Of a DNA stretch of 64,000 nucleotides, positions 1-64,000 are shown piece after piece. Source of the DNA: Parvibaculum sp. Lineage in GTDB: Bacteria > Pseudomonadota > Alphaproteobacteria > Parvibaculales > Parvibaculaceae. Position 1 is the stretch's first letter, and each line of letters starts with the position of its first letter. The notes under the pieces are model-generated. The model had not been told where the DNA came from. It was given only the letters and a program-made list of their open reading frames with translations, and did not search any database. The DNA is taken from assembly GCF_030651915.1 (NCBI RefSeq), contig NZ_JAUSBV010000010.1, forward strand, positions 62,001 through 126,000, read 5' to 3'. A program made the position numbers and the translations under genes.

Positions 1-549
1 TTTGTTGAGGCCAACATAGTGCCACGGCTTTTGCTTCGGCATTGAGCGTTCAAAAATTATGTCGTAATTGAAGGAGACCATGGCATCGCGAGATCTGATG
101 TGATTCAGCAAAAGCTGACCGTATGAATGTCGGGTGCTTTTGTTGGCTCTATAGCGTCCAAATACGTTCCCAATTTCCGAAACTAGATCACCCCAAATTT
201 GGGTTGTGTAAGTTCGAAGCTGTGCGCTGGTGCCCGGCGCTTGGATTCGCTCAGAGAGAAATGTGAATACTTCCTCTACGTCAATATCGGAAAGGGATTG
301 CCGTCGCTGTTTGGTGCTATGCCTAGCGGGAACCTTGGCGTAGTTGAGAAAATACCGAAATAGGAATGCCTCGATGCGCTTGGACTTTTCTTTGTTCGTA
401 CAGAATCGCAGAAAAGTGGGCCAAAATTCTTTTTGGATTGGGATTGGTACTTTTCCGCCGCCTTGAACTGCAGCGGTCGCTCCGGCACCGTACGAAGCTC
501 CAGCACCGATAAAATATACAATCTTTCGGCTTGGCTTTTGCTTTGCCAT
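1..549 (-). CDS. SIR2-like domain protein, 5' part only (cut by window edge)
   Basis: The minus-strand frame is open for 183 codons from the ATG at 549 to the window edge, so the C-terminus is missing. Near residue 13 it has FIGAGASYGAGA, the glycine-rich NAD-binding signature of SIR2-like domains, and near residue 162 it has SFNYD, a second motif typical of SIR2-like proteins of phage-defence and toxin type. A Shine-Dalgarno AGGAG lies at 558-562 and overlaps the stop codon of the sugar kinase upstream, so the two genes are probably co-transcribed. GC is about 45 to 50 percent on the lines counted, far below the flanking genes, which suggests recent acquisition. NADase activity and an antiphage role are inferences; partner domains would lie outside the window. 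Confidence 0.75.
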   Translation of the reverse strand, partial: MAKQKPSRKIVYFIGAGASYGAGATAAVQGGGKVPIPIQKEFWPTFLRFCTNKEKSKRIEAFLFRYFLNYAKVPARHSTKQRRQSLSDIDVEEVFTFLSERIQAPGTSAQLRTYTTQIWGDLVSEIGNVFGRYRANKSTRHSYGQLLLNHIRSRDAMVSFNYDIIFERSMPKQKPWHYVGLNK

Positions 550-560
550 TCGTGCAACTC

Positions 561-1493
561 CTAAAGTTCTTTTGTTCCAATGTCTCGGTACAAGCGATCT
601 TCCGGCCACAGCCATGCGGCGCCGCGGACGCCGCTGGCGTCGCCGTGCTGGTGGGGGCGCAAGCGGGTGGCGACGGTGTCGGAGAAGACGTAAGCGCCCC
701 AGCGGGCAGGCACTTCGTCGTAGAGGGCTTCGATGTTGGACATGCCGCCGCCCAGGACGATCACTTCGGGGTCGAGAATGTTGATCGTGTGGGCCAGCGC
801 GCGGGCGAGGCGGTCGGCGTAGCGGCGGAGCGCCAGGCGGGCGGGGCGGGCGCCCGTTTGCGCCGCGGCGACGATTTCTTCGGGCGTCAGCGCCTCGCCT
901 TCTTCCTCCTTGTAGAGGCGGGCGAAAGCGGGCCCCGAAGCCCATGTTTCGATGCAGCCCTTCTTGCCGCAATAACAATCCGTACCCGGATATTCGTCCG
1001 GGTGCATCCAGGGCAGCGGATTGTGGCCCCATTCGCCGGCAATCGCGTTGGGGCCCGCCAGCAGCCTGCCGCCGATGACAATGCCGCCGCCGACGCCGGT
1101 GCCGAGAATGACGCCAAAGACCGAGGCGGCGCCGGCGCCCGCGCCGTCGGTTGCTTCGGAGAGCGCGAAACAATCGGCGTCGTTGGCGAGGCGGAGGGGG
1201 CGGGCCAGCGCCGTTTCGAGATCGCGCCCGAAGGGATGGCCGATCAGCCAGGTGCTGTTGGCGTTTTTGACGAGGCCTGTCGCCGGCGAGATCGTGCCCG
1301 GCATGCCGATGCCAACCGTGCCTTGTTGTCCGGTCTCGGCTTCGAGGGCGGCGACCAGATCGCGGATCGCGGCGACGGTGGCCGCGTAGTTGCCCTGTGG
1401 GGCGGCGATGCGGCGGCGCGTCAATTCGCGGCCTTCAGCGTCGAGGGCCAGGGCTTCGATTTTGGTGCCGCCGAGGTCGATGCCAATGCGCAT
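561..1493 (-). CDS. ROK family sugar kinase, probably fructokinase
   Basis: This 310-residue protein phosphorylates a hexose with ATP in the cytosol. It starts with the phosphate-binding motif GIDLGGTKIE, carries GVILGTGVGGG for nucleotide binding, and has the ROK zinc site CYCGKKGC preceded by the EWGHNPLP stretch usual in Mak-type fructokinases. Length is normal for the family. The substrate cannot be settled by eye; fructose is the best guess, and mannose or an amino sugar is possible. No other sugar-use gene is next to it. Only 11 bases separate it from the SIR2-like gene downstream. Confidence 0.88.
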   Translation of the reverse strand: MRIGIDLGGTKIEALALDAEGRELTRRRIAAPQGNYAATVAAIRDLVAALEAETGQQGTVGIGMPGTISPATGLVKNANSTWLIGHPFGRDLETALARPLRLANDADCFALSEATDGAGAGAASVFGVILGTGVGGGIVIGGRLLAGPNAIAGEWGHNPLPWMHPDEYPGTDCYCGKKGCIETWASGPAFARLYKEEEGEALTPEEIVAAAQTGARPARLALRRYADRLARALAHTINILDPEVIVLGGGMSNIEALYDEVPARWGAYVFSDTVATRLRPHQHGDASGVRGAAWLWPEDRLYRDIGTKEL

Positions 1494-1599
1494 GGGGAGA
1501 TTTCACGATTCAGGTTGTGCGGGGTGTTTATATTACGATGAAGGAAGGCGTGGATGGCCCGAATAAATCGGGCCATGACGGCTTTGGGGGATCGGGTGC

Positions 1600-2796
1600 A
1601 TGGCGTTTGTTGCTTGCTGGCTGCTTGCCTTTGTACTTCTCGCACTTCCCGCCCAGGCGGATGACCGCCTGACGGTGGTGCTGGTGGGGGATACCGGGCT
1701 TAACGCCGGCGGGGCGCCGGTCGATGCGCGGGGCGGCTGGAAGGGCGGGCGGCTGGTGACGACGGCGGAAGCGCTGGAGGAGATCGCGCCGTGGCTTCAG
1801 GGCGATGTCGTGTTCGCCAATCTCGAAAGCGTGGTGACCGACCGCAACGACATTCCGGCGCGCGAAAAGATGTTCGTATTCCGCATGCATCCCCAAGGCG
1901 TGCGGGGGCTGGCGGCGGCAGGGATCAATGTGTTCTCGCTCGCCAATAATCATGCGCTCGACTACGGGACGCGCGGGGCCGGCGAGACACTGGCCCATGT
2001 GGCGGCGGTGCCGGGACTGAAGGCATGGCCGGGGCTCGGGCGGACGCGCGAGGCGGCGATGCGGCCGCACGTCTTCGAGATGCGCGGGCTCAAGGTGGCG
2101 GTGTCGGCGGTCGGCAATGCCGGCGGCGGGTTGCCGGCGGGCGAAGGCCATGCGGGGATGCTGCAGGAGCGGACCGACTTTGCGGAGGTGGCGGCGCGGC
2201 TGAAGGACGAGGCGGCGGATCTGCGGATCCTGTCGGTGCATTACGGGCGCGAGTTCGCGCCGCTGACCGATGCCGTGGATATTGCGCGCTTCCGGGGCGC
2301 GGCAGCGGGGGCGGGGGCGACGATTGTCGCCGGGCATCATGCGCATGTGGCCAAGGGGGTCGAGATTTCAGGGGCCCATCTCGTCGCCTATGGGCTTGGG
2401 AATTTTTTGCATCTGGGGACGCAGAACATGGCGCGGTTCGATATCTGCCGCGATTTCGGGCTGCTGCTCAGGGTGGGGCTGGCGCGGGGCGCTGCGGGGC
2501 TCGCGGTCGAGACGGTGGAGGCGGTGCCGCTCAAGGGCATGCATTTGCGGGTGGAACCGATGGGCGGGGAGGCGGCGCGGCTGCGGCTTGAGGTGCTGAA
2601 CTATCTCGGGGGCCGGCTCGATGGCGGCGAGGCGCGGGGCTTGCGGTTTCGTCCGCAGGCGGACGGGTCGGGGCTCTGGTGCGCGGCCGGGGCGAGCGAT
2701 GCGCGCTGTGCGGGCTGGGAGGAGCCGGAGGAATCGGTGCGAGAGGCGGAGATTGTGGCGGCTTGCGGGAAGGATGTGAGAAGAGGGAATTTTTGA
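1600..2796 (+). CDS. CapA family exported metallophosphatase-like protein
   Basis: This protein of 398 residues has an N-terminal signal peptide ending near ALPAQA, so it should be exported. It then shows the CapA/PGA_cap calcineurin-like motifs in order: VGDTG, FANLES, LANNHALDYG, SVHYGRE, AGHHAHV and YGLGNF. CapA proteins belong to poly-gamma-glutamate capsule systems, but no capB, capC or capE partner is present, so a stand-alone envelope phosphatase is as likely. The gene diverges from the kinase, with about 100 bp between them. Confidence 0.8.
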   Translation: MAFVACWLLAFVLLALPAQADDRLTVVLVGDTGLNAGGAPVDARGGWKGGRLVTTAEALEEIAPWLQGDVVFANLESVVTDRNDIPAREKMFVFRMHPQGVRGLAAAGINVFSLANNHALDYGTRGAGETLAHVAAVPGLKAWPGLGRTREAAMRPHVFEMRGLKVAVSAVGNAGGGLPAGEGHAGMLQERTDFAEVAARLKDEAADLRILSVHYGREFAPLTDAVDIARFRGAAAGAGATIVAGHHAHVAKGVEISGAHLVAYGLGNFLHLGTQNMARFDICRDFGLLLRVGLARGAAGLAVETVEAVPLKGMHLRVEPMGGEAARLRLEVLNYLGGRLDGGEARGLRFRPQADGSGLWCAAGASDARCAGWEEPEESVREAEIVAACGKDVRRGNF

Positions 2797-2835
2797 AGGG
2801 AAGGCAGGTCGCACGCGAAGGGAAGAAGGGGTTCA

Positions 2836-2859
2836 CGCGGAGACGCGGAGTCGCGGAGA
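2836..2859. repeat. three 8-bp direct repeats CGCGGAG(A/T)
   Basis: Three head-to-tail units of CGCGGAGN lie in the gap behind the capA-like gene. Similar strings occur as intergenic repeats in some alphaproteobacteria. No coding or regulatory role can be shown. They are followed at 2878-2910 by an imperfect GC-rich inverted repeat. Confidence 0.6.
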
Positions 2860-2937
2860 GGAGAAGGTTTCTGGCGCTTCCGCCTTCGCTCCTGGCGGAG
2901 CTTCGGCGGACAAGTCGCGCCGGAAACAAAAAACAAT

Positions 2938-3030
2938 GTCATTGCGAGGAGCGAAGCGACGAAGCAATCCAGAAGCCGCAAACTCCGAGACTGCCGCTTC
3001 TGGATTGCTTCGCCTTCGGCTCGCAATGAC
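2938..3030. repeat. palindromic intergenic repeat (GTCATTGCGAGG...CTCGCAATGAC)
   Basis: The ends are near-perfect inverted copies: GTCATTGCGAG at 2938 and CTCGCAATGAC ending at 3030. Inner arms read GCAATCCAGAAG and CTTCTGGATTGC. The whole can fold into one long hairpin. Elements with this terminal sequence are scattered through many alphaproteobacterial genomes as small non-autonomous repeats. It fills most of the 258-bp gap between the CapA-like and HAD genes, which converge here, and may also help end transcription. Confidence 0.8.
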
Positions 3031-3054
3031 GAATCTGTTTTTCCGTTGGAGATG

Positions 3055-3759
3055 TCAGAACCCGTCCGCCTTCAGCTTTTCCGAAATGAAATCTTCCGCG
3101 GCGCTCCATTCCGTTGTGTGGAAGTGGCTGTCGGGGGCCTGTCCCAGCAATTTGGCGAGGCGGGGGTCGGCGATGAAGTGGACGCGGTGGGAGGGGGCAT
3201 GGGCCCTGGCGACCGATGAAATGTTGTGGGGGATGTCGTCGAGGAAGAAGACCGGGGCCTTGACGCGCTCGGCCATGCGGCGGACGGCGCCGCCTTTCAG
3301 GCCCTTGTTGGCGATGACCGGGTAGTCGATGCCTTGCGCGGCGAGGCTGGCGGCGCGGGTTTCGCGGGCTTCGAAGGGGACATTGGTCAGGACGACGATC
3401 TGGGTGCGTTCGGAGAGGCGGGAAAGCGCTTCGGCGGCGCCGGGGACGACCAGCAGCGAATGGGTCTGGGCGGCGAAGAAGCCGTCGAGGAGCGCCGGCA
3501 TGGCGGCCGGCAGCACAGGCTCGCCGGTTTCGCGGCTCTTGATGTTGCCGGTCAGCGCGAAACTCTGCAGGTCGAGCCAGAGGCCCTGGGTTTCGAGATA
3601 GAGCTCGAGGCCGGCGACGAACTGGATCAGTACCTCGTCGGCGTCCGAGACGATGATCGGGCGGCCGGGGATCAGATCGAGGGCGTCGATCTGGGGGATC
3701 ACCGCCTCGTCAATGGCCAGCGGGTCCGGTTTCGGCGGCTTCGGGCTTTCGGCATTCAT
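3055..3759 (-). CDS. HAD superfamily hydrolase
   Basis: This 234-residue cytosolic protein has HAD motif I as VSDADEVL (nucleophile Asp of the first DxD), motif II as VVLTNVP, a lysine in NKGLKGG, and motif IV as FLDDIPHNI. It therefore looks catalytically complete. The substrate is unknown. Its start codon overlaps the stop codon of the upstream DUF3572 gene (ATGA), indicating translational coupling. Confidence 0.85.
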   Translation of the reverse strand: MNAESPKPPKPDPLAIDEAVIPQIDALDLIPGRPIIVSDADEVLIQFVAGLELYLETQGLWLDLQSFALTGNIKSRETGEPVLPAAMPALLDGFFAAQTHSLLVVPGAAEALSRLSERTQIVVLTNVPFEARETRAASLAAQGIDYPVIANKGLKGGAVRRMAERVKAPVFFLDDIPHNISSVARAHAPSHRVHFIADPRLAKLLGQAPDSHFHTTEWSAAEDFISEKLKADGF

Positions 3760-4046
3760 GACCAGTGATGCTCCTCACCGCCCGGCAGCGCCCGGCGGGC
3801 GGCGGCCGGAAGCTCGGGCGCGAGGCCGGCTTCGGCACAAAAGGCCAGCAGGCGGGGTTCGTCGTTCAGCAGATATTCGAGGACGAAACCGAGGAATACC
3901 GGGTCGGCGGCGCGGGCGCGCAACTCGTCGGGCGCCAGGCCCGAACGGTCGAGGAAGTCGCCCAGCAGGTCCTCGTCGGCCGCGATGTGCCCCAAGGCGT
4001 GGATCGCCACGAATTCAGCCTCGTCTGCGGTCATTTTCCTCGTCAT
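3756..4046 (-). CDS. DUF3572 family protein
   Basis: A small acidic protein of 96 residues starting MTRKMTADEAEFVAI. The alphaproteobacterial DUF3572 family has this length and N-terminal region; its function is unknown. Starts further upstream (ATG at 4073, GTG at 4079) are possible but none has a clear ribosome binding site. It overlaps the HAD gene by four bases. The divergent neighbour is divK, and DUF3572 next to divK-pleD is, from memory, a recurrent alphaproteobacterial arrangement. Confidence 0.75.
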   Translation of the reverse strand: MTRKMTADEAEFVAIHALGHIAADEDLLGDFLDRSGLAPDELRARAADPVFLGFVLEYLLNDEPRLLAFCAEAGLAPELPAAARRALPGGEEHHWS

Positions 4047-4246
4047 CCGATTTGCACACGCAACGTTAATCATAGGCACAGTTTAATTAGAAACCGAAGG
4101 AAAGCGGGCGCCGGAGACCCCTCGTTAAAGACTTAGTTAAGGATATTCGGGTCATATGATCCAAGCGGCGTCCCTGTCGGGCGTCCCGGTGACCGGGGAT
4201 TCGGGTCGACTACGGGCTTGCCCGGTACAAGTGGAGTTCTGGAGCT

Positions 4247-4621
4247 ATGGACGCAATGTCTAAGAAGGTCCTGATCGTCGAAGACAATGAGCTCAACATG
4301 AAGCTCTTCCACGATCTTTTGGACGCGCACGGCTATCAGACGCTGCAGACGCGGGACGGCATCGAGGCGCTTGAAATCGCGCGGACGAATCGCCCCGACC
4401 TTATCCTCATGGACATCCAGCTGCCGGAAGTGTCGGGGCTCGAAGTCACCAAGTGGATCAAGGAAGACGACAGCCTGCGCTCGATCCCGGTGATCGCCGT
4501 CACGGCCTTCGCCATGAAGGGCGACGAGGAGAAGATCCGCGAAGGCGGCTGCGAGGCCTATATCTCGAAGCCGATTTCGGTGACGCAGTTCCTGGAGACG
4601 GTTCAACGTTTCCTTCGCTAA
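4247..4621 (+). CDS. divK: DivK, single-domain response regulator of the cell cycle
   Basis: A receiver domain with nothing else, 124 residues. The acidic pocket is VEDNE, the phospho-acceptor Asp is in LMDIQLP, the switch Thr in VTAFAM and the Lys in ISKPIS. In alphaproteobacteria DivK is phosphorylated and dephosphorylated by PleC/DivJ-type kinases and controls the CtrA pathway. A second ATG at 4256 (MSKKVLIV) matches the usual DivK N-terminus and may be the true start. The pleD gene follows 30 bp downstream, the normal operon. Confidence 0.95.
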
Positions 4622-4651
4622 AGACAATTTTCTCGGCAAGGACGGGATCCT

Positions 4652-6025
4652 GTGACTGCTCGCGTATTGATCGTTGATGACGTTCCCGCCAATCTGAAGC
4701 TGCTCGACGCCAAGCTCACAGCCGAATATTTCGATGTGTTCAAGGCGTCGTCCGGCCCGGAAGCGCTGGATGCCGCCCGCGAGCAGCAGCCGGACATCAT
4801 CCTGCTCGATGTGATGATGCCGGGCATGGACGGTTTCGAGGTCTGCCGCCGCCTGAAGGCGATGCCGGAGACCGAACATATTCCCGTCGTCATGGTGACC
4901 GCACTCGACCAGCCGAAGGACCGCGTGCAGGGACTGGAAGCGGGCGCCGACGATTTCCTGACCAAGCCGCTCAACGATCTGGCGCTGTTTGCGCGGGTGA
5001 AGAGCCTTGTGCGCCTGAAAATGGTGACCGACGAATTGCGCATGCGCGAGGCGACCGGCCAGCGTATCGGCGCGCTCACCGTTGGCGGCGACAATTTCCT
5101 GATGAAGGAGCCGGGCCGCATTCTGGTCATCGACGACCGGCCGACCTCGCTGAAGCGCATCACCGAGACGCTTTCGAGCGAACACACGCTGACGGTGGCC
5201 GAAAGCCAGGACGAGCTTTTCGAGCTCGCCACCCAAGGCAATTTCGATCTGCTGATCGTCAGCCTGACATTGCAGGAATATGACGGGCTTCGGCTGTGTT
5301 CGCAGCTTCGCTCGCTTGAAGCGACGCGTCAGACCCCGATTCTCGCGATCGTCGAGGACGGCGATACGAGCCGGCTGGTCCGGGCGCTCGACATGGGCGT
5401 CAACGATTATCTGGTGCGGCCGATGGAGCGCAACGAGCTGGTCGCGCGGGCGCGCAGCCAGCTGCGCCGCAAGCGCTACCAGGATTATCTGCGCGACAAG
5501 TTCCAGCAGGGGCTCGAGCTGGCGATCACGGACGGGCTGACGGGGCTCTACAACCGGCGTTACATGGAAGGCCATCTTTCGACGCTGGTGGCCGACGGCG
5601 TCAAGACCGGCAAGTCCGTGGCGCTGCTGATTTTCGATATCGACTATTTCAAGCCTGTCAACGACACCTATGGCCATGCCGCGGGCGACGCCGTTCTCAA
5701 ACAGTTTGCGACGCGGATCGCGCAGAATGTGCGCGGCATCGATCTGACCTGCCGCCTGGGCGGCGAGGAGTTCGTGGTCGTGATGCCCGATACCGACCTT
5801 GCCTATGCGATGATGGTGGCCGAGCGGTTGCGCCTGCGTGTGGCCTCCGAGCCTTTCGTGCTGAACGCGGAGACCGGGCAGACGCTCGAAATCACGGTCA
5901 GCATCGGCATAGCCATGACCGAGGGTTCCCATGATACGGCCTCGAAGCTGCTCGAGCGTGCCGATCAGGGGCTTTACCGGGCCAAGCGCGACGGCCGCAA
6001 CCGCGTCGCCGCCGAAGCCGCCTGA
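4652..6025 (+). CDS. pleD: PleD diguanylate cyclase response regulator
   Basis: Domains in order: receiver 1 (residues 1-120, Asp in LLDVMMPG), receiver 2 (about 153-270) whose acceptor position reads LIVSLTLQ and so is degenerate, and a GGDEF domain (about 290-457). The active site is GGEEF and the inhibitory site RGID lies just before it, so product feedback is expected. The enzyme makes cyclic di-GMP from two GTP and helps drive the swarmer-to-stalked style transition. Start is GTG. The degenerate second receiver is normal for PleD, where it acts as a dimer adaptor. Confidence 0.95.
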   Translation: MTARVLIVDDVPANLKLLDAKLTAEYFDVFKASSGPEALDAAREQQPDIILLDVMMPGMDGFEVCRRLKAMPETEHIPVVMVTALDQPKDRVQGLEAGADDFLTKPLNDLALFARVKSLVRLKMVTDELRMREATGQRIGALTVGGDNFLMKEPGRILVIDDRPTSLKRITETLSSEHTLTVAESQDELFELATQGNFDLLIVSLTLQEYDGLRLCSQLRSLEATRQTPILAIVEDGDTSRLVRALDMGVNDYLVRPMERNELVARARSQLRRKRYQDYLRDKFQQGLELAITDGLTGLYNRRYMEGHLSTLVADGVKTGKSVALLIFDIDYFKPVNDTYGHAAGDAVLKQFATRIAQNVRGIDLTCRLGGEEFVVVMPDTDLAYAMMVAERLRLRVASEPFVLNAETGQTLEITVSIGIAMTEGSHDTASKLLERADQGLYRAKRDGRNRVAAEAA

Positions 6026-6110
6026 AGTTTCCTTCTTCCTGTCGAGATCAGATGCAGTCTTCGTTTGTCTTCGCGCAACAAGACTGCCGGTTAACCTTGT
6101 ATATTCATGG

Positions 6111-6332
6111 TTAACATGGCCGGTCCCAGAAATGCGGCCCGAATTCCTTTATTGGCACAACAGAGCGTGCTAGCTTTTCTATGGGCATTTCGGTTTCGCC
6201 GCCGATGCGCATCCGCTCTCGCTGGGGGGTGAGTCGGACGCGGTACAGGTGGCGATTTGTGTCCTCGTGGGGTGCTCAGGTCCGCCGCATCTCCTGGGTC
6301 CGCGAGGCACGGCCGGTCGGGGCGTGGTTCAT
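6111..6332 (-). other. 432-bp gap with one small in-frame reading frame interrupted by TGA
   Basis: Between pleD and rpmG there is no convincing gene on the plus strand. On the minus strand an ATG at 6330-6332 follows a very strong Shine-Dalgarno (AGAGGAGG) and opens an 18-codon frame ending in TGA at 6276-6278. The same frame then continues without another stop to TAA at 6111-6113, 74 codons in all. It could be a leader peptide, a small broken gene, or chance. It lies beyond the rpmG terminator, so it would need its own promoter. Confidence 0.25.
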
Positions 6333-6400
6333 GGAGTGGCCTCCTCTGATAAGCCGCGGTTACCCCGGCCGGCCACCTTTCTATTTCGATTGCAGCGACG

Positions 6401-6432
6401 AAAAAGCCGGTCCCTGGGGGACCGGCTTTTTT
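6401..6432 (-). terminator. intrinsic terminator behind rpmG
   Basis: AAAAAGCCGGTCCC and GGGACCGGCTTTTT form a perfect 14-bp stem with a three-base loop and a T run on either strand. It lies 27 bases after the rpmG stop and can work in both directions. Confidence 0.92.
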
Positions 6433-6458
6433 GCGTTCGGAGCGCCTGAAGACGGCTC

Positions 6459-6626
6459 TTACTTGATCTTGGTTTCCTTGAACTCGACATGCTTGCGCGC
6501 GATCGGGTCGTATTTCTTGATGACCATCTTTTCGGTCATGGTGCGGCTGTTCTTCTTCGTCACGTAGAAGTAGCCGGTGTCGGCCGTGCTTTCGAGCTTG
6601 ATCTTGATGGAGGCGGGCTTCGCCAT
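6459..6626 (-). CDS. rpmG: 50S ribosomal protein L33
   Basis: A basic 55-residue protein starting [13 protein letters not shown], with the L33 core [12 protein letters not shown] and a C-terminus rich in lysine (FKETKIK). It lacks the CxxC pairs of zinc-binding L33, as usual for proteobacteria. An upstream in-frame ATG at 6644 would add six residues, but the start at 6626 fits the family and has AAGGA in front. It is part of the large ribosomal subunit near the E site. Confidence 0.95.
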
Positions 6627-6734
6627 GACCGGAAATCCTTGCAATTACAGGGGCTTGAGGCATCAGCCCGGAAGGCCGCGCCGGAATCTCCGGCTGGCCG
6701 ATTTGGGCGCAGACTACTCAGGCGCAGGCTGAAG

Positions 6735-7940
6735 TCAAGCCGGGCCGCCAATACGCGGGGCGGTGAAGAAGCGCCAGCCCGCGACCAGCAGATAGACGCC
6801 GCAGAAGCCGGCCATGACGACGATCAGGCCATGCGGGTCCCAGAGGTCCATGCCGATGCCGGCCATGGGCGGGCCGATCAGCGCGCCGGTCGAATACATC
6901 AGCACGAAGGCCGCATTGGCCGAGGCGAGGTCGGCGCCGCGGAAGCGCTGGCCAAGCAGGGTCAGGCCGACCGTGTAGAGGCCGACGACGACGCCGCCGA
7001 AGACGAAGAGCGTGGGCGCGAAGAGCCAGAGATTGTGGGCGACCAGTGGGATCGCCGAAGCACCGAGCAGGCCGACAAGAGCGCAGACCAGCAGCACCAT
7101 GCGGCGGTCGGCGCGGTCGGCCCAGATGCCGATCGGGATCTGACAGAGAATGTTGCCGGCGGCGAAGATCGAGAGCACGAAGGCGGCGGTCTGTTCGGTC
7201 ATGCCGGTGCGCACGCCATAGACCGGCAGCAGATTGAAGATGTTGGTTTCGGTGGCGCCGTAGACGAGGCCTGCCAGCGTGGCGGCCGGGGCGACGACCA
7301 GAAAGCTCGCGAAACTTTTGGTCGGGCGTTCGGTGACGCGGGGGGCGAGGCCGCGGCCGAAAAGGATCAGCGGTATGCCGGCGGCGAGGATCAGCACGCC
7401 GATGGTGGCGAAGGGCAAGAGGCCCTGCGTGCCGACCAGAAAGAGCAGCACCGGGCCGGAAGCGAAGCCGCAGGAGAGCACCGTGCCGTAAATGCCGATC
7501 AGACGGCCGCGGTTTTTTTCATCCGCCAGCGTGTTGATCCAGAATTCGCTGACGACGAAGAGGCCGGTCAGCGCCAGACCGTTGGCGAAGCGGATCGGGA
7601 ACCAGATCCAGACATCGGGAAAGATGTAATAGGCCGGCATGGCGACGGCCGAGACCAGAATGCAGGTCATCAGGAAGGTGATTGCCGGAACCCGGCGCAG
7701 CAGCGCCGGGATGAAGGGCGTCAGCATGAATGTGGCGAGCGCCGGCATGGCCGTGTTGAGGCCAATGATCGAGGCGGGCACGCCCTGACGCTCCATCAGC
7801 AGCGCCAGCAGCGGGATCGAGACTCCAAGGCCCATGCCGACGACGCTGATGCAGGCGATGACCGCGACGAGGCTGCGGCGGCGCTCTGCGGGTGAGAGCG
7901 GCGCGTCGGCCAGCATGGTGAGGGTTTTCGGGTCTTGCAT
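6735..7940 (-). CDS. MFS transporter (YcaD-like)
   Basis: A 401-residue inner membrane carrier with about 12 hydrophobic segments in two halves. The cytoplasmic loop DEKNRGRLIG after helix 4 and ADRADRRM in the second half match the MFS loop signatures. The start at 7940 (MQDPKTLTML) has AAGAAG upstream; a longer frame to 8069 exists but runs through a palindromic repeat. The substrate is unknown. It reads in the same direction as rpmG but lies upstream of it with a 108-bp gap. Confidence 0.85.
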   Translation of the reverse strand: MQDPKTLTMLADAPLSPAERRRSLVAVIACISVVGMGLGVSIPLLALLMERQGVPASIIGLNTAMPALATFMLTPFIPALLRRVPAITFLMTCILVSAVAMPAYYIFPDVWIWFPIRFANGLALTGLFVVSEFWINTLADEKNRGRLIGIYGTVLSCGFASGPVLLFLVGTQGLLPFATIGVLILAAGIPLILFGRGLAPRVTERPTKSFASFLVVAPAATLAGLVYGATETNIFNLLPVYGVRTGMTEQTAAFVLSIFAAGNILCQIPIGIWADRADRRMVLLVCALVGLLGASAIPLVAHNLWLFAPTLFVFGGVVVGLYTVGLTLLGQRFRGADLASANAAFVLMYSTGALIGPPMAGIGMDLWDPHGLIVVMAGFCGVYLLVAGWRFFTAPRIGGPA

Positions 7941-8010
7941 GGGTTCTTCTTTTTCGCGGTTCGGAATGTACCGCGTTTGCAGCATATGCCGCACCTCAGA
8001 GCCCCCGCCC

Positions 8011-8033
8011 CGAAAAATTCTTCGAATTTTTCG
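8011..8033. repeat. AT-rich palindrome flanked by GC-rich inverted repeats
   Basis: CGAAAAATTC and GAATTTTTCG form a 10-bp stem around a three-base loop. On both sides lie C-rich blocks (CCCGCCCC on the left, then CCCGCCCC and GGGGCGGG to about 8052). The element sits between the MFS gene and the Nudix gene that reads toward it. It may be a mobile palindromic repeat or part of a terminator for the Nudix pair. Confidence 0.6.
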
Positions 8034-8101
8034 ACCCGCCCCCCAGGGGCGGGTGGGTGTTGTATTCAACGGTCAAAGTGGCTCTGCGCCGGTGAAACCG
8101 C

Positions 8102-8779
8102 TCAGGCGCGGATCAGGGGTTTGTTGTTGCGGTAGGCGTAGAGCGGGATGCGGGTGCGGGGGCCTTCCTTGTGGCGGCGGCCGATCTCGCGGAGGACGAA
8201 TTCGGTGACGTCGATCACCGGCAATTTCAGCGCATCGGAGAGCGGATACCAGTCGAGTTCGCTCAGTTCGCCGCTGCCTTTGAGCACGCCTTCGGCGCTC
8301 GAGGCCGGGGCGGCGAAAAAGCGGGCGTGGAAGCGGATCGGGCTCGAGGCCGGCGTGATGGCGCGGGCGACGAAATCGAGGATGTCGAGGCGGGGCGCAA
8401 TCCCGCGTTCGCGGAAGGGCTGCCAGCCGTCGCCGGATGTGTCGCCGACCTGGCCGGGGCGGGCGACGATGAGGCCGGTTTCCTCGAAAGTTTCGCGGAT
8501 CGCGGCCATGGCCAGCGCCTCGGCCTTGGCGCCGGCGGCGGCGCTTTGCATCATCCGCGCGGTCTCGCCGGAAAAACCCGTGGCCGGTCTTGCGAGAAGA
8601 TCGCCGGCATCGAGCTTGCCGCCGGGAAAGACGAAAGCATCGGGAATGAACTTCATCCGCGCATGGCGGCGGCCCATCAGGATCAGCGGTTCGCTGCCCG
8701 CGTCGTCGATCAGGACGAGGCTGGCGGCGTCGCGCGGGCGGATGGCGCGGGGGCGCGGGGCTTCGGCATTCACGGCCAT
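8102..8779 (-). CDS. Nudix hydrolase
   Basis: This 225-residue enzyme has FPGGKLD followed, after an insertion, by the catalytic helix RETFEETGLI, the split Nudix box of the NUDT8/NUDT19-like branch. It should hydrolyse a nucleoside diphosphate linked to another group, perhaps a CoA ester. The start at 8779 overlaps the stop of the second Nudix gene by one base (TGATG). The two proteins share the same layout and look like tandem paralogs. Confidence 0.88.
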   Translation of the reverse strand: MAVNAEAPRPRAIRPRDAASLVLIDDAGSEPLILMGRRHARMKFIPDAFVFPGGKLDAGDLLARPATGFSGETARMMQSAAAGAKAEALAMAAIRETFEETGLIVARPGQVGDTSGDGWQPFRERGIAPRLDILDFVARAITPASSPIRFHARFFAAPASSAEGVLKGSGELSELDWYPLSDALKLPVIDVTEFVLREIGRRHKEGPRTRIPLYAYRNNKPLIRA

Positions 8780-9546
8780 CAATCCTCGATCGCGTCGCGG
8801 ATGGCGTTGCCGCCGCGGAAATAGATGAAAGGCACGGCGCGCGCGTTTTGCGCGGCGACGGCCAGGCGCAGGCGCTCGTCGATCTCGTCGAGGACGACAC
8901 GGGTGATGTTGGGCAGATCGAGATCGCGCGCATCGGCGATGGTCAGCCAGTGCAGGCCCTGCAATTCGCCGGAGCCCGTCGTCTGCAGCGGATCGCCCTG
9001 AATGGTTTCGGCGTCGGCGATGAAGAAGCGGGTGTCGAAGCGGCGGGTGCGATAGGGCGGCGTGATGGCGCGGGCGACGAAGTCGAGCGAACCGAGTGCC
9101 GGCGCGACGCCTTGTGCAAAGTATTCGTTCCAGTCGGGATGACTGCTGCGCGGCGGCGCCTCGACCGGGCGGCCGATGACGAGACCGGTTTCCTCGAAGG
9201 TTTCGCGGATCGCGGCCATGGCCAGCGCGCGCGCGCGGCGTTCGGTCGGGGTGCCGCGCATGCGCGCCATCAGGCGGCGCGTCACCGGGTCACGCAGGTC
9301 CTCGGCCGGGACGATGCGGCTGTCGGCGGGATCGACGCGACCGCCCGGGAAGACGAACTTGTTGGGCATGAATTTGTGATCGGCGTGACGCTGGCCCATC
9401 AGCACCTGGGGCGCGGCCGCGTCGCGGCGGACGATGATCAGGGTCGAGGCATCGCGCGGACGGACCGCCCGGCCTTGCGTGGTTTCGCGATATTCCTGCT
9501 CGCGCGACTTCTTGGGGTCGAAAGCGCCCCGCGGTTCCTCGCTCAT
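8779..9546 (-). CDS. Nudix hydrolase, paralog of the next gene
   Basis: Length is 255 residues. It contains FPGGRVDP and the helix RETFEETGLVIG, with an insertion between them as in its neighbour. Several short stretches are nearly identical in both proteins (MAAIRETFEETGL, DFVARAITP), which points to an old tandem duplication. The specific substrate is unknown. Transcription probably starts in the 237-bp gap shared with the desaturase gene. Confidence 0.88.
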   Translation of the reverse strand: MSEEPRGAFDPKKSREQEYRETTQGRAVRPRDASTLIIVRRDAAAPQVLMGQRHADHKFMPNKFVFPGGRVDPADSRIVPAEDLRDPVTRRLMARMRGTPTERRARALAMAAIRETFEETGLVIGRPVEAPPRSSHPDWNEYFAQGVAPALGSLDFVARAITPPYRTRRFDTRFFIADAETIQGDPLQTTGSGELQGLHWLTIADARDLDLPNITRVVLDEIDERLRLAVAAQNARAVPFIYFRGGNAIRDAIED

Positions 9547-9783
9547 GATTCCGTTCCGATGCTCAAAATGGCTTGATGGGCTGGAGGATGCCCGCCGGCG
9601 GGGAGGCTGTCCAGCGCCGGAAAGGGCCGGAATCGGGGTGTTTACCTCCGGTACATATAAAGGCCGCTATTGTCGGCGAAATATGGTCTATTCCCGCGCA
9701 TTGTCATTCAACTTGAGGCCGTTCGCGCCGTGTTGCGCGATGGCGGCCGTCAACCCGGGTTTCAGTCATTGAGTAACGGACAT

Positions 9784-10797
9784 ATGGCGGAAGTTTCATC
9801 CGCCGCGGCCAGCAGCTGGACGCAAGTTCTCAACCGCTATCGCAAACCGAGTCAGACGCGCAGCACCATCGAGCTGGCGATCACGGCGCTGCCGCTGGTG
9901 GCGCTGTGGTTTGCGGCCTGGTTCACCTATTCGCTCGGCTATTGGTGGGCGCCGCTGGCGATCGCCATTCCGGCGGCCGGATTTCTGGTGCGTCTGTTTG
10001 CCATCCAGCATGATTGCGGCCATGGCTCGTTCTTTCCGCAGCGTTGGGCCAATGACTGGGCCGGCCGGGCGCTCGGCGTGTTGACGGTGACGCCCTTCGA
10101 CGTCTGGCGACGCGCCCATGCCGTTCATCATGCATCCTGCGGCAATCTCGACCGGCGCGGCATCGGCGATATCGACACGCTGACGGTTGCGGAATACCGG
10201 GCGCGGTCGCGCTGGGGCCGGCTGCAATACCGGATCTATCGCAACCCCGTGGTGTTGTTCGGCGTCGGACCGGCCTATCTGTTTCTGCTGCAGCAGCGAT
10301 TGCCGGTGGGCATGATGCGCGACGGCTGGCGGCCCTGGATCAGCACGCAGGCGACCAATGCGGCGATGCTGGCGATTGCGGCGGCGCTGATCTGGCTGGT
10401 CGGCTTCAAGGCGTTCTTTCTGGTGCATCTGCCGATCGTCGCGATCGCATCGTCGATCGGCGTCTGGATGTTCTATGTGCAGCATCAGTTCGAGGGCACG
10501 TTCTGGCGCAAGACGCTGAGCTGGGACTTTCATGAGGCGGCGTTGCATGGCTCGTCGCATTACGATCTGCCGCGGCTGCTGCGCTGGTTCACGGCCAATA
10601 TCGGCGTGCATCATGTGCACCATCTTCACGCGCGCATTCCGTTTTACCGGTTGCCGCGGGTGTTGCGCGATCATCCCGATCTCGGCCGGATCGGCCGGCT
10701 GACGCTGGGCGAGAGCCTGCGTTGCGTGCGGCTGGTGTTGTGGGATGAAGACAAGCAGCGGCTGGTGTCGTTCCGCGAGGCGCGGGCGCAAGCCTGA
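9784..10797 (+). CDS. membrane fatty acid desaturase
   Basis: A 337-residue membrane protein with the three histidine clusters of the di-iron desaturases: HDCGH (near residue 78), HAVHH (near 114) and HHVHH (near 278), each after or between hydrophobic helices. This is the DesA/delta-12-like branch, which adds double bonds to membrane acyl chains. The start at 9784 (MAEVSSAAAS) is preferred over the upstream ATG at 9670, whose extension is not membrane-like, but no strong ribosome binding site is seen. Confidence 0.88.
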   Translation: MAEVSSAAASSWTQVLNRYRKPSQTRSTIELAITALPLVALWFAAWFTYSLGYWWAPLAIAIPAAGFLVRLFAIQHDCGHGSFFPQRWANDWAGRALGVLTVTPFDVWRRAHAVHHASCGNLDRRGIGDIDTLTVAEYRARSRWGRLQYRIYRNPVVLFGVGPAYLFLLQQRLPVGMMRDGWRPWISTQATNAAMLAIAAALIWLVGFKAFFLVHLPIVAIASSIGVWMFYVQHQFEGTFWRKTLSWDFHEAALHGSSHYDLPRLLRWFTANIGVHHVHHLHARIPFYRLPRVLRDHPDLGRIGRLTLGESLRCVRLVLWDEDKQRLVSFREARAQA

Positions 10798-10802
10798 TCC
10801 GG

Positions 10803-11228
10803 TCAGTCCTCGGTCTGACCGCCGAAGCCGTGCATGCGGAGCGCCCATTGCCAGCCGACGACCGCGCCCTTGAGGCGGGGCAGGAACCAGAGCGACAGCG
10901 CGAGCGTCAATGCCGGCCAGAGCGTGGCATGTAGCCAGATCGGCGGCAGGTAAGCCAGTTCCGTCCAGAGCATCATCGGCACCACGATATGACCGACCAC
11001 CATGATGGTGAAATAGGGCGGCGCATCGTCGGCCTGGTGATGCAGCAATTCCTCGCCGCAATGTCCGCAGCTGTCGGCGACCTTCAGAAAGCGCCCAAAG
11101 ACATAACCCTTGCCGCAGGCCGGGCAGCGCTGCGCGAAGCCGCGCCGGATTGCCGGAAAGGCTGGCCGGGGCGCCGCGTCCGCTGCCTCGAAGACGAGGG
11201 GGTCGGTCATGTCCGTTGGGGTACTCAT
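10803..11228 (-). CDS. DUF983 family membrane protein
   Basis: This protein of 141 residues has a zinc-ribbon-like pair, CPACG and CGHCG, in its N-terminal half, then two hydrophobic helices. That is the DUF983 layout; the function is unknown. A TTG at 11243 could extend it by five residues. It lies 116 bp behind rnr on the same strand, a common alphaproteobacterial linkage. Confidence 0.82.
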   Translation of the reverse strand: MSTPTDMTDPLVFEAADAAPRPAFPAIRRGFAQRCPACGKGYVFGRFLKVADSCGHCGEELLHHQADDAPPYFTIMVVGHIVVPMMLWTELAYLPPIWLHATLWPALTLALSLWFLPRLKGAVVGWQWALRMHGFGGQTED

Positions 11229-11344
11229 TGATACGTCGACCAATTCCGTTCAGGCGTCACGTTCTCCGCCTTGCATCTCCCAGTAAAATGGTCGGAAACC
11301 GGGCGCGATGAAATGTGGCAGGTTGCCGCGCGACATGGCGGCTG

Positions 11345-13690
11345 TCAGCGGCGGGTGTCGGGCTTTCGGGCCGGCGCGCCTTGCTTGCCGCGGGGGCGGC
11401 CGCGCGGCGGACCACGACGGGCGGGCGGGCGCTGGCGGTCGCTGCGGCCGGCGGGTTTGCCCTGGCTGCCGCCTTCCAGAAGGGCAAGGCGCAGACCGCC
11501 GGTGATCGGCACGGCTTCTTCGAGGCGCACCAGCACCGCATCGCCGAGACGATAGGTGAGGCCGGTGCGTTCGCCGATCAGGGCGTGGAGAATTTCGTCG
11601 TGATGGAAGAAATCACCGCCCAGCGTCGAAATCGGCACAAAGCCGTCGGCGCCGGTCTCGTCGAGCTTGACGAAGAGGCCGAAGCGGGTGACGCCGGCGA
11701 CGCGGCCGCGGAACTCGGCGCCGATGCGCGCTTCGAGATAGGCGGCGATGAAGCGGTCCTTGGAGTCGCGTTCGGCCAGCATCGAGCGGCGCTCGGTCAT
11801 TGAAATATGTTCGGCGATTTCGACAAGGCCCGCCGCGTCGTCGTCGCTCTGGCCGTCCTTGCCGAGGCCCAGCCCCGCGATCAGCGCGCGATGCACGATC
11901 AGATCGGCATAGCGGCGGATCGGCGAGGTGAAATGTGCGTAGCGGCGCAGGTTGAGGCCGAAATGGCCGATATTGTCGGGCGAATAGACCGCCTGGGCCT
12001 GCGAGCGCAGAATGACGTCGGAGACCATGCGGTCGTGTTCGGTGCCGTCGACCGCCTTCAGGATGCGGTTGAAATTGGCGGGGCGGACGGCTTCGCCCTT
12101 GGCGAAACTCAGATTGAGCGTGGCCAGAAATTCGGCCAGCGCCATCAGCTTTTCGCGCGTCGGCGCGTCGTGGATGCGGTAGACGACCGGACGGTGCCGG
12201 GCCTCGGCGGATTCGGCGGCGCAGACATTGGCCTGGATCATGAACTCTTCGATGAGTTTCATCGATTCATGCTTCTCGCCGATGCGGATGGCGGCGACGC
12301 GGCCTTCGGCGCTGATGTCGATCTTGTATTCGGGCAGATCGAGATCGAGGGGGCCGCGCGCTTCGCGGGCCTTTGCGAGGATGCGATAGGCGGCCCAGAG
12401 CGGTTTCAGCACCGGTTCGAGCAGCGGGCCGGCGATGTCGTCCGGATTTCCGTCGATCGCCTGCTGGACCTGCTTGTAGTTGAGGCTGGCGGCCGAGCGC
12501 ATCAGGCCGCGGATGAATTCGTGCCCGCGCTTCTGGCCGTTGCGGTCGAAGACCATGCGCACGGCGAAGCAGGCGCGGTCCTCGCCGTCGACCAGCGAAC
12601 AGAGATCGTTGGAGATGCGCTCCGGCAGCATCGGTACGACGCGATCGGGGAAGTAGGTCGAGTTGCCCCGCTTGTGCGCTTCGCGGTCCATCGGCGAGCC
12701 GGGCTTCACATAGGCGGCGACATCGGCGATGGCGACGATGGCGACGACGCCACCTTCGTTTTTCGGATCGGTGTCGGGCGCGGCCCAGACCGCATCGTCA
12801 TGGTCGCGCGCATCCGGCGGATCGATGGTGATGAGGGGAATGTCGCGCAGATCGACGCGGCCCTTGAGGCCCTGATGTTTCGCCGCTTCGGCATCGGCGA
12901 TGACGCTGTCGGGAAAGGCGTCCGGGATGCCGTGGGTGTGGATGGCGATCAGGCTGATCGAACGCGGATCGTCGCCGTCGCCGAAGACTTCGCGCACGCG
13001 GGCGCGGGGAATGCCGTGGCGCTTGCCGGGGATGGTTTCGGCCAGCACCAGATTGCCGTCCTCGGCGCCGTTCGTGTCTTCGACGGCGATTTCGAACTCG
13101 ACGCGGAGTTTCTTGTCGACGGGGATCAGGCGGGCGATCTTCGTGCCCTTGGCGCGGCGAAGAAGGCCGAGGACGCGTTCAGCACCCTTGCCGACGCGGC
13201 GAATGACATGGGCCTCGAAGGGATAGCTCTCGTCATCGGATTTTTCGATGCGCGCCAGCACGCGGTCGCCGACACCGGCCGGCGGTTCGTCGAGACTGTC
13301 GCGCTTCGGCCGCCGTTTGGTGTCCGGTGCGATGACGATCAGCGGCGGCGGCGTTTCGCCGGGCCAGGAGACCGGCCGTGCGATCAGATCGCCATCGGTG
13401 TCGGTGTGGGTGATTTCGATGATAGTGACGGGCGGCAGTTCGCCGACGCGGCGCAGGCTTTTCGTTTCGTCCTTCGCGATCAGGCCTTCGTCCTTCAGCT
13501 CCTTCAACAGCTTCTTGAAGGGCAGACGATCCTCGCCCTTGATGCCGAAGGCGCGGCCGATCTCGCGTTTGCCGAGCTTGCCGCCGCTTTCAGCTATGAA
13601 CTTGAGAATGTCGTCGCGCGACGGCAGGCGGCCGCTGGACTTGCTTTTCTTTCCGGGGCCGGTTTTTTTGGGCTTGCTGCGTTCGGCCAA
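11345..13690 (-). CDS. rnr: ribonuclease R
   Basis: A 781-residue 3'-5' exoribonuclease that degrades structured RNA. After a basic N-terminal tail comes a winged-helix domain, then cold-shock-like domains, the RNB catalytic domain with DPPDARDHDDA (the magnesium-binding aspartates), and an S1 domain (FRGRVAGVTRFGLFVKL, near residue 650). The C-terminal tail is basic and low in complexity, as in other RNase R. It starts 2 bp after the topA stop and so belongs to the same operon. Confidence 0.96.
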   Translation of the reverse strand: MAERSKPKKTGPGKKSKSSGRLPSRDDILKFIAESGGKLGKREIGRAFGIKGEDRLPFKKLLKELKDEGLIAKDETKSLRRVGELPPVTIIEITHTDTDGDLIARPVSWPGETPPPLIVIAPDTKRRPKRDSLDEPPAGVGDRVLARIEKSDDESYPFEAHVIRRVGKGAERVLGLLRRAKGTKIARLIPVDKKLRVEFEIAVEDTNGAEDGNLVLAETIPGKRHGIPRARVREVFGDGDDPRSISLIAIHTHGIPDAFPDSVIADAEAAKHQGLKGRVDLRDIPLITIDPPDARDHDDAVWAAPDTDPKNEGGVVAIVAIADVAAYVKPGSPMDREAHKRGNSTYFPDRVVPMLPERISNDLCSLVDGEDRACFAVRMVFDRNGQKRGHEFIRGLMRSAASLNYKQVQQAIDGNPDDIAGPLLEPVLKPLWAAYRILAKAREARGPLDLDLPEYKIDISAEGRVAAIRIGEKHESMKLIEEFMIQANVCAAESAEARHRPVVYRIHDAPTREKLMALAEFLATLNLSFAKGEAVRPANFNRILKAVDGTEHDRMVSDVILRSQAQAVYSPDNIGHFGLNLRRYAHFTSPIRRYADLIVHRALIAGLGLGKDGQSDDDAAGLVEIAEHISMTERRSMLAERDSKDRFIAAYLEARIGAEFRGRVAGVTRFGLFVKLDETGADGFVPISTLGGDFFHHDEILHALIGERTGLTYRLGDAVLVRLEEAVPITGGLRLALLEGGSQGKPAGRSDRQRPPARRGPPRGRPRGKQGAPARKPDTRR

Positions 13691-13692
13691 GA

Positions 13693-16386
13693 TCAGTCCG
13701 CCGGTTCAGCGACGTTGACGGCGCTTTTCGACTTCGACGCCGGCTTCTTTGCGGCCGGCTTCTTTTTCGGCGCTGTCTTTTTCGCGGCTGTCTTCTTCGG
13801 CGCGGCTTTCTTTGCCGCCGGCTTTTTCGCGGGCTTGGCGTCGCCGTTCTTTTTGGCCGCTGCTTTTTTCGCCGGTTTCTTCTTGCCGCTCTTCGCTTCG
13901 CGTTCGGCGATGAGCGCGAGCGCTTCCTCGAGCGTTACCGACATCGGGTCGCCCGATTTCGGCAGTGTCGCGTTGGTGGAGGCGTGCTTGATGTAGGGCC
14001 CGTATTTGCCTTCGCGCACCTGCACCGGCTTGCCGGTTTCGGGGTGCTCGCCCAGCTCCTTCAGCACCTTGCCGGCGCGCTCCTCGGCGCGGATGATTTT
14101 TTCGGCGAGGACGGCAATCGCACGGTTGAGACCGATGTCGAAAAGCTCTTCGGGGTCTTTCAGGTTGGCGTAGGTGCCATCATGCAGAACGAAGGGGCCG
14201 AAGCGGCCGAGGCCGGCGGTGATCTTCTTGCCGGTTTCGGGGTGGATGCCGACTTCGCGCGGCAGGGTGAGCAGCCGCAGCGCCTTTTCGAGATCGACAT
14301 CGGCGGCCGACATTTTAGCCGGCAGGCCGCTGCGTTTCGGCTTGTCGTCGGGCTCAAGCGGCGCGCGTTCGACATAAGGCCCGAAACGGCCGGTCTTGAG
14401 GCTGATCTCGGCATTGGTTTCCGGATCGATGCCGAGCACACGATCGCCCGACTGCTCTTCGCCGTCGGCACCGACGGTGAGCTGGCGGGTGAAGCGGCAT
14501 TCGGGATAGTTCGAGCAACCGACAAAGGCACCGAAGCGGCCGACCTTCAGCGAGATGCGGCCATCGGCGCAGGCCGGGCATTTGCGCGGGTCGGAGCCGT
14601 CCTCCTTTTCGGGGAAGACATGCGGCGCCAGCACTTCGTTGAGGCGGTCGAGCACTTCGGTGATGCGCAGTTCGAGCGCCTTGGCGACGTCGACGGTGAA
14701 TTCCTTCCAGAATTCGCGCAGCAGATCCTTCCAGTCGAGTTCGCCGGCCGAGACCTTGTCGAGTTTCTCCTCCAACGCTGCCGTGAAGTCGTATTCGACA
14801 TAGCGGGTGAAGAAGTTCTCGAGGAAGGCCGTGACGAGGCGGCCCTTGTCGTGCGGAACGAAACGGTTCTTGTCCATGTGGACATATTCGCGGTCGCGCA
14901 AGGTCTGCAGCGTCGAGGCATAGGTGGAGGGGCGGCCGATGCCGAGCTCTTCCATGCGCTTGACCAGCGTCGCTTCGGTGAAGCGGGGCGGCGGCTCGGT
15001 GAAATGCTGTTCGGGGCGCACCTTGTCGAGGCCGAGCTTGTCGCCCTTGGCGACCTTCGGCAGGCGGCCGCCATCCTCGCCTTCCTCCGGCTCGTCGCGG
15101 CCTTCCTGATAAAGGCGCAGGAAACCGTCGAAGACGATCACGGAGCCGGTGGCGCGCAGACCGATGGGTGCGTCGTCGGCTTCGATTTCGATGGTGGTGC
15201 GCTCAAGCTGCACGCTTTCCATCTGGCTGGCGACGGTGCGGTTCCAGACCAGTTCGTAGAGGCGGCGCTGGTCGTCGTCGAGGCGACCGGCAACGTGTTT
15301 CGGCAGGCGCGCGAGATCGGTCGGGCGGATCGCTTCGTGCGCTTCCTGCGCGTTCTTTGCTTTTGTCGTGTAGACGCGTGGCGCGTCCGGCAGATAGGCC
15401 TCGCCGAATTCGTTGTTGATGACGGTGCGGGCCTGGGCGATCGCTTCCGGTGCGATCTGCACGCCGTCGGTACGCATATAGGTGATGAGGCCGGTGGTTT
15501 CGCCGTCGATCTCGACGCCTTCATAGAGGCGCTGGGCGACCTGCATGGTGCGGCTGGCGGAGAAGCCGAGCTTGCGCGAGGCTTCCTGCTGGATGGTGGA
15601 GGTGGTGAAGGGCGGGTTCGGGTGGCGGCGCGCCGGCTTGCTCTCGACCGATTTCACCGAATAATGCGAGGCCTTGATGCGGGCTTCGATCTCGCGGGCG
15701 CTCTTTTCGTCGGCGATGTCGAACTTGTCGAGCTTCTTGCCGTCGACATTGACAAGACGCGCGACAAAGGCCGCACCGCCACCCGTCTTCATGTCGGCTT
15801 CGACGGTCCAGTATTCGCGGGCGCGGAAGGCCTCGATTTCGAGTTCGCGGTCGCAGATCAACCGCAGCGAGACCGATTGAACGCGGCCGGCCGAGCGCGA
15901 GCCCGGCAGCTTGCGCCAGAGGACCGGCGACAGCGTGAACCCGACCAGATAATCGAGGGCGCGGCGGGCGAGGTAGGCGTCGATCAATTCCTTGTCGAGG
16001 CCGCGCGGATGCAGCATTGCCTCGGTGACGGACTGTTTGGTGATGGCATTGAAGACGACCCGCTGGATTTCGACGTCCTTGAGCGCCTTCTTTTTGTTCA
16101 GGACTTCAAGCACATGCCAGGAAATCGCCTCGCCTTCGCGATCCGGGTCAGTGGCGAGGATCAGGCGGTCGGCGCCTTTGACGGCGGCCGCAATTTCGTT
16201 GAGGCGCTTCTGGGATTTGGCATCGACGTCCCAGGCCATGGCGAAGTCGTCGTCCGGCAGGACCGAGCCGTCTTTCGACGGCAGATCGCGGACATGGCCG
16301 TAGGAGGCCAGGACCTTGTAGCCCTTGCCGAGATACTTGTTGATGGTCTTCGCCTTGGCCGGCGACTCGACAATAACGACGTCCAT
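13693..16386 (-). CDS. topA: DNA topoisomerase I
   Basis: A type IA topoisomerase of 897 residues that relaxes negative supercoils. Visible are the Toprim domain (VVIVESPAKAKT, ATDPDREGE), the catalytic tyrosine in GLITYMRTD, one CxxC zinc ribbon (CPACADGR...CSNYPEC), and further C-terminal topoisomerase repeats. The last 80 or so residues are a lysine/alanine/proline tail (AAKK and APKK units) like the histone H1-like protein at 27.7 kb. The start at 16386 (MDVVIVES) is chosen because the upstream extension lies in non-conserved sequence. Confidence 0.97.
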   Translation of the reverse strand: MDVVIVESPAKAKTINKYLGKGYKVLASYGHVRDLPSKDGSVLPDDDFAMAWDVDAKSQKRLNEIAAAVKGADRLILATDPDREGEAISWHVLEVLNKKKALKDVEIQRVVFNAITKQSVTEAMLHPRGLDKELIDAYLARRALDYLVGFTLSPVLWRKLPGSRSAGRVQSVSLRLICDRELEIEAFRAREYWTVEADMKTGGGAAFVARLVNVDGKKLDKFDIADEKSAREIEARIKASHYSVKSVESKPARRHPNPPFTTSTIQQEASRKLGFSASRTMQVAQRLYEGVEIDGETTGLITYMRTDGVQIAPEAIAQARTVINNEFGEAYLPDAPRVYTTKAKNAQEAHEAIRPTDLARLPKHVAGRLDDDQRRLYELVWNRTVASQMESVQLERTTIEIEADDAPIGLRATGSVIVFDGFLRLYQEGRDEPEEGEDGGRLPKVAKGDKLGLDKVRPEQHFTEPPPRFTEATLVKRMEELGIGRPSTYASTLQTLRDREYVHMDKNRFVPHDKGRLVTAFLENFFTRYVEYDFTAALEEKLDKVSAGELDWKDLLREFWKEFTVDVAKALELRITEVLDRLNEVLAPHVFPEKEDGSDPRKCPACADGRISLKVGRFGAFVGCSNYPECRFTRQLTVGADGEEQSGDRVLGIDPETNAEISLKTGRFGPYVERAPLEPDDKPKRSGLPAKMSAADVDLEKALRLLTLPREVGIHPETGKKITAGLGRFGPFVLHDGTYANLKDPEELFDIGLNRAIAVLAEKIIRAEERAGKVLKELGEHPETGKPVQVREGKYGPYIKHASTNATLPKSGDPMSVTLEEALALIAEREAKSGKKKPAKKAAAKKNGDAKPAKKPAAKKAAPKKTAAKKTAPKKKPAAKKPASKSKSAVNVAEPAD

Positions 16387-16655
16387 CGAACGCTCAAACT
16401 CTCTATATAAATGTGGCCTGCCGTCGCCAAGCGCCAACGGCGCGCCGTGCGATCTGGTCGCCGATCTGCCGTGAGGTGCACAGGTGAGCCGCCGCTACCG
16501 GCCGCCTTCAGCCGCCGGCTGAACATGGTGAAAAGGGGAGACACTGTCAAATCCGGCAGAAAACCGCCGAAATTTCCTTGTGCGCCGCGATATGAGCCCG
16601 GACGGCTACCGCAGGATCTCAAAATCGGCGGCCATTTTCGCGATTGCTTTGGCGT

Positions 16656-17771
16656 TCAGACGAGGCTGACGCGGTTGCCGGGATCGCGATGGAGACGGCC
16701 GGCGAGCTCCAGTTCGAGCAGGACGGCGCGGGCGACAGGAACCGAAACGCCCGATTGACGCAGAATCTCGTCAAGCGGCATGGGGGTCGGCCCCAGCGCA
16801 GCCAGCAATGCAGCACGGTCGCCATCATCAATCTCGCGGGAAACCGCCAAATCGGACCCCGGGCCGTCATATGTGGAGGGCCCCGGTTCGCGCCATCGGC
16901 CGCCTGTCGGGGTCGCCAGGGCGGCGATGACATCCTCCGCCGTCTCGACCAGGGGGGCGCCGTCCTTGATCAGACGGTTGGAGCCGCCGGCGCGAGGGTC
17001 GAGGGGGGAGCCCGGAACGGCGAAAACGTCGCGGCCTTGCTCAAGGGCGAAGCGGGCGGTGATGAGCGAACCGGAGCGCAACGCCGCTTCGACCACGATG
17101 ACGGCCAGCGAGAGGCCGGAGATCAGCCGGTTGCGGCGCGGGAAGTGACGCGCCTGAGGACTGGTGCCGGGCGGCATTTCGGAGACCAGCGTTCCGCCGT
17201 CGGCGATCAAGGCCTGCAGTTCGCGGTTCTCGTCCGGATAGACGATGTCGAGGCCGCCGGCCAGCACGGCGGCGGTGCCGGTGGCCAGTGCCGCGCGATG
17301 GGCGGCCGTGTCGATGCCGCGGGCGAGGCCCGAGACTACAACGAAACCTTCCGTACCCAGTTCTTTGGCCATGTCGCCGGCGATCCGGCGGCCGGCGGCA
17401 GACGCATTGCGCGAGCCGACAATGGCGATTGAGGGGCGGGCCAGCAGTTCGGCGCTGCCCATCACGGCGATCACGGGCGGCGGCGGGTCGATTGCGGCGA
17501 GGCGTGCCGGATAATCGCCGTCGCCCCAGACCAGAAGCCGGGCGTCGAGCCGGGTCAGTTTTGACAGTTCGGCTTCCGCATCGGCGGCGGTGGCGATCTT
17601 GACGGCGCGTTTCGTGCCGCCGCGCGCGGCGAGATCAGGCAGCGCGTCGATGGCGGCGACCGCGCTGCCGCAATGCTGCAGCAGATCGCGAAAGGTGACG
17701 GGGCCGATATTGTCGCTGCGGGCGAGACGAAGACGGGCGAGGCGCTCGGTGTCGGAGAGCGGCGCGCCCAT
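16656..17771 (-). CDS. dprA: DNA-processing protein DprA (Smf)
   Basis: A 371-residue protein that loads RecA on incoming single-stranded DNA during transformation. It has an N-terminal helix-hairpin region, a Rossmann-like core with GSRNAS, SGLARGIDTAAH, GGLDIVYP and SGSLITA, and a C-terminal winged helix near residues 310-370. The start at 17771 lies 5 bp after plsY, so the two share an operon. A 269-bp gap to topA follows with no gene visible. Confidence 0.95.
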   Translation of the reverse strand: MGAPLSDTERLARLRLARSDNIGPVTFRDLLQHCGSAVAAIDALPDLAARGGTKRAVKIATAADAEAELSKLTRLDARLLVWGDGDYPARLAAIDPPPPVIAVMGSAELLARPSIAIVGSRNASAAGRRIAGDMAKELGTEGFVVVSGLARGIDTAAHRAALATGTAAVLAGGLDIVYPDENRELQALIADGGTLVSEMPPGTSPQARHFPRRNRLISGLSLAVIVVEAALRSGSLITARFALEQGRDVFAVPGSPLDPRAGGSNRLIKDGAPLVETAEDVIAALATPTGGRWREPGPSTYDGPGSDLAVSREIDDGDRAALLAALGPTPMPLDEILRQSGVSVPVARAVLLELELAGRLHRDPGNRVSLV

Positions 17772-17776
17772 GGCGG

Positions 17777-18421
17777 TCAGGCCTCGGACGTCTTTTGTCC
17801 GATGCGGGATTCCGTACCGGCGAGAAGGCGGCGGATGTTGTCGCGATGCGCAATGTAGATCAGCGCGGCCAGCAGAACGCCGAGACCGACCAGATGCCAC
17901 TGATCGAGCCAGGCGAGATAGATTGGCGTCAGCAGCGCACCGACCAGTGCCGACAATGACGAGTAGCGCGAGATCGCGGCGACAAGGGCCCATGTGGCAC
18001 AGAACAAGAGTCCGACCGGCCAATGCAGCGCCAGAAGAACGCCGATGAAAGTGGAGATGCCCTTGCCACCCTTGAACCCGAGCCAGATCGGATAGAGATG
18101 GCCGAGAAAGGCGGCCAGCGCGGCGATCGCCGACATCCAGACCGGATCGGTTCCGGTCACGACACCGAGCTGTGCGGCGACGAGGACGGCGACGGCGCCC
18201 TTGCCCGCATCGCCGATCAACGTGCCTGCCGCCACCCAGCGATTGCCGGTCCGCAGCGCGTTGGTGGCACCGATATTGCCGGAGCCGATGTCACGGATGT
18301 CGCCGAGACCGGCCAGGCGCGTCAGCAGCAGGCCGAAAGGGATGGAGCCCAGCAGATAGCCGAGCACGGCAACGGCGAGCAGAAGCGGCGCGGCGGCTGC
18401 GAAATCGATTTCAGCGGGCAT
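17777..18421 (-). CDS. plsY: glycerol-3-phosphate acyltransferase PlsY
   Basis: This 214-residue inner membrane enzyme transfers an acyl group from acyl phosphate to glycerol 3-phosphate, the first step of phospholipid synthesis. The three conserved loops are present: GSIPFG with [17 protein letters not shown], and FKGGKGIST. About six hydrophobic helices. Family-typical length. It is the first gene of the plsY-dprA pair. Confidence 0.96.
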
Positions 18422-18486
18422 TCAGATCTACCTCCCCTTGGTCCCTCCCGCAGGCGGCGGGTGGGAGAGAATTGCAACGACAGAGG

Positions 18487-19788
18487 TTAGTGTCCAGCCC
18501 CGTCGCCGCGAACATAGACCGTGCGGCCGCCGACCATGGTGCGGATGGCGCGGCCCTGGAAGCGGCGGTCCTCGAAGGGCGTGTTCTTCGAGATCGATTT
18601 GAGCTTCGAGGGATCGAGAACCCAGGGCGTGTCGGTGTCGATGAGGACCAGATCGGCGGGGAGGCCCGCGGCGAGACGTCCGCGGCCCAGACCGAGCAGA
18701 TCGGAAGGCGCGTGGGTCAACGCCGCCAGCAGGCGGGCCAGCGGCATGTCGCCATTGTGGACGAGGGCGAGTCCCGCCGGCAGCAGGGTTTCGAGGCCGA
18801 TGGCGCCGAAATTCGCCTCGGCAAAGGGCCGGCGCTTCACTTCGGCGTCCTGCGGGTCGTGGCTCGAGACGACGACGTCGATGGTGCCGTCGGCCAGTCC
18901 CTCGACCAGCGCCCGGCGGTCGGCCTCGCCGCGCAAGGGCGGGGAGAGCTTGAAGAAGGTGCGATAGCTCTGGACGTCGTTCTCGTTGAGCTGGAGATGC
19001 GCCGCCGAGACGCCGCAGGTCACCGGCAGGCCGCGATTTCGGGCGCGGCGGATAATCTCGACCGAGGCCTCGCAGGAAATCTGCGCAACGTGATAGCGCC
19101 CGCCCGCGAGTTCAAGGAGGCGCAGGTCGCGTTCGATGATGATGGTCTCGGCGACGGCGGGAATACCGGCAAGGCCGAGGCGGGTCGCCAGCTCGCTCTC
19201 GTTCATCACGCCGCCCGAGAGCGACGGCTCCTCCGCATGCTGAACGATCAACGCGCCGAAATGGGCCGCATAGGTCATGGCGCGGCGCATGACCTGCGCG
19301 CTTGCCAGGGCCTTGTCGCCGTCGGTGAAGGCGACAGCGCCGGCATCGCGCAAGAGGCCGATCTCCGTCATCTGTTCGCCGCCAAGGCCCTTGGTGAGGG
19401 CGGCCATGGTATGGACGTTGACGATGGCGGTGTCACGGGCGCGGCGTTCGATGTAGTCGACCAGCGCGACATCGTCGATCACCGGATTTGTGTTGGGCAT
19501 CACGATCATGGTGGTGACGCCGCCGGCGGCGGCCGCCTGGCTCGCCAGTGCCAGCGTCTCGCGATATTCGGCGCCCGGTTCGCCGGTGAAGACGCGGCAA
19601 TCGATCAGACCCGGCGCCAGAACATGGCCGCCGCAATCGACGATTTCGGCGCCGTCGGGCAGACCGTCATTCAAGAGGGCCGGACCGAGATCGGCGATCA
19701 CGCCGTCGGCGACTAGGAGGCCGCCTTGCGTGTCGAGACCGCTTGCGGGATCGAGCAGGCGCGCATTGATGAAAGCGGTGCGGCTCAT
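18487..19788 (-). CDS. dihydroorotase-like protein lacking the HxH metal site (PyrC')
   Basis: The 433-residue fold is that of class I dihydroorotase, but the first metal motif reads [15 protein letters not shown] where active enzymes have HxH, and the late motif TDHAPH reads SSHDPQD. It should therefore be inactive. In Pseudomonas such a pseudo-dihydroorotase is a structural partner of aspartate transcarbamoylase. The start overlaps the pyrB stop (ATGA), which supports a complex with PyrB. An active pyrC would have to lie elsewhere in the genome. Many annotations would call it PyrC. Confidence 0.85.
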
Positions 19789-20777
19789 GCGACGCCCCGG
19801 TTGTGCTCGTTGGCGCCGCGCTCGTTCGGCAGATTGCGGGCCAAAGCATCAAGCACGGCCATGCGGACGGCGACGCCCATTTCGACCTGCTCGCGAATGA
19901 CGCTGCGGTTGATGTCGTCGGCAACGGCGCTGTCGATCTCGACACCGCGGTTCATGGGGCCGGGATGCATGACCAGCGCGTCGGGCTTTGCGACGGCGAG
20001 CTTGGCGTAGTCGAGGCCATAGAAATGGAAATACTCGCGCTGCGAGGGGACATAGGAGCCCGTCATGCGCTCGAGCTGCAAGCGCAGCATCATCACGATG
20101 TCGACGCCTTCGAGGCCCTTGGCCATGTCGTGGAAGACCTCGACGCCGAGGCGGTCGATGCCTTTCGGCAGCAAGGTCGGCGGCGCGACGACGCGCACCC
20201 GCGCACCCATCGCATTCAGCAGCAGGATGTTCGAACGGGCGACGCGGCTGTGCATGATGTCGCCACAGATGGCGACGGTGAGGCCCTGAAGCTTGCCCTT
20301 GCGGCGGCGGATCGTCAGCGCATCAAGGAGGGCTTGCGTCGGATGCTCATGTGCACCGTCGCCGGCATTGATCACCGAGCAGGAAACTTTCTGGGAGAGA
20401 AGCTCGACCGCGCCCGAGGAGCCGTGGCGGATGACAATGAGGTCGGGGTGCATCGCGTTCAGCGTGACCGCGGTGTCGATCAGGGTTTCACCCTTCTTCA
20501 CCGATGAGGCGCCGACCGACATGTTCATCACATCGGCGCCGAGGCGCTTGCCGGCCAGCTCGAAGGAGCTCTGGGTGCGGGTGGAGGCCTCGAAGAAGAG
20601 GTTGATCTGGGTGCGGCCGCGCAGGACCGAACCCTTTTTGTCGATCTGACGGTTCTGCTCGACATAGGTGTCGGCAAGATCGAGAAGGGCGGTGATGTCG
20701 GCGGGGGAAAGCCCTTCGATGCCCAGCAAATGCCGGTGCGGGAAGAGGGCTTGGGGCTGTTTTTCAGCGCTGGTCAT
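19785..20777 (-). CDS. pyrB: aspartate carbamoyltransferase catalytic chain
   Basis: A 330-residue enzyme that joins carbamoyl phosphate and aspartate in pyrimidine synthesis. The carbamoyl phosphate motif [13 protein letters not shown] and the downstream [10 protein letters not shown] are intact, as are [12 protein letters not shown] and [11 protein letters not shown]. No pyrI is nearby. It is the first gene of the pyrB-pyrC' operon. A 120-bp gap shared with the divergent acyl-CoA dehydrogenase gene holds the promoters. Confidence 0.96.
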
Positions 20778-20897
20778 TAAAGCCGCATTGTATAGGGCCG
20801 AAAGCGGGGCGCGGCAAGGCGGAATCGGCGCGGAATTGGCCGGGTCCCGGAACGGGTGCTAGGCTTTGCCAAAGTCAGGCAAAGAGGAGGATGTGGG

Positions 20898-22589
20898 ATG
20901 GAGAGCCGCTCGGGACAGCCGGAGGCCTTCGCGACGCATGAGGTTTTCAACCAGCCGCCGCCGCTGGAGGACGTCAACCTCTATACCTCCGACACGGCGC
21001 TGCAAGAGACCGTCGAGCGAGAGGGCGCGGGCGCGGCCAAGGCGTCGCTGACGGCGTTCGGGAAACTTGTGGGCAGCGCCGAGACGATCGATCTCGGGCG
21101 GCAGGCCAATGCCTATCTGCCGGTGCTGAAGAGCTTCGACCGTTTCGGGCATCGCGCCGACCGGGTGGAATTTCATCCGTCCTATCACAAGCTGATGGCG
21201 ATGTCTGTGGCGCAGGGTCTGCATGGTTCGCCCTGGGATCATCTGAAAGACGGGCTTGACGCGAAGCCGAAGCCGGGCGCTGTCGTGGCGCGGCTGGCGG
21301 GCACCTACATGATGACGCAGGTGGAAGCCGGGCATGGCTGCCCGATCACCATGACCAATGCGGCTGTGCCGGCGCTGATGTTCCAGCCGTCGCTGGCCAA
21401 GGAATGGATTCCGCGCATTCTCTCGCGCGACTATGACGAGCGGTTCGCACCTGCGAAGGAAAAGCGCGGCGTGACGCTCGGCATGGGGATGACCGAGAAG
21501 CAGGGCGGGACGGATGTGCGTGCCAACACGACGGCGGCAATGCCGGTCAATGGCGGCGGGCCGGGGGCGGAATATCGCATCACCGGGCATAAGTGGTTTT
21601 TCTCGGCGCCGATGTGCGATGCGTTTCTGGTGCTGGCACAGGCGCCGAATGGCATCTCGTGTTTCCTGATGCCGCGTTTCACGCCGGACGGCGAGCCGAA
21701 TGCGATCCGCATTCAGCGGCTGAAGGACAAGGTGGGCAACAAGTCGAACGCTTCTTCGGAGGTCGAGTTTCAAGCCGCGAGCGGCTGGCTGATCGGCGAG
21801 GAAGGGCGGGGCGTCAGGAACATCATCGAGATGGCGACCTATACGCGCCTCGACTGCGCGGTGGCGACGGCGGGGATGATGCGGCAAGCGGTTTCGCAAG
21901 CCGTCCATCATTGCTCCTACCGCACGGTGTTCCAGAAGAAGCTGATCGACCAGCCGCTGATGGCCAATGTGCTGGCCGATCTCGCGCTCGAAACCGAGGC
22001 GGCGACGGCCTTGTCGTTCCGCGTCGCGCGCTCGTTCGACCGGGCGCATGAGGATGAGGCGGAGGCCGCCTTCCGCCGCATCATGACGCCGGTGGCCAAA
22101 TACTGGGTGTGCAAACGGGCGCCGAACCTCGCTTATGAGGCGATGGAGTGTCTCGGCGGCAATGGTTATGTGGAAGAAGGGATTGCGGGGCGCATCTATC
22201 GCGAGATGCCGGTCAACGCGATCTGGGAAGGCTCGGGCAATGTGATGTGCCTTGACGTGCTGCGCGCGCTGGCGCGGGAGCCGCAGGCGCTCGATGTCGT
22301 GTTCGCCGAGTTCGATGGCGCGCGGGGCGCGAATGCGGCTTATGACGGCGCGCTGGAGGCGCTGAAGGAAGCGTTCAGGGATTTCGGTTCGCTGGAGGCG
22401 CGCTCAAGGCAGGTGGTGGAGCAGATGGCGAAGGTGGCGGCGGGATCGGTGCTGCTGCGCCATGCGCCTCATGCGGTGTCGGACGCCTATTGCGCAACGC
22501 GGCTCGGGCGCGACTGGGGCGATGTCTACGGGACGCTGCCGGTGGGCGCGGATATTGCGGCGATTGTGGAGCGGGCGCGGGTGGCGTAA
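20898..22589 (+). CDS. acyl-CoA dehydrogenase, AidB-like
   Basis: A 563-residue flavoprotein with the layout of the AidB branch: an extended N-terminus, the flavin/substrate motifs GMGMTEKQGGTDVRAN and ITGHKWFFSAPMC, and the late motif YEAMECLGGNGYVEE with IYREMPVNAIWEGSGNV. It probably oxidises a branched or unusual acyl-CoA; a role in alkylation response is possible but unproved. The start at 20898 has AGAGGAGG seven bases ahead. It ends back to back with the transporter gene (TAACTA). Confidence 0.92.
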   Translation: MESRSGQPEAFATHEVFNQPPPLEDVNLYTSDTALQETVEREGAGAAKASLTAFGKLVGSAETIDLGRQANAYLPVLKSFDRFGHRADRVEFHPSYHKLMAMSVAQGLHGSPWDHLKDGLDAKPKPGAVVARLAGTYMMTQVEAGHGCPITMTNAAVPALMFQPSLAKEWIPRILSRDYDERFAPAKEKRGVTLGMGMTEKQGGTDVRANTTAAMPVNGGGPGAEYRITGHKWFFSAPMCDAFLVLAQAPNGISCFLMPRFTPDGEPNAIRIQRLKDKVGNKSNASSEVEFQAASGWLIGEEGRGVRNIIEMATYTRLDCAVATAGMMRQAVSQAVHHCSYRTVFQKKLIDQPLMANVLADLALETEAATALSFRVARSFDRAHEDEAEAAFRRIMTPVAKYWVCKRAPNLAYEAMECLGGNGYVEEGIAGRIYREMPVNAIWEGSGNVMCLDVLRALAREPQALDVVFAEFDGARGANAAYDGALEALKEAFRDFGSLEARSRQVVEQMAKVAAGSVLLRHAPHAVSDAYCATRLGRDWGDVYGTLPVGADIAAIVERARVA

Positions 22590-23504
22590 CTACCCCAACA
22601 CCCACAACATCAGCGGCATGGTGATTGCCGCAAGGATGGTGGAGCCGGTGATCAGGCTTGCCATCAGCGTGGCGTCGCCGCCGAGTTGGCGGGCGAGGAT
22701 GTAGGACGATGTCGCGCCGGGGACCGCGCCGCAGAGGATGACGACGGCGGCGGCAAGCCCGGTGACGCCGAAGACGAAACACCAGCCTGCCATCAGCACC
22801 GGCATGACGAGAAGTTTCAGGCCGCTGGTCAGCGCGACGATCCAGCCGGTTTCGAGCGCGTGTTTGGGTTGCAAGCCGGCGCCGATGGCGATGAGGCCGA
22901 TGGTCAGCGCGGCGGCACCGAGAATGTCGAAGGTCGAGGCAAGCGGGCCGGGAAGGCCCAGCCCTGAGACGTTGAGCGCGATGCCGGCCGCGCAGGCGAG
23001 GATCAACGGATTCTTCGACAAGAGGCGCAGCACCGCGACGAGGCCGGCCGGTTCGTCGCCGGCATAGCGTGTCAGGATCAGCACCGAGAGCACGTTGACT
23101 GTCGGCACCAGCACCGCGAAGGCGACGGCGGCGAGCGTCACGCCTTCGGGGCCAAAGAGGGAGCCGATGGCGGCGAGCGCGACGAAGCCGTTCCAGCGCG
23201 CGGCGCCCTGGAAGACAGACGAGAACTGCGGGCCGGAAAGCGGCAGCGCCTGCTTCATCAGCATCAGGATCGCGACCATCGAGAAGAGGCCGGCGCCGAG
23301 CGCCGAGGCCATCGGTCCGATGTCGTGATCGGCGAGGTTGGCGGTTGCCAGCGTGTGCAGCAGCAGGGCAGGAAAGAAGATGTAATAGGTCAGGCGGTCG
23401 AGCGGCGCCCAGAGGCCTTCACCCGGAAAATCCATCCGCTTGATGACGAAACCGAGCGCGATGACCAGGAAGACGGGGATGAGGGAATTCAGAATGGGCA
23501 GCAT
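22590..23504 (-). CDS. AEC family (auxin efflux carrier-like) transporter
   Basis: A 304-residue inner membrane protein with ten hydrophobic segments in two five-helix repeats, the layout of the AEC/BASS fold. The stretch GAVPGATSSYILARQLGG in the second half is the family signature. The substrate is unknown; malonate or other small organic anions are typical for bacterial members. It lies 21 bp downstream of ruvX on the same strand. Confidence 0.87.
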   Translation of the reverse strand: MLPILNSLIPVFLVIALGFVIKRMDFPGEGLWAPLDRLTYYIFFPALLLHTLATANLADHDIGPMASALGAGLFSMVAILMLMKQALPLSGPQFSSVFQGAARWNGFVALAAIGSLFGPEGVTLAAVAFAVLVPTVNVLSVLILTRYAGDEPAGLVAVLRLLSKNPLILACAAGIALNVSGLGLPGPLASTFDILGAAALTIGLIAIGAGLQPKHALETGWIVALTSGLKLLVMPVLMAGWCFVFGVTGLAAAVVILCGAVPGATSSYILARQLGGDATLMASLITGSTILAAITMPLMLWVLG

Positions 23505-23525
23505 GCGTTTCTTCTTGTTCTTTGC

Positions 23526-23996
23526 TCAGAGCTTCTTCAGCCGGTCCAGCGCGCCTTGCAGAATGTACGCCGCCGCCAATTTGTCCACCAGTTCGGCGCG
23601 GCGGGCGCGGCTGGCGTCGGCGTCGAGCAGGGTACGGGTGACGGCCTGGGTGGACATGCGCTCGTCCCAGAAGGCGATGGGGAGATCGGTCAGTTTTTCG
23701 AGGTTGCGGATGAAGGCGCGAGTCGACTGGCAGCGCGGGCCTTCGGTGCCGTCCATGTTGAGGGGGAGGCCGATGATGAGGCCGCCGGCATCGTGTTCGG
23801 CGGCCAGCGCCAGCAGGCGGGCGGCGTCGGCGGCGAACTTCGTGCGCTTGATGGTTTCGAGGGGGCTAGCGATCGAAAGCGAGACGTCGGAGAGGGCAAG
23901 GCCGATGGTTTTCGAGCCGAGATCGACACCGATCAGGCGCTGATGGCGCTTCAGGGCCGGCTGCAGCTCGTCCAGTGACTTCAGATTGCCGCTCAA
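23526..23996 (-). CDS. ruvX: putative pre-16S rRNA nuclease RuvX/YqgF
   Basis: An RNase H-fold protein with [18 protein letters not shown] at the N-terminus and [11 protein letters not shown] near residue 115, the expected acidic active site residues. It matures the 5' end of 16S rRNA. The best start is the TTG at 23996, with AAGGA about ten bases upstream; a longer frame up to 24143 is open, but its extra residues look non-conserved. It is divergent from gatC, a common alphaproteobacterial arrangement. Confidence 0.88.
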
Positions 23997-24197
23997 GTGG
24001 CTGTCATCCTTGAAAAAATCTGTCCGGCCGGACAATAGTGAGGCGGCAGGAGCGGCGCAATCCGCTTGCCTCATATAAAGAGGGCAGCGGCGTTGCGGCG
24101 CTGGCCCGCAGCTTGTTATGTTCCCCCGCGATTCAGCGGGCAAGGGGCGGCTTCGGCCCCCCGGACCCCGCTTTCACAACCAGGACAAGGCAGGCCC

Positions 24198-24485
24198 ATG
24201 TCGGTCGATCAGAAAACGGTCCGGCACATCGCCCGACTTGCGCGGATTGCCGTGCGGGACGATGAGCTGGAAGCGCTTGAGAAGGAACTCAACGGCATTC
24301 TCGACTGGGTCGAGCAGTTGGGCGAGGTCGATGTCGAGGGCGTCGAGCCGATGACCAGCGCCGTCGAGGTTGCGATGAAGATGCGCGACGACGTGGCGGT
24401 GGTTCAGGACCTGCAGAAGGAAGTGACGCGGAACGCGCCGGGCGCCGAGGACGGCTTCTATGTGGTGCCGAAGGTGGTGGAGTGA
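24198..24485 (+). CDS. gatC: Asp/Glu-tRNA amidotransferase subunit C
   Basis: A 95-residue helical subunit that holds GatA and GatB together in the enzyme that converts Glu-tRNA(Gln) and Asp-tRNA(Asn) to the amide forms. It has [12 protein letters not shown] at the start and VEPMTSAV with the C-terminal stretch FYVVPKVVE. The gatA gene begins at its stop codon, so the three gat genes form one operon. Confidence 0.95.
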
Positions 24486-24487
24486 GC

Positions 24488-25966
24488 ATGAGCGAGTTGA
24501 CCAAACTGACGCTGGCGGCCGCCCGCGACGCGCTGAAGAAGAAGGAGATCAGCGCAGTGGAGCTGACGGGGGCCTATCTCGCCGAGATGGCGGCGGGCAC
24601 AGCGCTCAACACCTATGTGACGGTAACTGCCGAAAAGTCGATGGAGATGGCGAAGGCGTCCGACGCCAGGCTCGCCAAGGGCGCGGGCGGGGCGCTGGAA
24701 GGGCTGCCACTCGGCATCAAGGATCTCTTCTGCACCAAGGACGTGCTGACGACGGCCTCCAGCCATATTCTCGACGGCTTCCGTCCGCCTTACGAGTCGA
24801 CCGTGACCGCCAATCTGTGGCGCGACGGGGCGGTGATGCTGGGCAAGCTCAACAATGACGAGTTCGCCATGGGCTCGTCCAACGAGACAAGCTTCTACGG
24901 ACCGGTCGTCAATCCGTGGCGGCGCAAGGGCGACGCGACGAGGCTGGTGCCGGGCGGCTCGTCGGGCGGTTCGTCGGCGGCCGTGGCGGCGAAGCTCTGC
25001 CTTGCCGCGACGGCGACCGATACGGGCGGTTCGATCCGCCAGCCGGCGGCCTTTACCGGCACGGTCGGCATCAAGCCGACCTATGGGCGCTGCTCGCGCT
25101 GGGGGATCGTCGCCTTCGCCTCGTCGCTCGACCAGGCGGGTCCGATCACGCGCGACGTGCGCGATGCGGCGATCATGCTGACCTCGATGGCTGGGCACGA
25201 CGAAAAGGACACGACCAGCGTCGACCGGCCGGTGCCGGACTACGAGGCGGCGCTCGGGCAGGGCGTGAAGGGCCTCAGGGTCGGCATTCCGAAAGAATAC
25301 CGGGTTGACGGCATGCCGGCGGAGATCGACGCGCTGTGGTCGCGCGGCATCGAGTGGCTGAAGGCGGCGGGGGCCGAGATCAAGGAGGTCAGCCTGCCGC
25401 ATACGAAATATGCGCTGCCGACCTATTACATCGTGGCGCCGGCGGAATGTTCGTCGAATCTCGCGCGTTACGACGGTGTGCGCTACGGCCTCAGAGTCGA
25501 GGGCCGCGACATCACCGACATGTACGAGAAGACGCGGGCGGCCGGTTTCGGCGCCGAGGTGCGGCGTCGGGTGCTGATGGGCACTTATGTGCTGTCGGCC
25601 GGCTACTACGACGCCTATTACCTGAAGGCGCAGAAGGTGCGGACGCTGATCGCGCGGGATTTCGCCGCGGCCTTCGCCGATGTGGATGTGCTGCTAACGC
25701 CGACCGCCCCTTCGGCCGCCTTCGGCATTGGCGAAAAGACCGATGATCCGCTGTCGATGTATCTGAACGACGTCTTCACCGTGCCTGTGAACCTCGCCGG
25801 ACTGCCTGGCATTTCGGTGCCGGCCGGGCTCTCGTCCGACGGATTGCCGCTCGGATTGCAGCTGATCGGGCGGACGTTCGACGAGGAGACGCTGTTGCGG
25901 GCCGCCTACGCGGTCGAGCAGGCCGCAGACTTCAAAGCGGCACCTGAAGCGTGGTGGAAAGCATGA
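24488..25966 (+). CDS. gatA: Asp/Glu-tRNA amidotransferase subunit A
   Basis: The glutaminase subunit, 492 residues, of the amidase-signature family. The Ser-cisSer-Lys triad is visible: Lys in [10 protein letters not shown], serines in [12 protein letters not shown] and [10 protein letters not shown]. It frees ammonia from glutamine and passes it to GatB. Start at ATG 24488; a GTG at 24482 that overlaps the gatC stop would add two residues. Confidence 0.96.
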
Positions 25967-27471
25967 TGACCGATTTCGAAAGCACGATGCGCAAGCGGGA
26001 ACCCCGCGAAGAAGACCTGATCCGGGGCGCGACGGGCGATTGGGAGATCATCCTCGGCCTTGAGGTTCATGCCCAGGTCACCTCCGAAGCGAAGCTTTTT
26101 TCTGCCTCGTCGACCAAGTTCGGTGCCGAACAGAACACGCAGGTCAGCTTTGTCGACGCGGCGATGCCGGGCATGCTGCCGGTCATCAACCGCTATTGTG
26201 TCGAGCAGGCGGTCAGGACCGGGCTCGGGCTCAAAGCGCAGATCAACCTGCGCTCCGTGTTTGACCGGAAGAATTATTTCTATCCGGATCTGCCGCAGGG
26301 CTACCAGATTTCGCAGTTCAAGCATCCGATCGTCGGCGAGGGCGAAGTCGTGCTCGACATGCCGGATGCGCGGACTGTCATTGTCGGCATTGAACGGCTG
26401 CATCTCGAGCAGGATGCTGGCAAAAGCCTGCACGACCAGCACCCGGCCATGAGTTTCGTCGATCTCAACCGGTCGGGTGTGGCGCTGATGGAGATTGTTT
26501 CAAAGCCGGATATGCGCTCGGCCGAGGAAGCGCGCGCCTATGTGACGAAACTCCGGACGATCCTGCGCTATCTCGGTACCTGCGACGGCAACATGGAAGA
26601 GGGTAGCTTGCGCGCCGACGTTAACGTTTCGGTACGCAAGGTTGGCGCGCCGCTGGGCACGCGTTGCGAAATCAAGAACGTCAACTCGATCCGGTTCATC
26701 GGTCAGGCGATCGAATACGAGGCGCGGCGACAGATCGACATCCTTGAAGACGGCGGCAAGATCGACCAGGAAACACGGCTGTTCGACCCGAAAACCGGCG
26801 AAACACGACCGATGCGTTCCAAGGAAGAGGCGCATGACTATCGTTACTTCCCCGATCCCGACTTGTTGCCGTTGGTGCTCAGGCAGGCGGAGGTCGATGC
26901 AATCCGGGCGTCGCTGCCGGAACTCCCGGACGAGAAGAAGGCGCGGTTGATCTCGGCGTACGGGTTGTCGGCCTATGACGCGACCGTCCTGGTGAGCGAC
27001 GGCGCCCGCGCCGACTTCTTCGAGGCGGTGGCGAAGGGGCGCGATGCGAAGCTCGCCGCCAACTGGGTGACGGGCGATTTCTTCGCCGCGCTGAACCGCG
27101 AAGGGCACTCGATCGAGCAGTCTCCGGTCACCGCAAAACAGCTCGGAGAGCTCCTCGATCTGATCTCGGACGGGACCATCTCCGGACGAATCGCCAAGCA
27201 GATTTTTGATTCGATGTACAAAACGGGTCGCGACCCCTCCAAAATCGTCGAGGATGAAGGCCTAAGGCAAGTCACGGATTTTGGGGCGATCGAGGCCGCG
27301 ATCGATGCCGTCATCGCGGCAAACCCCGATAAAGTCGAGCAAACGAAAGTCAAGCCTCAACTTGCAGGCTGGTTTGTCGGACAAGTGATGAAATCCACGT
27401 CTGGCAAGGCAAATCCGCAAGTCGTCAACGAAATTCTCGCCCGAAAACTCGGTCTATCATCCGACGGCTGA
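25963..27471 (+). CDS. gatB: Asp/Glu-tRNA amidotransferase subunit B
   Basis: The kinase/amidotransferase subunit, 502 residues. It contains the GatB signature [27 protein letters not shown] and [11 protein letters not shown], plus the C-terminal YqeY-like tail domain (VNEILARKL). It overlaps gatA by four bases (ATGA). Presence of gatCAB implies that this organism lacks a direct glutaminyl- or asparaginyl-tRNA synthetase, or both. Confidence 0.97.
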
Positions 27472-27690
27472 TGAAAATTTCCGGCCCTCGTGTGAACCGT
27501 TTGTAAACCACTCTCGACCAAGAGTGGGGTGGGCGCGCTTGCACAAAACCGTTGCAATGTGTTGCCGAGCGCTTTTTCGGCGCTCATATTATTCGTGTGC
27601 GCCTGAGGGGTACGAGGGCGCTCGTAGCGTGTGCGTTGCGAATACACAGATTGTCGCCAAAGATAACGGCACATCAGGAGCTAGAGAAAT

Positions 27691-28008
27691 ATGGCTACCA
27701 AGACAAAAGCGAAACCGAAAGCGGCTGCCAAAAAGGCCCCCGCCAAGAAGGCTGCGGCCAAGAAGCCCGCTGCCAAGAAGAAGACCGTGAAGAAGCTCGC
27801 TGCCAAGACCAGCGCGGCGAAGAAGGCCCCCGCCAAGAAGGCAGCGGCCAAAAAGAAGGCTCCGGCCAAGAAGAAGTCGGTGAAGAAGGCCGCCGCGAAG
27901 AAGACGGTTGCCAAGAAGGCGCCGGCGAAGCGCAAGCCTGCCGCCAAGAAGAAGCCGGCAGCGAAGCGCAAGCCTGCGGCACGCAAAAAGGCCGTCAAGA
28001 AGGCCTAA
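27691..28008 (+). CDS. histone H1-like lysine/alanine-rich nucleoid protein
   Basis: All 105 residues are nearly Lys, Ala and Pro, arranged as AAKKAPAKK-type units, with no other domain. Such proteins resemble the C-terminal tail of eukaryotic H1 and the bacterial HctB/AlgP group, and bind DNA without sequence preference. AGGAG ends ten bases before the start. The 219-bp gap upstream has a GAGCGC/GCGCTC hairpin at 27567-27585 next to a possible -10 (TATTAT), but no firm promoter. Repeat copy number is likely to vary between strains. Confidence 0.8.
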
Positions 28009-28100
28009 AGAGCGATACTCGCCGGCCAAAACCCGCGAAGGCGGCGGCGAAGCTTTCTTCAGCCAGGCAAAGTCCCGCATCATCGCGGGGTGATGCCAAG

Positions 28101-28622
28101 GTGATCGATCTCGACTACCGGCCAACATCTGACGGCTGGAAGATTTCGACGATGCTGAAGGAGTGCAAGCCGCCTTACGCGGTCCGGCCGGTGAATATCG
28201 GTGTTGGTGACCCGTTCAAGCGATCTCTTTTTGAAGATCGCGTCGAACAACCGGATGCCAGCCATCGTGGACTCTGACGGTCCCGGGGGGAAACCGATCT
28301 CGGCATTCGAGTCGGGGGCTATCCTTCAATATCTCGGCCTCATGGCAGGAAGTTCTATCTTGCCGGCGAGCGCTCGAGAGTTGAGGTCGACCAATGGCTG
28401 TTCTGGCAGATGGCTGGGCTTGGTCCGATGGCGGGCCAAGCCCATCGTCTCGCCGGTCGACGAGATTCAATTCCTGTGGGACAAGTTCGGTCAGGCGGGT
28501 TCCTGGCTGGCGGTCCGGAGGAGTATGCCCTGAGGCGCTGTCGGCGCCGGGGCTTCATCGGCGACAAGATCAAGGAAACCGCGCAGGCACGTCAAATCCT
28601 GTTCGGGCAACGCGCACAATGA
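28101..28622 (+). pseudogene. decayed glutathione S-transferase
   Basis: Pieces of one GST appear in three frames. The first (VIDLDYRPTSDGWKISTM to VNIGVGDPF) breaks near 28222. The second (FLKIASNNRMPAIVDSD to GAILQYLG) breaks near 28345. The third gives FYLAGERSRVEVDQWLFWQ and GPMAGQAHRL. The same segments occur uninterrupted in the GST gene at 29.2 kb (VNIGKAEQF, FLKISPNNRIPAIVD, GAILIYLAEK, WLMWQM). It looks like a related gene that has lost function. The C-terminal part is barely recognisable. Confidence 0.82.
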
Positions 28623-28718
28623 ATTACTGGACCGGACTTAACGGACGGTCCGTATATGCTAAGCTGGCGGCGCTTCCGGGAAACCGGGGGCGCTGTTTGC
28701 ATTCCGGAGGGATTTACG

Positions 28719-29069
28719 ATGCGCGTTTACATGCGGGCGATGCTGCTCGCGGCAGCGGCCGCCTTGGCGCCGCAAGCCGCAGGTGCAGATACGGTGACCG
28801 GAACCGGGAGCATGGTCAAGAAAGATGCCTATGGCACCGAGAACCTCTGGGGCCGGGCGCTTGTGGTGCCGCGCGACGGTACTATCGTCCGGGTCATGTA
28901 CGGCACCTATGGATTTTCGATCCGCGATACAGAGGGGCGAACTGTCGCTGACTTTCTGGTTGCTGACATGGCGGTTGGCACTCGGCTTGCCGCCGGCGAA
29001 TATCGCGTCGTGCCCTATGTCTGCGAGAAACACCGGCATCATCACGTCGAGGTGACGGTCGCCTACTGA
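28719..29069 (+). CDS. small exported protein of unknown function
   Basis: A 116-residue protein with a signal peptide (MRVYMRAMLLAAAAALAPQAAGA), so it is probably periplasmic. The mature part is about 93 residues and looks like a beta sandwich. The end holds CEKHRHHHVEV, a histidine cluster with one cysteine that could bind metal. GGAGG stands eight bases before the ATG. I do not recognise the family. It sits between the decayed and the intact GST genes. Confidence 0.7.
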   Translation: MRVYMRAMLLAAAAALAPQAAGADTVTGTGSMVKKDAYGTENLWGRALVVPRDGTIVRVMYGTYGFSIRDTEGRTVADFLVADMAVGTRLAAGEYRVVPYVCEKHRHHHVEVTVAY

Positions 29070-29173
29070 TCTTCCGCCTCGACTTTATCCCGCATGGTTC
29101 CTATACGCCGTCGACCATCAACCGGCGGGAGCGCAGCATGCGGTTTCTCGCATATGCGAATGACGGGGGGCGC

Positions 29174-29806
29174 ATGATCGATCTCTATACCTGGACGACA
29201 CCCAACGGGCGCAAGGTTTCCATCATGCTGGAGGAGGCCGGGCTCACCTATGAAGTGTACCCGGTCAATATCGGTAAGGCGGAGCAGTTCGCGCCGGGCT
29301 TCCTGAAAATCAGCCCGAACAACCGCATTCCAGCCATTGTCGATCATGACGCTGATGACGGCTCGCTTCCCGTGTTCGAGTCCGGGGCCATCCTGATCTA
29401 CCTTGCCGAAAAGACCGGCAAGTTTCTGGCCGCCAAGGGCGCGCAGCGGGCCAAGACGCTCGAATGGCTGATGTGGCAGATGAGCGGTGTCGGCCCGATG
29501 TTCGGGCAGCTCAACCACTTCGCCAATGTGGCGCCCGAAAAGATCCCCTATGCGATCGACCGTTATGCAAGCGAAGCGGCACGGCTGATCGCCGTTCTCG
29601 ACAAGCGGCTCGGCGAAGCGCCGTTCCTCGGCGGCGACTATTCGATCGCCGATATGATTACCTATCCGTGGATTGCGCCGGCGCTCGACCTGATCGCCGG
29701 ACTGAAGCCTGAGATCGTCGGCGAGGCGGCTAACGCGCGGCGCTGGCTGGCCGAGGTTGGCGCCCGGCCCGGTGTGCAACGCGGCATGGCCGTGCCGAAC
29801 GTCTGA
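29174..29806 (+). CDS. glutathione S-transferase (YfcG/YghU-like)
   Basis: A 210-residue cytosolic protein. The thioredoxin-like half has DLYTWTTPNGRKVSIML and the glutathione contact NNRIPAIVD followed by FESGAILIYLAEK; the helical half has WLMWQMSGVGPMFGQ and GGDYSIADMITYPW. The TxxNxxK pattern in the first loop points to the Nu class (YghU/YfcG) that reduces peroxides or disulfides. Start at 29174 is preferred to 29138 because the fold begins there. Confidence 0.93.
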   Translation: MIDLYTWTTPNGRKVSIMLEEAGLTYEVYPVNIGKAEQFAPGFLKISPNNRIPAIVDHDADDGSLPVFESGAILIYLAEKTGKFLAAKGAQRAKTLEWLMWQMSGVGPMFGQLNHFANVAPEKIPYAIDRYASEAARLIAVLDKRLGEAPFLGGDYSIADMITYPWIAPALDLIAGLKPEIVGEAANARRWLAEVGARPGVQRGMAVPNV

Positions 29807-29974
29807 ACGGCACCGCGCCGGCCCGTTTTTGGTGAGTCAGACGTTAACCATTTTTTCAGGGGGGTCATGGAAAGTGGTTCCATGGGCAAGGGGGTTTCCT
29901 TGCTTCTTCGATGAACGGCGGGCGCAGATGGGCAATGGGCCGGGGGCGCCCCGTTCCTTTGAGGAGGAACCGGG

Positions 29975-30244
29975 ATGGCGCGTATGCAGCTCGACGGGAT
30001 CGAGAGGGGCGAACTTTCCGCCGAGGGTGGAAAGTGCGATGCGCTTTACAATCTCGGCCTGATGTATTCGACGGGCAGGGGCGTTGATGTCGATCTCGTG
30101 ACCGCGCATAAGTGGTTCAACCTGGCAGCGATGAAAGGCAGCAACGCGGCGCGGATGTGCAGGGCCGAACTTACCGTCGAGATGACGCCAACCCAGATCG
30201 CGGAAGCGCAGCGCCAGGCGCGCGAATGGCTGGCTAGCCAGTGA
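29975..30244 (+). CDS. small Sel1-repeat protein
   Basis: An 89-residue protein with one clear Sel1-like repeat (ALYNLGLMYSTGRGVDVDLVTAHKWFNLAA) and a C-terminal helix ending in QAREWL. There is no signal peptide. AGGAGG precedes the start by eight bases. Sel1 repeats mediate protein contacts; the partner is unknown. The 168-bp gap upstream holds no gene. Confidence 0.8.
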   Translation: MARMQLDGIERGELSAEGGKCDALYNLGLMYSTGRGVDVDLVTAHKWFNLAAMKGSNAARMCRAELTVEMTPTQIAEAQRQAREWLASQ

Positions 30245-30355
30245 TTTGCCGGGTCGATTCGTTCTACCCCCTTCTCCAAAGACGGTGACAGCCCCGCAGC
30301 GGCCGCTTATGTTCCGGCTTTTCGCCAGCGTCGCGCGACAGGAGAGACCGGGCCC

Positions 30356-31261
30356 ATGACCGACAATTCCGCCAACAACGGTCCGAGCGCCGACACAAAT
30401 GCGGTCGAAGACCTCATTCAAATCCTCGATCTCGAGCAGATCGAAGTGAACCTGTTTCGCGGCCACAGTCCGGACGTGAGCTGGCAGCGCGTGTTCGGCG
30501 GGCAGGTGATCGGGCAGGCACTGGTCGCGGCCTACCGGACTGTCGACGAGCGAATATGCCATTCGCTGCATGCTTATTTCATCCGGCCGGGCGACCCGAA
30601 AATTCCGATCCTCTACGAAGTCGATCGTTCGCGCGACGGCAAGAGCTTCACCACACGGCGCGTGGTGGCAATCCAGCACGGCAAGCAGATATTCAATCTT
30701 GCGGCGTCATTCCAGGTGCCGGAGACGGGCTTTGAGCATCAGGCGACGATGCCCGATGTGCCCGCACCGGAAGATCTGCCGAACGAACGCGAACTGCGGA
30801 AAGCCATCGAGGGCCGCCTGCCGCCCGAAATCGCCAAGCATTTTGCCAGACCTCGACCAATCGAAATCCGGCCGGTCAACCCGCAGGACTATATCGACCC
30901 GTCGCCAATGGAGCCGATGCAGCATGTCTGGTTTCGGGCCCGCAAGCAGGTCGGCGACAGCCCGGCCCTGCATCAGTGTATAACGGCCTATGCGTCAGAT
31001 ATGACGTTGCTCGATACCTGCATCCGGCCTCACGGTGTGAGCTGGCTCTCGGGGAAGCTGCAGACGGCCAGTCTCGATCATGCGATGTGGTTTCATGCGC
31101 CGTTCCGCAGCGATGAATGGCTGCTTTACACGCAAGACAGCCCGTCGGCATCGGGTGCGCGGGGATTCAACCGGGGCAGCATCTATACGCGGGCGGGCCA
31201 GCTTGTTGCCTCGGTCGCCCAAGAGGGGCTGATCCGGTATCACGGCAAATCGGGACGCTAG
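30356..31261 (+). CDS. tesB: acyl-CoA thioesterase II
   Basis: A 301-residue double hot-dog enzyme that hydrolyses medium and long acyl-CoA. It shows RVFGGQVIGQAL with SLHAYFIRPGDP in the first half and LDHAMWFHAPF with GSIYTRAGQLVASVAQEGLIR in the second, which are the TesB hallmarks. Length is normal. Cytosolic. No operon partner; the tRNA-Ser gene follows. Confidence 0.95.
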   Translation: MTDNSANNGPSADTNAVEDLIQILDLEQIEVNLFRGHSPDVSWQRVFGGQVIGQALVAAYRTVDERICHSLHAYFIRPGDPKIPILYEVDRSRDGKSFTTRRVVAIQHGKQIFNLAASFQVPETGFEHQATMPDVPAPEDLPNERELRKAIEGRLPPEIAKHFARPRPIEIRPVNPQDYIDPSPMEPMQHVWFRARKQVGDSPALHQCITAYASDMTLLDTCIRPHGVSWLSGKLQTASLDHAMWFHAPFRSDEWLLYTQDSPSASGARGFNRGSIYTRAGQLVASVAQEGLIRYHGKSGR

Positions 31262-31333
31262 GGGGCCCCTGTTGGGGGCAGGACGGATATCGCGCTTGAA
31301 GCCAGGCCCGTTCTTGGGCATACACGGGGGACC

Positions 31334-31426
31334 GGAGAGGTGGCCGAGTGGCTGAAGGCGGCGGTTTGCTAAACCGTTGTACAGTGTAAAGCTGTACCGT
31401 GGGTTCGAATCCCATCCTCTCCGCCA
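31334..31426 (+). tRNA. tRNA-Ser (anticodon GCU)
   Basis: The 93-base gene folds into a class II tRNA. GGAGAGG at the 5' end pairs with CCTCTCC before an encoded GCCA end. The anticodon stem-loop GCGGTTTGCTAAACCG carries GCT at 31368-31370, and a long variable arm (TTGTACAGTGTAAAGCTGTACCG) precedes the T arm GGGTTCGAATCCC. It reads AGC/AGU codons. The aryl polyene region begins about 240 bp downstream. Confidence 0.97.
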
Positions 31427-31669
31427 ATCCGCAAGATAAGCATTTGATTTAGTTGATATTTTCTGTGGAAGGATTTCCGCGCTCCGGCGGCCTCGGGCGG
31501 GGGCAGGCGCCATGCGCCTCGGCGGTCCGGGTCCCAGACATCAATAAAATCAACCGGGCCGTTCCGGCGTTGCGCCGCTCCTTCGAGCGATGATTAACAG
31601 CTTGAAATTTTCCATTTTCTACCAGAGGTTGAGCGGATGTTCGACAGTTCGGCCGCAGGGGGGAAGTGC

Positions 31670-32131
31670 ATGAGCAGGGGGTTCAGTTCTCAATTACGAT
31701 TCGCGGTTGCGGTTTCGTCTCTGTTTCTGGGGCTTGGCATTGCGTCTGCGCATGCCGCGGACAAGGTTGTGATGATGCCGGTAGATTTGGCTCTTGCGAC
31801 GCCAGACGCCCAATCCGCTTTGAATGGCTCGGTTGCCTTCTACTTTGGTGATACAGGGCATCCGCAAGTCACACAGTCCTTTGGCGAAATTGTTTCGAAC
31901 AAGCGGACCAATGCCTTCGCCAAGTCCGACGAAGTGACATGCCAACGCGTGGCGCTCTCGAGATTCATTGGGCTTCAGGAGCGTGCAAATCAGTTGGGCG
32001 GCAACGCCGTCGTCAATATTCGCAGCTATTTTCGTTCGAACGAAGTAAAGAGTGACACGCACTACGAATGCCATATCGGCTTCCTGATGTCGGGTGTCAT
32101 GCTCAAGGGCGAAGTCAGTCAGGCTAGCTGA
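31670..32131 (+). CDS. exported protein, excinuclease-ATPase-subunit-like family (misnamed)
   Basis: A 153-residue protein with a signal peptide (LRFAVAVSSLFLGLGIASAHA). The mature part contains CQRVALSRFIGLQERANQLGGNAVVNIRSYF and a conserved-looking C-terminal cysteine (YECHIGF). Proteins of this kind are annotated 'excinuclease ATPase subunit', although they are small, exported and have no ATPase motif. The second ATG is used as start; the ATG at 31637 is also open. It shares the lower-GC look of the ape operon and could be its first gene, but its role is unknown. Confidence 0.65.
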   Translation: MSRGFSSQLRFAVAVSSLFLGLGIASAHAADKVVMMPVDLALATPDAQSALNGSVAFYFGDTGHPQVTQSFGEIVSNKRTNAFAKSDEVTCQRVALSRFIGLQERANQLGGNAVVNIRSYFRSNEVKSDTHYECHIGFLMSGVMLKGEVSQAS

Positions 32132-32173
32132 CTGAGAAGAGCCAGTATTTCACTGTATCAGGGAGGGCTGGCG

Positions 32174-32938
32174 ATGCAGATCGACCGCACGTTGTCCGTC
32201 CCGACCGGTCTCACGGCCGCGTATGTGGAGTCGTGGGCGGCGATATTGCTCCCGACAGATGATGCCCCCGCGCGGCGACTTGGCGATTGTGCGGAGGAGG
32301 CGGATATCCCCGTCAATCTGCGACGTCGCCTAAGGCCGTTGGCGCGTATGGGGGTTGCCTGTGGCCTTGGCGTGGCCCCGCAGAGCGATTCAGATATTGT
32401 CTTCTGTTCACGCTATGGCGATGTCGCCCTTGCTCATCAGCTTCTTACCTCGCTTCTCGAAGGGGAGCCCATGTCGCCAGCCGGCTTTTCCATGTCGGTC
32501 CACAATACTGTTCCCGGGGTGCTCGATCTTGCGCGCAAGGCACGGATCGGTCACACGGCTATAGCGGCGGGCACACAGACACTGTCGACGGGTCTTATGG
32601 AAGCATGGCTCCGCCTTGCCGAGCGGCCACATTTGAAGCTCGTGCTGATATTCGTGGATCTCCCTCTACCGGAGATTTACCGCGAGGTTGCCGATTGTGA
32701 CAGGGGCGGATTGGCATTTGGGCTCCGTCTTTCTGCTGAAGCAGGTGCACACGCTCACGTCTCCCTGATGCGCACCCAAGATACCGGGGAACACGGCGAC
32801 GTTCTCGACGCTCCCCATGCGGAACTGTTGGCCCGGGAAATCATTTCACGTTTGCGGGGCGATACTCTTGAGACGCTGCGTTGGCGTTCGCAAGGTTCTC
32901 TCTGGTCGTTCGAAGGGAACACCGATGCTGCGGCTTGA
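32174..32938 (+). CDS. apeC: aryl polyene ketosynthase chain-length factor (ApeC-like)
   Basis: A short ketosynthase-fold protein of 254 residues (family ketoacyl-synt_2). The nucleophile region reads AIAAGTQTLSTG, with no cysteine, so it should be a non-catalytic partner that sets chain length together with the ApeO ketosynthase. FSMSVHNTVPGVLDLA is the family signature. AGGGAGG lies seven bases before the ATG. It opens the tightly packed operon. Alternative: an independent chain-length factor of a flexirubin-type cluster. Confidence 0.85.
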   Translation: MQIDRTLSVPTGLTAAYVESWAAILLPTDDAPARRLGDCAEEADIPVNLRRRLRPLARMGVACGLGVAPQSDSDIVFCSRYGDVALAHQLLTSLLEGEPMSPAGFSMSVHNTVPGVLDLARKARIGHTAIAAGTQTLSTGLMEAWLRLAERPHLKLVLIFVDLPLPEIYREVADCDRGGLAFGLRLSAEAGAHAHVSLMRTQDTGEHGDVLDAPHAELLAREIISRLRGDTLETLRWRSQGSLWSFEGNTDAAA

Positions 32939-33701
32939 TTATATCTGGCGGCTATTTGGTACGGGTCTTTCCTTTTCCTTCTTTGGCATAGGAGGCCTCG
33001 TGCTTTCACTCACCGTGTTTCCAGTAATGAACCTGGTGGTGCGGGACCGTGAGGCGCGTGCTCAATATGCACAACGGTTCGTCCACACGATGTTTCGACT
33101 ACATCGCAATTTCATGATTGTGATGGGCGTAATCGAGTTTGAAACGCACAATGCCGAAGCGCTGGCGCAGGATACGGGTGTTCTCGTCGTCGCAAACCAC
33201 CCGACACTCCTTGATGTCGTTTTGCTGATGTCGATGATGCACCGGTCGCAATGCATCGTGAAAGCGGATATCTGGCGAAATCCCTTCATGCGCGGCGTTG
33301 TCACAGCGACGAATTACCTTCGCAACGACGGCGACCCCGAAACGCTGCTGGCGGATTGTGCTGCGGCGCTCGCCGGCGGCAACAACCTCATCGTGTTTCC
33401 GGAGGGGTCCCGTACGGTTCCCGGTGCGCCTGTGAAGCTGCAACGCGGGGTGGCCAATATCGCAATCAGGGCGGGTTCGCCCATTCGGCTCGTAACCATA
33501 AAATGCGAGCCACCGACCTTGATGAAAGGCCAGAAATGGTACCATATTCCGCCGCGCCGAATGCATTTCACAATCACGGTACACGGACTGGTTGAAACCC
33601 AGACATATATAGGTGAGTCTGTGCCGTCGATTGCCGCGCGGCGCCTAAACGAGTATTTGGCCGGCTGGTTGATGGGGGAAGTGGGCCATGGAGCGGCTTG
33701 A
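32925..33701 (+). CDS. apeD: 1-acylglycerol-3-phosphate-type acyltransferase (ApeD-like)
   Basis: A 258-residue LPLAT-family enzyme with an N-terminal membrane helix. The catalytic motif NHPTLLD (HxxxxD) and the substrate motif FPEGSR are intact. In aryl polyene systems such enzymes help attach the polyene or a companion acyl chain to the lipid anchor. It overlaps apeC by 14 bases and the next gene by 14, showing translational coupling. Confidence 0.87.
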   Translation: MLRLDYIWRLFGTGLSFSFFGIGGLVLSLTVFPVMNLVVRDREARAQYAQRFVHTMFRLHRNFMIVMGVIEFETHNAEALAQDTGVLVVANHPTLLDVVLLMSMMHRSQCIVKADIWRNPFMRGVVTATNYLRNDGDPETLLADCAAALAGGNNLIVFPEGSRTVPGAPVKLQRGVANIAIRAGSPIRLVTIKCEPPTLMKGQKWYHIPPRRMHFTITVHGLVETQTYIGESVPSIAARRLNEYLAGWLMGEVGHGAA

Positions 33702-33954
33702 AGATCAAATTCGGCGCCTGATCATTGAGACTCTGAATCTGGAGGATATTTCTGTGCAGGACATCGACGAGGATGAGCCTCTCTTTGGGGAGGGCCTCGG
33801 CCTCGATTCGATCGATGCACTTGAGATCGGCATCGAAATTCAGAAGGTGTTTGGCGTGAAGATCGACTCAAGCGATGAAAATCTAGCGAGTTACTTTTCA
33901 AGTGTGAGAGAACTGGCCCGATTTGTTGCTCGACAGCAGGGTCCCGCAACATGA
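33688..33954 (+). CDS. apeE: acyl carrier protein 1 (ApeE-like)
   Basis: An 88-residue acidic four-helix protein. The phosphopantetheine attachment serine lies in GLGLDSIDALEIG. One of two carrier proteins in the operon; one is expected to carry the aryl starter and the other the growing polyene, but which is which cannot be read here. It overlaps apeF by four bases. Confidence 0.92.
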   Translation: MERLEDQIRRLIIETLNLEDISVQDIDEDEPLFGEGLGLDSIDALEIGIEIQKVFGVKIDSSDENLASYFSSVRELARFVARQQGPAT

Positions 33955-34202
33955 ATCGAGATGAGATTTATGAAATGCTGAAGGGCTTTCTCGTGGAACT
34001 CTTCGAGATTCCGGAGGAGCGGATTTCGCTCGATGCCCATCTGGCGAACGACCTCGACCTCGACAGTATCGACGCCGTCGATCTGGTGCTGAAACTTCAG
34101 GAATTCGCCGGCCGCAAGGTCTCTGCGGAGCAATTTCGGTCGGTGCGGACGGTTCGCGATGTTATCGACCAGGTCCATGAGCTTCTCGACCAAGCGTCCT
34201 GA
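33951..34202 (+). CDS. apeF: acyl carrier protein 2 (ApeF-like)
   Basis: A carrier protein of 83 residues with the attachment serine in DLDLDSIDAVDLV. It differs clearly from the first carrier outside the motif, so the two are not recent duplicates. It overlaps apeG by 26 bases. Confidence 0.92.
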   Translation: MNRDEIYEMLKGFLVELFEIPEERISLDAHLANDLDLDSIDAVDLVLKLQEFAGRKVSAEQFRSVRTVRDVIDQVHELLDQAS

Positions 34203-34758
34203 TTCCTGGGACACAGCGGTTACGGTCGCAATGTTGCTGATCCCGATCGGGACAGCGATCGGTTTGCGCTGGATTGGCCCATGGCCAATTATCATTGCGC
34301 TTGTGGCCTGTATTGCTGCGCGCATCTTGTTGCCGCGGACCGCGCCTGTTCCGGTGGCGATGACACTTTGTCTCATTGCTGTTGTTGTTGCGGTTCTGGC
34401 TGTCGGTAGTTTCGCCCCAGACCTGGCGGCAATGCTTTACCCGGTTTTCATGAGTGCTGGTTTGTTCGTTGTCTTCACCGCCACACTCGTCAAGCCCCCC
34501 AGCATGGTTGAGCGTTTTGCCCGCATTGTCGAACCGGATCTTGATGAGCGCGGCGTTCGCTATACGCGCAAGGTGACAGAAGTCTGGATTGTTTTTTTTG
34601 CGTTCAATGGCCTTGTTGCGCTCTGGACCGTTCAACAGAACGACCTTTTTTATTGGGGCCTCTATAATGGCTTCATCAGCTATTTGATCGCGGGGCTTCT
34701 TTTTGTCGGTGAGTTCTTTGTGCGCCAACGCGTGCGTTCGCAGAGCGGGGCGCCATGA
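34177..34758 (+). CDS. apeG: COG4648 inner membrane protein (ApeG-like)
   Basis: A protein of 193 residues with about five or six hydrophobic helices, no enzyme motif, and a loop YTRKVTEVWIVFF FNG-like typical of COG4648. In aryl polyene clusters this protein is always near the carriers and ApeH. Function unknown, perhaps assembly at the membrane. The start at 34177 (MSFSTKRPDSWD) is preferred over 34159. Confidence 0.78.
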   Translation: MSFSTKRPDSWDTAVTVAMLLIPIGTAIGLRWIGPWPIIIALVACIAARILLPRTAPVPVAMTLCLIAVVVAVLAVGSFAPDLAAMLYPVFMSAGLFVVFTATLVKPPSMVERFARIVEPDLDERGVRYTRKVTEVWIVFFAFNGLVALWTVQQNDLFYWGLYNGFISYLIAGLLFVGEFFVRQRVRSQSGAP

Positions 34759-36410
34759 CCAAGGACTTGTGGCAGCGTCTCTCGACTGCACCGAACGACA
34801 CGCCTGTCGCCACGGATGGAACACGAAATGCGACAGCGGGTACCATTCGCGGCGCAGCCCTGTCGATGGCGGAGCGCCTGAGCGGGGACGATGGTCCGGT
34901 CTTTGTCTTTTGCGAAGACGCAGCGAACTTCGTCGTGGGACTTGCCGGCGCGTTGCTTGCGGGCCGCGACGTGTGTTTGCCGGGTCATGCCGCGCATGAG
35001 TATCTAAATGAGATCGGCGTCCATCCTGGCGCGTTCATCAGCGATCTTGAGGGGGTCAAGTCGATTTCGGTTTCCGCCTATGCGGGGCACCAGCAGGCCG
35101 AGGGTCTTCCGACTGTGCCGGAAGGCCGGATCGGCTTCTTTACATCCGGCTCTTCAGGGGAACCGAAGCGCTGCATGAAGGTGACAAGGCAGCTAGCGGC
35201 GGAGGTCGAGGCGCTGGGCCGTCTCTGGGGTGCGCCACGAGGCGTGGTCCTGGGAACGGTCTCGCATCAGCATATCTACGGCATTCTTTTCCGTGTGCTC
35301 TGGCCACTTGCAACGGGCGTGCGATTTTTTTCGCGACAGTACGAGACCTGGGAAGCTGTCGCCGGACATCTCGAACCGAACGGCGTCATCGTTTCGAGTC
35401 CCGCGCATTTGAGCCGTATCCCCAATGCGGTTCGCCTTCCGCATGTGCCGTCGGCTATTTTTTCCTCCGGTGGGCCGTTGTCGACCGATGCAGCGGCATT
35501 TGCTTCTGCGCAATTTGGTGTCACGCCGATAGAGGTTTTGGGTAGCACGGAAACCGGAGGAGTAGCGTGGCGGCAGCAGACGGGAAAATCCGTTCCATGG
35601 ACAGCCTTGCCCGGGGTCTCGGTTCGTGCCGACGAGGAGGGTGCTCTTGCCGTGCGTTCGCCGTTCACCGGACATGACGAGTTTCTGTCGATGGGAGACG
35701 CCGTCGCTATTTCGGAAGATGGCCGCTTTACGCTGGGTGGCCGTCTTGATCGCATTGTCAAAATAGAGGGCAAACGCGTTTCTCTGCAGCGTGTTGAAGA
35801 TGCGCTCAGGAATCTGCCCAACGTCGTAGATGTTGCCGTCATCGATCTGCCCGCCCGACAAGGTGCGCTCGGCGCTGCCGTCGTCGTGCATGAGAACGAT
35901 CAAACGCTGCTCGCCACAATGGGGCGTTTTCGCTACTCAAGGCACCTGCGTACCGCGCTTAAAGATCGACTTGAGCCGATGGAATTGCCCCGTTTCTGGC
36001 GTTTTGTGCAGCGGATTCATGAGAACGCGCAAGGCAAGCGCGTCGCTGCCGACATTCGCGCGCTCTTCAGATCAGCCGAACTGCCGCAGATCGATGCGAG
36101 TGACATCAGCGGAGGTCGCGCGCGCTTTGAGCTTCGGCTGCAACCCGAGTTGCGCTGGTTTGAGGGGCATTTTCCCGGCCAACCCATACTTCCGGGTGTC
36201 GCCCAGCTTCACATTGCGGCTTTGCTTGCCGAACGAACGTGGGGCAGCGCCTTCGACGGAAGGGAGATGTCCCGCGTTAAGTTTCGCCATGTCATGCAGC
36301 CGGATGAGCGGATATCACTTACGCTGGTCAAGAGTGGATCGCGTCTTGATTTCCAGTATAGCCGCGAGGGCGAGGTGGTTGCGAGCGGCACGCTCAGGGG
36401 CAGTTCGTGA
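34755..36410 (+). CDS. fused acyl-ACP ligase (ApeH) and dehydratase (ApeI)
   Basis: Residues 1 to about 440 form an adenylation domain: FFTSGSSGEPKR (P-loop), STETGG, GRLDRIVKIEGKR, and the catalytic lysine in NAQGKR. It should activate the aryl acid and load it on an ACP. From about residue 455 a hot-dog domain follows, with WFEGHFPGQPILPGVAQLH, the ApeI/FabZ-like dehydratase signature. In the well-studied clusters ApeH and ApeI are separate proteins, so this is a fusion. The frame is continuous with no internal start, and it overlaps both neighbours by four bases. Confidence 0.88.
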   Translation: MTKDLWQRLSTAPNDTPVATDGTRNATAGTIRGAALSMAERLSGDDGPVFVFCEDAANFVVGLAGALLAGRDVCLPGHAAHEYLNEIGVHPGAFISDLEGVKSISVSAYAGHQQAEGLPTVPEGRIGFFTSGSSGEPKRCMKVTRQLAAEVEALGRLWGAPRGVVLGTVSHQHIYGILFRVLWPLATGVRFFSRQYETWEAVAGHLEPNGVIVSSPAHLSRIPNAVRLPHVPSAIFSSGGPLSTDAAAFASAQFGVTPIEVLGSTETGGVAWRQQTGKSVPWTALPGVSVRADEEGALAVRSPFTGHDEFLSMGDAVAISEDGRFTLGGRLDRIVKIEGKRVSLQRVEDALRNLPNVVDVAVIDLPARQGALGAAVVVHENDQTLLATMGRFRYSRHLRTALKDRLEPMELPRFWRFVQRIHENAQGKRVAADIRALFRSAELPQIDASDISGGRARFELRLQPELRWFEGHFPGQPILPGVAQLHIAALLAERTWGSAFDGREMSRVKFRHVMQPDERISLTLVKSGSRLDFQYSREGEVVASGTLRGSS

Positions 36411-38116
36411 ACGCGGTAAAACCCTGTGTGGTTATCCCAACATATCATCACGTGAGCGTCCTAGATGGCATCGTCTCCGGTCTGCGCATGCAGGGATTGC
36501 CGGTCATCGTTGTCGATGATGGAAACGAACCAGACGATGCCCGTCGTATAGCGGGCATATGTGCCGCACACGACGGCGTGGAGCTGTTGAGGCGCCATTT
36601 CAATGGCGGCAAGGGTGCTGCAGTTCTGGATGGCATTGAGCGGGCTGAGGCGCGCGGCTTCACACATGCGTTGCAGATCGACGCCGATGGGCAACATGAT
36701 CTTGCGCGTGTCGCCGATCTGTTGCGTCTTGCCAGCGCATATCCGACAGCGCTCGTCGTTGGCGAACCCGTTTACGATGAGACGGTCCCGCGCAGCCGTC
36801 GTTTTGCTCGCTGGATTACCCACATATGGGTTTCGATCAACACCGCGTCCTTCCGGATAGTAGACAGCATGTGCGGTTTTCGCATCTATCCCATCGCGGC
36901 GACTCTGGCCATCTCGCGGTCGGTGTGTGTTGCCCAACGCATGGCCTTTGACACCGAAATACTTGTGAGGCTTGTCTGGCGTGGTGTTGATGTCGTTACA
37001 TTTCCGGTTCCCGTTACTTATCCGCCGGGAAATTATTCGAACTTCGCAATGTGGGACGACAATCTGCGACTGTCGGGTATGCATGCGAAGCTCTTCTTTC
37101 TGATGTTAATGCGTCTGCCGTTTCTTCTTTTCTCGCGCATCCGGGTACGCCGCCGATCATCGCGGCATTGGGCCGCGATCGGTGAGCGGGGCAGCTATGC
37201 GGGACTCTGGATTTTGGGCGCTATCTACAAGGTGCTCGGCCGTCGCGTTTGTCTCGTTGCTTTGGCACCGGTCGTGTTTTTCTTTTTCCTGACTGGAGGA
37301 GAGCAGCGCCGGGGTTCACTCTTGTATCTCAGGCGCGCTCATGAGATGGGTTTTGTGTCACGGGCGCCCGACTTGTTCTTGTCGTTTCGGCACTTCTTGA
37401 CCTTTGCTTCCTCGGCGATCGACAAACTTGCTGCATGGACGGGCAAGATTCCGGCATCGTCGGTATGTGGAGTCGATGAAGGTGAATTCGACCGAGCCAA
37501 GAAGCAGGGCCAAGGCGCGGTAATATTCACCGCGCATTTCGGCAACCCTGAAGTCCTGCGTGCAATCGCGACGCTTCGACTTCGTTGGCGCATCAATGTG
37601 CTGGTTCATACGGCTCACGCCGTTCACTTCAATCGGCTTGTCAATGAACTCTCGGAGTCTTCCACCGTCCGTGTCATTCAAGTTACAGAGGTCGGGCCAG
37701 ATACAGCGATCCTGCTTCAAGAGGCGGTGGCGAATGGTGACTGGGTCGTTATGGCCGGTGATCGAATACCGGTGACCGGAAATGAGCGGATCAGCTGGGT
37801 GCCATTCCTCGGCAAGCCCGCGCCTTTTCCGCAGGGGCCACATATTCTGGCCGGTCTTCTCAAGTGCCCGGTTCATCTTCTCTTCTGTTTACGCGAGGGG
37901 GCGCATCACCGCATCTATTTCGAGCGCTTCGCGGAGAGGGTCGAGTTGCCGCGGAAAGGCAGGAATGAAGCGATCTCCGCCTCAGTGGCGCGATATGCCG
38001 AGCGTCTCGAAAGTCATTTGCGTATTGCGCCTTTGCAATGGTTCAATTTTTTCGACTTCTGGCATCCTGGGGGGCTCAAGCCGCCAGAACCAGCCGGGCA
38101 GTTAGAGGGGCAGTGA
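36407..38116 (+). CDS. apeJ: glycosyltransferase-acyltransferase fusion (ApeJ-like)
   Basis: Domain 1 (residues 1 to about 230) is a family 2 glycosyltransferase: VVIPTYHH, NGGKGAAVLDG and the DxD in QIDADGQHD. Domain 2 (about 280-560) resembles LpxL-type lipid acyltransferases, with TAHFGNPEVLRA (HxxxxE) and GDRIPV. Between them lies a basic, hydrophobic linker. The pair probably builds the sugar-lipid to which the polyene is attached. Length and order agree with ApeJ. Confidence 0.88.
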   Translation: MNAVKPCVVIPTYHHVSVLDGIVSGLRMQGLPVIVVDDGNEPDDARRIAGICAAHDGVELLRRHFNGGKGAAVLDGIERAEARGFTHALQIDADGQHDLARVADLLRLASAYPTALVVGEPVYDETVPRSRRFARWITHIWVSINTASFRIVDSMCGFRIYPIAATLAISRSVCVAQRMAFDTEILVRLVWRGVDVVTFPVPVTYPPGNYSNFAMWDDNLRLSGMHAKLFFLMLMRLPFLLFSRIRVRRRSSRHWAAIGERGSYAGLWILGAIYKVLGRRVCLVALAPVVFFFFLTGGEQRRGSLLYLRRAHEMGFVSRAPDLFLSFRHFLTFASSAIDKLAAWTGKIPASSVCGVDEGEFDRAKKQGQGAVIFTAHFGNPEVLRAIATLRLRWRINVLVHTAHAVHFNRLVNELSESSTVRVIQVTEVGPDTAILLQEAVANGDWVVMAGDRIPVTGNERISWVPFLGKPAPFPQGPHILAGLLKCPVHLLFCLREGAHHRIYFERFAERVELPRKGRNEAISASVARYAERLESHLRIAPLQWFNFFDFWHPGGLKPPEPAGQLEGQ

Positions 38117-38118
38117 AG

Positions 38119-39693
38119 GTGGACGTGGTGATGGACGACGTTACAGGCGAAGTCGTCTTTGGTGGGGCGCGTCTCACGATCGGCGGCATCGCGTCAATTT
38201 CAACGCGCGCTGTTTCCGTGCGCTTGGATGATAGCGCCGCGTTTCGCGACAGAATTTCCCGTTCGGCCGTCCATGTTGATGAAACGTTGCGTCGTGACGG
38301 GATGATCTACGGTGTCACGACGGGTTTTGGCGACTCTTGCACAACACCGATTGCGGACGATCTCGTTGCGGAGCTGCCGTTGCATCTTACTCGGTTTCAC
38401 GGCGTCGGCCTGGGCCGTTTTCTAACGGCGGAGGAAACGCGCGCCGTCATGGCCGTGCGTCTCGCATCGCTGGTTCAGGGCTGGTCCGGCGTCAGCCTGG
38501 GGCTGGTCGAACTGCTGACCGAAATGTTGAAATGCGACATTTTGCCGATGATTCCGGCTGAAGGGTCGGTCGGCGCCAGTGGCGATCTAACGCCATTGAG
38601 TTACATAGCCGGTGCGCTTGCCGGTGAACGTATGGTCCGCTTCGGCGACCGCGAAATGATGGCGGCCGATGCCTTCCGGGAAGCGGGGCTTACGCCGATC
38701 ACACTGCGCCCGAAAGAGGCCCTGGCGGTGATGAACGGCACCGCGGTCATGTCTGGCCTCGGTGCTATTGTGTTTACGCGAGCGGCTTACCTTTCCCGCC
38801 TTTCAACACGCCTGACTTCGCTAGCCTGCATGTCACTGATGGGCAATCCGGCCCATTTCGATGGACGACTCCACTTGGCTAAACCACATCCCGGTCAGAT
38901 GCTTGTCGCGGCGCGTATCCGCGAAGACCTTGCCGCGTTCGCCATGCATCATGAGCCATCGCGCTTGCAGGACCGGTACTCAATCCGTTGCGCACCACAT
39001 GTCGTCGGTGTGCTCGAAGACGTGCTTCCCGGATTTCGCGAAATGCTCGAAATCGAGATCAATAGCGCCAATGATAACCCGTTGGTTGACCCTGATAGCG
39101 GGGCCATACTGCATGGCGGCCACTTCTATGGAGGCCATGTCGCTTTCGTGATGGACAGTCTGAAGAATCTTGTGGCGAATATCGCCGATCTGATGGATCG
39201 GCAGATGGCGCTGCTGGTCGATACGCGTTTCAGCAACGGACTTCCAGCCAATCTTTCGGGTGTAACAGGGCCGCGCGCGGCCATCAATCATGGGCTGAAG
39301 GCATTGCAGATTGCCACCTCCGCATGGACCGCCGAGGCACTGAAGCTCACCATGCCGGCCAGTGTCTTTTCCCGTTCCACGGAATGTCATAACCAGGACA
39401 AGGTCTCGATGGGTACTATCGCGGCTCGTGACGCGCTGCGTGTTCTGGAACTCACCGAGCAGGTTGCGGCTGCACATTCCGTTGCGTGTATCCAGGCGCT
39501 GCGCTTGCGTATCCGGAGCGGGGAGGTTTCGGCTGGCGATCTTGCAGGTCCACTTTCCGTTTTTGCCAATACACTGCAATCGGTCATTCCGTTCATCGAG
39601 GAGGACCGCCCAATCGACCATTTACTGAGCAATCTCTGTGCAGGCATTGGCCGGCAGGCATGGATGATCGACTGGGCGGAGGCAGACCGGTGA
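38119..39693 (+). CDS. MIO-type aromatic amino acid ammonia lyase (HAL/PAL/TAL family)
   Basis: A 524-residue enzyme with the prosthetic-group motif GSVGASGDLTPLSY (Ala-Ser-Gly cyclises to MIO), an early loop YGVTTGFG with the catalytic tyrosine, and EINSANDNPL and FSRSTECHNQDKVSMG near the active site. It removes ammonia from a histidine, phenylalanine or tyrosine. The selectivity pair in the segment LTRFHGVGLG reads Phe-His by eye, not His-Leu (tyrosine), Phe-Leu (phenylalanine) or Ser-His (histidine). Position in the operon suggests it makes an aryl acrylate starter. Start GTG at 38119 has AGAGGGG eight bases upstream. Confidence 0.88.
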   Translation: MDVVMDDVTGEVVFGGARLTIGGIASISTRAVSVRLDDSAAFRDRISRSAVHVDETLRRDGMIYGVTTGFGDSCTTPIADDLVAELPLHLTRFHGVGLGRFLTAEETRAVMAVRLASLVQGWSGVSLGLVELLTEMLKCDILPMIPAEGSVGASGDLTPLSYIAGALAGERMVRFGDREMMAADAFREAGLTPITLRPKEALAVMNGTAVMSGLGAIVFTRAAYLSRLSTRLTSLACMSLMGNPAHFDGRLHLAKPHPGQMLVAARIREDLAAFAMHHEPSRLQDRYSIRCAPHVVGVLEDVLPGFREMLEIEINSANDNPLVDPDSGAILHGGHFYGGHVAFVMDSLKNLVANIADLMDRQMALLVDTRFSNGLPANLSGVTGPRAAINHGLKALQIATSAWTAEALKLTMPASVFSRSTECHNQDKVSMGTIAARDALRVLELTEQVAAAHSVACIQALRLRIRSGEVSAGDLAGPLSVFANTLQSVIPFIEEDRPIDHLLSNLCAGIGRQAWMIDWAEADR

Positions 39694-40109
39694 AGGCTAT
39701 CGTGACCGCCTCGACGTTGTTCAATGTTCAGTTCTACGACCTCGATCCGATGAACATCGTTTGGCACGGAAACTATGCAAAGTACTTCGAGATCGGTCGC
39801 GTCGCCCTCCTTTCGAAGATTGGATATGGATACAATGCAATGAAGGATTCGGGCTATGCGTGGCCGGTTATCGACATGCATGTCCGGTACTACCGTCCTC
39901 TGGAACTCGGACGGCAGGTTGAGGTTGTGGCGGGCATCGTTGAGTGGGAAAATCGCCTTAAAATCGACTATTTGCTCCGTGACCCTCAATCCGGACTTAA
40001 GATTACACGGGGCCACACTGTTCATGTTGCACTCGATATCGAGACGAAGGAAATGCAATGGGAAACGCCACCGGTCTTACGCGGAAAAATTGCGCGATGG
40101 CTTTCATAG
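39690..40109 (+). CDS. apeK: 4HBT-fold thioesterase (ApeK-like)
   Basis: A 139-residue single hot-dog protein with FYDLDPMNIVWHGNYAKYFE, the YbgC/4HBT motif in which Asp is the catalytic residue. It likely releases aryl or polyene chains from the carrier protein. The GTG start at 39690 overlaps the ammonia lyase stop (GTGA), with GGAGG ahead of it. Confidence 0.88.
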   Translation: MKAIVTASTLFNVQFYDLDPMNIVWHGNYAKYFEIGRVALLSKIGYGYNAMKDSGYAWPVIDMHVRYYRPLELGRQVEVVAGIVEWENRLKIDYLLRDPQSGLKITRGHTVHVALDIETKEMQWETPPVLRGKIARWLS

Positions 40110-40678
40110 GCTGCCCCCAGCTTCTTGTGGTCGCCGTTTCGATGATTTTTCTTTCCACGCCTGTATATGCAGTGACGTGTTCCACGCCCGACTCATTTGA
40201 CGAAAAGACCGTTGAACGACGCTTCATGCAGGAGCGCCAAATTGAGGGTATGTCGAAGACGCTCAGTTCGGAGGGCGTGTTACGTGCGGGTGAGGGACGG
40301 ATCGTCTGGCACATGACAAAGCCGTTCAATGTGGAGATGGTGATAACCGCCGACGGCATTACGGAATCTGTTGATGGCGAGGCGCCGCAGCCGGTCCGCG
40401 CGGGCTCGATCAACATGGGTGCGAGCATCGCGCGTTCTGTCACTGCTGTGATGCAGGGTCAATGGACCGAACTTGAATCACTCTTCATCGTATCCGCGCC
40501 GCTGACGCTTGAGGGGGGCGATTGGGAGATTCTCCTGGTGCCTCGTCAAGAACGTATGAAGGCAGTCATCGAAACGATCAAGGTGCGAGGTTGCAGCGAT
40601 GTTGCACGTGTCGAGATCGGCGGAGGGAGAGGTGATCTTCAAGTCATCGAATTTCTGCCTATGGACAGCGCGTCGTGA
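40058..40678 (+). CDS. apeL: LolA-like periplasmic carrier (ApeL-like)
   Basis: A 206-residue exported protein: signal peptide ending near FLSTPVYA, then a LolA/LolB-like beta sheet region with MSKTLSSEGVLRAGEGRIVW and PFNVEMVITADG. It should carry the hydrophobic pigment conjugate across the periplasm. It overlaps apeK by 52 bases; a shorter start at 40097 exists, but the longer form has the basic n-region that a signal peptide needs. Confidence 0.85.
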   Translation: MGNATGLTRKNCAMAFIGCPQLLVVAVSMIFLSTPVYAVTCSTPDSFDEKTVERRFMQERQIEGMSKTLSSEGVLRAGEGRIVWHMTKPFNVEMVITADGITESVDGEAPQPVRAGSINMGASIARSVTAVMQGQWTELESLFIVSAPLTLEGGDWEILLVPRQERMKAVIETIKVRGCSDVARVEIGGGRGDLQVIEFLPMDSAS

Positions 40679-42909
40679 GTCTTGCGCGATGGCCAGCCGT
40701 TCTGATCGGTCTCGGCTTCGCCGCTGCACTAATTCTCTCCGCATTACGAATACCGGACGCGATCGACACCGATATTATGTCGCTTCTTCCGGGGGATGCA
40801 CACGATCCTGTTCTTGCAGCGGCAGTTGTCCGCGCGAGTGAGGTGGCCTCGAACAGGGTTGTCTTCGTCATAGAAGGGGCAACGCCCGGGGAGCGCCGTA
40901 TCGCGATTGACGCATTGTCCGCTTCCCTCACGGATACTGGCCATTTCAATGCGGCCGACGTCGATGGCGAGGCGCTTTGGAAGTGGCTGTTTTTCCATCG
41001 CGCGAGGCTTTTGTGCCCTGACGATCGCGCTCTTCTCGAGGCGAGTGGGGGCAGTGCAATCGTCGACCACGCGTTACGCCAATGGTATGCGCCGTCGATG
41101 GTCGGTATGGGAGGGCTGCTGAAGAGCGATCCCTTTCTTCTCACCAATCGCCTGATAGACTGCCTGGCACCAGGTGTCTTTGTGGGCGATGTGCCAGCGG
41201 CGGAAATGCTATCTGGAAGTATCTCCGCATCGGTTTTTCGTCTCGACGTTCAGGATGACATCGCCGCGGCAGTTGCGAGCTGGCGAATGGAGTGGGAGCC
41301 GAAAGGGCTTGTGCTCTTGCGGGGTGGTGCAATTTTTCACGCCACTCATGGCGCGATGCAGGCGCGGTCGGAGGTTTCGCTAATTGGCGGTATCACGCTT
41401 GCGGCCATTTTCCTTTTATACTGGCTGACGTTTCGCACTCTTCGTGCGCCTGTTCTCGCGATCATCATGGTGGCCTACGCGCTTGCGACGGGTCTAGCTG
41501 TAACTCTGCTCGTCTTCAGCAATGTGCATGTCATGGCGCTTGTATTTGGTGCGGCGCTGATTGGCATGGTGGTCGACTATACGACCTACTATCTCGTGAC
41601 CGGAATTGGCGATGCACCAACGAGCCAGGTACAGCGAAGGGCGCATCTCTTCAAGCCGCTAACGCTCGGCATGTTGACTTCGGTCGGTGCGTTTGCGGCG
41701 CTGCTTGTCTTTCCTGTTCCGGCGTTTCGGCAGATGGCCGTCTTTGGTATGTCGGGCCTTGTTGCCGCTTGGCTCGCCACGTTCTGGGTTATTCCGCTCA
41801 TCGAAGGTGGCCGTATGGCGACGGGGCCGGGTGCGGCGTGGATTTCCCGCCGCGCAGGATACTATCTGGCGCGGACACCGGCGCCGCTGTGGCGGGGACT
41901 CGTCATCTTTCTCGCACTTCTTATGTTGGCAGTTGGCTGGCGCTCCGGTGGAATTCTCGATGATGTACGCGGGATGCAAGCACCGTCGCAAACCTTGGGT
42001 ATGGAAGAGGCGCGTCTTCGCGAGCTTTCCGGCTTTGAAGCGTCGAGTGCCTTCATTCTGGTTCGCGGAGATTCCGCTGCCGATGCCATTCGTGGTGAGG
42101 AGATGCTGCTTGCGCTGCTTCCCCCCGAAGATACACAGGCGATCATTTTTGCAGCGAGCCGTCTGGACCCTTCGGCTGGTACCAAGGCGCGCGACGCCGA
42201 GCTTCTTGAGACACGTCTTATTGCACCTTTCCTGCCGAAGCTTATGGCGGAACTTAGCTCGAACGGTTCGAATGCCTATGAGGCTGGTGACGTCGGTCAG
42301 ATAAATCTTCCAGCTCTTGTCGCTTCGCTGCGGGGGGAGGTGTCCGGGGTCCACTGGTCCCTCATGCCGGTGACGCGCACAGTCACGTTGCCGTCGATCG
42401 GTGCGGGGGCTTGGCAGTTTGTGGATCCGGCCGACCTCTATTCCGCTCTTTTTGGGGAGTACCGGCGGCTTGCCACATTTGGCGTCGCCGCCGCCTGCTT
42501 CATGACAGGTCTCATGCTGCTGGGAATCTATCGCGAGTTTTCGGCACTCAGGGTCCTGCTGCCGGCCCTTCTCGCCGTCGTTATAACGCCTACCATTGTC
42601 ATGATGCTCGGCCTGCCATTTTCATTCTTCTCCGCCATGGGCCTGTTTCTGGTGCTCGGCGCAGGGGTCGATTACGCAATATTTCAACGGGAACACCCGG
42701 GCGAGATTGGTAAATGGACACGGGTCGGCATTGTTCTGGCAGCTCTCATGACTTGTATTTCACTGGGGCTTCTCAGTCTAAGTTCGGTCTTGCCCGTCAG
42801 GAGTTTCGGGGTCACCGTAGCGGTCGGCATTTTTGTGTCGTTGGCGCTTTCGCCTTTCGCAAGGGGGCGTCGGGCCGACATTTCGAGTGGGGACGAAATT
42901 GAATCCTGA
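40675..42909 (+). CDS. apeM: MMPL/RND-type exporter (ApeM-like)
   Basis: A 744-residue inner membrane transporter with about 12 helices and two large periplasmic loops. The helical segments with GMVVDYTTYYL and GAGVDYAIFQ are the paired proton-relay motifs of MMPL proteins. It should pass the aryl polyene lipid from the inner membrane to ApeL. Start GTG overlaps the ApeL stop. Confidence 0.9.
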   Translation: MSLARWPAVLIGLGFAAALILSALRIPDAIDTDIMSLLPGDAHDPVLAAAVVRASEVASNRVVFVIEGATPGERRIAIDALSASLTDTGHFNAADVDGEALWKWLFFHRARLLCPDDRALLEASGGSAIVDHALRQWYAPSMVGMGGLLKSDPFLLTNRLIDCLAPGVFVGDVPAAEMLSGSISASVFRLDVQDDIAAAVASWRMEWEPKGLVLLRGGAIFHATHGAMQARSEVSLIGGITLAAIFLLYWLTFRTLRAPVLAIIMVAYALATGLAVTLLVFSNVHVMALVFGAALIGMVVDYTTYYLVTGIGDAPTSQVQRRAHLFKPLTLGMLTSVGAFAALLVFPVPAFRQMAVFGMSGLVAAWLATFWVIPLIEGGRMATGPGAAWISRRAGYYLARTPAPLWRGLVIFLALLMLAVGWRSGGILDDVRGMQAPSQTLGMEEARLRELSGFEASSAFILVRGDSAADAIRGEEMLLALLPPEDTQAIIFAASRLDPSAGTKARDAELLETRLIAPFLPKLMAELSSNGSNAYEAGDVGQINLPALVASLRGEVSGVHWSLMPVTRTVTLPSIGAGAWQFVDPADLYSALFGEYRRLATFGVAAACFMTGLMLLGIYREFSALRVLLPALLAVVITPTIVMMLGLPFSFFSAMGLFLVLGAGVDYAIFQREHPGEIGKWTRVGIVLAALMTCISLGLLSLSSVLPVRSFGVTVAVGIFVSLALSPFARGRRADISSGDEIES

Positions 42910-44119
42910 CGTGGTCATTATTGGTGCCGGGCCGGCAGGGTCGGTCGCGGCAGCAATGCTTGTCGATGCGGGCTTTTCGGTTGAGGTGTTGGAGCGGGTG
43001 CATTTTCCCCGTTTTTCCATCGGCGAAAGCCTGCTGCCGCAGGCGATGGAGTGGCTCGCCGAAGCCGATCTCTTGCGTGACGTCGTTGAAGCCGGATTTC
43101 AGCACAAAAATGGGGCCATCTTTCGGTGCGGCGATAAAGAGGAGTGTTTTGACTTCCGCACGAAGAGCGCCAATGGTTGGGGCACGACCTTTCAAGTCCG
43201 TCGTGACAAGTTTGATGATCTGCTTGCGCGCGGCGCAGTGCGCAAGGGCGCGAAGGTGAGCTTTGGACAGACCGTTGTTGCGATGCAGCCAGATCCGGTC
43301 ATGCCGCGCCTTACCGTACGTGATGAAGCCGGAGCCGAGCGCGACATCACGGCGCGCTTTGTTCTCGATGCAAGCGGTTTTGGACGTGTTCTCGCACGGC
43401 TACTCGATCTCGAGACGCCGACAAGCTTTCCGAATCGAATGTCGATCTTCACCCATGTCGAAGACAACATCCCGGTGCGAGCATATGACCGCAACAAGAT
43501 TCTGATTACCGTCAATCCGCTCAACAACGAAATTTGGTATTGGCTCATTCCGCTGGCGGACGGGCTTTGTTCCATGGGTGTGGTCGGAAAGCCCGAGCAC
43601 CTCCTGCCTTATGGATCCACACGCGAGGAACAACTTTCGGCGCTGGTCGCGGAATCCGGCCTTATGTCGGAACTTCTTGTCAACGCGAAGCGGGTGCGCG
43701 ATGTAGGCGAAATTTCCGGATATGCGTGCCGCGTCAGTAGCCTTACAGGAGACGGCTATGCGTTGCTTGGAAATGCCGGGGAATTTCTTGATCCGGTTTT
43801 CTCATCGGGGGTTACCATCGCGCTTAAATCTGCGTCTCTGGCCACCCACACGCTGATAAAGCAATTGAATGGAGAAGCGCCGGATTGGGACGTTGAGTTT
43901 TCTCGACCGCTCTGTCGCGGCGTCGAGGTCTTCCGCGCCTATGTGAGCGGCTGGTACGATGGCTCTCTGCAGAAGATCATTTTCAGTGGGCGAACGGATG
44001 CGAACCAGGTCAAGGGGATGATTACGTCGGTTTTGGCGGGATATGCCTGGGACGAGAAAAATCCGTTCGTTCGCGAGCCCGACAAGTATCTCGGGATGGT
44101 TAAGTCGCTATGCGGTTAA
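42899..44119 (+). CDS. flavin-dependent halogenase-like oxidoreductase
   Basis: This 406-residue protein has the FAD motif VVIIGAGPAGSVAA, then FPRFSIGESLLPQAM, and the segment EIWYWLIPL, which fits the WxWxIP motif of flavin halogenases. HKNGAIF fits the phenolic halogenase pattern KxGAxF that contains the catalytic lysine. Placed inside the ape operon, it may add halogen or hydroxyl to the aryl head. The start is taken as TTG at 42899, which overlaps apeM by 11 bases, with GTGGGGA before it. A plain FAD hydroxylase or a geranylgeranyl-reductase-like enzyme cannot be excluded. Confidence 0.78.
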   Translation: MNPDVVIIGAGPAGSVAAAMLVDAGFSVEVLERVHFPRFSIGESLLPQAMEWLAEADLLRDVVEAGFQHKNGAIFRCGDKEECFDFRTKSANGWGTTFQVRRDKFDDLLARGAVRKGAKVSFGQTVVAMQPDPVMPRLTVRDEAGAERDITARFVLDASGFGRVLARLLDLETPTSFPNRMSIFTHVEDNIPVRAYDRNKILITVNPLNNEIWYWLIPLADGLCSMGVVGKPEHLLPYGSTREEQLSALVAESGLMSELLVNAKRVRDVGEISGYACRVSSLTGDGYALLGNAGEFLDPVFSSGVTIALKSASLATHTLIKQLNGEAPDWDVEFSRPLCRGVEVFRAYVSGWYDGSLQKIIFSGRTDANQVKGMITSVLAGYAWDEKNPFVREPDKYLGMVKSLCG

Positions 44120-44676
44120 TTTGTGTCATCCTTCCTGCTCTGCTTTTTGTTGCGGGGTGTGCGTCCGGCGTTTCACCTTTGCCCACTCGTCTGGAGATAG
44201 CCCCTGGCGTTTCGTTCACTTTGCCTGTGCGACCGCCGTTTGGTGCCGATGCGAATGCGGTTCAACTTGTGCGCAGCAGCTTTGGTCGCCGGAACGACCG
44301 CTTCCAAACCATCGTCGAAGTAACGTCATCGCGATTCGCATTGGCAATGGCAGTGCCGTCCGGCCCTCATATCGTGACGATAGAGTGGCATGAAGGCGCC
44401 ATTGTCGTCAGGCGCGGCATTGCGCCGGAAAGTCTACCGATGCAGCGCCTCCTCGTCGATTTCATGCTCGTCTATGCCTCGGACGAGGCAGTACGCGAGG
44501 CGCTTGTGGGCGCCCATTTCGTCAGCTCCGGAAGTGGTGCACGTCGAATTTTTCGAAATGGCAACCTGCTTGTCGAAGTGGTTCGTCCGGAGGCGAATCC
44601 GTGGGAGGGTTCATCAAGACTTCGCAACCATGTCCATGGCTACGAGCTTGTCATCGACAGTCACACGGTAAAGTAA
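44110..44676 (+). CDS. apeN: DUF3261 lipoprotein (ApeN-like)
   Basis: A lipoprotein of 188 residues: signal peptide with lipobox FVAGC, then a beta-rich domain typical of DUF3261, including IVRRG-like and IDSHT-like strands. It probably accepts the pigment at the outer membrane as a LolB-like partner of ApeL. It overlaps the flavin enzyme by ten bases. Confidence 0.83.
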   Translation: MRLICVILPALLFVAGCASGVSPLPTRLEIAPGVSFTLPVRPPFGADANAVQLVRSSFGRRNDRFQTIVEVTSSRFALAMAVPSGPHIVTIEWHEGAIVVRRGIAPESLPMQRLLVDFMLVYASDEAVREALVGAHFVSSGSGARRIFRNGNLLVEVVRPEANPWEGSSRLRNHVHGYELVIDSHTVK

Positions 44677-44678
44677 GA

Positions 44679-45854
44679 ATGACCGGACGGAGCGTTTATA
44701 TCGTGGCATCGTCCGTTGCCAATGCTCTTGGTGCGGACTGGGACACTGTTTCAGGCGCACTTTTCAGCGGCGATCTATCGGGGCTTCAGCAGACCGAAAA
44801 AATAGCGGATGGCCGGACGCCGCCTGTCGGGCGACTGCGTTTTGCGCTTGCTGAGTTGCCGTTGGCTTTTGAGGAGTGGGAGAGTCGCAATAACCGTCTT
44901 GTTTATCATTGTCTTGAGCCCCTAATGCCGATTATCGCAGAGGCGATCTCGAAGTTCGGCCCGGCGCGCGTCGGCGTCGTTGTCGGAACGAGTACGTCGG
45001 GAATTGAGGGCTGGGAATTGGCGCTTGGAAAGCGCTTCTCCGCCAATGGTTGGCCAAATTATTTTCGGCTTGCGCGAACCGAACTTGGCGATCCCGCTGC
45101 ATTCGTAGAGGCCGTTACGGGAACAGCAGGTCCCTGTTATGGCGTGTCGACGGCCTGCACGTCCGGCGGCAAGGCAATCGTGGCCGCGGTACGGCTCATA
45201 CAGGCCGACCTGTGTGATGTCGTCGTGACGGGCGGCATTGATACACTGTGCAGCCTGACGCTGAATGGGTTTTCCGTCCTGGATTCGATCTCCTCTGCGC
45301 GGTGTAATCCGTTCAGCATCAACCGGGATGGAATAAATATTGGTGACGGTGGTGCACTGTTCGTCCTGGGGCGAGAGGAAGCGCATACCAGAATAGCGGG
45401 TTGGGGCGAAAGTTCTGATGCGCATCATCTGAGCGCACCCGACCCAGAAGGCTACGGCGCCGAGCTCGCCATCGAACAGGCGCTTCTTCACTCGGGGATT
45501 TCTCCGTCGGACATTGCCTATCTCAATCTTCACGGTACAGCGACCCGACTTAATGACGCGATGGAAGCTAAGGTGACGCACCGGCTTTTCGGCGGCGATC
45601 TTCCGTGCAGTTCCACCAAGGCGCTGACGGGCCATATGCTGGGCGCGGCAGGTTCCTGCGAAGCGGCCTTCGTCTCTATGGCGCTGGCGCGACGCGAGGT
45701 ACCACCACATCTCTGGGATGGAGATGTTGATCCGAAGCTTCCACCGCTTCATCTCGTCGATCGCATTGGCGAGCGCGTCGAGGGACGGTATATGATGAGT
45801 TGTTCCTATGCCTTCGGCGGGAACAATCTGGCCTTGATTCTGGCTCGCGAATGA
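44679..45854 (+). CDS. apeO: aryl polyene ketosynthase (ApeO-like)
   Basis: A 391-residue condensing enzyme with the full triad: cysteine in VSTACTSGGKA, histidine in NLHGTATRLND and histidine in LTGHMLGAAG. In the known system ApeO with ApeC elongates the polyene from malonyl-ACP. The catalytic residues are complete, so it is active where ApeC is not. The start at 44679 follows apeN by two bases. Confidence 0.92.
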   Translation: MTGRSVYIVASSVANALGADWDTVSGALFSGDLSGLQQTEKIADGRTPPVGRLRFALAELPLAFEEWESRNNRLVYHCLEPLMPIIAEAISKFGPARVGVVVGTSTSGIEGWELALGKRFSANGWPNYFRLARTELGDPAAFVEAVTGTAGPCYGVSTACTSGGKAIVAAVRLIQADLCDVVVTGGIDTLCSLTLNGFSVLDSISSARCNPFSINRDGINIGDGGALFVLGREEAHTRIAGWGESSDAHHLSAPDPEGYGAELAIEQALLHSGISPSDIAYLNLHGTATRLNDAMEAKVTHRLFGGDLPCSSTKALTGHMLGAAGSCEAAFVSMALARREVPPHLWDGDVDPKLPPLHLVDRIGERVEGRYMMSCSYAFGGNNLALILARE

Positions 45855-46312
45855 TGACCGATCCCCTCCCATATATCGGAGAGCTCGTCCGGCACAGCGG
45901 CACCATGCTGCTGATCGACAGATTGATCGAGGCATCGGATTTTCATGCCGTTGCGGAAGTGTCGATTACCGAGAATTCGACGTTCTTTCGTGATGGATGC
46001 GGCGTTCCTGCATATGTCGGCCTTGAGTATCTTGCGCAGACCATTGCGGCGTATGACGGCGCCAGCCGCCACGCCAGCGGTGAGCCACCGGAGATCGGCT
46101 TCCTTCTTGGGACACGACGATACATGGCGACGCGCGGATATTTTGCCGTAGGCGAGACACTGCATATCCGTGTCGACATGACCTTTAATGAAAACGGCAT
46201 GGCGGCGTTTGATGGCGTCATTCGCATAGACGACGACGACTGTGTTATTGCGTCTATAAACGTCTATCGACCCGAAGGGCGCGCTGCGGGGTTGCGGCAG
46301 GATATGTCATGA
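45851..46312 (+). CDS. apeP: ApeP-type 3-hydroxyacyl-ACP dehydratase
   Basis: A 153-residue hot-dog protein of the FabA/ApeP branch, with YIGELVRHSGTMLLIDRL, EYLAQTIAAYDG and GFLLGTRRY. In the model system it pairs with ApeI to remove water and leave the conjugated double bonds. Here ApeI is a fused domain, so the pair would form between this protein and the C-terminus of the ligase fusion. It overlaps apeO by four bases. Confidence 0.9.
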   Translation: MMTDPLPYIGELVRHSGTMLLIDRLIEASDFHAVAEVSITENSTFFRDGCGVPAYVGLEYLAQTIAAYDGASRHASGEPPEIGFLLGTRRYMATRGYFAVGETLHIRVDMTFNENGMAAFDGVIRIDDDDCVIASINVYRPEGRAAGLRQDMS

Positions 46313-47046
46313 ACGATACAGCGAAGCGGACCATTCTCGTTACCGGAGCGAGCAAGGGGATCGGGCGGGCGATAGCCATTCGAGTCGCGCGGGACGGATT
46401 TCCGGTCACAATCCATTTCGGTTCTGATGAGGCAGGTGCGGATGATACGCGTCGCTTGATCGAGGAAGCAGGCGGAACGGCACGCGTTCTCGGATTCGAC
46501 GTCTCGAGCCGTGATGCGTCTCTTGCCGCGCTTGAATCCGACATCGCGGCGCATGGCGCCTATTGGGGTATCGTTCTCAACGCTGGAATAGCGCGGGACA
46601 ATGCCTTTCCGGCGATTTCAAGAGAAGATTGGGACAGTGTGATCGACACCAATCTTGGCGGTTTCTTCAATGTTGTTCATCCGCTTGTGATGCCCATGAT
46701 CCGCCGTCGCGATGGAGGCCGCATTGTTACCATTTCGTCCGTCTCCGGTATAATCGGCAACCGTGGTCAGGTAAACTACAGTGCGGCGAAGGCCGGCATT
46801 ATCGGCGCCACCAAGGCGCTGGCGGTTGAGCTCGCGACGAGAAGGATCACAGTCAATTGCGTTGCACCCGGCGTGATAGAAACCGCGATGATCAAAGAAG
46901 CGCCCGTCGAGGAAATTGTCAGAATGATTCCGATGCAGCGTCTGGGAAAGCCTGAGGAGATATCCGGCATCGTCGCCTTTATTCTCTCTGATGAGGCCAG
47001 TTATATGACACGTCAGGTCATATCGGTGAATGGGGGAATGTGTTGA
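46309..47046 (+). CDS. apeQ: 3-ketoacyl-ACP reductase (ApeQ-like, FabG family)
   Basis: A 245-residue short-chain reductase: TGASKGIGRAIA for NADPH binding, LNAGIARDNAF, the catalytic serine in SSVSGIIG and YxxxK in NYSAAKAG. It reduces the keto group of the growing chain. It overlaps apeP by four bases and the next gene by one. Confidence 0.94.
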   Translation: MNDTAKRTILVTGASKGIGRAIAIRVARDGFPVTIHFGSDEAGADDTRRLIEEAGGTARVLGFDVSSRDASLAALESDIAAHGAYWGIVLNAGIARDNAFPAISREDWDSVIDTNLGGFFNVVHPLVMPMIRRRDGGRIVTISSVSGIIGNRGQVNYSAAKAGIIGATKALAVELATRRITVNCVAPGVIETAMIKEAPVEEIVRMIPMQRLGKPEEISGIVAFILSDEASYMTRQVISVNGGMC

Positions 47047-48272
47047 TGCGGCGCGTCGTTGTAACAGGTATGGCTGGAGTAACACCGCTTGGTGCGGACT
47101 GGAGCGATATTCGTGCCGCGATGGGAGAGGGGCGTACGGGCGTCAGATATATCGAAGCTTGGGACAGGCTTGGCGATTTGAGAACGCGGCTTGGTGCGCC
47201 AGCGACATATTTTGAGCATGAGAAGATTTTCCCACGCAAAAAGATGCGCTCCATGGGGCGGGTTGCGATACTTGCTGTGCGTTCGGCGGAGCGAGCGCTT
47301 GCGGCTGCGGGTCTTACAGATGATCCTGTCCTCACATCCGGCCGTGCCGGTGTCGCCTTCGGGTCGTCTTACGGTTCTACCGAGTCTACCAAAGGTTTTG
47401 TCCATTTCATGGATTCGGGAGAGGCGACAGGCCTCAGCGCGATGAGCTACATTAAAATGATGAGCCATACGGCTGCCATTAATATTGGTATCTTCTTCGG
47501 GCTACAGGGACGCATCATCACGACGTCGTCGGCATGCACGTCGGGTTCGCAAGCGATCGGATATTCCTGTGAGGCCATTCGATATGGACACGCCGACGTA
47601 ATGATCGCAGGTGGCGCGGAAGAATTGTGTCCTACCATGGCCATCGTTTTCGACACCCTTTTTGCGACCAGCTGTCGCAACGATGCACCTCATACCGCGC
47701 CGTGCCCCTATGACCGAGACCGCGATGGCCTCGTGATTGGCGAGGGCGCTGCCGCACTCATTCTCGAAGAGCGTGAGCATGCGTTGGCGCGTGGAGCAAC
47801 CATCTATGCCGAGATTGTAGGTTTTGGCACGAACATGGACGGTTCGCATGTCACCGACCCAAAATCCGAAACCATGGCGCGAGCCTTGCAGCTTGCGCTT
47901 GATGATTCGGGTTTGTCTGCGGACACTATTGCGTTCGTCAGCGGGCATGGAACAGCGACGCTTCAGGGCGATGTCGCAGAGACGATTGCTACGGCCAGTG
48001 TCCTCAGATCCTCTACCCCAATCCATTCGCTGAAGGGCTATTTCGGTCACACACTCGGTGCGTGCGGTGCCATTGAAGCATGGCTTGCTATTGAAATGAT
48101 GCGCGATGGACATTTCGCTCCAAACATCAATCTCCGCAACGTTGACGAAAATTGTGGCGAGCTCGACTATATCGTTGATGGTTTTCGTCAGATCGATGCT
48201 GAATTCGTAATGTCCAACAATTTCGCTTTTGGCGGAGTCAACACCTCATTGATCTTCAAGCATTATGCTTGA
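47046..48272 (+). CDS. apeR: aryl polyene ketosynthase (ApeR-like)
   Basis: A ketosynthase of 408 residues with cysteine in TSSACTSGSQA and histidines in SGHGTATLQGD and KGYFGHTLGA, so it is catalytically complete. In the studied cluster ApeR is a homodimer that performs the first condensation. It is the last gene of the operon; the start is ATG at 47046 (TGATG overlap). Confidence 0.92.
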   Translation: MRRVVVTGMAGVTPLGADWSDIRAAMGEGRTGVRYIEAWDRLGDLRTRLGAPATYFEHEKIFPRKKMRSMGRVAILAVRSAERALAAAGLTDDPVLTSGRAGVAFGSSYGSTESTKGFVHFMDSGEATGLSAMSYIKMMSHTAAINIGIFFGLQGRIITTSSACTSGSQAIGYSCEAIRYGHADVMIAGGAEELCPTMAIVFDTLFATSCRNDAPHTAPCPYDRDRDGLVIGEGAAALILEEREHALARGATIYAEIVGFGTNMDGSHVTDPKSETMARALQLALDDSGLSADTIAFVSGHGTATLQGDVAETIATASVLRSSTPIHSLKGYFGHTLGACGAIEAWLAIEMMRDGHFAPNINLRNVDENCGELDYIVDGFRQIDAEFVMSNNFAFGGVNTSLIFKHYA

Positions 48273-48356
48273 TAGGCTTCAGAAGATGTGTGCTGCCGGT
48301 TTCACGGCCGACAACCGGCGAATCTACGGAACGATGCTTTTCAGTTTCTCGCATTG

Positions 48357-48998
48357 ATGTTGATGACCATGACTCATCTGCACCTGCTGATGTCTCTTCA
48401 ACTCGTTGGCATAGCGGCATTCTCTGTGTCCGGAGCGCTGGTCGCCGGCGAACGGCAGATGGACTGGTTCGGCGTCATGGTGCTTGGCATTATTGTGGCC
48501 GTTGGCGGGGGCACGCTGCGCGATTTTCTGCTCGACGCCCCGGTCTTTTGGATTGCCCAATCCTGGTATGTCGCGGTGGCTGCTGCTGCAGCATTGGCCA
48601 CAATCCCCGTTGCACGCTGGGCGCAGAAGGCACGCCGTCCGGTTGCGATTGCCGATGCCGTGGGACTGGCAGTGTTCGTCGCGCTTGGAACGCGCAAGGC
48701 GCTCGAAATGGACACGTCCGCCTTTGTTGCGGTGATTATGGGCGTTGTGACCGGCATCGCCGGTGGCGTCATCCGCGACGTCCTTGCAAACCGCACGCCG
48801 ATCATTCTCAAAAAGGAAGTCTATGCGCTGGCGGCACTCACGGGGGCAATCCTTTATGTCTTTGCCGACGGTTATGGCGTCGATCCGGCTTTTAGTCTGT
48901 GGAGCTCGATTGCGGCGGTGCTGGTTATCCGGCTTCTGGCTATCTTTTACGACTGGTCGATCCCGACCTTGAAGATCGACCCGGACGAAGGCGGCTAG
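48357..48998 (+). CDS. TRIC family cation channel (UPF0126)
   Basis: A 213-residue membrane protein with seven hydrophobic helices in two repeats. The paired glycine motifs GGGTLRDFLLD and AGGVIRDVLAN are the TRIC signature. It conducts monovalent cations, mainly potassium, in the inner membrane. Several ATGs stand close together at the start (48357, 48363, 48369). GC rises again here, which marks the right edge of the ape region. Confidence 0.9.
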   Translation: MLMTMTHLHLLMSLQLVGIAAFSVSGALVAGERQMDWFGVMVLGIIVAVGGGTLRDFLLDAPVFWIAQSWYVAVAAAAALATIPVARWAQKARRPVAIADAVGLAVFVALGTRKALEMDTSAFVAVIMGVVTGIAGGVIRDVLANRTPIILKKEVYALAALTGAILYVFADGYGVDPAFSLWSSIAAVLVIRLLAIFYDWSIPTLKIDPDEGG

Positions 48999-49000
48999 CG

Positions 49001-49642
49001 ATGCGCACGAGGCGAGCGGGACCGTGTTTTTCGGTCGCGCGGATTGTGTGGTGCGTGATTCTCGTGTCGACGCTGTGGCCCGCTGGTGGCGTGTCCGCAG
49101 ACGCGCATCGCGTTTTCATTTCGAGCAATGGATGGCATACCGGAATCGTCGTTGCGATCGCTGACATTCCCGAGGAAAGAATTCCCGAGGCGGCGGACTT
49201 TGCGGGGGCCGTCTATCTCGAGTTCGGCTGGGGCAATGCGGAATTCTACCCGACGCCCGATCCCGGCATCGGCGCAACGTTGCGCGCGGCGCTTCCCGGA
49301 CCGGCCGTCGTCCATGTTGCGCCGCTCGATGCGCCACCGGGCGAGGCATTCATCGATGTCGAGGAGATTGCGCTGTTGCTGAGCGCCGGGGAATTCCGAC
49401 GGCTGATCGACTACCTGCACGAAAGCTTCGAGCGAGAAGGGGAGCGCCGCGTCTGGCCGAGCGCGCGCGGGCTTTACCGCTTCAGCATGTTCTACCCGGC
49501 GACCGGCCGGTTTCATCTATTCAATACCTGCAACACATGGACGGCGCGCGGCCTTGCGGCGGCGGGCCTCGATATTCGCACGGCCGGCACGCAGCGCGCG
49601 GAGGACCTGATGCGGCAATTGCGCGATCTCAGGACGGAGTGA
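49001..49642 (+). CDS. DUF2459 exported protein
   Basis: A 213-residue protein with an N-terminal membrane or signal segment (IVWCVILVSTLWPAGGVSA), then SSNGWHTGIVV, EFGWGNAEFYPTPDP and a late FNTCNTWTARGLAAAG. These are the DUF2459 (TIGR02117) motifs. The order of His, Asn and Cys resembles a cysteine peptidase, but activity is not shown. It starts 2 bp behind the TRIC gene. Confidence 0.85.
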   Translation: MRTRRAGPCFSVARIVWCVILVSTLWPAGGVSADAHRVFISSNGWHTGIVVAIADIPEERIPEAADFAGAVYLEFGWGNAEFYPTPDPGIGATLRAALPGPAVVHVAPLDAPPGEAFIDVEEIALLLSAGEFRRLIDYLHESFEREGERRVWPSARGLYRFSMFYPATGRFHLFNTCNTWTARGLAAAGLDIRTAGTQRAEDLMRQLRDLRTE

Positions 49643-49694
49643 CGCGGCCGCCTTTCGCGCCTAAGCTTTTGCTAAACAAAACGGGAGGGCGGTT

Positions 49695-50549
49695 GTGAGC
49701 AAGTGGCAGGTTGGTGCGGTGACGATCACCAAGGTGGTCGAGGTGGAGGCAACGGGTGGGACCAGGTTTATCCTGCCGCAGGCGACACCGGAGGCGGTCG
49801 CGCCCTATGACTGGATGAAGCCGCATTTCGTCGATGAAAACGGCAGGCTTCGCATGAGCGTTCATGCGCTTATTGTCGAGACACCGTCGCGGCGGATCGT
49901 CGTCGATACCTGTCTTGGTAATGACAAAGAAGGCCGCGGCGTCCCCGGCTGGAACAAGCTGCAAGGACCTTTTCTCGAGAACATGGCCAAGGCCGGCTAT
50001 GCCCGCGAGAGTATCGACACAGTGATGTGTACGCATCTTCATGTCGATCACGTGGGCTGGAATACGATGCTGGTGGACGGAAAGTGGGTGCCGACATTCC
50101 CGAATGCGCGCTACCTGATGGCGCGTAGCGAGTTCGACTATTGGCAGTCAGAAGGCGATAATGCCGAACAGCGAGCTGTTTTCTCGGATTCGGTGCAACC
50201 GGTTTTCGATGCTGGGCTTGTCGACCTTGTCGACACAGATCATCGAATTTGCGATGAAGTATGCCTTGTGCCGACTGTCGGACATACGCCGGGACATGTC
50301 AGCGTACGCATATCGTCGGAAGGTGAGGAGGCGCTGATCACCGGCGATTTCATCCACCATCCTTGTCAGATGGCGCGACTCGACTGGGCGGCAACTGTTG
50401 ACTACGACCCTGTGCAATCGACGAAAACGAGACACGAGATGTTTTCGAATCTCGCCGGTTCAGGGGTGCTCGTTATCGGTACACATTTCGCGACACCGAC
50501 GGCCGGACATATAGAGCGCGACGGCGATGCGTTTCGTCTCGATGTGTGA
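49695..50549 (+). CDS. metallo-beta-lactamase fold hydrolase
   Basis: A 284-residue cytosolic protein with the binuclear zinc motif THLHVDHVGW, later ligands in GHTPGHV and GDFIHHP, and a final histidine in GTHFATPTAGH. It is close to the quorum-quenching and N-acyl homoserine lactonase-like group, but the substrate is unknown. Start GTG at 49695 with GGGAGG in front. It follows DUF2459 by 52 bp. Confidence 0.88.
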   Translation: MSKWQVGAVTITKVVEVEATGGTRFILPQATPEAVAPYDWMKPHFVDENGRLRMSVHALIVETPSRRIVVDTCLGNDKEGRGVPGWNKLQGPFLENMAKAGYARESIDTVMCTHLHVDHVGWNTMLVDGKWVPTFPNARYLMARSEFDYWQSEGDNAEQRAVFSDSVQPVFDAGLVDLVDTDHRICDEVCLVPTVGHTPGHVSVRISSEGEEALITGDFIHHPCQMARLDWAATVDYDPVQSTKTRHEMFSNLAGSGVLVIGTHFATPTAGHIERDGDAFRLDV

Positions 50550-50924
50550 CATCGCCTGATTGCTAGCGTATTAGTGCGCGGATATCGGGTGATTTTGGTG
50601 TATTTGACGCTTGCGGGTTGATCCATGCGGCGTGCTTTGTTAGCTTGCGGTTGCTGAGTGGGCTTATTTGTGTCGCGCAACTTCTTGTGCAGCACACGTC
50701 CCCAGTCGCTTCCCTGCGGCATCTGTCGCTTTCGTCGTACGATCTTTCGTCGGCTTCTGTGGGATGCGGTCCGTTTTCGCGCGTCTTGCGCGACTGAATT
50801 TTGCGGGCAACAGAAACAGTTTTCATAGGCGCCGGCCACAAATTGACCCGGAGCCGTTTGTGCGTCTGGCGGCAGCGGAAACGCGCGTGCGCGGTGCACT
50901 TTTCATTTTCCGAAGGATAACCCG
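50550..50924 (+). other. 375-bp leader or promoter region with no gene
   Basis: No protein frame here is convincing and no known riboswitch fold was recognised. The sequence is mixed in composition with several short inverted repeats. It lies directly ahead of the betaine pathway genes, so an osmotic promoter or a regulated 5' leader is likely but unproved. Confidence 0.4.
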
Positions 50925-51723
<799 letters not shown>

Positions 51724-51737
<14 letters not shown>

Positions 51738-52563
51738 ATCGGCCGCGGTGGAGCAGGCGGAGGCCTATTACGACAGCCCGGATGCGGACGCATTTTACTT
51801 TCACGTGTGGGGTGGCGAAGACATCCATATCGGCATGTACGAGAACGACGACGAGCCGATCGTCGCGGCGAGCCATCGTAACGACGAAACACTGGCGTCG
51901 ATGCTGAAGGAGTTGGGGCCGAAGCATCGTGTGCTCGACATCGGCGCGGGATATGGGGGTGCGGCGCGGCATCTGGCGAAGACGCGAGGATGTCACGTGA
52001 CATGTGTCAACATCAGTGAAACGCAGAACCGGCTCAACCGCGAGCTGACGCGCAAAGCGGGCCTCGACGCACTGATCGACGTGCAGTACGGCGACTTCGA
52101 GAATATTCCTGCCGCCGCCGGAAACTTTGATTTCGTGTGGTCGCAAGATGCGATTCTTCACAGTGGCAACCGGCGGCGCGTTCTCGACGAAGTGACGCGT
52201 GTGCTGAAGCCAGGTGGGCAGTTTATCTTCACCGACCCGATGCAGGCCGATGACTGCCCGGATGGCGTGTTGCAGCCGATCCTCGACCGCATTCATCTTG
52301 AAACACTTGCCAGCTTTGGCTTCTACGAGAAGGAGCTTGTGGCGCGCGGATTCGAGAAGGTCGAGGTCAGGGAGATGACGCATCAGCTTCGCCGGCACTA
52401 TGCGCGGGTTGCTCGTGAATTGACCGACGGCTACGACCATCTCTCGAACATTGCCTCCCGCGACTATCTCGACAACATGATCAAGGGCCTCGGCCATTGG
52501 GTGAACGGCGCCGACAAGGGCTATCTCGCCTGGGGCGTCATGCATTACCGCTTGGCAAAATAG
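51724..52563 (+). CDS. sarcosine/dimethylglycine N-methyltransferase
   Basis: A 279-residue methyltransferase completing the route to glycine betaine. It has AYYDSPDADAFYFHVWGGEDIHIG at the start (broken here for length: the YYDS and GGEDIHIG parts are the SDMT signature), the SAM motif VLDIGAGYGGAA, and SQDAILHSG. Together with the preceding gene it lets the cell make the compatible solute from glycine and SAM without choline. Confidence 0.92.
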
Positions 52564-52617
52564 AGCGGCGGGCATAGGCTTGCTGCCGCCGGATATTCCC
52601 GGTGCGAGGACAGAGCG

Positions 52618-52662
52618 ATGATCGAACCGACCCGCGTCAACAGCGTGTGGTGGACCACCTAG
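52618..52662 (+). CDS. Trp leader peptide (TrpL-like, MIEPTRVNSVWWTT)
   Basis: A 14-codon frame with GAGGA seven bases ahead of the ATG. It carries two tandem tryptophan codons (52648-52653) just before the stop TAG, the layout of the trpE leader peptides of rhizobia. Ribosome stalling at these codons would control the attenuator that follows. No trpE lies within the window. Confidence 0.8.
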   Translation: MIEPTRVNSVWWTT

Positions 52663-52729
52663 AGGGTGGCCCCGTTTCGTCGTCTGTTGTTTGACCCGGA
52701 CAAGGCCGCCCCACTGGAGGCGGCCTTTT
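52645..52729 (+). promoter_or_regulatory. tryptophan attenuator (regions 1-4 with terminator)
   Basis: All three alternative stems can be drawn. Stem 1:2 pairs GGACCACC (52652) with GGTGGCCC (52665), one mismatch. The antiterminator 2:3 pairs GGGTGGCC (52664) with GGCCGCCC (52704), one G-U. The terminator 3:4 pairs AAGGCCGCC (52702) with GGCGGCCTT (52719) and ends in TTTT. The downstream gene is a methyltransferase, not trpE. Confidence 0.8.
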
Positions 52730-52792
52730 CGTTGCGACTTTTCCATCGAAGGCGCCTCCCGGATGCGGTTCCGGATTTTCGAGGAACTGGAG

Positions 52793-53530
52793 ATGATCAA
52801 GGAAACACAGCGTATTTCATTGCCGGAGTTCGATCTCGGCGGTGTCGTGCCTTGGGGGCGGCGTCTGGCCGAATACCAAGCGTTTTTCGCGCTCGACGAC
52901 ATGGACGGCGGCGGGCCGGTGCTGGACGCGGGCGGCGGGCCGGTGCTGGACGCGGGCGGCGGGCCTTCCTCTTTTGCGGCGGAGGTTGCGTCGGCCGGGG
53001 TGCGGGTCGTCGCCGTCGACCCGATTTATCGTTTTCCGGGCGAGGCAATCGCCGCGCGTTTCGAGCAGACGGCGGTTGCCATGCGCGAGGGCATGGCGCG
53101 CGCAGCCGATCGCTTCAACTGGGGCCACTACGGGTCGGAGGAAGCGGTTCACCGGTTGCGGCGCGAGGCGCTGGCGCTGTTTCTCGCAGATTTCGAGGCG
53201 GGAAAGGCGGTGGGGCGCTATGTGCCGGCGGTGCTGCCCAACCTGCCGTTTGCCGATGGTGTGTTCAGGCTGGCGCTTTCATCCCACCTGCTCTTTCTCT
53301 ATGGCGACACGCTCGATTTCGATTTTCACGTGGCGGCGATGAAGGAGCTTCTGCGGGTTGCCGGCGAGGTTCGGGTTTTCCCGCTGTTCAACCTTGACGG
53401 ACGGCCATCGAGCCATTTGCCGGGGGTAATGCGGGCGATGGGCCAAGACGGTGTGCGCTGCGCGTTGCGGGAGGTGCCGTTCGAGTTTCAGAAGGGCGCG
53501 CGGCAGATGCTGGTGGCGTGGCGGGGGTGA
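52793..53530 (+). CDS. SAM-dependent methyltransferase-like protein with duplicated motif I
   Basis: A 245-residue Rossmann-fold protein. Motif I (VLDAGGGP) is present twice in tandem near residues 39-55 owing to a perfect 24-bp repeat; the rest, AVDPIYRFPG, PNLPFADGVFRLALSSHLLFLYGD, and ELLRVAGEVRVFPLFNLDG, is normal for a small methyltransferase. The duplication adds eight residues in the SAM-binding loop and may affect activity. Start at 52793 has GAGGA seven bases upstream. The substrate is unknown. It lies behind the Trp attenuator. Confidence 0.75.
   Translation: MIKETQRISLPEFDLGGVVPWGRRLAEYQAFFALDDMDGGGPVLDAGGGPVLDAGGGPSSFAAEVASAGVRVVAVDPIYRFPGEAIAARFEQTAVAMREGMARAADRFNWGHYGSEEAVHRLRREALALFLADFEAGKAVGRYVPAVLPNLPFADGVFRLALSSHLLFLYGDTLDFDFHVAAMKELLRVAGEVRVFPLFNLDGRPSSHLPGVMRAMGQDGVRCALREVPFEFQKGARQMLVAWRG
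52907..52954 (+). repeat. perfect 24-bp tandem duplication, in frame
   Basis: The unit GGCGGCGGGCCGGTGCTGGACGCG, given in two parts as GGCGGCGGGCCG and GTGCTGGACGCG, occurs twice without a mismatch and is followed by a third partial copy of 11 bases. It encodes GGGPVLDA twice. Identity of both copies points to a recent event or a slippage-prone locus. Confidence 0.93.
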
Positions 53531-53597
53531 CGCGCTAGGGCCTTCCTTCGGGTCCGGAAGCTGCGATAATCGGCGCTGCGGAAGGGATGATTATTTC

Positions 53598-55277
53598 ATG
53601 AGTATCGAAAGCGCGACCGGCCTTTTGGGCGGACTGGGGCTTTTCCTGGTCGGCATGTGGCTAATGACCGAGGGTTTGAAGGTCGCGGCCGGGCCGTCGC
53701 TGAAGCAGGTACTTGAAAGCTGGACCGATACACGGGTGAAGGGCCTTGCGGCGGGCTTCGCGTTGACGGCGCTTGTGCAGTCGTCGAGTGCGGTCACCGT
53801 GACGGCGATCGGATTTGTGAATGCAGGGATACTGACCCTCGGACACGCGGTCTGGGTCATTTTCGGCAGCGCCGTTGGCACGACGATGACAGGGTGGATC
53901 GTGTCCGCCGTCGGCTTCAATGTGGATATCAAATTTCTGGCACTGCCCGCCATAGGCATCGGGATGATCCTGCGCCTGACGGCGCCCGGCCGAAGTCGCG
54001 GTGCCATCGGCGAGGCAATTGCAGGTTTCGGCATCTTCTTCCTCGGCGTGTCGGTGTTGAAAGATTCGTTCGAGGGCATCGCTGCAGGCGTGCACATCGA
54101 ATCTTTGAGCGGTACGGGATTTTTCCACCTCCTGGCGTTTGTGCTGGCCGGTTTTGGCATTACGGCCATGGCGCAGTCGTCCAGCGCCTCGATTGCGGTG
54201 GCGCTCTCCGCGGTTTCCGGTGGGTTGATCGGACTTGAAACCGGCGCGGCAATGGTGATCGGCGCGAACATCGGTACGACCGTCACCGGCGTTCTGGCGG
54301 TGCTCAACGCAACATCGAATGCCAAGCGCGTTGCGGCAAGCCACTTCATTTTCAATTTCCTGTCGGCGATGATCGCGTTCCTGATCATGCCACTGTTTTT
54401 TGTTGCCCTTTCCTGGATGGAGGCAACCGGTTGGGCATTGCCCGGCCCGGCGATGACGCTGGCGATTTTTCACACGCTGTTCAATGTGCTGGGACTGCTG
54501 GTGGTCTGGGTATGGGCGGATCGACTGATCCTTTGGCTCAGGGGCAGATTTGTGTCGCAGGAGGAGAACGAGGCGCGGCCGCAGCATCTCGATCAGACGC
54601 TTGTGGACATGCCGGCGCTGGCGATCGAAAGCTTGATGATGGAAATGCGCAGGCTGGGACGAATCGTCCTGGAGGGCGGCTCCGCCTATCTGAAGGAGCC
54701 AGCGCGATATGAAATGACGCTACGCCGGCGGTTCGTTGTATTTGAGACACTCGCCGATGCCATTCGGGGATATGCGGCAGCGCTTTCAGAATCCCGGCTC
54801 TCCTCGGGCCTGCCGGACGCGCTCGCCCATCTGCTACGCACGCTTCAGCACTGCAATGCCATTGTTCACGAACTCAGAAATGTGACGTCGTTCGTCGCGA
54901 CCGAATCCCGGATGCCGTCGATTGTGCGGGAGCGGGTGGAGTCATACAGAAAGGCGCTGATCAACCTCATGAACGACGAGCGCCTCTTCGACGATCAGGT
55001 GGACGTCGAATGGTTGAACGTGCAAGGCAAGCAGTTCGAGGACAATTATCAGTCGACCAAACAATTCATTTTGTCGGCCGCATCACGAGGCGATCTCGAG
55101 TATCTCGCGTATCTCGATGATGCGATGCGCGAGGCCGATCTATTGCGCCGTATCGCACATCACGCCATCCGCTGGGCCGTGCGCTTCAAGGCCGCGCGCG
55201 ACGCTCTTGCCCTACGGGCCGGTTCGGCGACGACAGACGACGGCGCTGGACCTCAGGAGGCCGTGCGCAACGAGTGA
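53598..55277 (+). CDS. Na/Pi cotransporter family protein with PhoU-like tail
   Basis: Residues 1-310 form a membrane domain with the two inverted repeats marked by ALVQSSSAVTVTA and AMAQSSSASIAVAL; the QSSS motifs bind phosphate and sodium. Residues 360-540 form a helical PhoU-like cytosolic domain. Length 559 residues, as in the YjbB/NptA-like group. It likely exports or imports inorganic phosphate at the inner membrane. Confidence 0.92.
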   Translation: MSIESATGLLGGLGLFLVGMWLMTEGLKVAAGPSLKQVLESWTDTRVKGLAAGFALTALVQSSSAVTVTAIGFVNAGILTLGHAVWVIFGSAVGTTMTGWIVSAVGFNVDIKFLALPAIGIGMILRLTAPGRSRGAIGEAIAGFGIFFLGVSVLKDSFEGIAAGVHIESLSGTGFFHLLAFVLAGFGITAMAQSSSASIAVALSAVSGGLIGLETGAAMVIGANIGTTVTGVLAVLNATSNAKRVAASHFIFNFLSAMIAFLIMPLFFVALSWMEATGWALPGPAMTLAIFHTLFNVLGLLVVWVWADRLILWLRGRFVSQEENEARPQHLDQTLVDMPALAIESLMMEMRRLGRIVLEGGSAYLKEPARYEMTLRRRFVVFETLADAIRGYAAALSESRLSSGLPDALAHLLRTLQHCNAIVHELRNVTSFVATESRMPSIVRERVESYRKALINLMNDERLFDDQVDVEWLNVQGKQFEDNYQSTKQFILSAASRGDLEYLAYLDDAMREADLLRRIAHHAIRWAVRFKAARDALALRAGSATTDDGAGPQEAVRNE

Positions 55278-55283
55278 GTGGGT

Positions 55284-56162
55284 TCAGCCGACGTCGTTTT
55301 TCAAGAAGTCGTCGATAGCGGCCAACACCTCCGGCTCGTCGAGGAACGGCGCGTGGCCACGATCCTTGGCGACGACGGATTTCATGCCCGGGTGTTCGGC
55401 CGCCATACGTGCAACGATCTCGGCCGACAGCAGGTCAGAATTTTCGCCGCGCACAACCATGACCGGTTTTTGCGCCAGTGCCTTGAACTGGGGCCACAAG
55501 GTCGGCACCTCGCCTTTCGAGGCTTCGAGGCCCTTGCGCATCGCCGTGCCGATCTTCGCGTCGTAGTCGAGTTTCGGCGCGCCATTTTCCTCGGCGAAAG
55601 TGCGGCGCGCAAAAATGCGCCATTGTTCGGCCGTCAGGTTCGGGAATTCGCGTTCGTTCATCATGCGCAATTTAACGGCTGCTTCGTCCCATGTGGCGGG
55701 CGTTTCCATGGCGCCGACATAGCCTGCGATGCGTTCGATGCCCCTGGGGTCCACTTCCGGGCCGATGTCGTTCAGCACCGCGGCCTTGATGACATTGGGC
55801 CGGAAGGCGGCCATGAGCATGGTGACGAGGCCGCCGCGCGAGGTGCCGACGAAGACAGCCTGAGGAATGCCGGCCGCGCCCATCAAATCCAGTGTGTCCA
55901 TCATTTCGTGGACAGGTGTGTAGTCATCCCACTTGTCGCAGTATTGGGAGCGGCCGCGACCGCGGAAATCCGGACAAAGTACACGGTGACGCTTTGCAAG
56001 GTGAGTTGCCAGTGGCTGGAAGTCCTTCGAGTTGCGCGTCAGGCCTGGCAGGCAGACAACCGGCGTACCCTTGGCCGTACGCTCGCCATAGTCGAGCGCA
56101 AAGAGCTTGAGGCCGTCCTGGCTCGTGTAGAAAATTTCACGAATGGAAGGTGGCTTCGCCAT
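55284..56162 (-). CDS. alpha/beta hydrolase
   Basis: A 292-residue protein with the nucleophile elbow GTSRGG (serine), the oxyanion stretch CLPGLTRNSKDF, CPDFRGRGRS, and a final histidine in KDRGHAPFLDEP. It is probably a cytosolic esterase of unknown substrate. The start at 56162 has GGAG six bases ahead; the ATG at 56168 would add two residues. It lies 76 bp downstream of slt on the same strand. Confidence 0.88.
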   Translation of the reverse strand: MAKPPSIREIFYTSQDGLKLFALDYGERTAKGTPVVCLPGLTRNSKDFQPLATHLAKRHRVLCPDFRGRGRSQYCDKWDDYTPVHEMMDTLDLMGAAGIPQAVFVGTSRGGLVTMLMAAFRPNVIKAAVLNDIGPEVDPRGIERIAGYVGAMETPATWDEAAVKLRMMNEREFPNLTAEQWRIFARRTFAEENGAPKLDYDAKIGTAMRKGLEASKGEVPTLWPQFKALAQKPVMVVRGENSDLLSAEIVARMAAEHPGMKSVVAKDRGHAPFLDEPEVLAAIDDFLKNDVG

Positions 56163-56238
56163 GGTCATCTCCAGACCGAAATGTCGACGTGGGATATGGG
56201 TACGATGAACCGGCCCGGCAAGATGCAATGCAGCGGAT

Positions 56239-58626
56239 CTAACGGACGGCTGAGCTCTCACCATCCTCAATGACTGGCGCCATGGCGGCGCTTCCTAGCG
56301 GCGGGGCGATTGGTGAGGGGACCAGCGAAGGCGAAGTTGATAGCGTTGCCGCGGGAGGTGGCAGCGGCACATTCGAGGGGCGCGGTGTCGGCGCGGGCGC
56401 ATTCATAGGCGTTCCGGTGTGGCGGCGTAAATCGTCGGCGATGCGCGCCGGCTGTGCTTCGTCGGTCAGGCGTCCGCGATATACTTCCAGATTTTCAATG
56501 ACGCGCTGGACGTAGTTGCGTGTTTCCGAGAAAGGGATCGTCTCAATCCAGTCGATGGGGTCGACCGCACTTGACCGTGGGTCACCGAACTGGTTGACCC
56601 ATTGGCGTACGCGCCCGCCGCCTGCGTTGTAGGCGGCGATGCTCATGATGTAGGAGCCGCCGAAGTCATTCTCGATGAGATCGCCGAGATGCGCGGCACC
56701 AAGTGTTGCGTTGTAGATGGGATCGGTCAGCCGGTCGGCGGAATAAGGAACACCGATCTGCCGGGCGACGATGCGTGCGGTACCTGGCATCAACTGCATC
56801 AAGCCGCGTGCACCGGCAGGGCTCAGAGCCTTCGGGTCGAATTCGCTTTCCTGGCGTGAGAGGCCATAGACCAAAGCCTTTTCGACAGGCGGACCTTTGT
56901 GGGTCCATTGTGGCATCAGTGTCGTCGGGTAAGCATGGTCAGGGAGGATGATGTTGCGCGAGGCAGCGGCCTTGGCGATGCGCAGCGACAGCTTCTGATC
57001 GCCGAAGCTCCGGGCGAGATCGGACAAGGCAGCCAGCTCCGCTGGATCGGTCAAGGTGTCGGCGAGGTGCAGCATGACCGTCCAGCGCGTACGCTCGCGA
57101 TCGAGATCCTGAAGAATGCGTGCGGCGCGCACGAGCTCGCGATTGTCGAAGCGCTGCTTGGATTCGGCGGTTCGAACCGGGTTTGCCGGCAGATTCAGTT
57201 TTCCGTCGCCGCCCTTGCCCGCGAGTGCTGCTGTCGCAAGCTGGCCGTAGAAGCTGACGGGGTAGCTTGCAGCCTGACGGTAATATCCAGTTGCCGCTTC
57301 CATGTTGCCGGCGGCGGAAGCGGCGCGACCGCTCCAGTAAAAGGCTCGTGCCTTGCTGATGGGGGTAGAGACCCCTTCGCCGAGCCGCTTGAAATGTGCA
57401 AGCGCAACATCGCTCTTGTTGAGAAACTGCAGGGCGATCCAGCCGGCCATGAATTCGCCTTCGGCAAACTCCACGCCTTCGGTCAGGCCGTGTGCTGCGC
57501 TGAGTTCGTAGGCCTGCTGATAGAGGCCGCCAGAAAGGGCTTTTCGCGCCAGAATCTTTCGCTCCACCCACCAGATGTCGGGGCGGATCATCTTGTGCGG
57601 TTCGGTTGGTGCCGTCAGCAACAGCGGAAGCGCGGTGTGGTCATTGCCGCGGCGGCGTTCGTAGCGCACTTGGTCATAGAGCAGGCCAGGATCGGTGCGC
57701 AAAATGGACGGCACACGCGAAAGCGCGGCGCTGGCCTGACTGGAACCCGCGCTCAACTGGATTCGTGCGTCTGTGAGCGCGCGCGCGTCCTGACCGACAA
57801 CGGCGGCAGCATTGCGGGCGTCTTCCGTGCGGTTTTCCCATAGCAGTCGGCTGAGACGTGCCTTCTGGGTCTCGGCGTCGAAATGGCTTCCATAGGAGGC
57901 CAGAATTTCCTTCTGGCGCGTTGCCGAGAAATCATGCTCGACCCAGCCACGCCGGATCCAGGATATGCCCTCGTTGGCCTTGCCGGTGTCGACCAGAGCC
58001 TTGCCGAAGCGGATCTTGCCTTCGCCAGTCACTGGCGGATTGGCCGAGAACCAACCCAGGACGTCGCTATTGGACATCGGATAGGCGAGGAGGGCATTTT
58101 CGGCACGGAGGGCCAGAACACCCAGACGAGGCCATTCGGGATTTTGTTCACGGAACGAAACAATTTCGGCAAATGTCGCGCCGCTACCCTCGGCGAGGAG
58201 GCGCGTCCAGAGAACCAGCTTGGCGGCTACAGGATCGGAAATGCGTGTCACGTGCCGTGTCGCGGCAATCCAGTTCGAACGGTCTGCCTCGGCAAAGGCA
58301 TCGCGCGCCGCGCTGAGATCGGCGGCACTCAGTTGGGACACGGTGCCGGTCGTGGTCGCGGCGACCCGGGTCGCGGACACAGCCGCGGCGGGCGGCGTTC
58401 CCGATGAAAGCCGCGGGGTGTCAGGACGCGGCATCGGGACCGCCGACGCGGTTGCGGCCGAGGCCGTCAGCGTCAGCCATCCGAAGACGATTACAGCACT
58501 CAGCATGTGCTTTTTAAGGTCGATTCCCGTGTCGTATGCCAAAGCGCGTTCCCAAAACTCCAGAGGCGCACGGATCGGTCGGAATACGCCTTTGCGGGAG
58601 GCATTTCCGGTCCGAGATTTCCGCAT
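56239..58626 (-). CDS. slt: soluble lytic murein transglycosylase
   Basis: A periplasmic enzyme that cleaves peptidoglycan with formation of 1,6-anhydro ends. A hydrophobic signal segment ([21 protein letters not shown]) is followed by a long superhelical domain of TPR-like helices and the C-terminal Slt domain with [20 protein letters not shown] (catalytic Glu) and MQLMPGTA. The tail is rich in Pro, Ala and Thr. The exact start is uncertain; ATG at 58506 would place the signal segment at the N-terminus. Confidence 0.92.
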
Positions 58627-58835
58627 CGGGACGTCCGGCGCGAGCCGCCTCTGCGCCCCTGATTATCCATGGTCGAGACTACCTATGTGCTAACGCTCCC
58701 GGCAATAGGCCACAAGCGCCGAAAAGGCCAGTTTTCTTGCCGCTGGCATCGCTTATGGGTATCTTGCGCGGCTTCGGGAAGAGCCGAAGGATTTACCGCC
58801 CAACAAGCCGTCCGGGCGGCAACGGAGCCAAAGCC

Positions 58836-59711
58836 ATGTTTAAGGGATCGTATGTCGCGCTCATAACGCCGTTTCGGGACGGCGCAGTGGACGAGGCTGC
58901 GTTCGTCAAACTGGTCGAATGGCAGATCGAGCAAGGCACACATGGGTTGGTTCCTTGCGGGACTACCGGCGAGTCCCCGACGCTGAGCCATGATGAGCAC
59001 AAGCAGGTGGTCGAATTGTGTGTCAAGACGGCCAGGGGGCGTGTGCCGGTGATTGCAGGCGCGGGGTCGAACAATACGCTTGAGGCGATCGAACTGACCC
59101 GATTTGCTCGAAAGGTTGGCGCCGACGCGGTCCTCAGTGTGACGGGCTACTACAATAAGCCCTCGCAGGACGGCATTTATGCCCACTTCAAGGCGATCAA
59201 CGATGCGGTCGATATTCCAATCGTGCTCTACAACATCCCCGGTCGGACCATCGTCGACATTAACCTTGAAACAATGACGCGGCTTTTCGAGTTGAAGAAT
59301 ATTGTCGGCGTCAAGGATGCGACGGCCAATCTGGCGCGTGTCAGCTTGCAGCGGCGGAAGATGGGCGCGGATTTCTGCCAGCTGTCGGGCGAGGATGCGA
59401 CGGCGCTGGGCTTCAATGCGCATGGTGGTGTCGGTTGTATTTCAGTGACCGCAAATATCGCGCCGTCGCTCTGTTCCCGGTTCCAGGAGGCGACGCTTGC
59501 CGGGGATTTTGGAAAGGCGCTCGAAATCCAGGACCGGCTAATGCCACTTCACGACGCGTTGTTTGTCGAGCCAAATCCGGCGCCTGTGAAGTATGCAGCG
59601 AGTCTTCTCGGCTTTTGCGCCAATGAGCTGCGCTTGCCGTTGACGCCGGCGACTGCCAGCGCCGAGCAGAGAGTCCGCGAGGCCATGCAGTCCGCCGGAC
59701 TGATCAACTGA
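58836..59711 (+). CDS. dapA: 4-hydroxy-tetrahydrodipicolinate synthase
   Basis: A 291-residue aldolase-fold enzyme that joins pyruvate and aspartate semialdehyde for lysine and diaminopimelate. It has CGTTGES, the tyrosine in VLYNIPGRT, and the Schiff-base lysine in VGVKDAT. The smpB gene follows 27 bp downstream, a usual alphaproteobacterial pair. The 209-bp gap to the divergent slt holds the promoter. Confidence 0.97.
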
Positions 59712-59738
59712 GTCGGCCAGAAGAAAGTCCGGGGAGAC

Positions 59739-60236
59739 ATGTCCTCCAAGAGCGGTGGCGCCAAGAAGAAGGCCGGGGACGGTCGGAAGATCATTGCGGA
59801 TAACCGTAAGGCGCGCTTCAACTACAGTATTTCCGAAACATTCGAGGCTGGTATCGAGCTGAAAGGCTCGGAGGTCAAGTCGTTGCGTGCCGGACAAGGC
59901 AGCCTCAATGAAGCCTATGCACAGGCGACGAAGGGCGGAGAGATCGTGCTCGTCAACGCCTATATCCCGGTCTACCTGCAGGCAAACCAGTTCAATCACG
60001 AAACACGGCGACCGCGAAAGCTGCTGTTGCACAAGCGTGAAATCGAGAAGCTCACCAATGCGATGCAACGACAGGGCATGACGGTTGTGCCGTTGAAGAT
60101 GTACTTCAACGAACGCAACATGGTGAAGGTCGAAATTGGACTGGCGCAAGGCAAGAAGCTCGCCGACAAGCGCGAGACGCTCAAGGAACGCAGCTGGGAG
60201 CGCGACAAGGCAAGATTGTTGCGCGAAAAAGGTTAG
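59739..60236 (+). CDS. smpB: SsrA-binding protein SmpB
   Basis: A basic 165-residue protein that guides tmRNA to stalled ribosomes. It has [30 protein letters not shown] and the basic C-terminal tail [18 protein letters not shown]. Its stop (TAG) overlaps the stop (TAA) of the convergent glycosylase gene by three bases. Confidence 0.97.
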
Positions 60237-60877
60237 TCCAGAAATTTTCGAATGTCGGCAAAGACAGACCGAAACATCGCTTCGGTCAATCGACGCGTGT
60301 TGGTGTTGTACCGCGAGCAATGATAGCTGTCGAAAAGATGCAAGCCGCCACCTATGTCATGTGCCGCCCCGTGGTCGAAAGTGGCAGATGACCGTTTGAT
60401 GTCACGTGCCGACAGCACTGCGTCATGGGCGATCCGGCCGAGCGCAAGCACCGCCCCGAGGCGCGGCATTGCGGCCATGCGCGCGGTCAGGAAGCCAAGA
60501 CAAGTCCTCGCTTCGGCCGGCGTTGGCTTGTTCTGCGGCGGGACGCAGCGTATGGCATTGGTGATCATCGCATCGACGAGCTCAAGGCCGTCATCGGCCC
60601 GGGCTGCGTAGGTTCCTTTCGTGAACCCGAAATCCCGCAACGTTGCGTAGAGCAGATCGCCGGCATAGTCGCCGGTGAAGGGGCGGCCCGTGCGGTTTGC
60701 GCCCTGAACCCCTGGCGCGAGGCCGACAATCAACAGTCGTGCCGTCTCCTTGCCGAACGACGGTACCGGCGCATTGAACCAATCGGGATGCGCCGCTGCA
60801 TTGGCGCGGCGATAGGCAACAAGCCGAGGGCAGAGTTGACAGTCACGGGGGGCCTCCGCGGCATCCAATCTCGACAT
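60233..60877 (-). CDS. uracil-DNA glycosylase, family 5 (UdgB-like)
   Basis: A 214-residue iron-sulfur glycosylase. It has CQLCPRL at the N-terminus, FNAPVPSFG, the motif [22 protein letters not shown] that distinguishes family 5 from family 4, and the C-terminal DSYHCSRYN. It removes uracil and related damaged bases. The start at 60877 ([12 protein letters not shown]) is chosen from the family; a longer open frame runs into the NYN gene. Confidence 0.9.
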
Positions 60878-60884
60878 GGGCGGC

Positions 60885-61505
60885 TCAGGCGCGGGTCGGC
60901 TGGTTGAGGTTTTCCTCGTCCTCGTCGTCATATTCGAAGTCAACATCGTTGCGCATGGCCGGCGCCGGTCGATCGGATGGGGCGCGTCCGATGGCGTCGC
61001 GCATCGTTTCCAGCTCAATGAACTGATCGGCCTGGCGGCGCAGTTCATCGGCGATCATTGGCGGTTGGCTGCGCATCGTAGAGACGACCGTAACGCGCTT
61101 GCCCCGGCGTTGGACTGCATCGACCAGGCGGCGAAAGTCGCCGTCGCCAGAAAAGAGGATCAGGTGATCAATCTTGTCAGCCAGTTCCAGCGCGTCGATT
61201 GCCAGTTCGATGTCCATATTGCCTTTGATGCGCCGGCGGCCGTCGGCGCCGGTGAACTCCTTGGCGGGTTTTGTCACGACCGAATAGCCGTTGTAATCGA
61301 GCCAGTCGATCAGCGGCCGGAGCGGCGAATATTCCTGATCTTCGAGCAGGGCTGTGTAGTAGAAAGCACGAATCAGCGTGCCTTTGGCGCGGAAGTAATC
61401 GAGCAGACGCTTGTAGTCGATGTCGAAATTCAGCCCGCGCGCCGCCGAATAAAGATTGGCGCCATCAATAAAAAGCGCCATGCGCTCATGTGCATAAAAA
61501 ATCAT
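60885..61505 (-). CDS. NYN domain (LabA/DUF88) protein
   Basis: A 206-residue PIN-like nuclease-fold protein. Acidic residues of the likely metal site are in ALFIDGANLY, KGNMDIELAIDA and LFSGDGDFRRL. The tail is acidic (EYDDEDEENL). Family members include RNA nucleases and the cyanobacterial LabA; the target is unknown. Seven bases separate it from the glycosylase gene, so they share a transcript. Confidence 0.92.
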   Translation of the reverse strand: MIFYAHERMALFIDGANLYSAARGLNFDIDYKRLLDYFRAKGTLIRAFYYTALLEDQEYSPLRPLIDWLDYNGYSVVTKPAKEFTGADGRRRIKGNMDIELAIDALELADKIDHLILFSGDGDFRRLVDAVQRRGKRVTVVSTMRSQPPMIADELRRQADQFIELETMRDAIGRAPSDRPAPAMRNDVDFEYDDEDEENLNQPTRA

Positions 61506-61649
61506 CGCGAAACTCCTGTGGAATCAAAATTTTTACGTTCAAAATTCGGCGATAGAATCGAATGGCAGATCGAAGCGGAACCAAAGCATTAAGGGAATAG
61601 GCTCCTTTCCGGCAAGTCTTTCTGCCGCACGTTCGCAAAGAATGGTCCC

Positions 61650-62234
61650 ATGAGTGGTTTGTCAGTCAGAGACATAGAACGGCGGTCGGCGGCGGCCACC
61701 GGCGTGTTTGTGGCGCTGGGTGGCAATCTGGCGACAGCCGCAGGTGGACCGCAACAGACGCTCGAGGCCGCGTTGTTGATGATGCCGGCCTTCGGCATCC
61801 GGGTCTGTAAATTGGCGCCAATCTACCAGACACCACCACTTTCAATTTATATACAGCAAAATTATGTAAATACTGTGATGGAGGTCGAGGCGGCGCTACC
61901 TCCAGCGGCGCTACTGGAGATTCTTCACCGGGTCGAAACATTGTTTGCAAGGGTCAGGCGGGACCGATGGGGGCCACGTACGCTAGATCTCGATTTGCTG
62001 GACTACCGCGGCCTGATCATGCCTGCCGTCGGCCGACGCGGCCCTGAGGCAGGCATCGGGCCGCTACCGCTGGCTTTGCCGCATCCGGGGCTTGCGGAGC
62101 GCGGCTTCGTGCTGCTGCCGCTCCGCGATATTGCGCCGGGTTGGCGTCACCCCGTAACAGGGGAGAGCGTTGAAACCTTGATCGCGCGGCTTCCGGCCGG
62201 GACGCTGCAGGGTATTGACCGGCTCGGCGGTTAA
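61650..62234 (+). CDS. folK: 2-amino-4-hydroxy-6-hydroxymethyldihydropteridine pyrophosphokinase
   Basis: A 194-residue enzyme of folate synthesis that pyrophosphorylates the hydroxymethyl pterin. GVFVALGGNLA opens the fold and RDRWGPRTLDLDLL is the HPPK signature. The stretch PLALPHPGLAERGFVLLPL is also typical. It is slightly longer than usual at the N-terminus; a start at a later codon is possible. The rpoZ gene follows after 106 bp. Confidence 0.95.
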   Translation: MSGLSVRDIERRSAAATGVFVALGGNLATAAGGPQQTLEAALLMMPAFGIRVCKLAPIYQTPPLSIYIQQNYVNTVMEVEAALPPAALLEILHRVETLFARVRRDRWGPRTLDLDLLDYRGLIMPAVGRRGPEAGIGPLPLALPHPGLAERGFVLLPLRDIAPGWRHPVTGESVETLIARLPAGTLQGIDRLGG

Positions 62235-62340
62235 ATTCACCACAGATTGAGTTCTAAATGCCTGTTCTTGCTTGCTTTCTGCTATTCTGCCCCCTACATA
62301 AAGGGCCAAATCAGGTTCCCGCCCATACTGGAGTTTTGCA

Positions 62341-62766
62341 ATGGCCCGCGTGACCGTTGAAGATTGCGTCGACAAGGTGCCCAATCGTTTCGAGCTCGTT
62401 TTGCTTTCGGGACATCGTGCGCGGGCCATGTCGGCCGGCGCGGAACTGACCGTCGATCGCGACAACGACAAGAATCCGGTGGTGGCGCTACGCGAAATTG
62501 CCGAGCGGACCATTCTGCCAGAAGACCTGCGCGAAGACCTTATCGGTAGCATGCAGAGCCGTGTGGAGACTGAAGAGCCGGAAGTCGAGAACATGCAGCT
62601 TCTGATTTCGGGCGAAGCGGCCGGTGAAGTCGCCGATACTTTCGGTGCCGCCGAGGGGTCGACCGACCGCATGAGCGAGGAAGAACTGCTGCGTGCGATC
62701 CAGAGCCAGATCGATTCGCCGCAGCAGAAATCGGCCGATGCGGACGACATGGACGGGGAAGACTGA
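62341..62766 (+). CDS. rpoZ: RNA polymerase omega subunit
   Basis: A protein of 141 residues; the first 70 are the omega fold ([28 protein letters not shown] given here only as its parts ARVTVEDCV and NRFELVLL), with [17 protein letters not shown]. The acidic C-terminal tail is longer than in E. coli, as normal in alphaproteobacteria. It assists assembly of the polymerase and responds to ppGpp. The Rsh gene lies immediately downstream, the usual order. Confidence 0.96.
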
Positions 62767-62814
62767 GAGCGGGCGAGGAGGGTTTGGCCCCAGCGCAGAC
62801 GTCAATCGGTTTGA

Positions 62815-62850
62815 GCGCCGCCCGGCCGGAAGGTAAGGGGCGGCGCTTTT
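62815..62850 (+). terminator. intrinsic terminator behind rpoZ
   Basis: GCGCCGCC (62815-62822) pairs with GGCGGCGC (62839-62846), followed by TTTT. It lies 49 bases after the rpoZ stop and separates it from the Rsh gene, which would then need its own promoter. Confidence 0.85.
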
Positions 62851-62920
62851 CGTTTGTGATGTGTGTTTGCGGAATACGGCGTTAGGAAGTTTGCAAGGCG
62901 CGGCGCAGGAGAATCGATGA

Positions 62921-64000
62921 ATGTTGCGTCAGTATGAGCTCGTCGATCGCGTGCTCGGCTACGATCCGAAAGCGGACGAAGCCCTGATCAACCGTGCCTA
63001 TGTCTATGCCATGAAACAGCATGGCAGTCAGATGCGTGCCAGCGGCGACCCCTATTTTTCCCATCCGATCGAGGTTGCCGGGATACTGACGGAGTTGAAG
63101 CTCGACACCGCGACCATCGTGACGGCGTTGCTGCACGACACGATGGAAGACACCGGCTCGACAATGGACGAGCTGACAAAGCTGTTCGGGTCGCAGATTG
63201 CCGGTCTTGTCGATGGTGTAACCAAGCTGACGCGGCTTGAGCTCACCTCCGAACGGTCGAAACAGGCGGAAAATTTCCGCAAGTTCCTGCTTGCCATGTC
63301 GAACGACATTCGCGTGCTGTTGGTCAAACTTGCCGACCGGCTGCACAACATGCGGACGCTGCACTTTATCGACTCAACCGACAAGCGACAGCGGATCGCG
63401 CAGGAGACAATGGAAATCTATGCGCCTCTTGCCGGGCGCATGGGTATCCAGGAGATTCGTGAAGAGCTGGAAGATCTCGCATTCAAGGAGCTTAACCCGG
63501 AGGCCCGCGAGGCTCTGTTGAAGAGACTTAATGAGTTCCGCGAGGAAAGTGGCGATACAGTCAAAAAGATCGCCGATGAGATCAAGGCGAAGCTTGAGCA
63601 AGAGGGGCTTGCCGCGGAAGTGATCGGGCGCGAAAAGCGGCCTTACTCGATGTGGCGCAAGATGGAGCGCCGCGGCATTTCGCTGGAGCAGCTTTCCGAT
63701 ATCTTCGGCTTTCGGGTCGTCGTCGACGAGGTGCCGGATTGCTATCGCGCCATCGGTGTTCTGCATACGGCGTGGCCGATGGTTCCCGGCCGGTTCAAGG
63801 ATTACATCTCGACACCGAAAAACAACGGCTATCGCTCGATCCATACGACGATGATCGGCCCGCAAAAGAAGCGCGCCGAGGTTCAGGTCCGGACGCGCAA
63901 GATGCATGAGATCGCCGAATACGGTATCGCCGCGCATTGGCTCTACAAAGAAGGACCGGTAGACACCGAAGCATCCGGCGAGTTCGCAGCGACGTTTCGC
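62921..64000 (+). CDS. bifunctional (p)ppGpp synthetase/hydrolase Rsh, 5' part only
   Basis: The frame is open for 360 codons to the right edge, so the C-terminal TGS and ACT domains lie outside. The HD hydrolase site is intact (HDTMEDT, KLADRLHNMRTL) and the synthetase core has FGFRVVVDEVP and KNNGYRSIHT, so both activities are likely. AGGAG lies about nine bases ahead of the ATG at 62921. It makes and breaks the stringent-response alarmone; alphaproteobacteria usually have this single long enzyme. Confidence 0.95.
   Translation, partial: MLRQYELVDRVLGYDPKADEALINRAYVYAMKQHGSQMRASGDPYFSHPIEVAGILTELKLDTATIVTALLHDTMEDTGSTMDELTKLFGSQIAGLVDGVTKLTRLELTSERSKQAENFRKFLLAMSNDIRVLLVKLADRLHNMRTLHFIDSTDKRQRIAQETMEIYAPLAGRMGIQEIREELEDLAFKELNPEAREALLKRLNEFREESGDTVKKIADEIKAKLEQEGLAAEVIGREKRPYSMWRKMERRGISLEQLSDIFGFRVVVDEVPDCYRAIGVLHTAWPMVPGRFKDYISTPKNNGYRSIHTTMIGPQKKRAEVQVRTRKMHEIAEYGIAAHWLYKEGPVDTEASGEFAATFR

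Follow-up and report, generated by a model that had tools for sequence, protein, structure and literature searches.

A predicted aryl polyene operon of Parvibaculum with an ammonia lyase and a halogenase-type flavoprotein

Gene content and borders of the operon

The window analyzed here is a 64,000-nucleotide stretch of a Parvibaculum sp. genome (contig NZ_JAUSBV010000010.1, positions 62,001 to 126,000). It contains 18 open reading frames (ORFs) on the plus strand between positions 31637 and 48272 (Table 1), whose NCBIfam and Pfam domains follow the apeC–apeR series in the order of E. coli, as listed in Table 1 of PMC8253772 (c1202 to c1186). With plausible starts chosen among the candidates, 15 of the 17 junctions overlap; of the other two, one leaves a 42-base gap behind the first gene and one a 2-base gap in front of apeO. 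Thus, the unidirectional, mostly overlapping series described in an earlier note stands, as do the positions it gave to two further genes: apeJ and apeK flank an ammonia lyase gene, and apeM and apeN flank one for a halogenase-like flavoprotein.

The apeH and apeI genes are fused, and the best NCBIfam match of the fusion is a 4-coumarate--CoA ligase (112 bits, below the cut-off of 335). Both dehydratase families score above their cut-offs (PF22818, 37.2 versus 28.5 bits; PF22817, 50.7 versus 27 bits). Neither apeG, assigned by position and tblastn only, nor the gene at 31637 matched an NCBIfam or Pfam family. The latter lies outside the apeC–apeR series and encodes a conserved exported neighbor, with tblastn matches in 58 loci (47 extracted as ORFs, some genes being counted more than once) and a protein model (pLDDT 88.5) whose best Foldseek match has an E-value of 1.3e-3. 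None of the 18 genes encodes a flavin reductase, and, in line with the earlier note on ApeB and chorismate lyase, no methyltransferase of any type and no chorismate lyase was detected among them. Gene order and domains support an aryl polyene (APE) assignment, and by its gene content the locus is a complete predicted operon whose product would be a yellow pigment of this type.

Table 1. Features of the predicted aryl polyene operon and its left border (window coordinates).
Feature	Position	Strand	Basis or remark
tRNA-Ser(GCT), left border of operon block	31334..31426	+	ARAGORN; operon-free relative G001
Small exported protein	31637..32131	+	Weak DUF74/YbjQ-like fold; kept near aryl polyene genes
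apeC, ketosynthase-like chain length factor	32174..32938	+	PF13723
apeD, lysophospholipid acyltransferase (LPLAT)	32925..33701	+	Family match below cut-offs
apeE, acyl carrier protein	33688..33954	+	NF006617 over cut-off
apeF, acyl carrier protein	33951..34202	+	NF003757 over cut-off
apeG, membrane protein	34177..34758	+	Position; tblastn to clusters of loci L020-L022
apeH-apeI fusion, AMP ligase and ApeI dehydratase	34755..36410	+	PF00501, PF22818
apeJ, GT2 and lipid A-type acyltransferase fusion	36407..38116	+	PF00535, PF03279
MIO-type aromatic amino acid ammonia lyase, predicted tyrosine ammonia lyase	38113..39693	+	PF00221, motifs, tree
apeK, hotdog thioesterase	39690..40109	+	Match below cut-offs
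apeL, LolA-like periplasmic carrier	40058..40678 (start 40058 or 40097)	+	NF053544 LolA2_flexi, PF19574, both below cut-off
apeM, RND/MMPL-type exporter	40675..42909	+	HpnN-type match E 2.8e-8, below cut-off
FAD-dependent halogenase-type flavoprotein	42887..44119 (start 42887 likely)	+	Trp_halogenase match, motifs, fold
apeN, DUF3261 lipoprotein	44110..44676	+	PF11659
apeO, ketosynthase	44679..45854	+	NF006618 over cut-off
apeP, dehydratase	45851..46312	+	PF22817
apeQ, ketoreductase FabG2	46309..47046	+	TIGR01831 over cut-off
apeR, ketosynthase	47040..48272 (start 47040, 47043 or 47046)	+	NF006587 over cut-off

The operon forms a discrete block of about 16.9 kb downstream of the tRNA-Ser(GCT) gene. 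An operon-free relative (G001) has the empty site, with position 31426 joined to 48367 and 60 bases between, and in two other relatives the block lies beside tRNA-Ser(CGA). This arrangement shows the gain or loss of a pigment operon inside one genus. No exact att-type direct repeat of at least 9 bases is shared between 31380–31470 and 48200–48420, and the 26-base end of the tRNA gene is not repeated elsewhere in the window, even with 3 mismatches allowed. The genes at 48288–49642 are not operon members because they directly adjoin the tRNA in G001. Flanking methyltransferases were rejected as ApeB candidates, being a glycine/sarcosine enzyme (50925) and a sarcosine/dimethylglycine enzyme (51652).

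Occurrence of the lyase and flavoprotein genes

The earlier note regarded the lyase and flavoprotein genes as insertions that interrupt the series, a view contradicted by 34 of the 80 named loci, where both genes are placed identically. Of these 34 loci, five are from Parvibaculum and others are from Shewanella, Stenotrophomonas and Corallococcus. The placement is also the same in Pseudoalteromonas and Acinetobacter records. The two genes therefore belong to the normal make-up of a common aryl polyene subtype, which they mark. The clusters of Pseudoalteromonas sp. THAF3, Acinetobacter baumannii VB31459, Shewanella, Stenotrophomonas, Marinobacter and Corallococcus share the order J-lyase-K-L-M-flavoprotein-(N)-O-P-Q-R at about 21–67% identity by gene to the Parvibaculum operon. 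ApeH/I and ApeJ, fused in Parvibaculum, are each split in THAF3, and the counterpart of the first Parvibaculum gene (31637) lies downstream in those of these clusters in which it was found.

Among 397 sampled Pseudomonadota genomes, 44 carry the lyase clade, all with an ApeO-type synthase and 39 with the flavoprotein. Both genes are present in 39 of the 83 genomes with ApeO, the lyase only in 5, the flavoprotein only in 12 and neither in 27; one genome has the flavoprotein without ApeO. These 12 genomes and this one count against the reading proposed below. The flavoprotein (1e-60) and ApeO (1e-70) cut-offs were fixed beforehand and that of the lyase was set after a score gap appeared. Within Parvibaculum, the lyase is found in 11 of 25 genomes and a flavoprotein of at least 71% identity in 12 of 27 (the 11 lyase carriers and G042). 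A search of the open-access literature, mostly by titles and abstracts and with subscription papers largely outside its scope, retrieved no product for the subtype.

Predicted functions of the flavoprotein and the lyase

Relatives of both proteins flank a 33.9-kb cluster in genome G688, which is alterochromide-like in its architecture: lyase, acyl carrier protein (ACP), AMP ligase, ketosynthase, three large NRPS-like ORFs, of which two contain condensation motifs, and flavoprotein. The alterochromide (alt) cluster is described as about 34 kb long; deletion of altA was rescued by coumaric acid, whose formation is attributed to the lyase AltA, and deletion of altN abolished the brominated products, indicating that AltN is needed for bromination (review PMC5577590, in part).

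The window flavoprotein matches the Pfam Trp_halogenase family (73.7, cut-off 21). The CmlS model, the top NCBIfam model for the window and alt flavoproteins alike, stays below its cut-off (151 of 900 bits for the window protein), and no halogenase equivalog cut-off is reached. Halogenases are marked by a WxWxIP motif, a conserved lysine and an FxDPxxSxG motif. All three are invariant in the 14 aligned rows, including alt (the last as FxDPxFSxG), and the window protein has K72, WYWLIP and FLDPVFSSG in the numbering of that alignment. The flavoprotein tree holds 77 of 102 rows, identical and short rows having been dropped to leave 94 before near-copies were removed. Among the best 50 fold matches listed by E-value, halogenases occupy ranks 7–40, ahead of the first hydroxylase at 41. 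These results support the halogenase fold noted earlier and lean, somewhat beyond even odds, toward halogenation of the phenol ring, the weakest step of our interpretation.

The same APE operon could instead employ the flavoprotein as a ring hydroxylase or other oxidase yielding, for example, a catechol head. We consider this unlikely given the motifs, fold ranking and CmlS match, but it is the strongest competitor. The nearest fold, 3nix (TM 0.94), is titled a flavoprotein/dehydrogenase without assigned activity; the alt flavoprotein scores 412 bits with it and 338 bits with the window protein and is thus closer to 3nix, so that halogenation would be carried over from a cousin. Furthermore, the TM-scores of the weaker halogenase matches (0.71–0.76) overlap those of 4-hydroxybenzoate hydroxylase (0.72–0.73), and the absence of a flavin reductase from the operon also fits an oxidase.

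The lyase has the aromatic lyase domain (PF00221, E 2e-151) and the MIO Ala-Ser-Gly motif (GSVGASGDL at 151). Its scores are below the curated tyrosine ammonia lyase (TAL) cut-offs (BagA/FevW, 407 of 1000 bits; FlxA, 304 of 700), as are those of the alt-type lyase of G688 (387 and 344 bits). Because the alt lyase is the reported coumaric acid maker (PMC5577590, in part), the window lyase may still act as a TAL. The hutH-type model scores close to the BagA/FevW model (383 versus 407 bits, neither over cut-off) and, for the Acinetobacter lyase, marginally higher (395.7 versus 394.0).

TALs usually carry H-L as their selectivity pair. An ungapped profile alignment with Anabaena phenylalanine ammonia lyase (PAL) and pairwise alignments with HutH place F95-H96 at this site, whereas gapped phmmer and profile alignments with plant PALs both place H91-L92 there, making the pair an alignment-based claim. 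We kept F95-H96 because the G688 lyase also aligns there without gaps, as Y-H. An [F/Y]-H pair is present in 90 of 95 aligned lyase rows, including alt, and S-H in the five HutH-type rows (98 rows had at least 300 residues aligned, with some genes repeated; 3 fragments were not alignable). In a tree of 82 of the 98 rows, without identical and short ones, the window lyase groups with the alt lyase, itself a long branch, apart from the five HutH rows (100/100). Together with a score gap (at least 569 bits within the clade, at most 260 for the next matches) and a score of 370 of 539 bits with the hutH model TIGR01225, the pair and tree led us to reject assignment to the hut pathway as a histidine ammonia lyase.

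A lyase acting on phenylalanine or histidine, giving a phenyl or imidazolyl head, would suit the uncommon F-H pair, the missed TAL cut-offs and the close hutH-type score. It is nevertheless quite improbable considering the grouping with alt and its reported coumaric acid product, the restriction of the clade to ApeO-carrying genomes (44 of 44) and the phenol that a halogenase-type partner would presumably need.

The earlier note argued that the lack of a chorismate lyase in the operon implied a differently built head group. The absence stands, but the argument was weak as put because such a gene is also missing from Table 1 for the E. coli operon, whose 4-hydroxybenzoate (4-HBA) is predicted to be supplied by the ubiquinone pathway enzyme UbiC (PMC8253772, in part). 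It gains strength from a search of 27 Parvibaculum genomes, none of which has a UbiC match; 19 of these genomes combine completeness of 90% or more with contamination of 5% or less. The suggestion that the lyase feeds an aryl-acrylate starter is likely. Least probable of all is 4-HBA priming as in E. coli with a side role for the lyase, for although the reference ApeH activates 4-HBA (PMC8253772, in part) and 39 of the 83 ApeO genomes lack a lyase of this clade, it is opposed by the missing UbiC (the one chorismate enzyme covered by that search), the 4-base overlaps of the lyase gene with both neighbors and the alt precedent (PMC5577590, in part).

Proposed product and comparison with known systems

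We assign a probability of roughly 0.7 to the joint reading of an APE lipid operon of the ammonia-lyase and halogenase-type-flavoprotein subtype with a coumarate starter. The lyase would remove ammonia from tyrosine to yield 4-coumarate, which the ligase half of ApeHI, by homology to ApeH, may load on ApeE/F. ApeR would start the chain, ApeO/ApeC would extend it with malonyl-ACP, and reduction by ApeQ and dehydration by ApeI/ApeP would give a polyene with a 4-hydroxyphenyl head; these roles follow studies of E. coli and X. doucetiae described in PMC8253772 (in part). The flavoprotein could halogenate the phenol ring. Release of the acid and its attachment to a lipid would fall to ApeK, ApeD and ApeJ, and export to the outer membrane to ApeG, L, M and N. 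Ring methylation is not expected from the operon. The product is probably a coumarate-primed, ring-halogenated, unmethylated aryl polyene lipid, with halogenation as the weak step. More tentatively, and with the balance slightly against it, the subtype might be a large, chemically undescribed APE subclass in about half of the sampled ApeO-type Pseudomonadota genomes, its heads tyrosine-derived, ring-halogenated phenols made via an [F/Y]-H lyase and, in Parvibaculum, encoded by a 17-kb block moving between tRNA-Ser genes.

The E. coli CFT073 operon (c1204–c1186) shares with Parvibaculum the apeC–apeR order, single direction, overlaps, two ACPs, three ketosynthase-type genes, two dehydratases, and lipid attachment and Lol-like export genes. 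It differs in having the ApeB methyltransferase and in encoding ApeH and ApeI as two proteins, and neither an ammonia lyase nor a flavoprotein appears in the table of its genes (Table 1 of PMC8253772, in part). Flexirubin clusters have an ammonia lyase, SDR and LolA relatives in common with the operon, although their models score below cut-off on it (FlxA as given above; FlxB, 271 of 340 bits; LolA2_flexi, 37 of 125). In Xanthomonas, the hydroxybenzoate of xanthomonadin comes from a XanB2-type chorismatase. The same enzyme type is reported for Azoarcus arcuflavin, in contrast to the lyase-derived starter proposed here, and neither of the two papers contains the word ammonia (PMC3949708; PMC3691225). 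Both describe aryl polyene type II PKS clusters, as here, and a halogenase gene is reported for Xanthomonas clusters and for Azoarcus (arcA).

Alterochromide shares the aryl polyene acyl chain (PMC7551054, in part) but is an NRPS lipopeptide, unlike the APE lipid. In G688, the synthase genes are distant from those of the window (27–34% identity), and apeL, M and N have no match in the 60 kb examined there. The lyase (39% identity to the window protein) and the flavoprotein (43%) are the link, through which a guess about the starter and about halogenation becomes testable one gene at a time.

Gene order and recurrence of the operon

The aryl polyene operon lies in a 3.5-Mb genome of the alphaproteobacterial genus Parvibaculum and comprises 18 successive open reading frames (ORFs) read in one direction. 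Its closest named loci belong to MAGs of the same genus. With plausible starts chosen, 15 of its 17 gene junctions overlap and the other two are spaced by 2 and 42 bases. Family searches of the 18 ORFs assigned apeC, D, E, F, HI (a fusion of apeH and apeI), J (a fusion as well), K, L, M, N, O, P, Q and R, and placed an aromatic ammonia lyase after apeJ and a halogenase-type flavoprotein after apeM. The matches for apeD, K, L, M and the lyase subfamily fell under the curated cut-offs, and neither ApeG nor the first gene gave a family match in these searches. The genes run in the sequence given by Table 1 of PMC8253772 (excerpt), in keeping with the earlier note, which had described a single-direction, ape-ordered and mostly overlapping operon.

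Coordinates of the operon and of features around it
Feature	Position	Strand	Remark
Left match in operon-free relative	30276-31426		tesB part + tRNA; 87% identity
tRNA-Ser(GCT)	31334-31426		210 bases before operon start
Discrete block	31427-48366		~16.9 kb
Aryl polyene operon	31637-48272	+	18 ORFs
Exported-protein gene	31637-32131	+	first gene of operon
Right match in operon-free relative	48367-62165		83% identity
Adjacent N-methyltransferase genes	50925-52563		glycine/sarcosine and sarcosine/dimethylglycine types

The lyase and flavoprotein had also been read as interruptions of the series, but comparison with other genomes shows that they are not unusual. Both genes are annotated at the same two positions in Pseudoalteromonas sp. 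THAF3 and in Acinetobacter baumannii VB31459; Burkholderia multivorans has the lyase in its usual position and the flavoprotein at the far end. At least 577 relatives of the flavoprotein were found in named genomes, and we analyzed the best 80 as loci with a 10-kb flank. Both genes occupy the window's positions in 34 of these best 80 of at least 577 loci (five of the 34 from Parvibaculum). The lyase is present in at least 38 of the 80, a lower bound because the 10-kb flank ends many Burkholderiales loci early; apeJ and apeK lie on either side of it in 36 of the 38, and the remaining two end before apeJ. Where J, K, M and O all matched (46 of the best 80 loci), 11 have the flavoprotein without the lyase. 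Ten aryl polyene loci (L048, L049, L052, L056, L057, L065, L066, L084, L094 and L064) likewise carry the flavoprotein and no ammonia lyase. Their J and K tblastn matches are 33-161 bases apart, which marks the lyase as a unit that is either cleanly present or cleanly absent between the two genes.

A census of 397 Pseudomonadota genomes, the same draw for all three proteins, found the lyase clade (at least 569 bits; next matches at most 260 bits) in 44 genomes, the flavoprotein in 52 and the ApeO-type synthase, the ketosynthase family of apeO, in 83. The synthase is present in all 44 lyase genomes, and a single genome of the 397 has the flavoprotein without it. The 83 synthase genomes divide into 39 with all three genes, 5 with the lyase but no flavoprotein, 12 with the flavoprotein but no lyase and 27 with neither, an association between lyase and flavoprotein with an odds ratio of 17.6 (Fisher p 7e-8, kinship ignored). 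Within Parvibaculum, 11 of 25 genomes have the lyase, and 12 of 27 have the flavoprotein with an identity of at least 71%; the 12 are the 11 lyase genomes plus one from outside the first draw. Some of the Parvibaculum absences are uncertain because several genomes are incomplete.

In sum, the operon is well observed but ordinary, and represents a common subtype of aryl polyene operon. Searches of an open-access library turned up no described product for the subtype with lyase and flavoprotein. Useful additions are the link to the alterochromide (alt) cluster, the missing UbiC, a conserved [F/Y]-H place in the lyase and the tRNA-Ser block.

We also identified the first gene of the operon as a member of a family of exported proteins whose genes recur close to those for aryl polyenes, with tblastn matches in 58 loci (47 extracted as ORFs). 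The protein has no Pfam match, and its structure weakly resembles DUF74/YbjQ-type proteins and Francisella FvfA; two cysteines are invariant in 23 rows of the family. Relatives in the THAF3 and Acinetobacter records are annotated as excinuclease, a label that looks wrong. The A. baumannii VB31459 locus (L021, CP035931.1) is labelled a 1.02-Mb plasmid, and it looks chromosomal because genes for histidine--tRNA ligase, bamB, der and an isoprenoid synthase adjoin the operon.

Genomic site

In an operon-free relative (G001), the sequences flanking the operon are joined with 60 bases between them, which defines the intervening DNA of the window as a discrete block. The operon of two other comparison genomes (G014 and G024) adjoins tRNA-Ser(CGA) rather than GCT. 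The GCT site is filled by other DNA in G014 (~3.2 kb), G002 (~2.6 kb) and G019 (~6.3 kb, where the match to the window resumes only at 49737). In the window's genome, ~10.3 kb separate the match to the CGA-tRNA region from the match to the sequence after the G014 operon. The G+C content is 57.3% in the operon, 64.1% in the left flank and 59.9% in the right flank. Family searches of the 18 operon genes gave no integrase match, and the two borders share no exact 9-base repeat. The history of the block is likely one of gain or loss through recombination at variable tRNA sites.

Downstream lie adjacent N-methyltransferase genes, suggesting glycine betaine synthesis from glycine. They are matched in G001, G002 and G019 too, all of them without the operon's lyase.

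Starter supply and the lyase

None of the 27 Parvibaculum genomes gave a UbiC match; among 14 control genomes, E. coli alone did. Thus, the E. coli route to the 4-HBA starter, considered through UbiC only, seems not to be available in Parvibaculum.

The lyase has the MIO motif and the customary conserved stretches. Its best NCBIfam score is to the tyrosine ammonia lyase model (407 bits; hutH-type, 383 bits), and no model passes its cut-off. Selectivity pairs in this family are H-L in tyrosine, F-L in phenylalanine and S-H in histidine enzymes. A gap-free alignment with Anabaena PAL places the pair at F95-H96, and a gapped alignment to plant PALs at H91-L92. The F95-H96 position reads F-H in 71, Y-H in 19 and S-H in 5 of 95 alignable rows, the last five being HutH-type. 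In a tree of 82 rows, the aryl polyene and alt rows split from HutH at 100/100, with the window grouped among alphaproteobacterial sequences and a long branch leading to the alt row.

The flavoprotein and the alterochromide comparison

Lys72, WxWxIP and FxDPxFSxG are invariant in all 14 flavoprotein rows, including that of an alt-like cluster. Among solved structures, the closest in sequence is that of a Cytophaga hutchinsonii protein (3nix, 333 bits), followed by halogenases at 143 bits or less. The protein model (pLDDT 90.5) matches 3nix at TM 0.93-0.94. Among the 50 fold matches listed, ranks 7-40 are halogenases (ChlB4, PltA, Mpy16, RadH, Bmp2, FasV, CmlS, CndH, CtcP and PltM; TMq 0.71-0.90) and hydroxylases appear from rank 41 (TMq 0.63-0.73), two ranges that overlap at their edges. 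Two observations keep the halogenase assignment from being firm: the alt flavoprotein scores higher with 3nix (412 bits) than with the protein of the window (338 bits), and its long branch in the flavoprotein tree is separate from the others. We put the probability that the flavoprotein performs halogenation at roughly three in five.

Halogenase genes have already been noted in Xanthomonas and other such clusters (PMC3691225, excerpt), in Azoarcus as arcA (PMC3949708, excerpt) and, as a probable halogenase, in Acetobacteraceae (PMC8776678, excerpt). The alt-like cluster comes from G688, a genome of the same family as G327; of all loci compared, G327 has the lyase closest to the one in Pseudoalteromonas THAF3. 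The alt-like cluster spans 33.9 kb, with the lyase first, the flavoprotein last and, between them, an ACP, an AMP ligase, a ketosynthase and three large NRPS-like ORFs, two of which contain condensation motifs; we take it as alt-like from this architecture. Its lyase, which carries Y-H, is 39% identical to that of the window, and its flavoprotein 43%. According to the excerpt of PMC5577590, the alt cluster is ~34 kb long, AltA converts tyrosine to coumaric acid, which rescues the deletion, and AltN is required for bromination.
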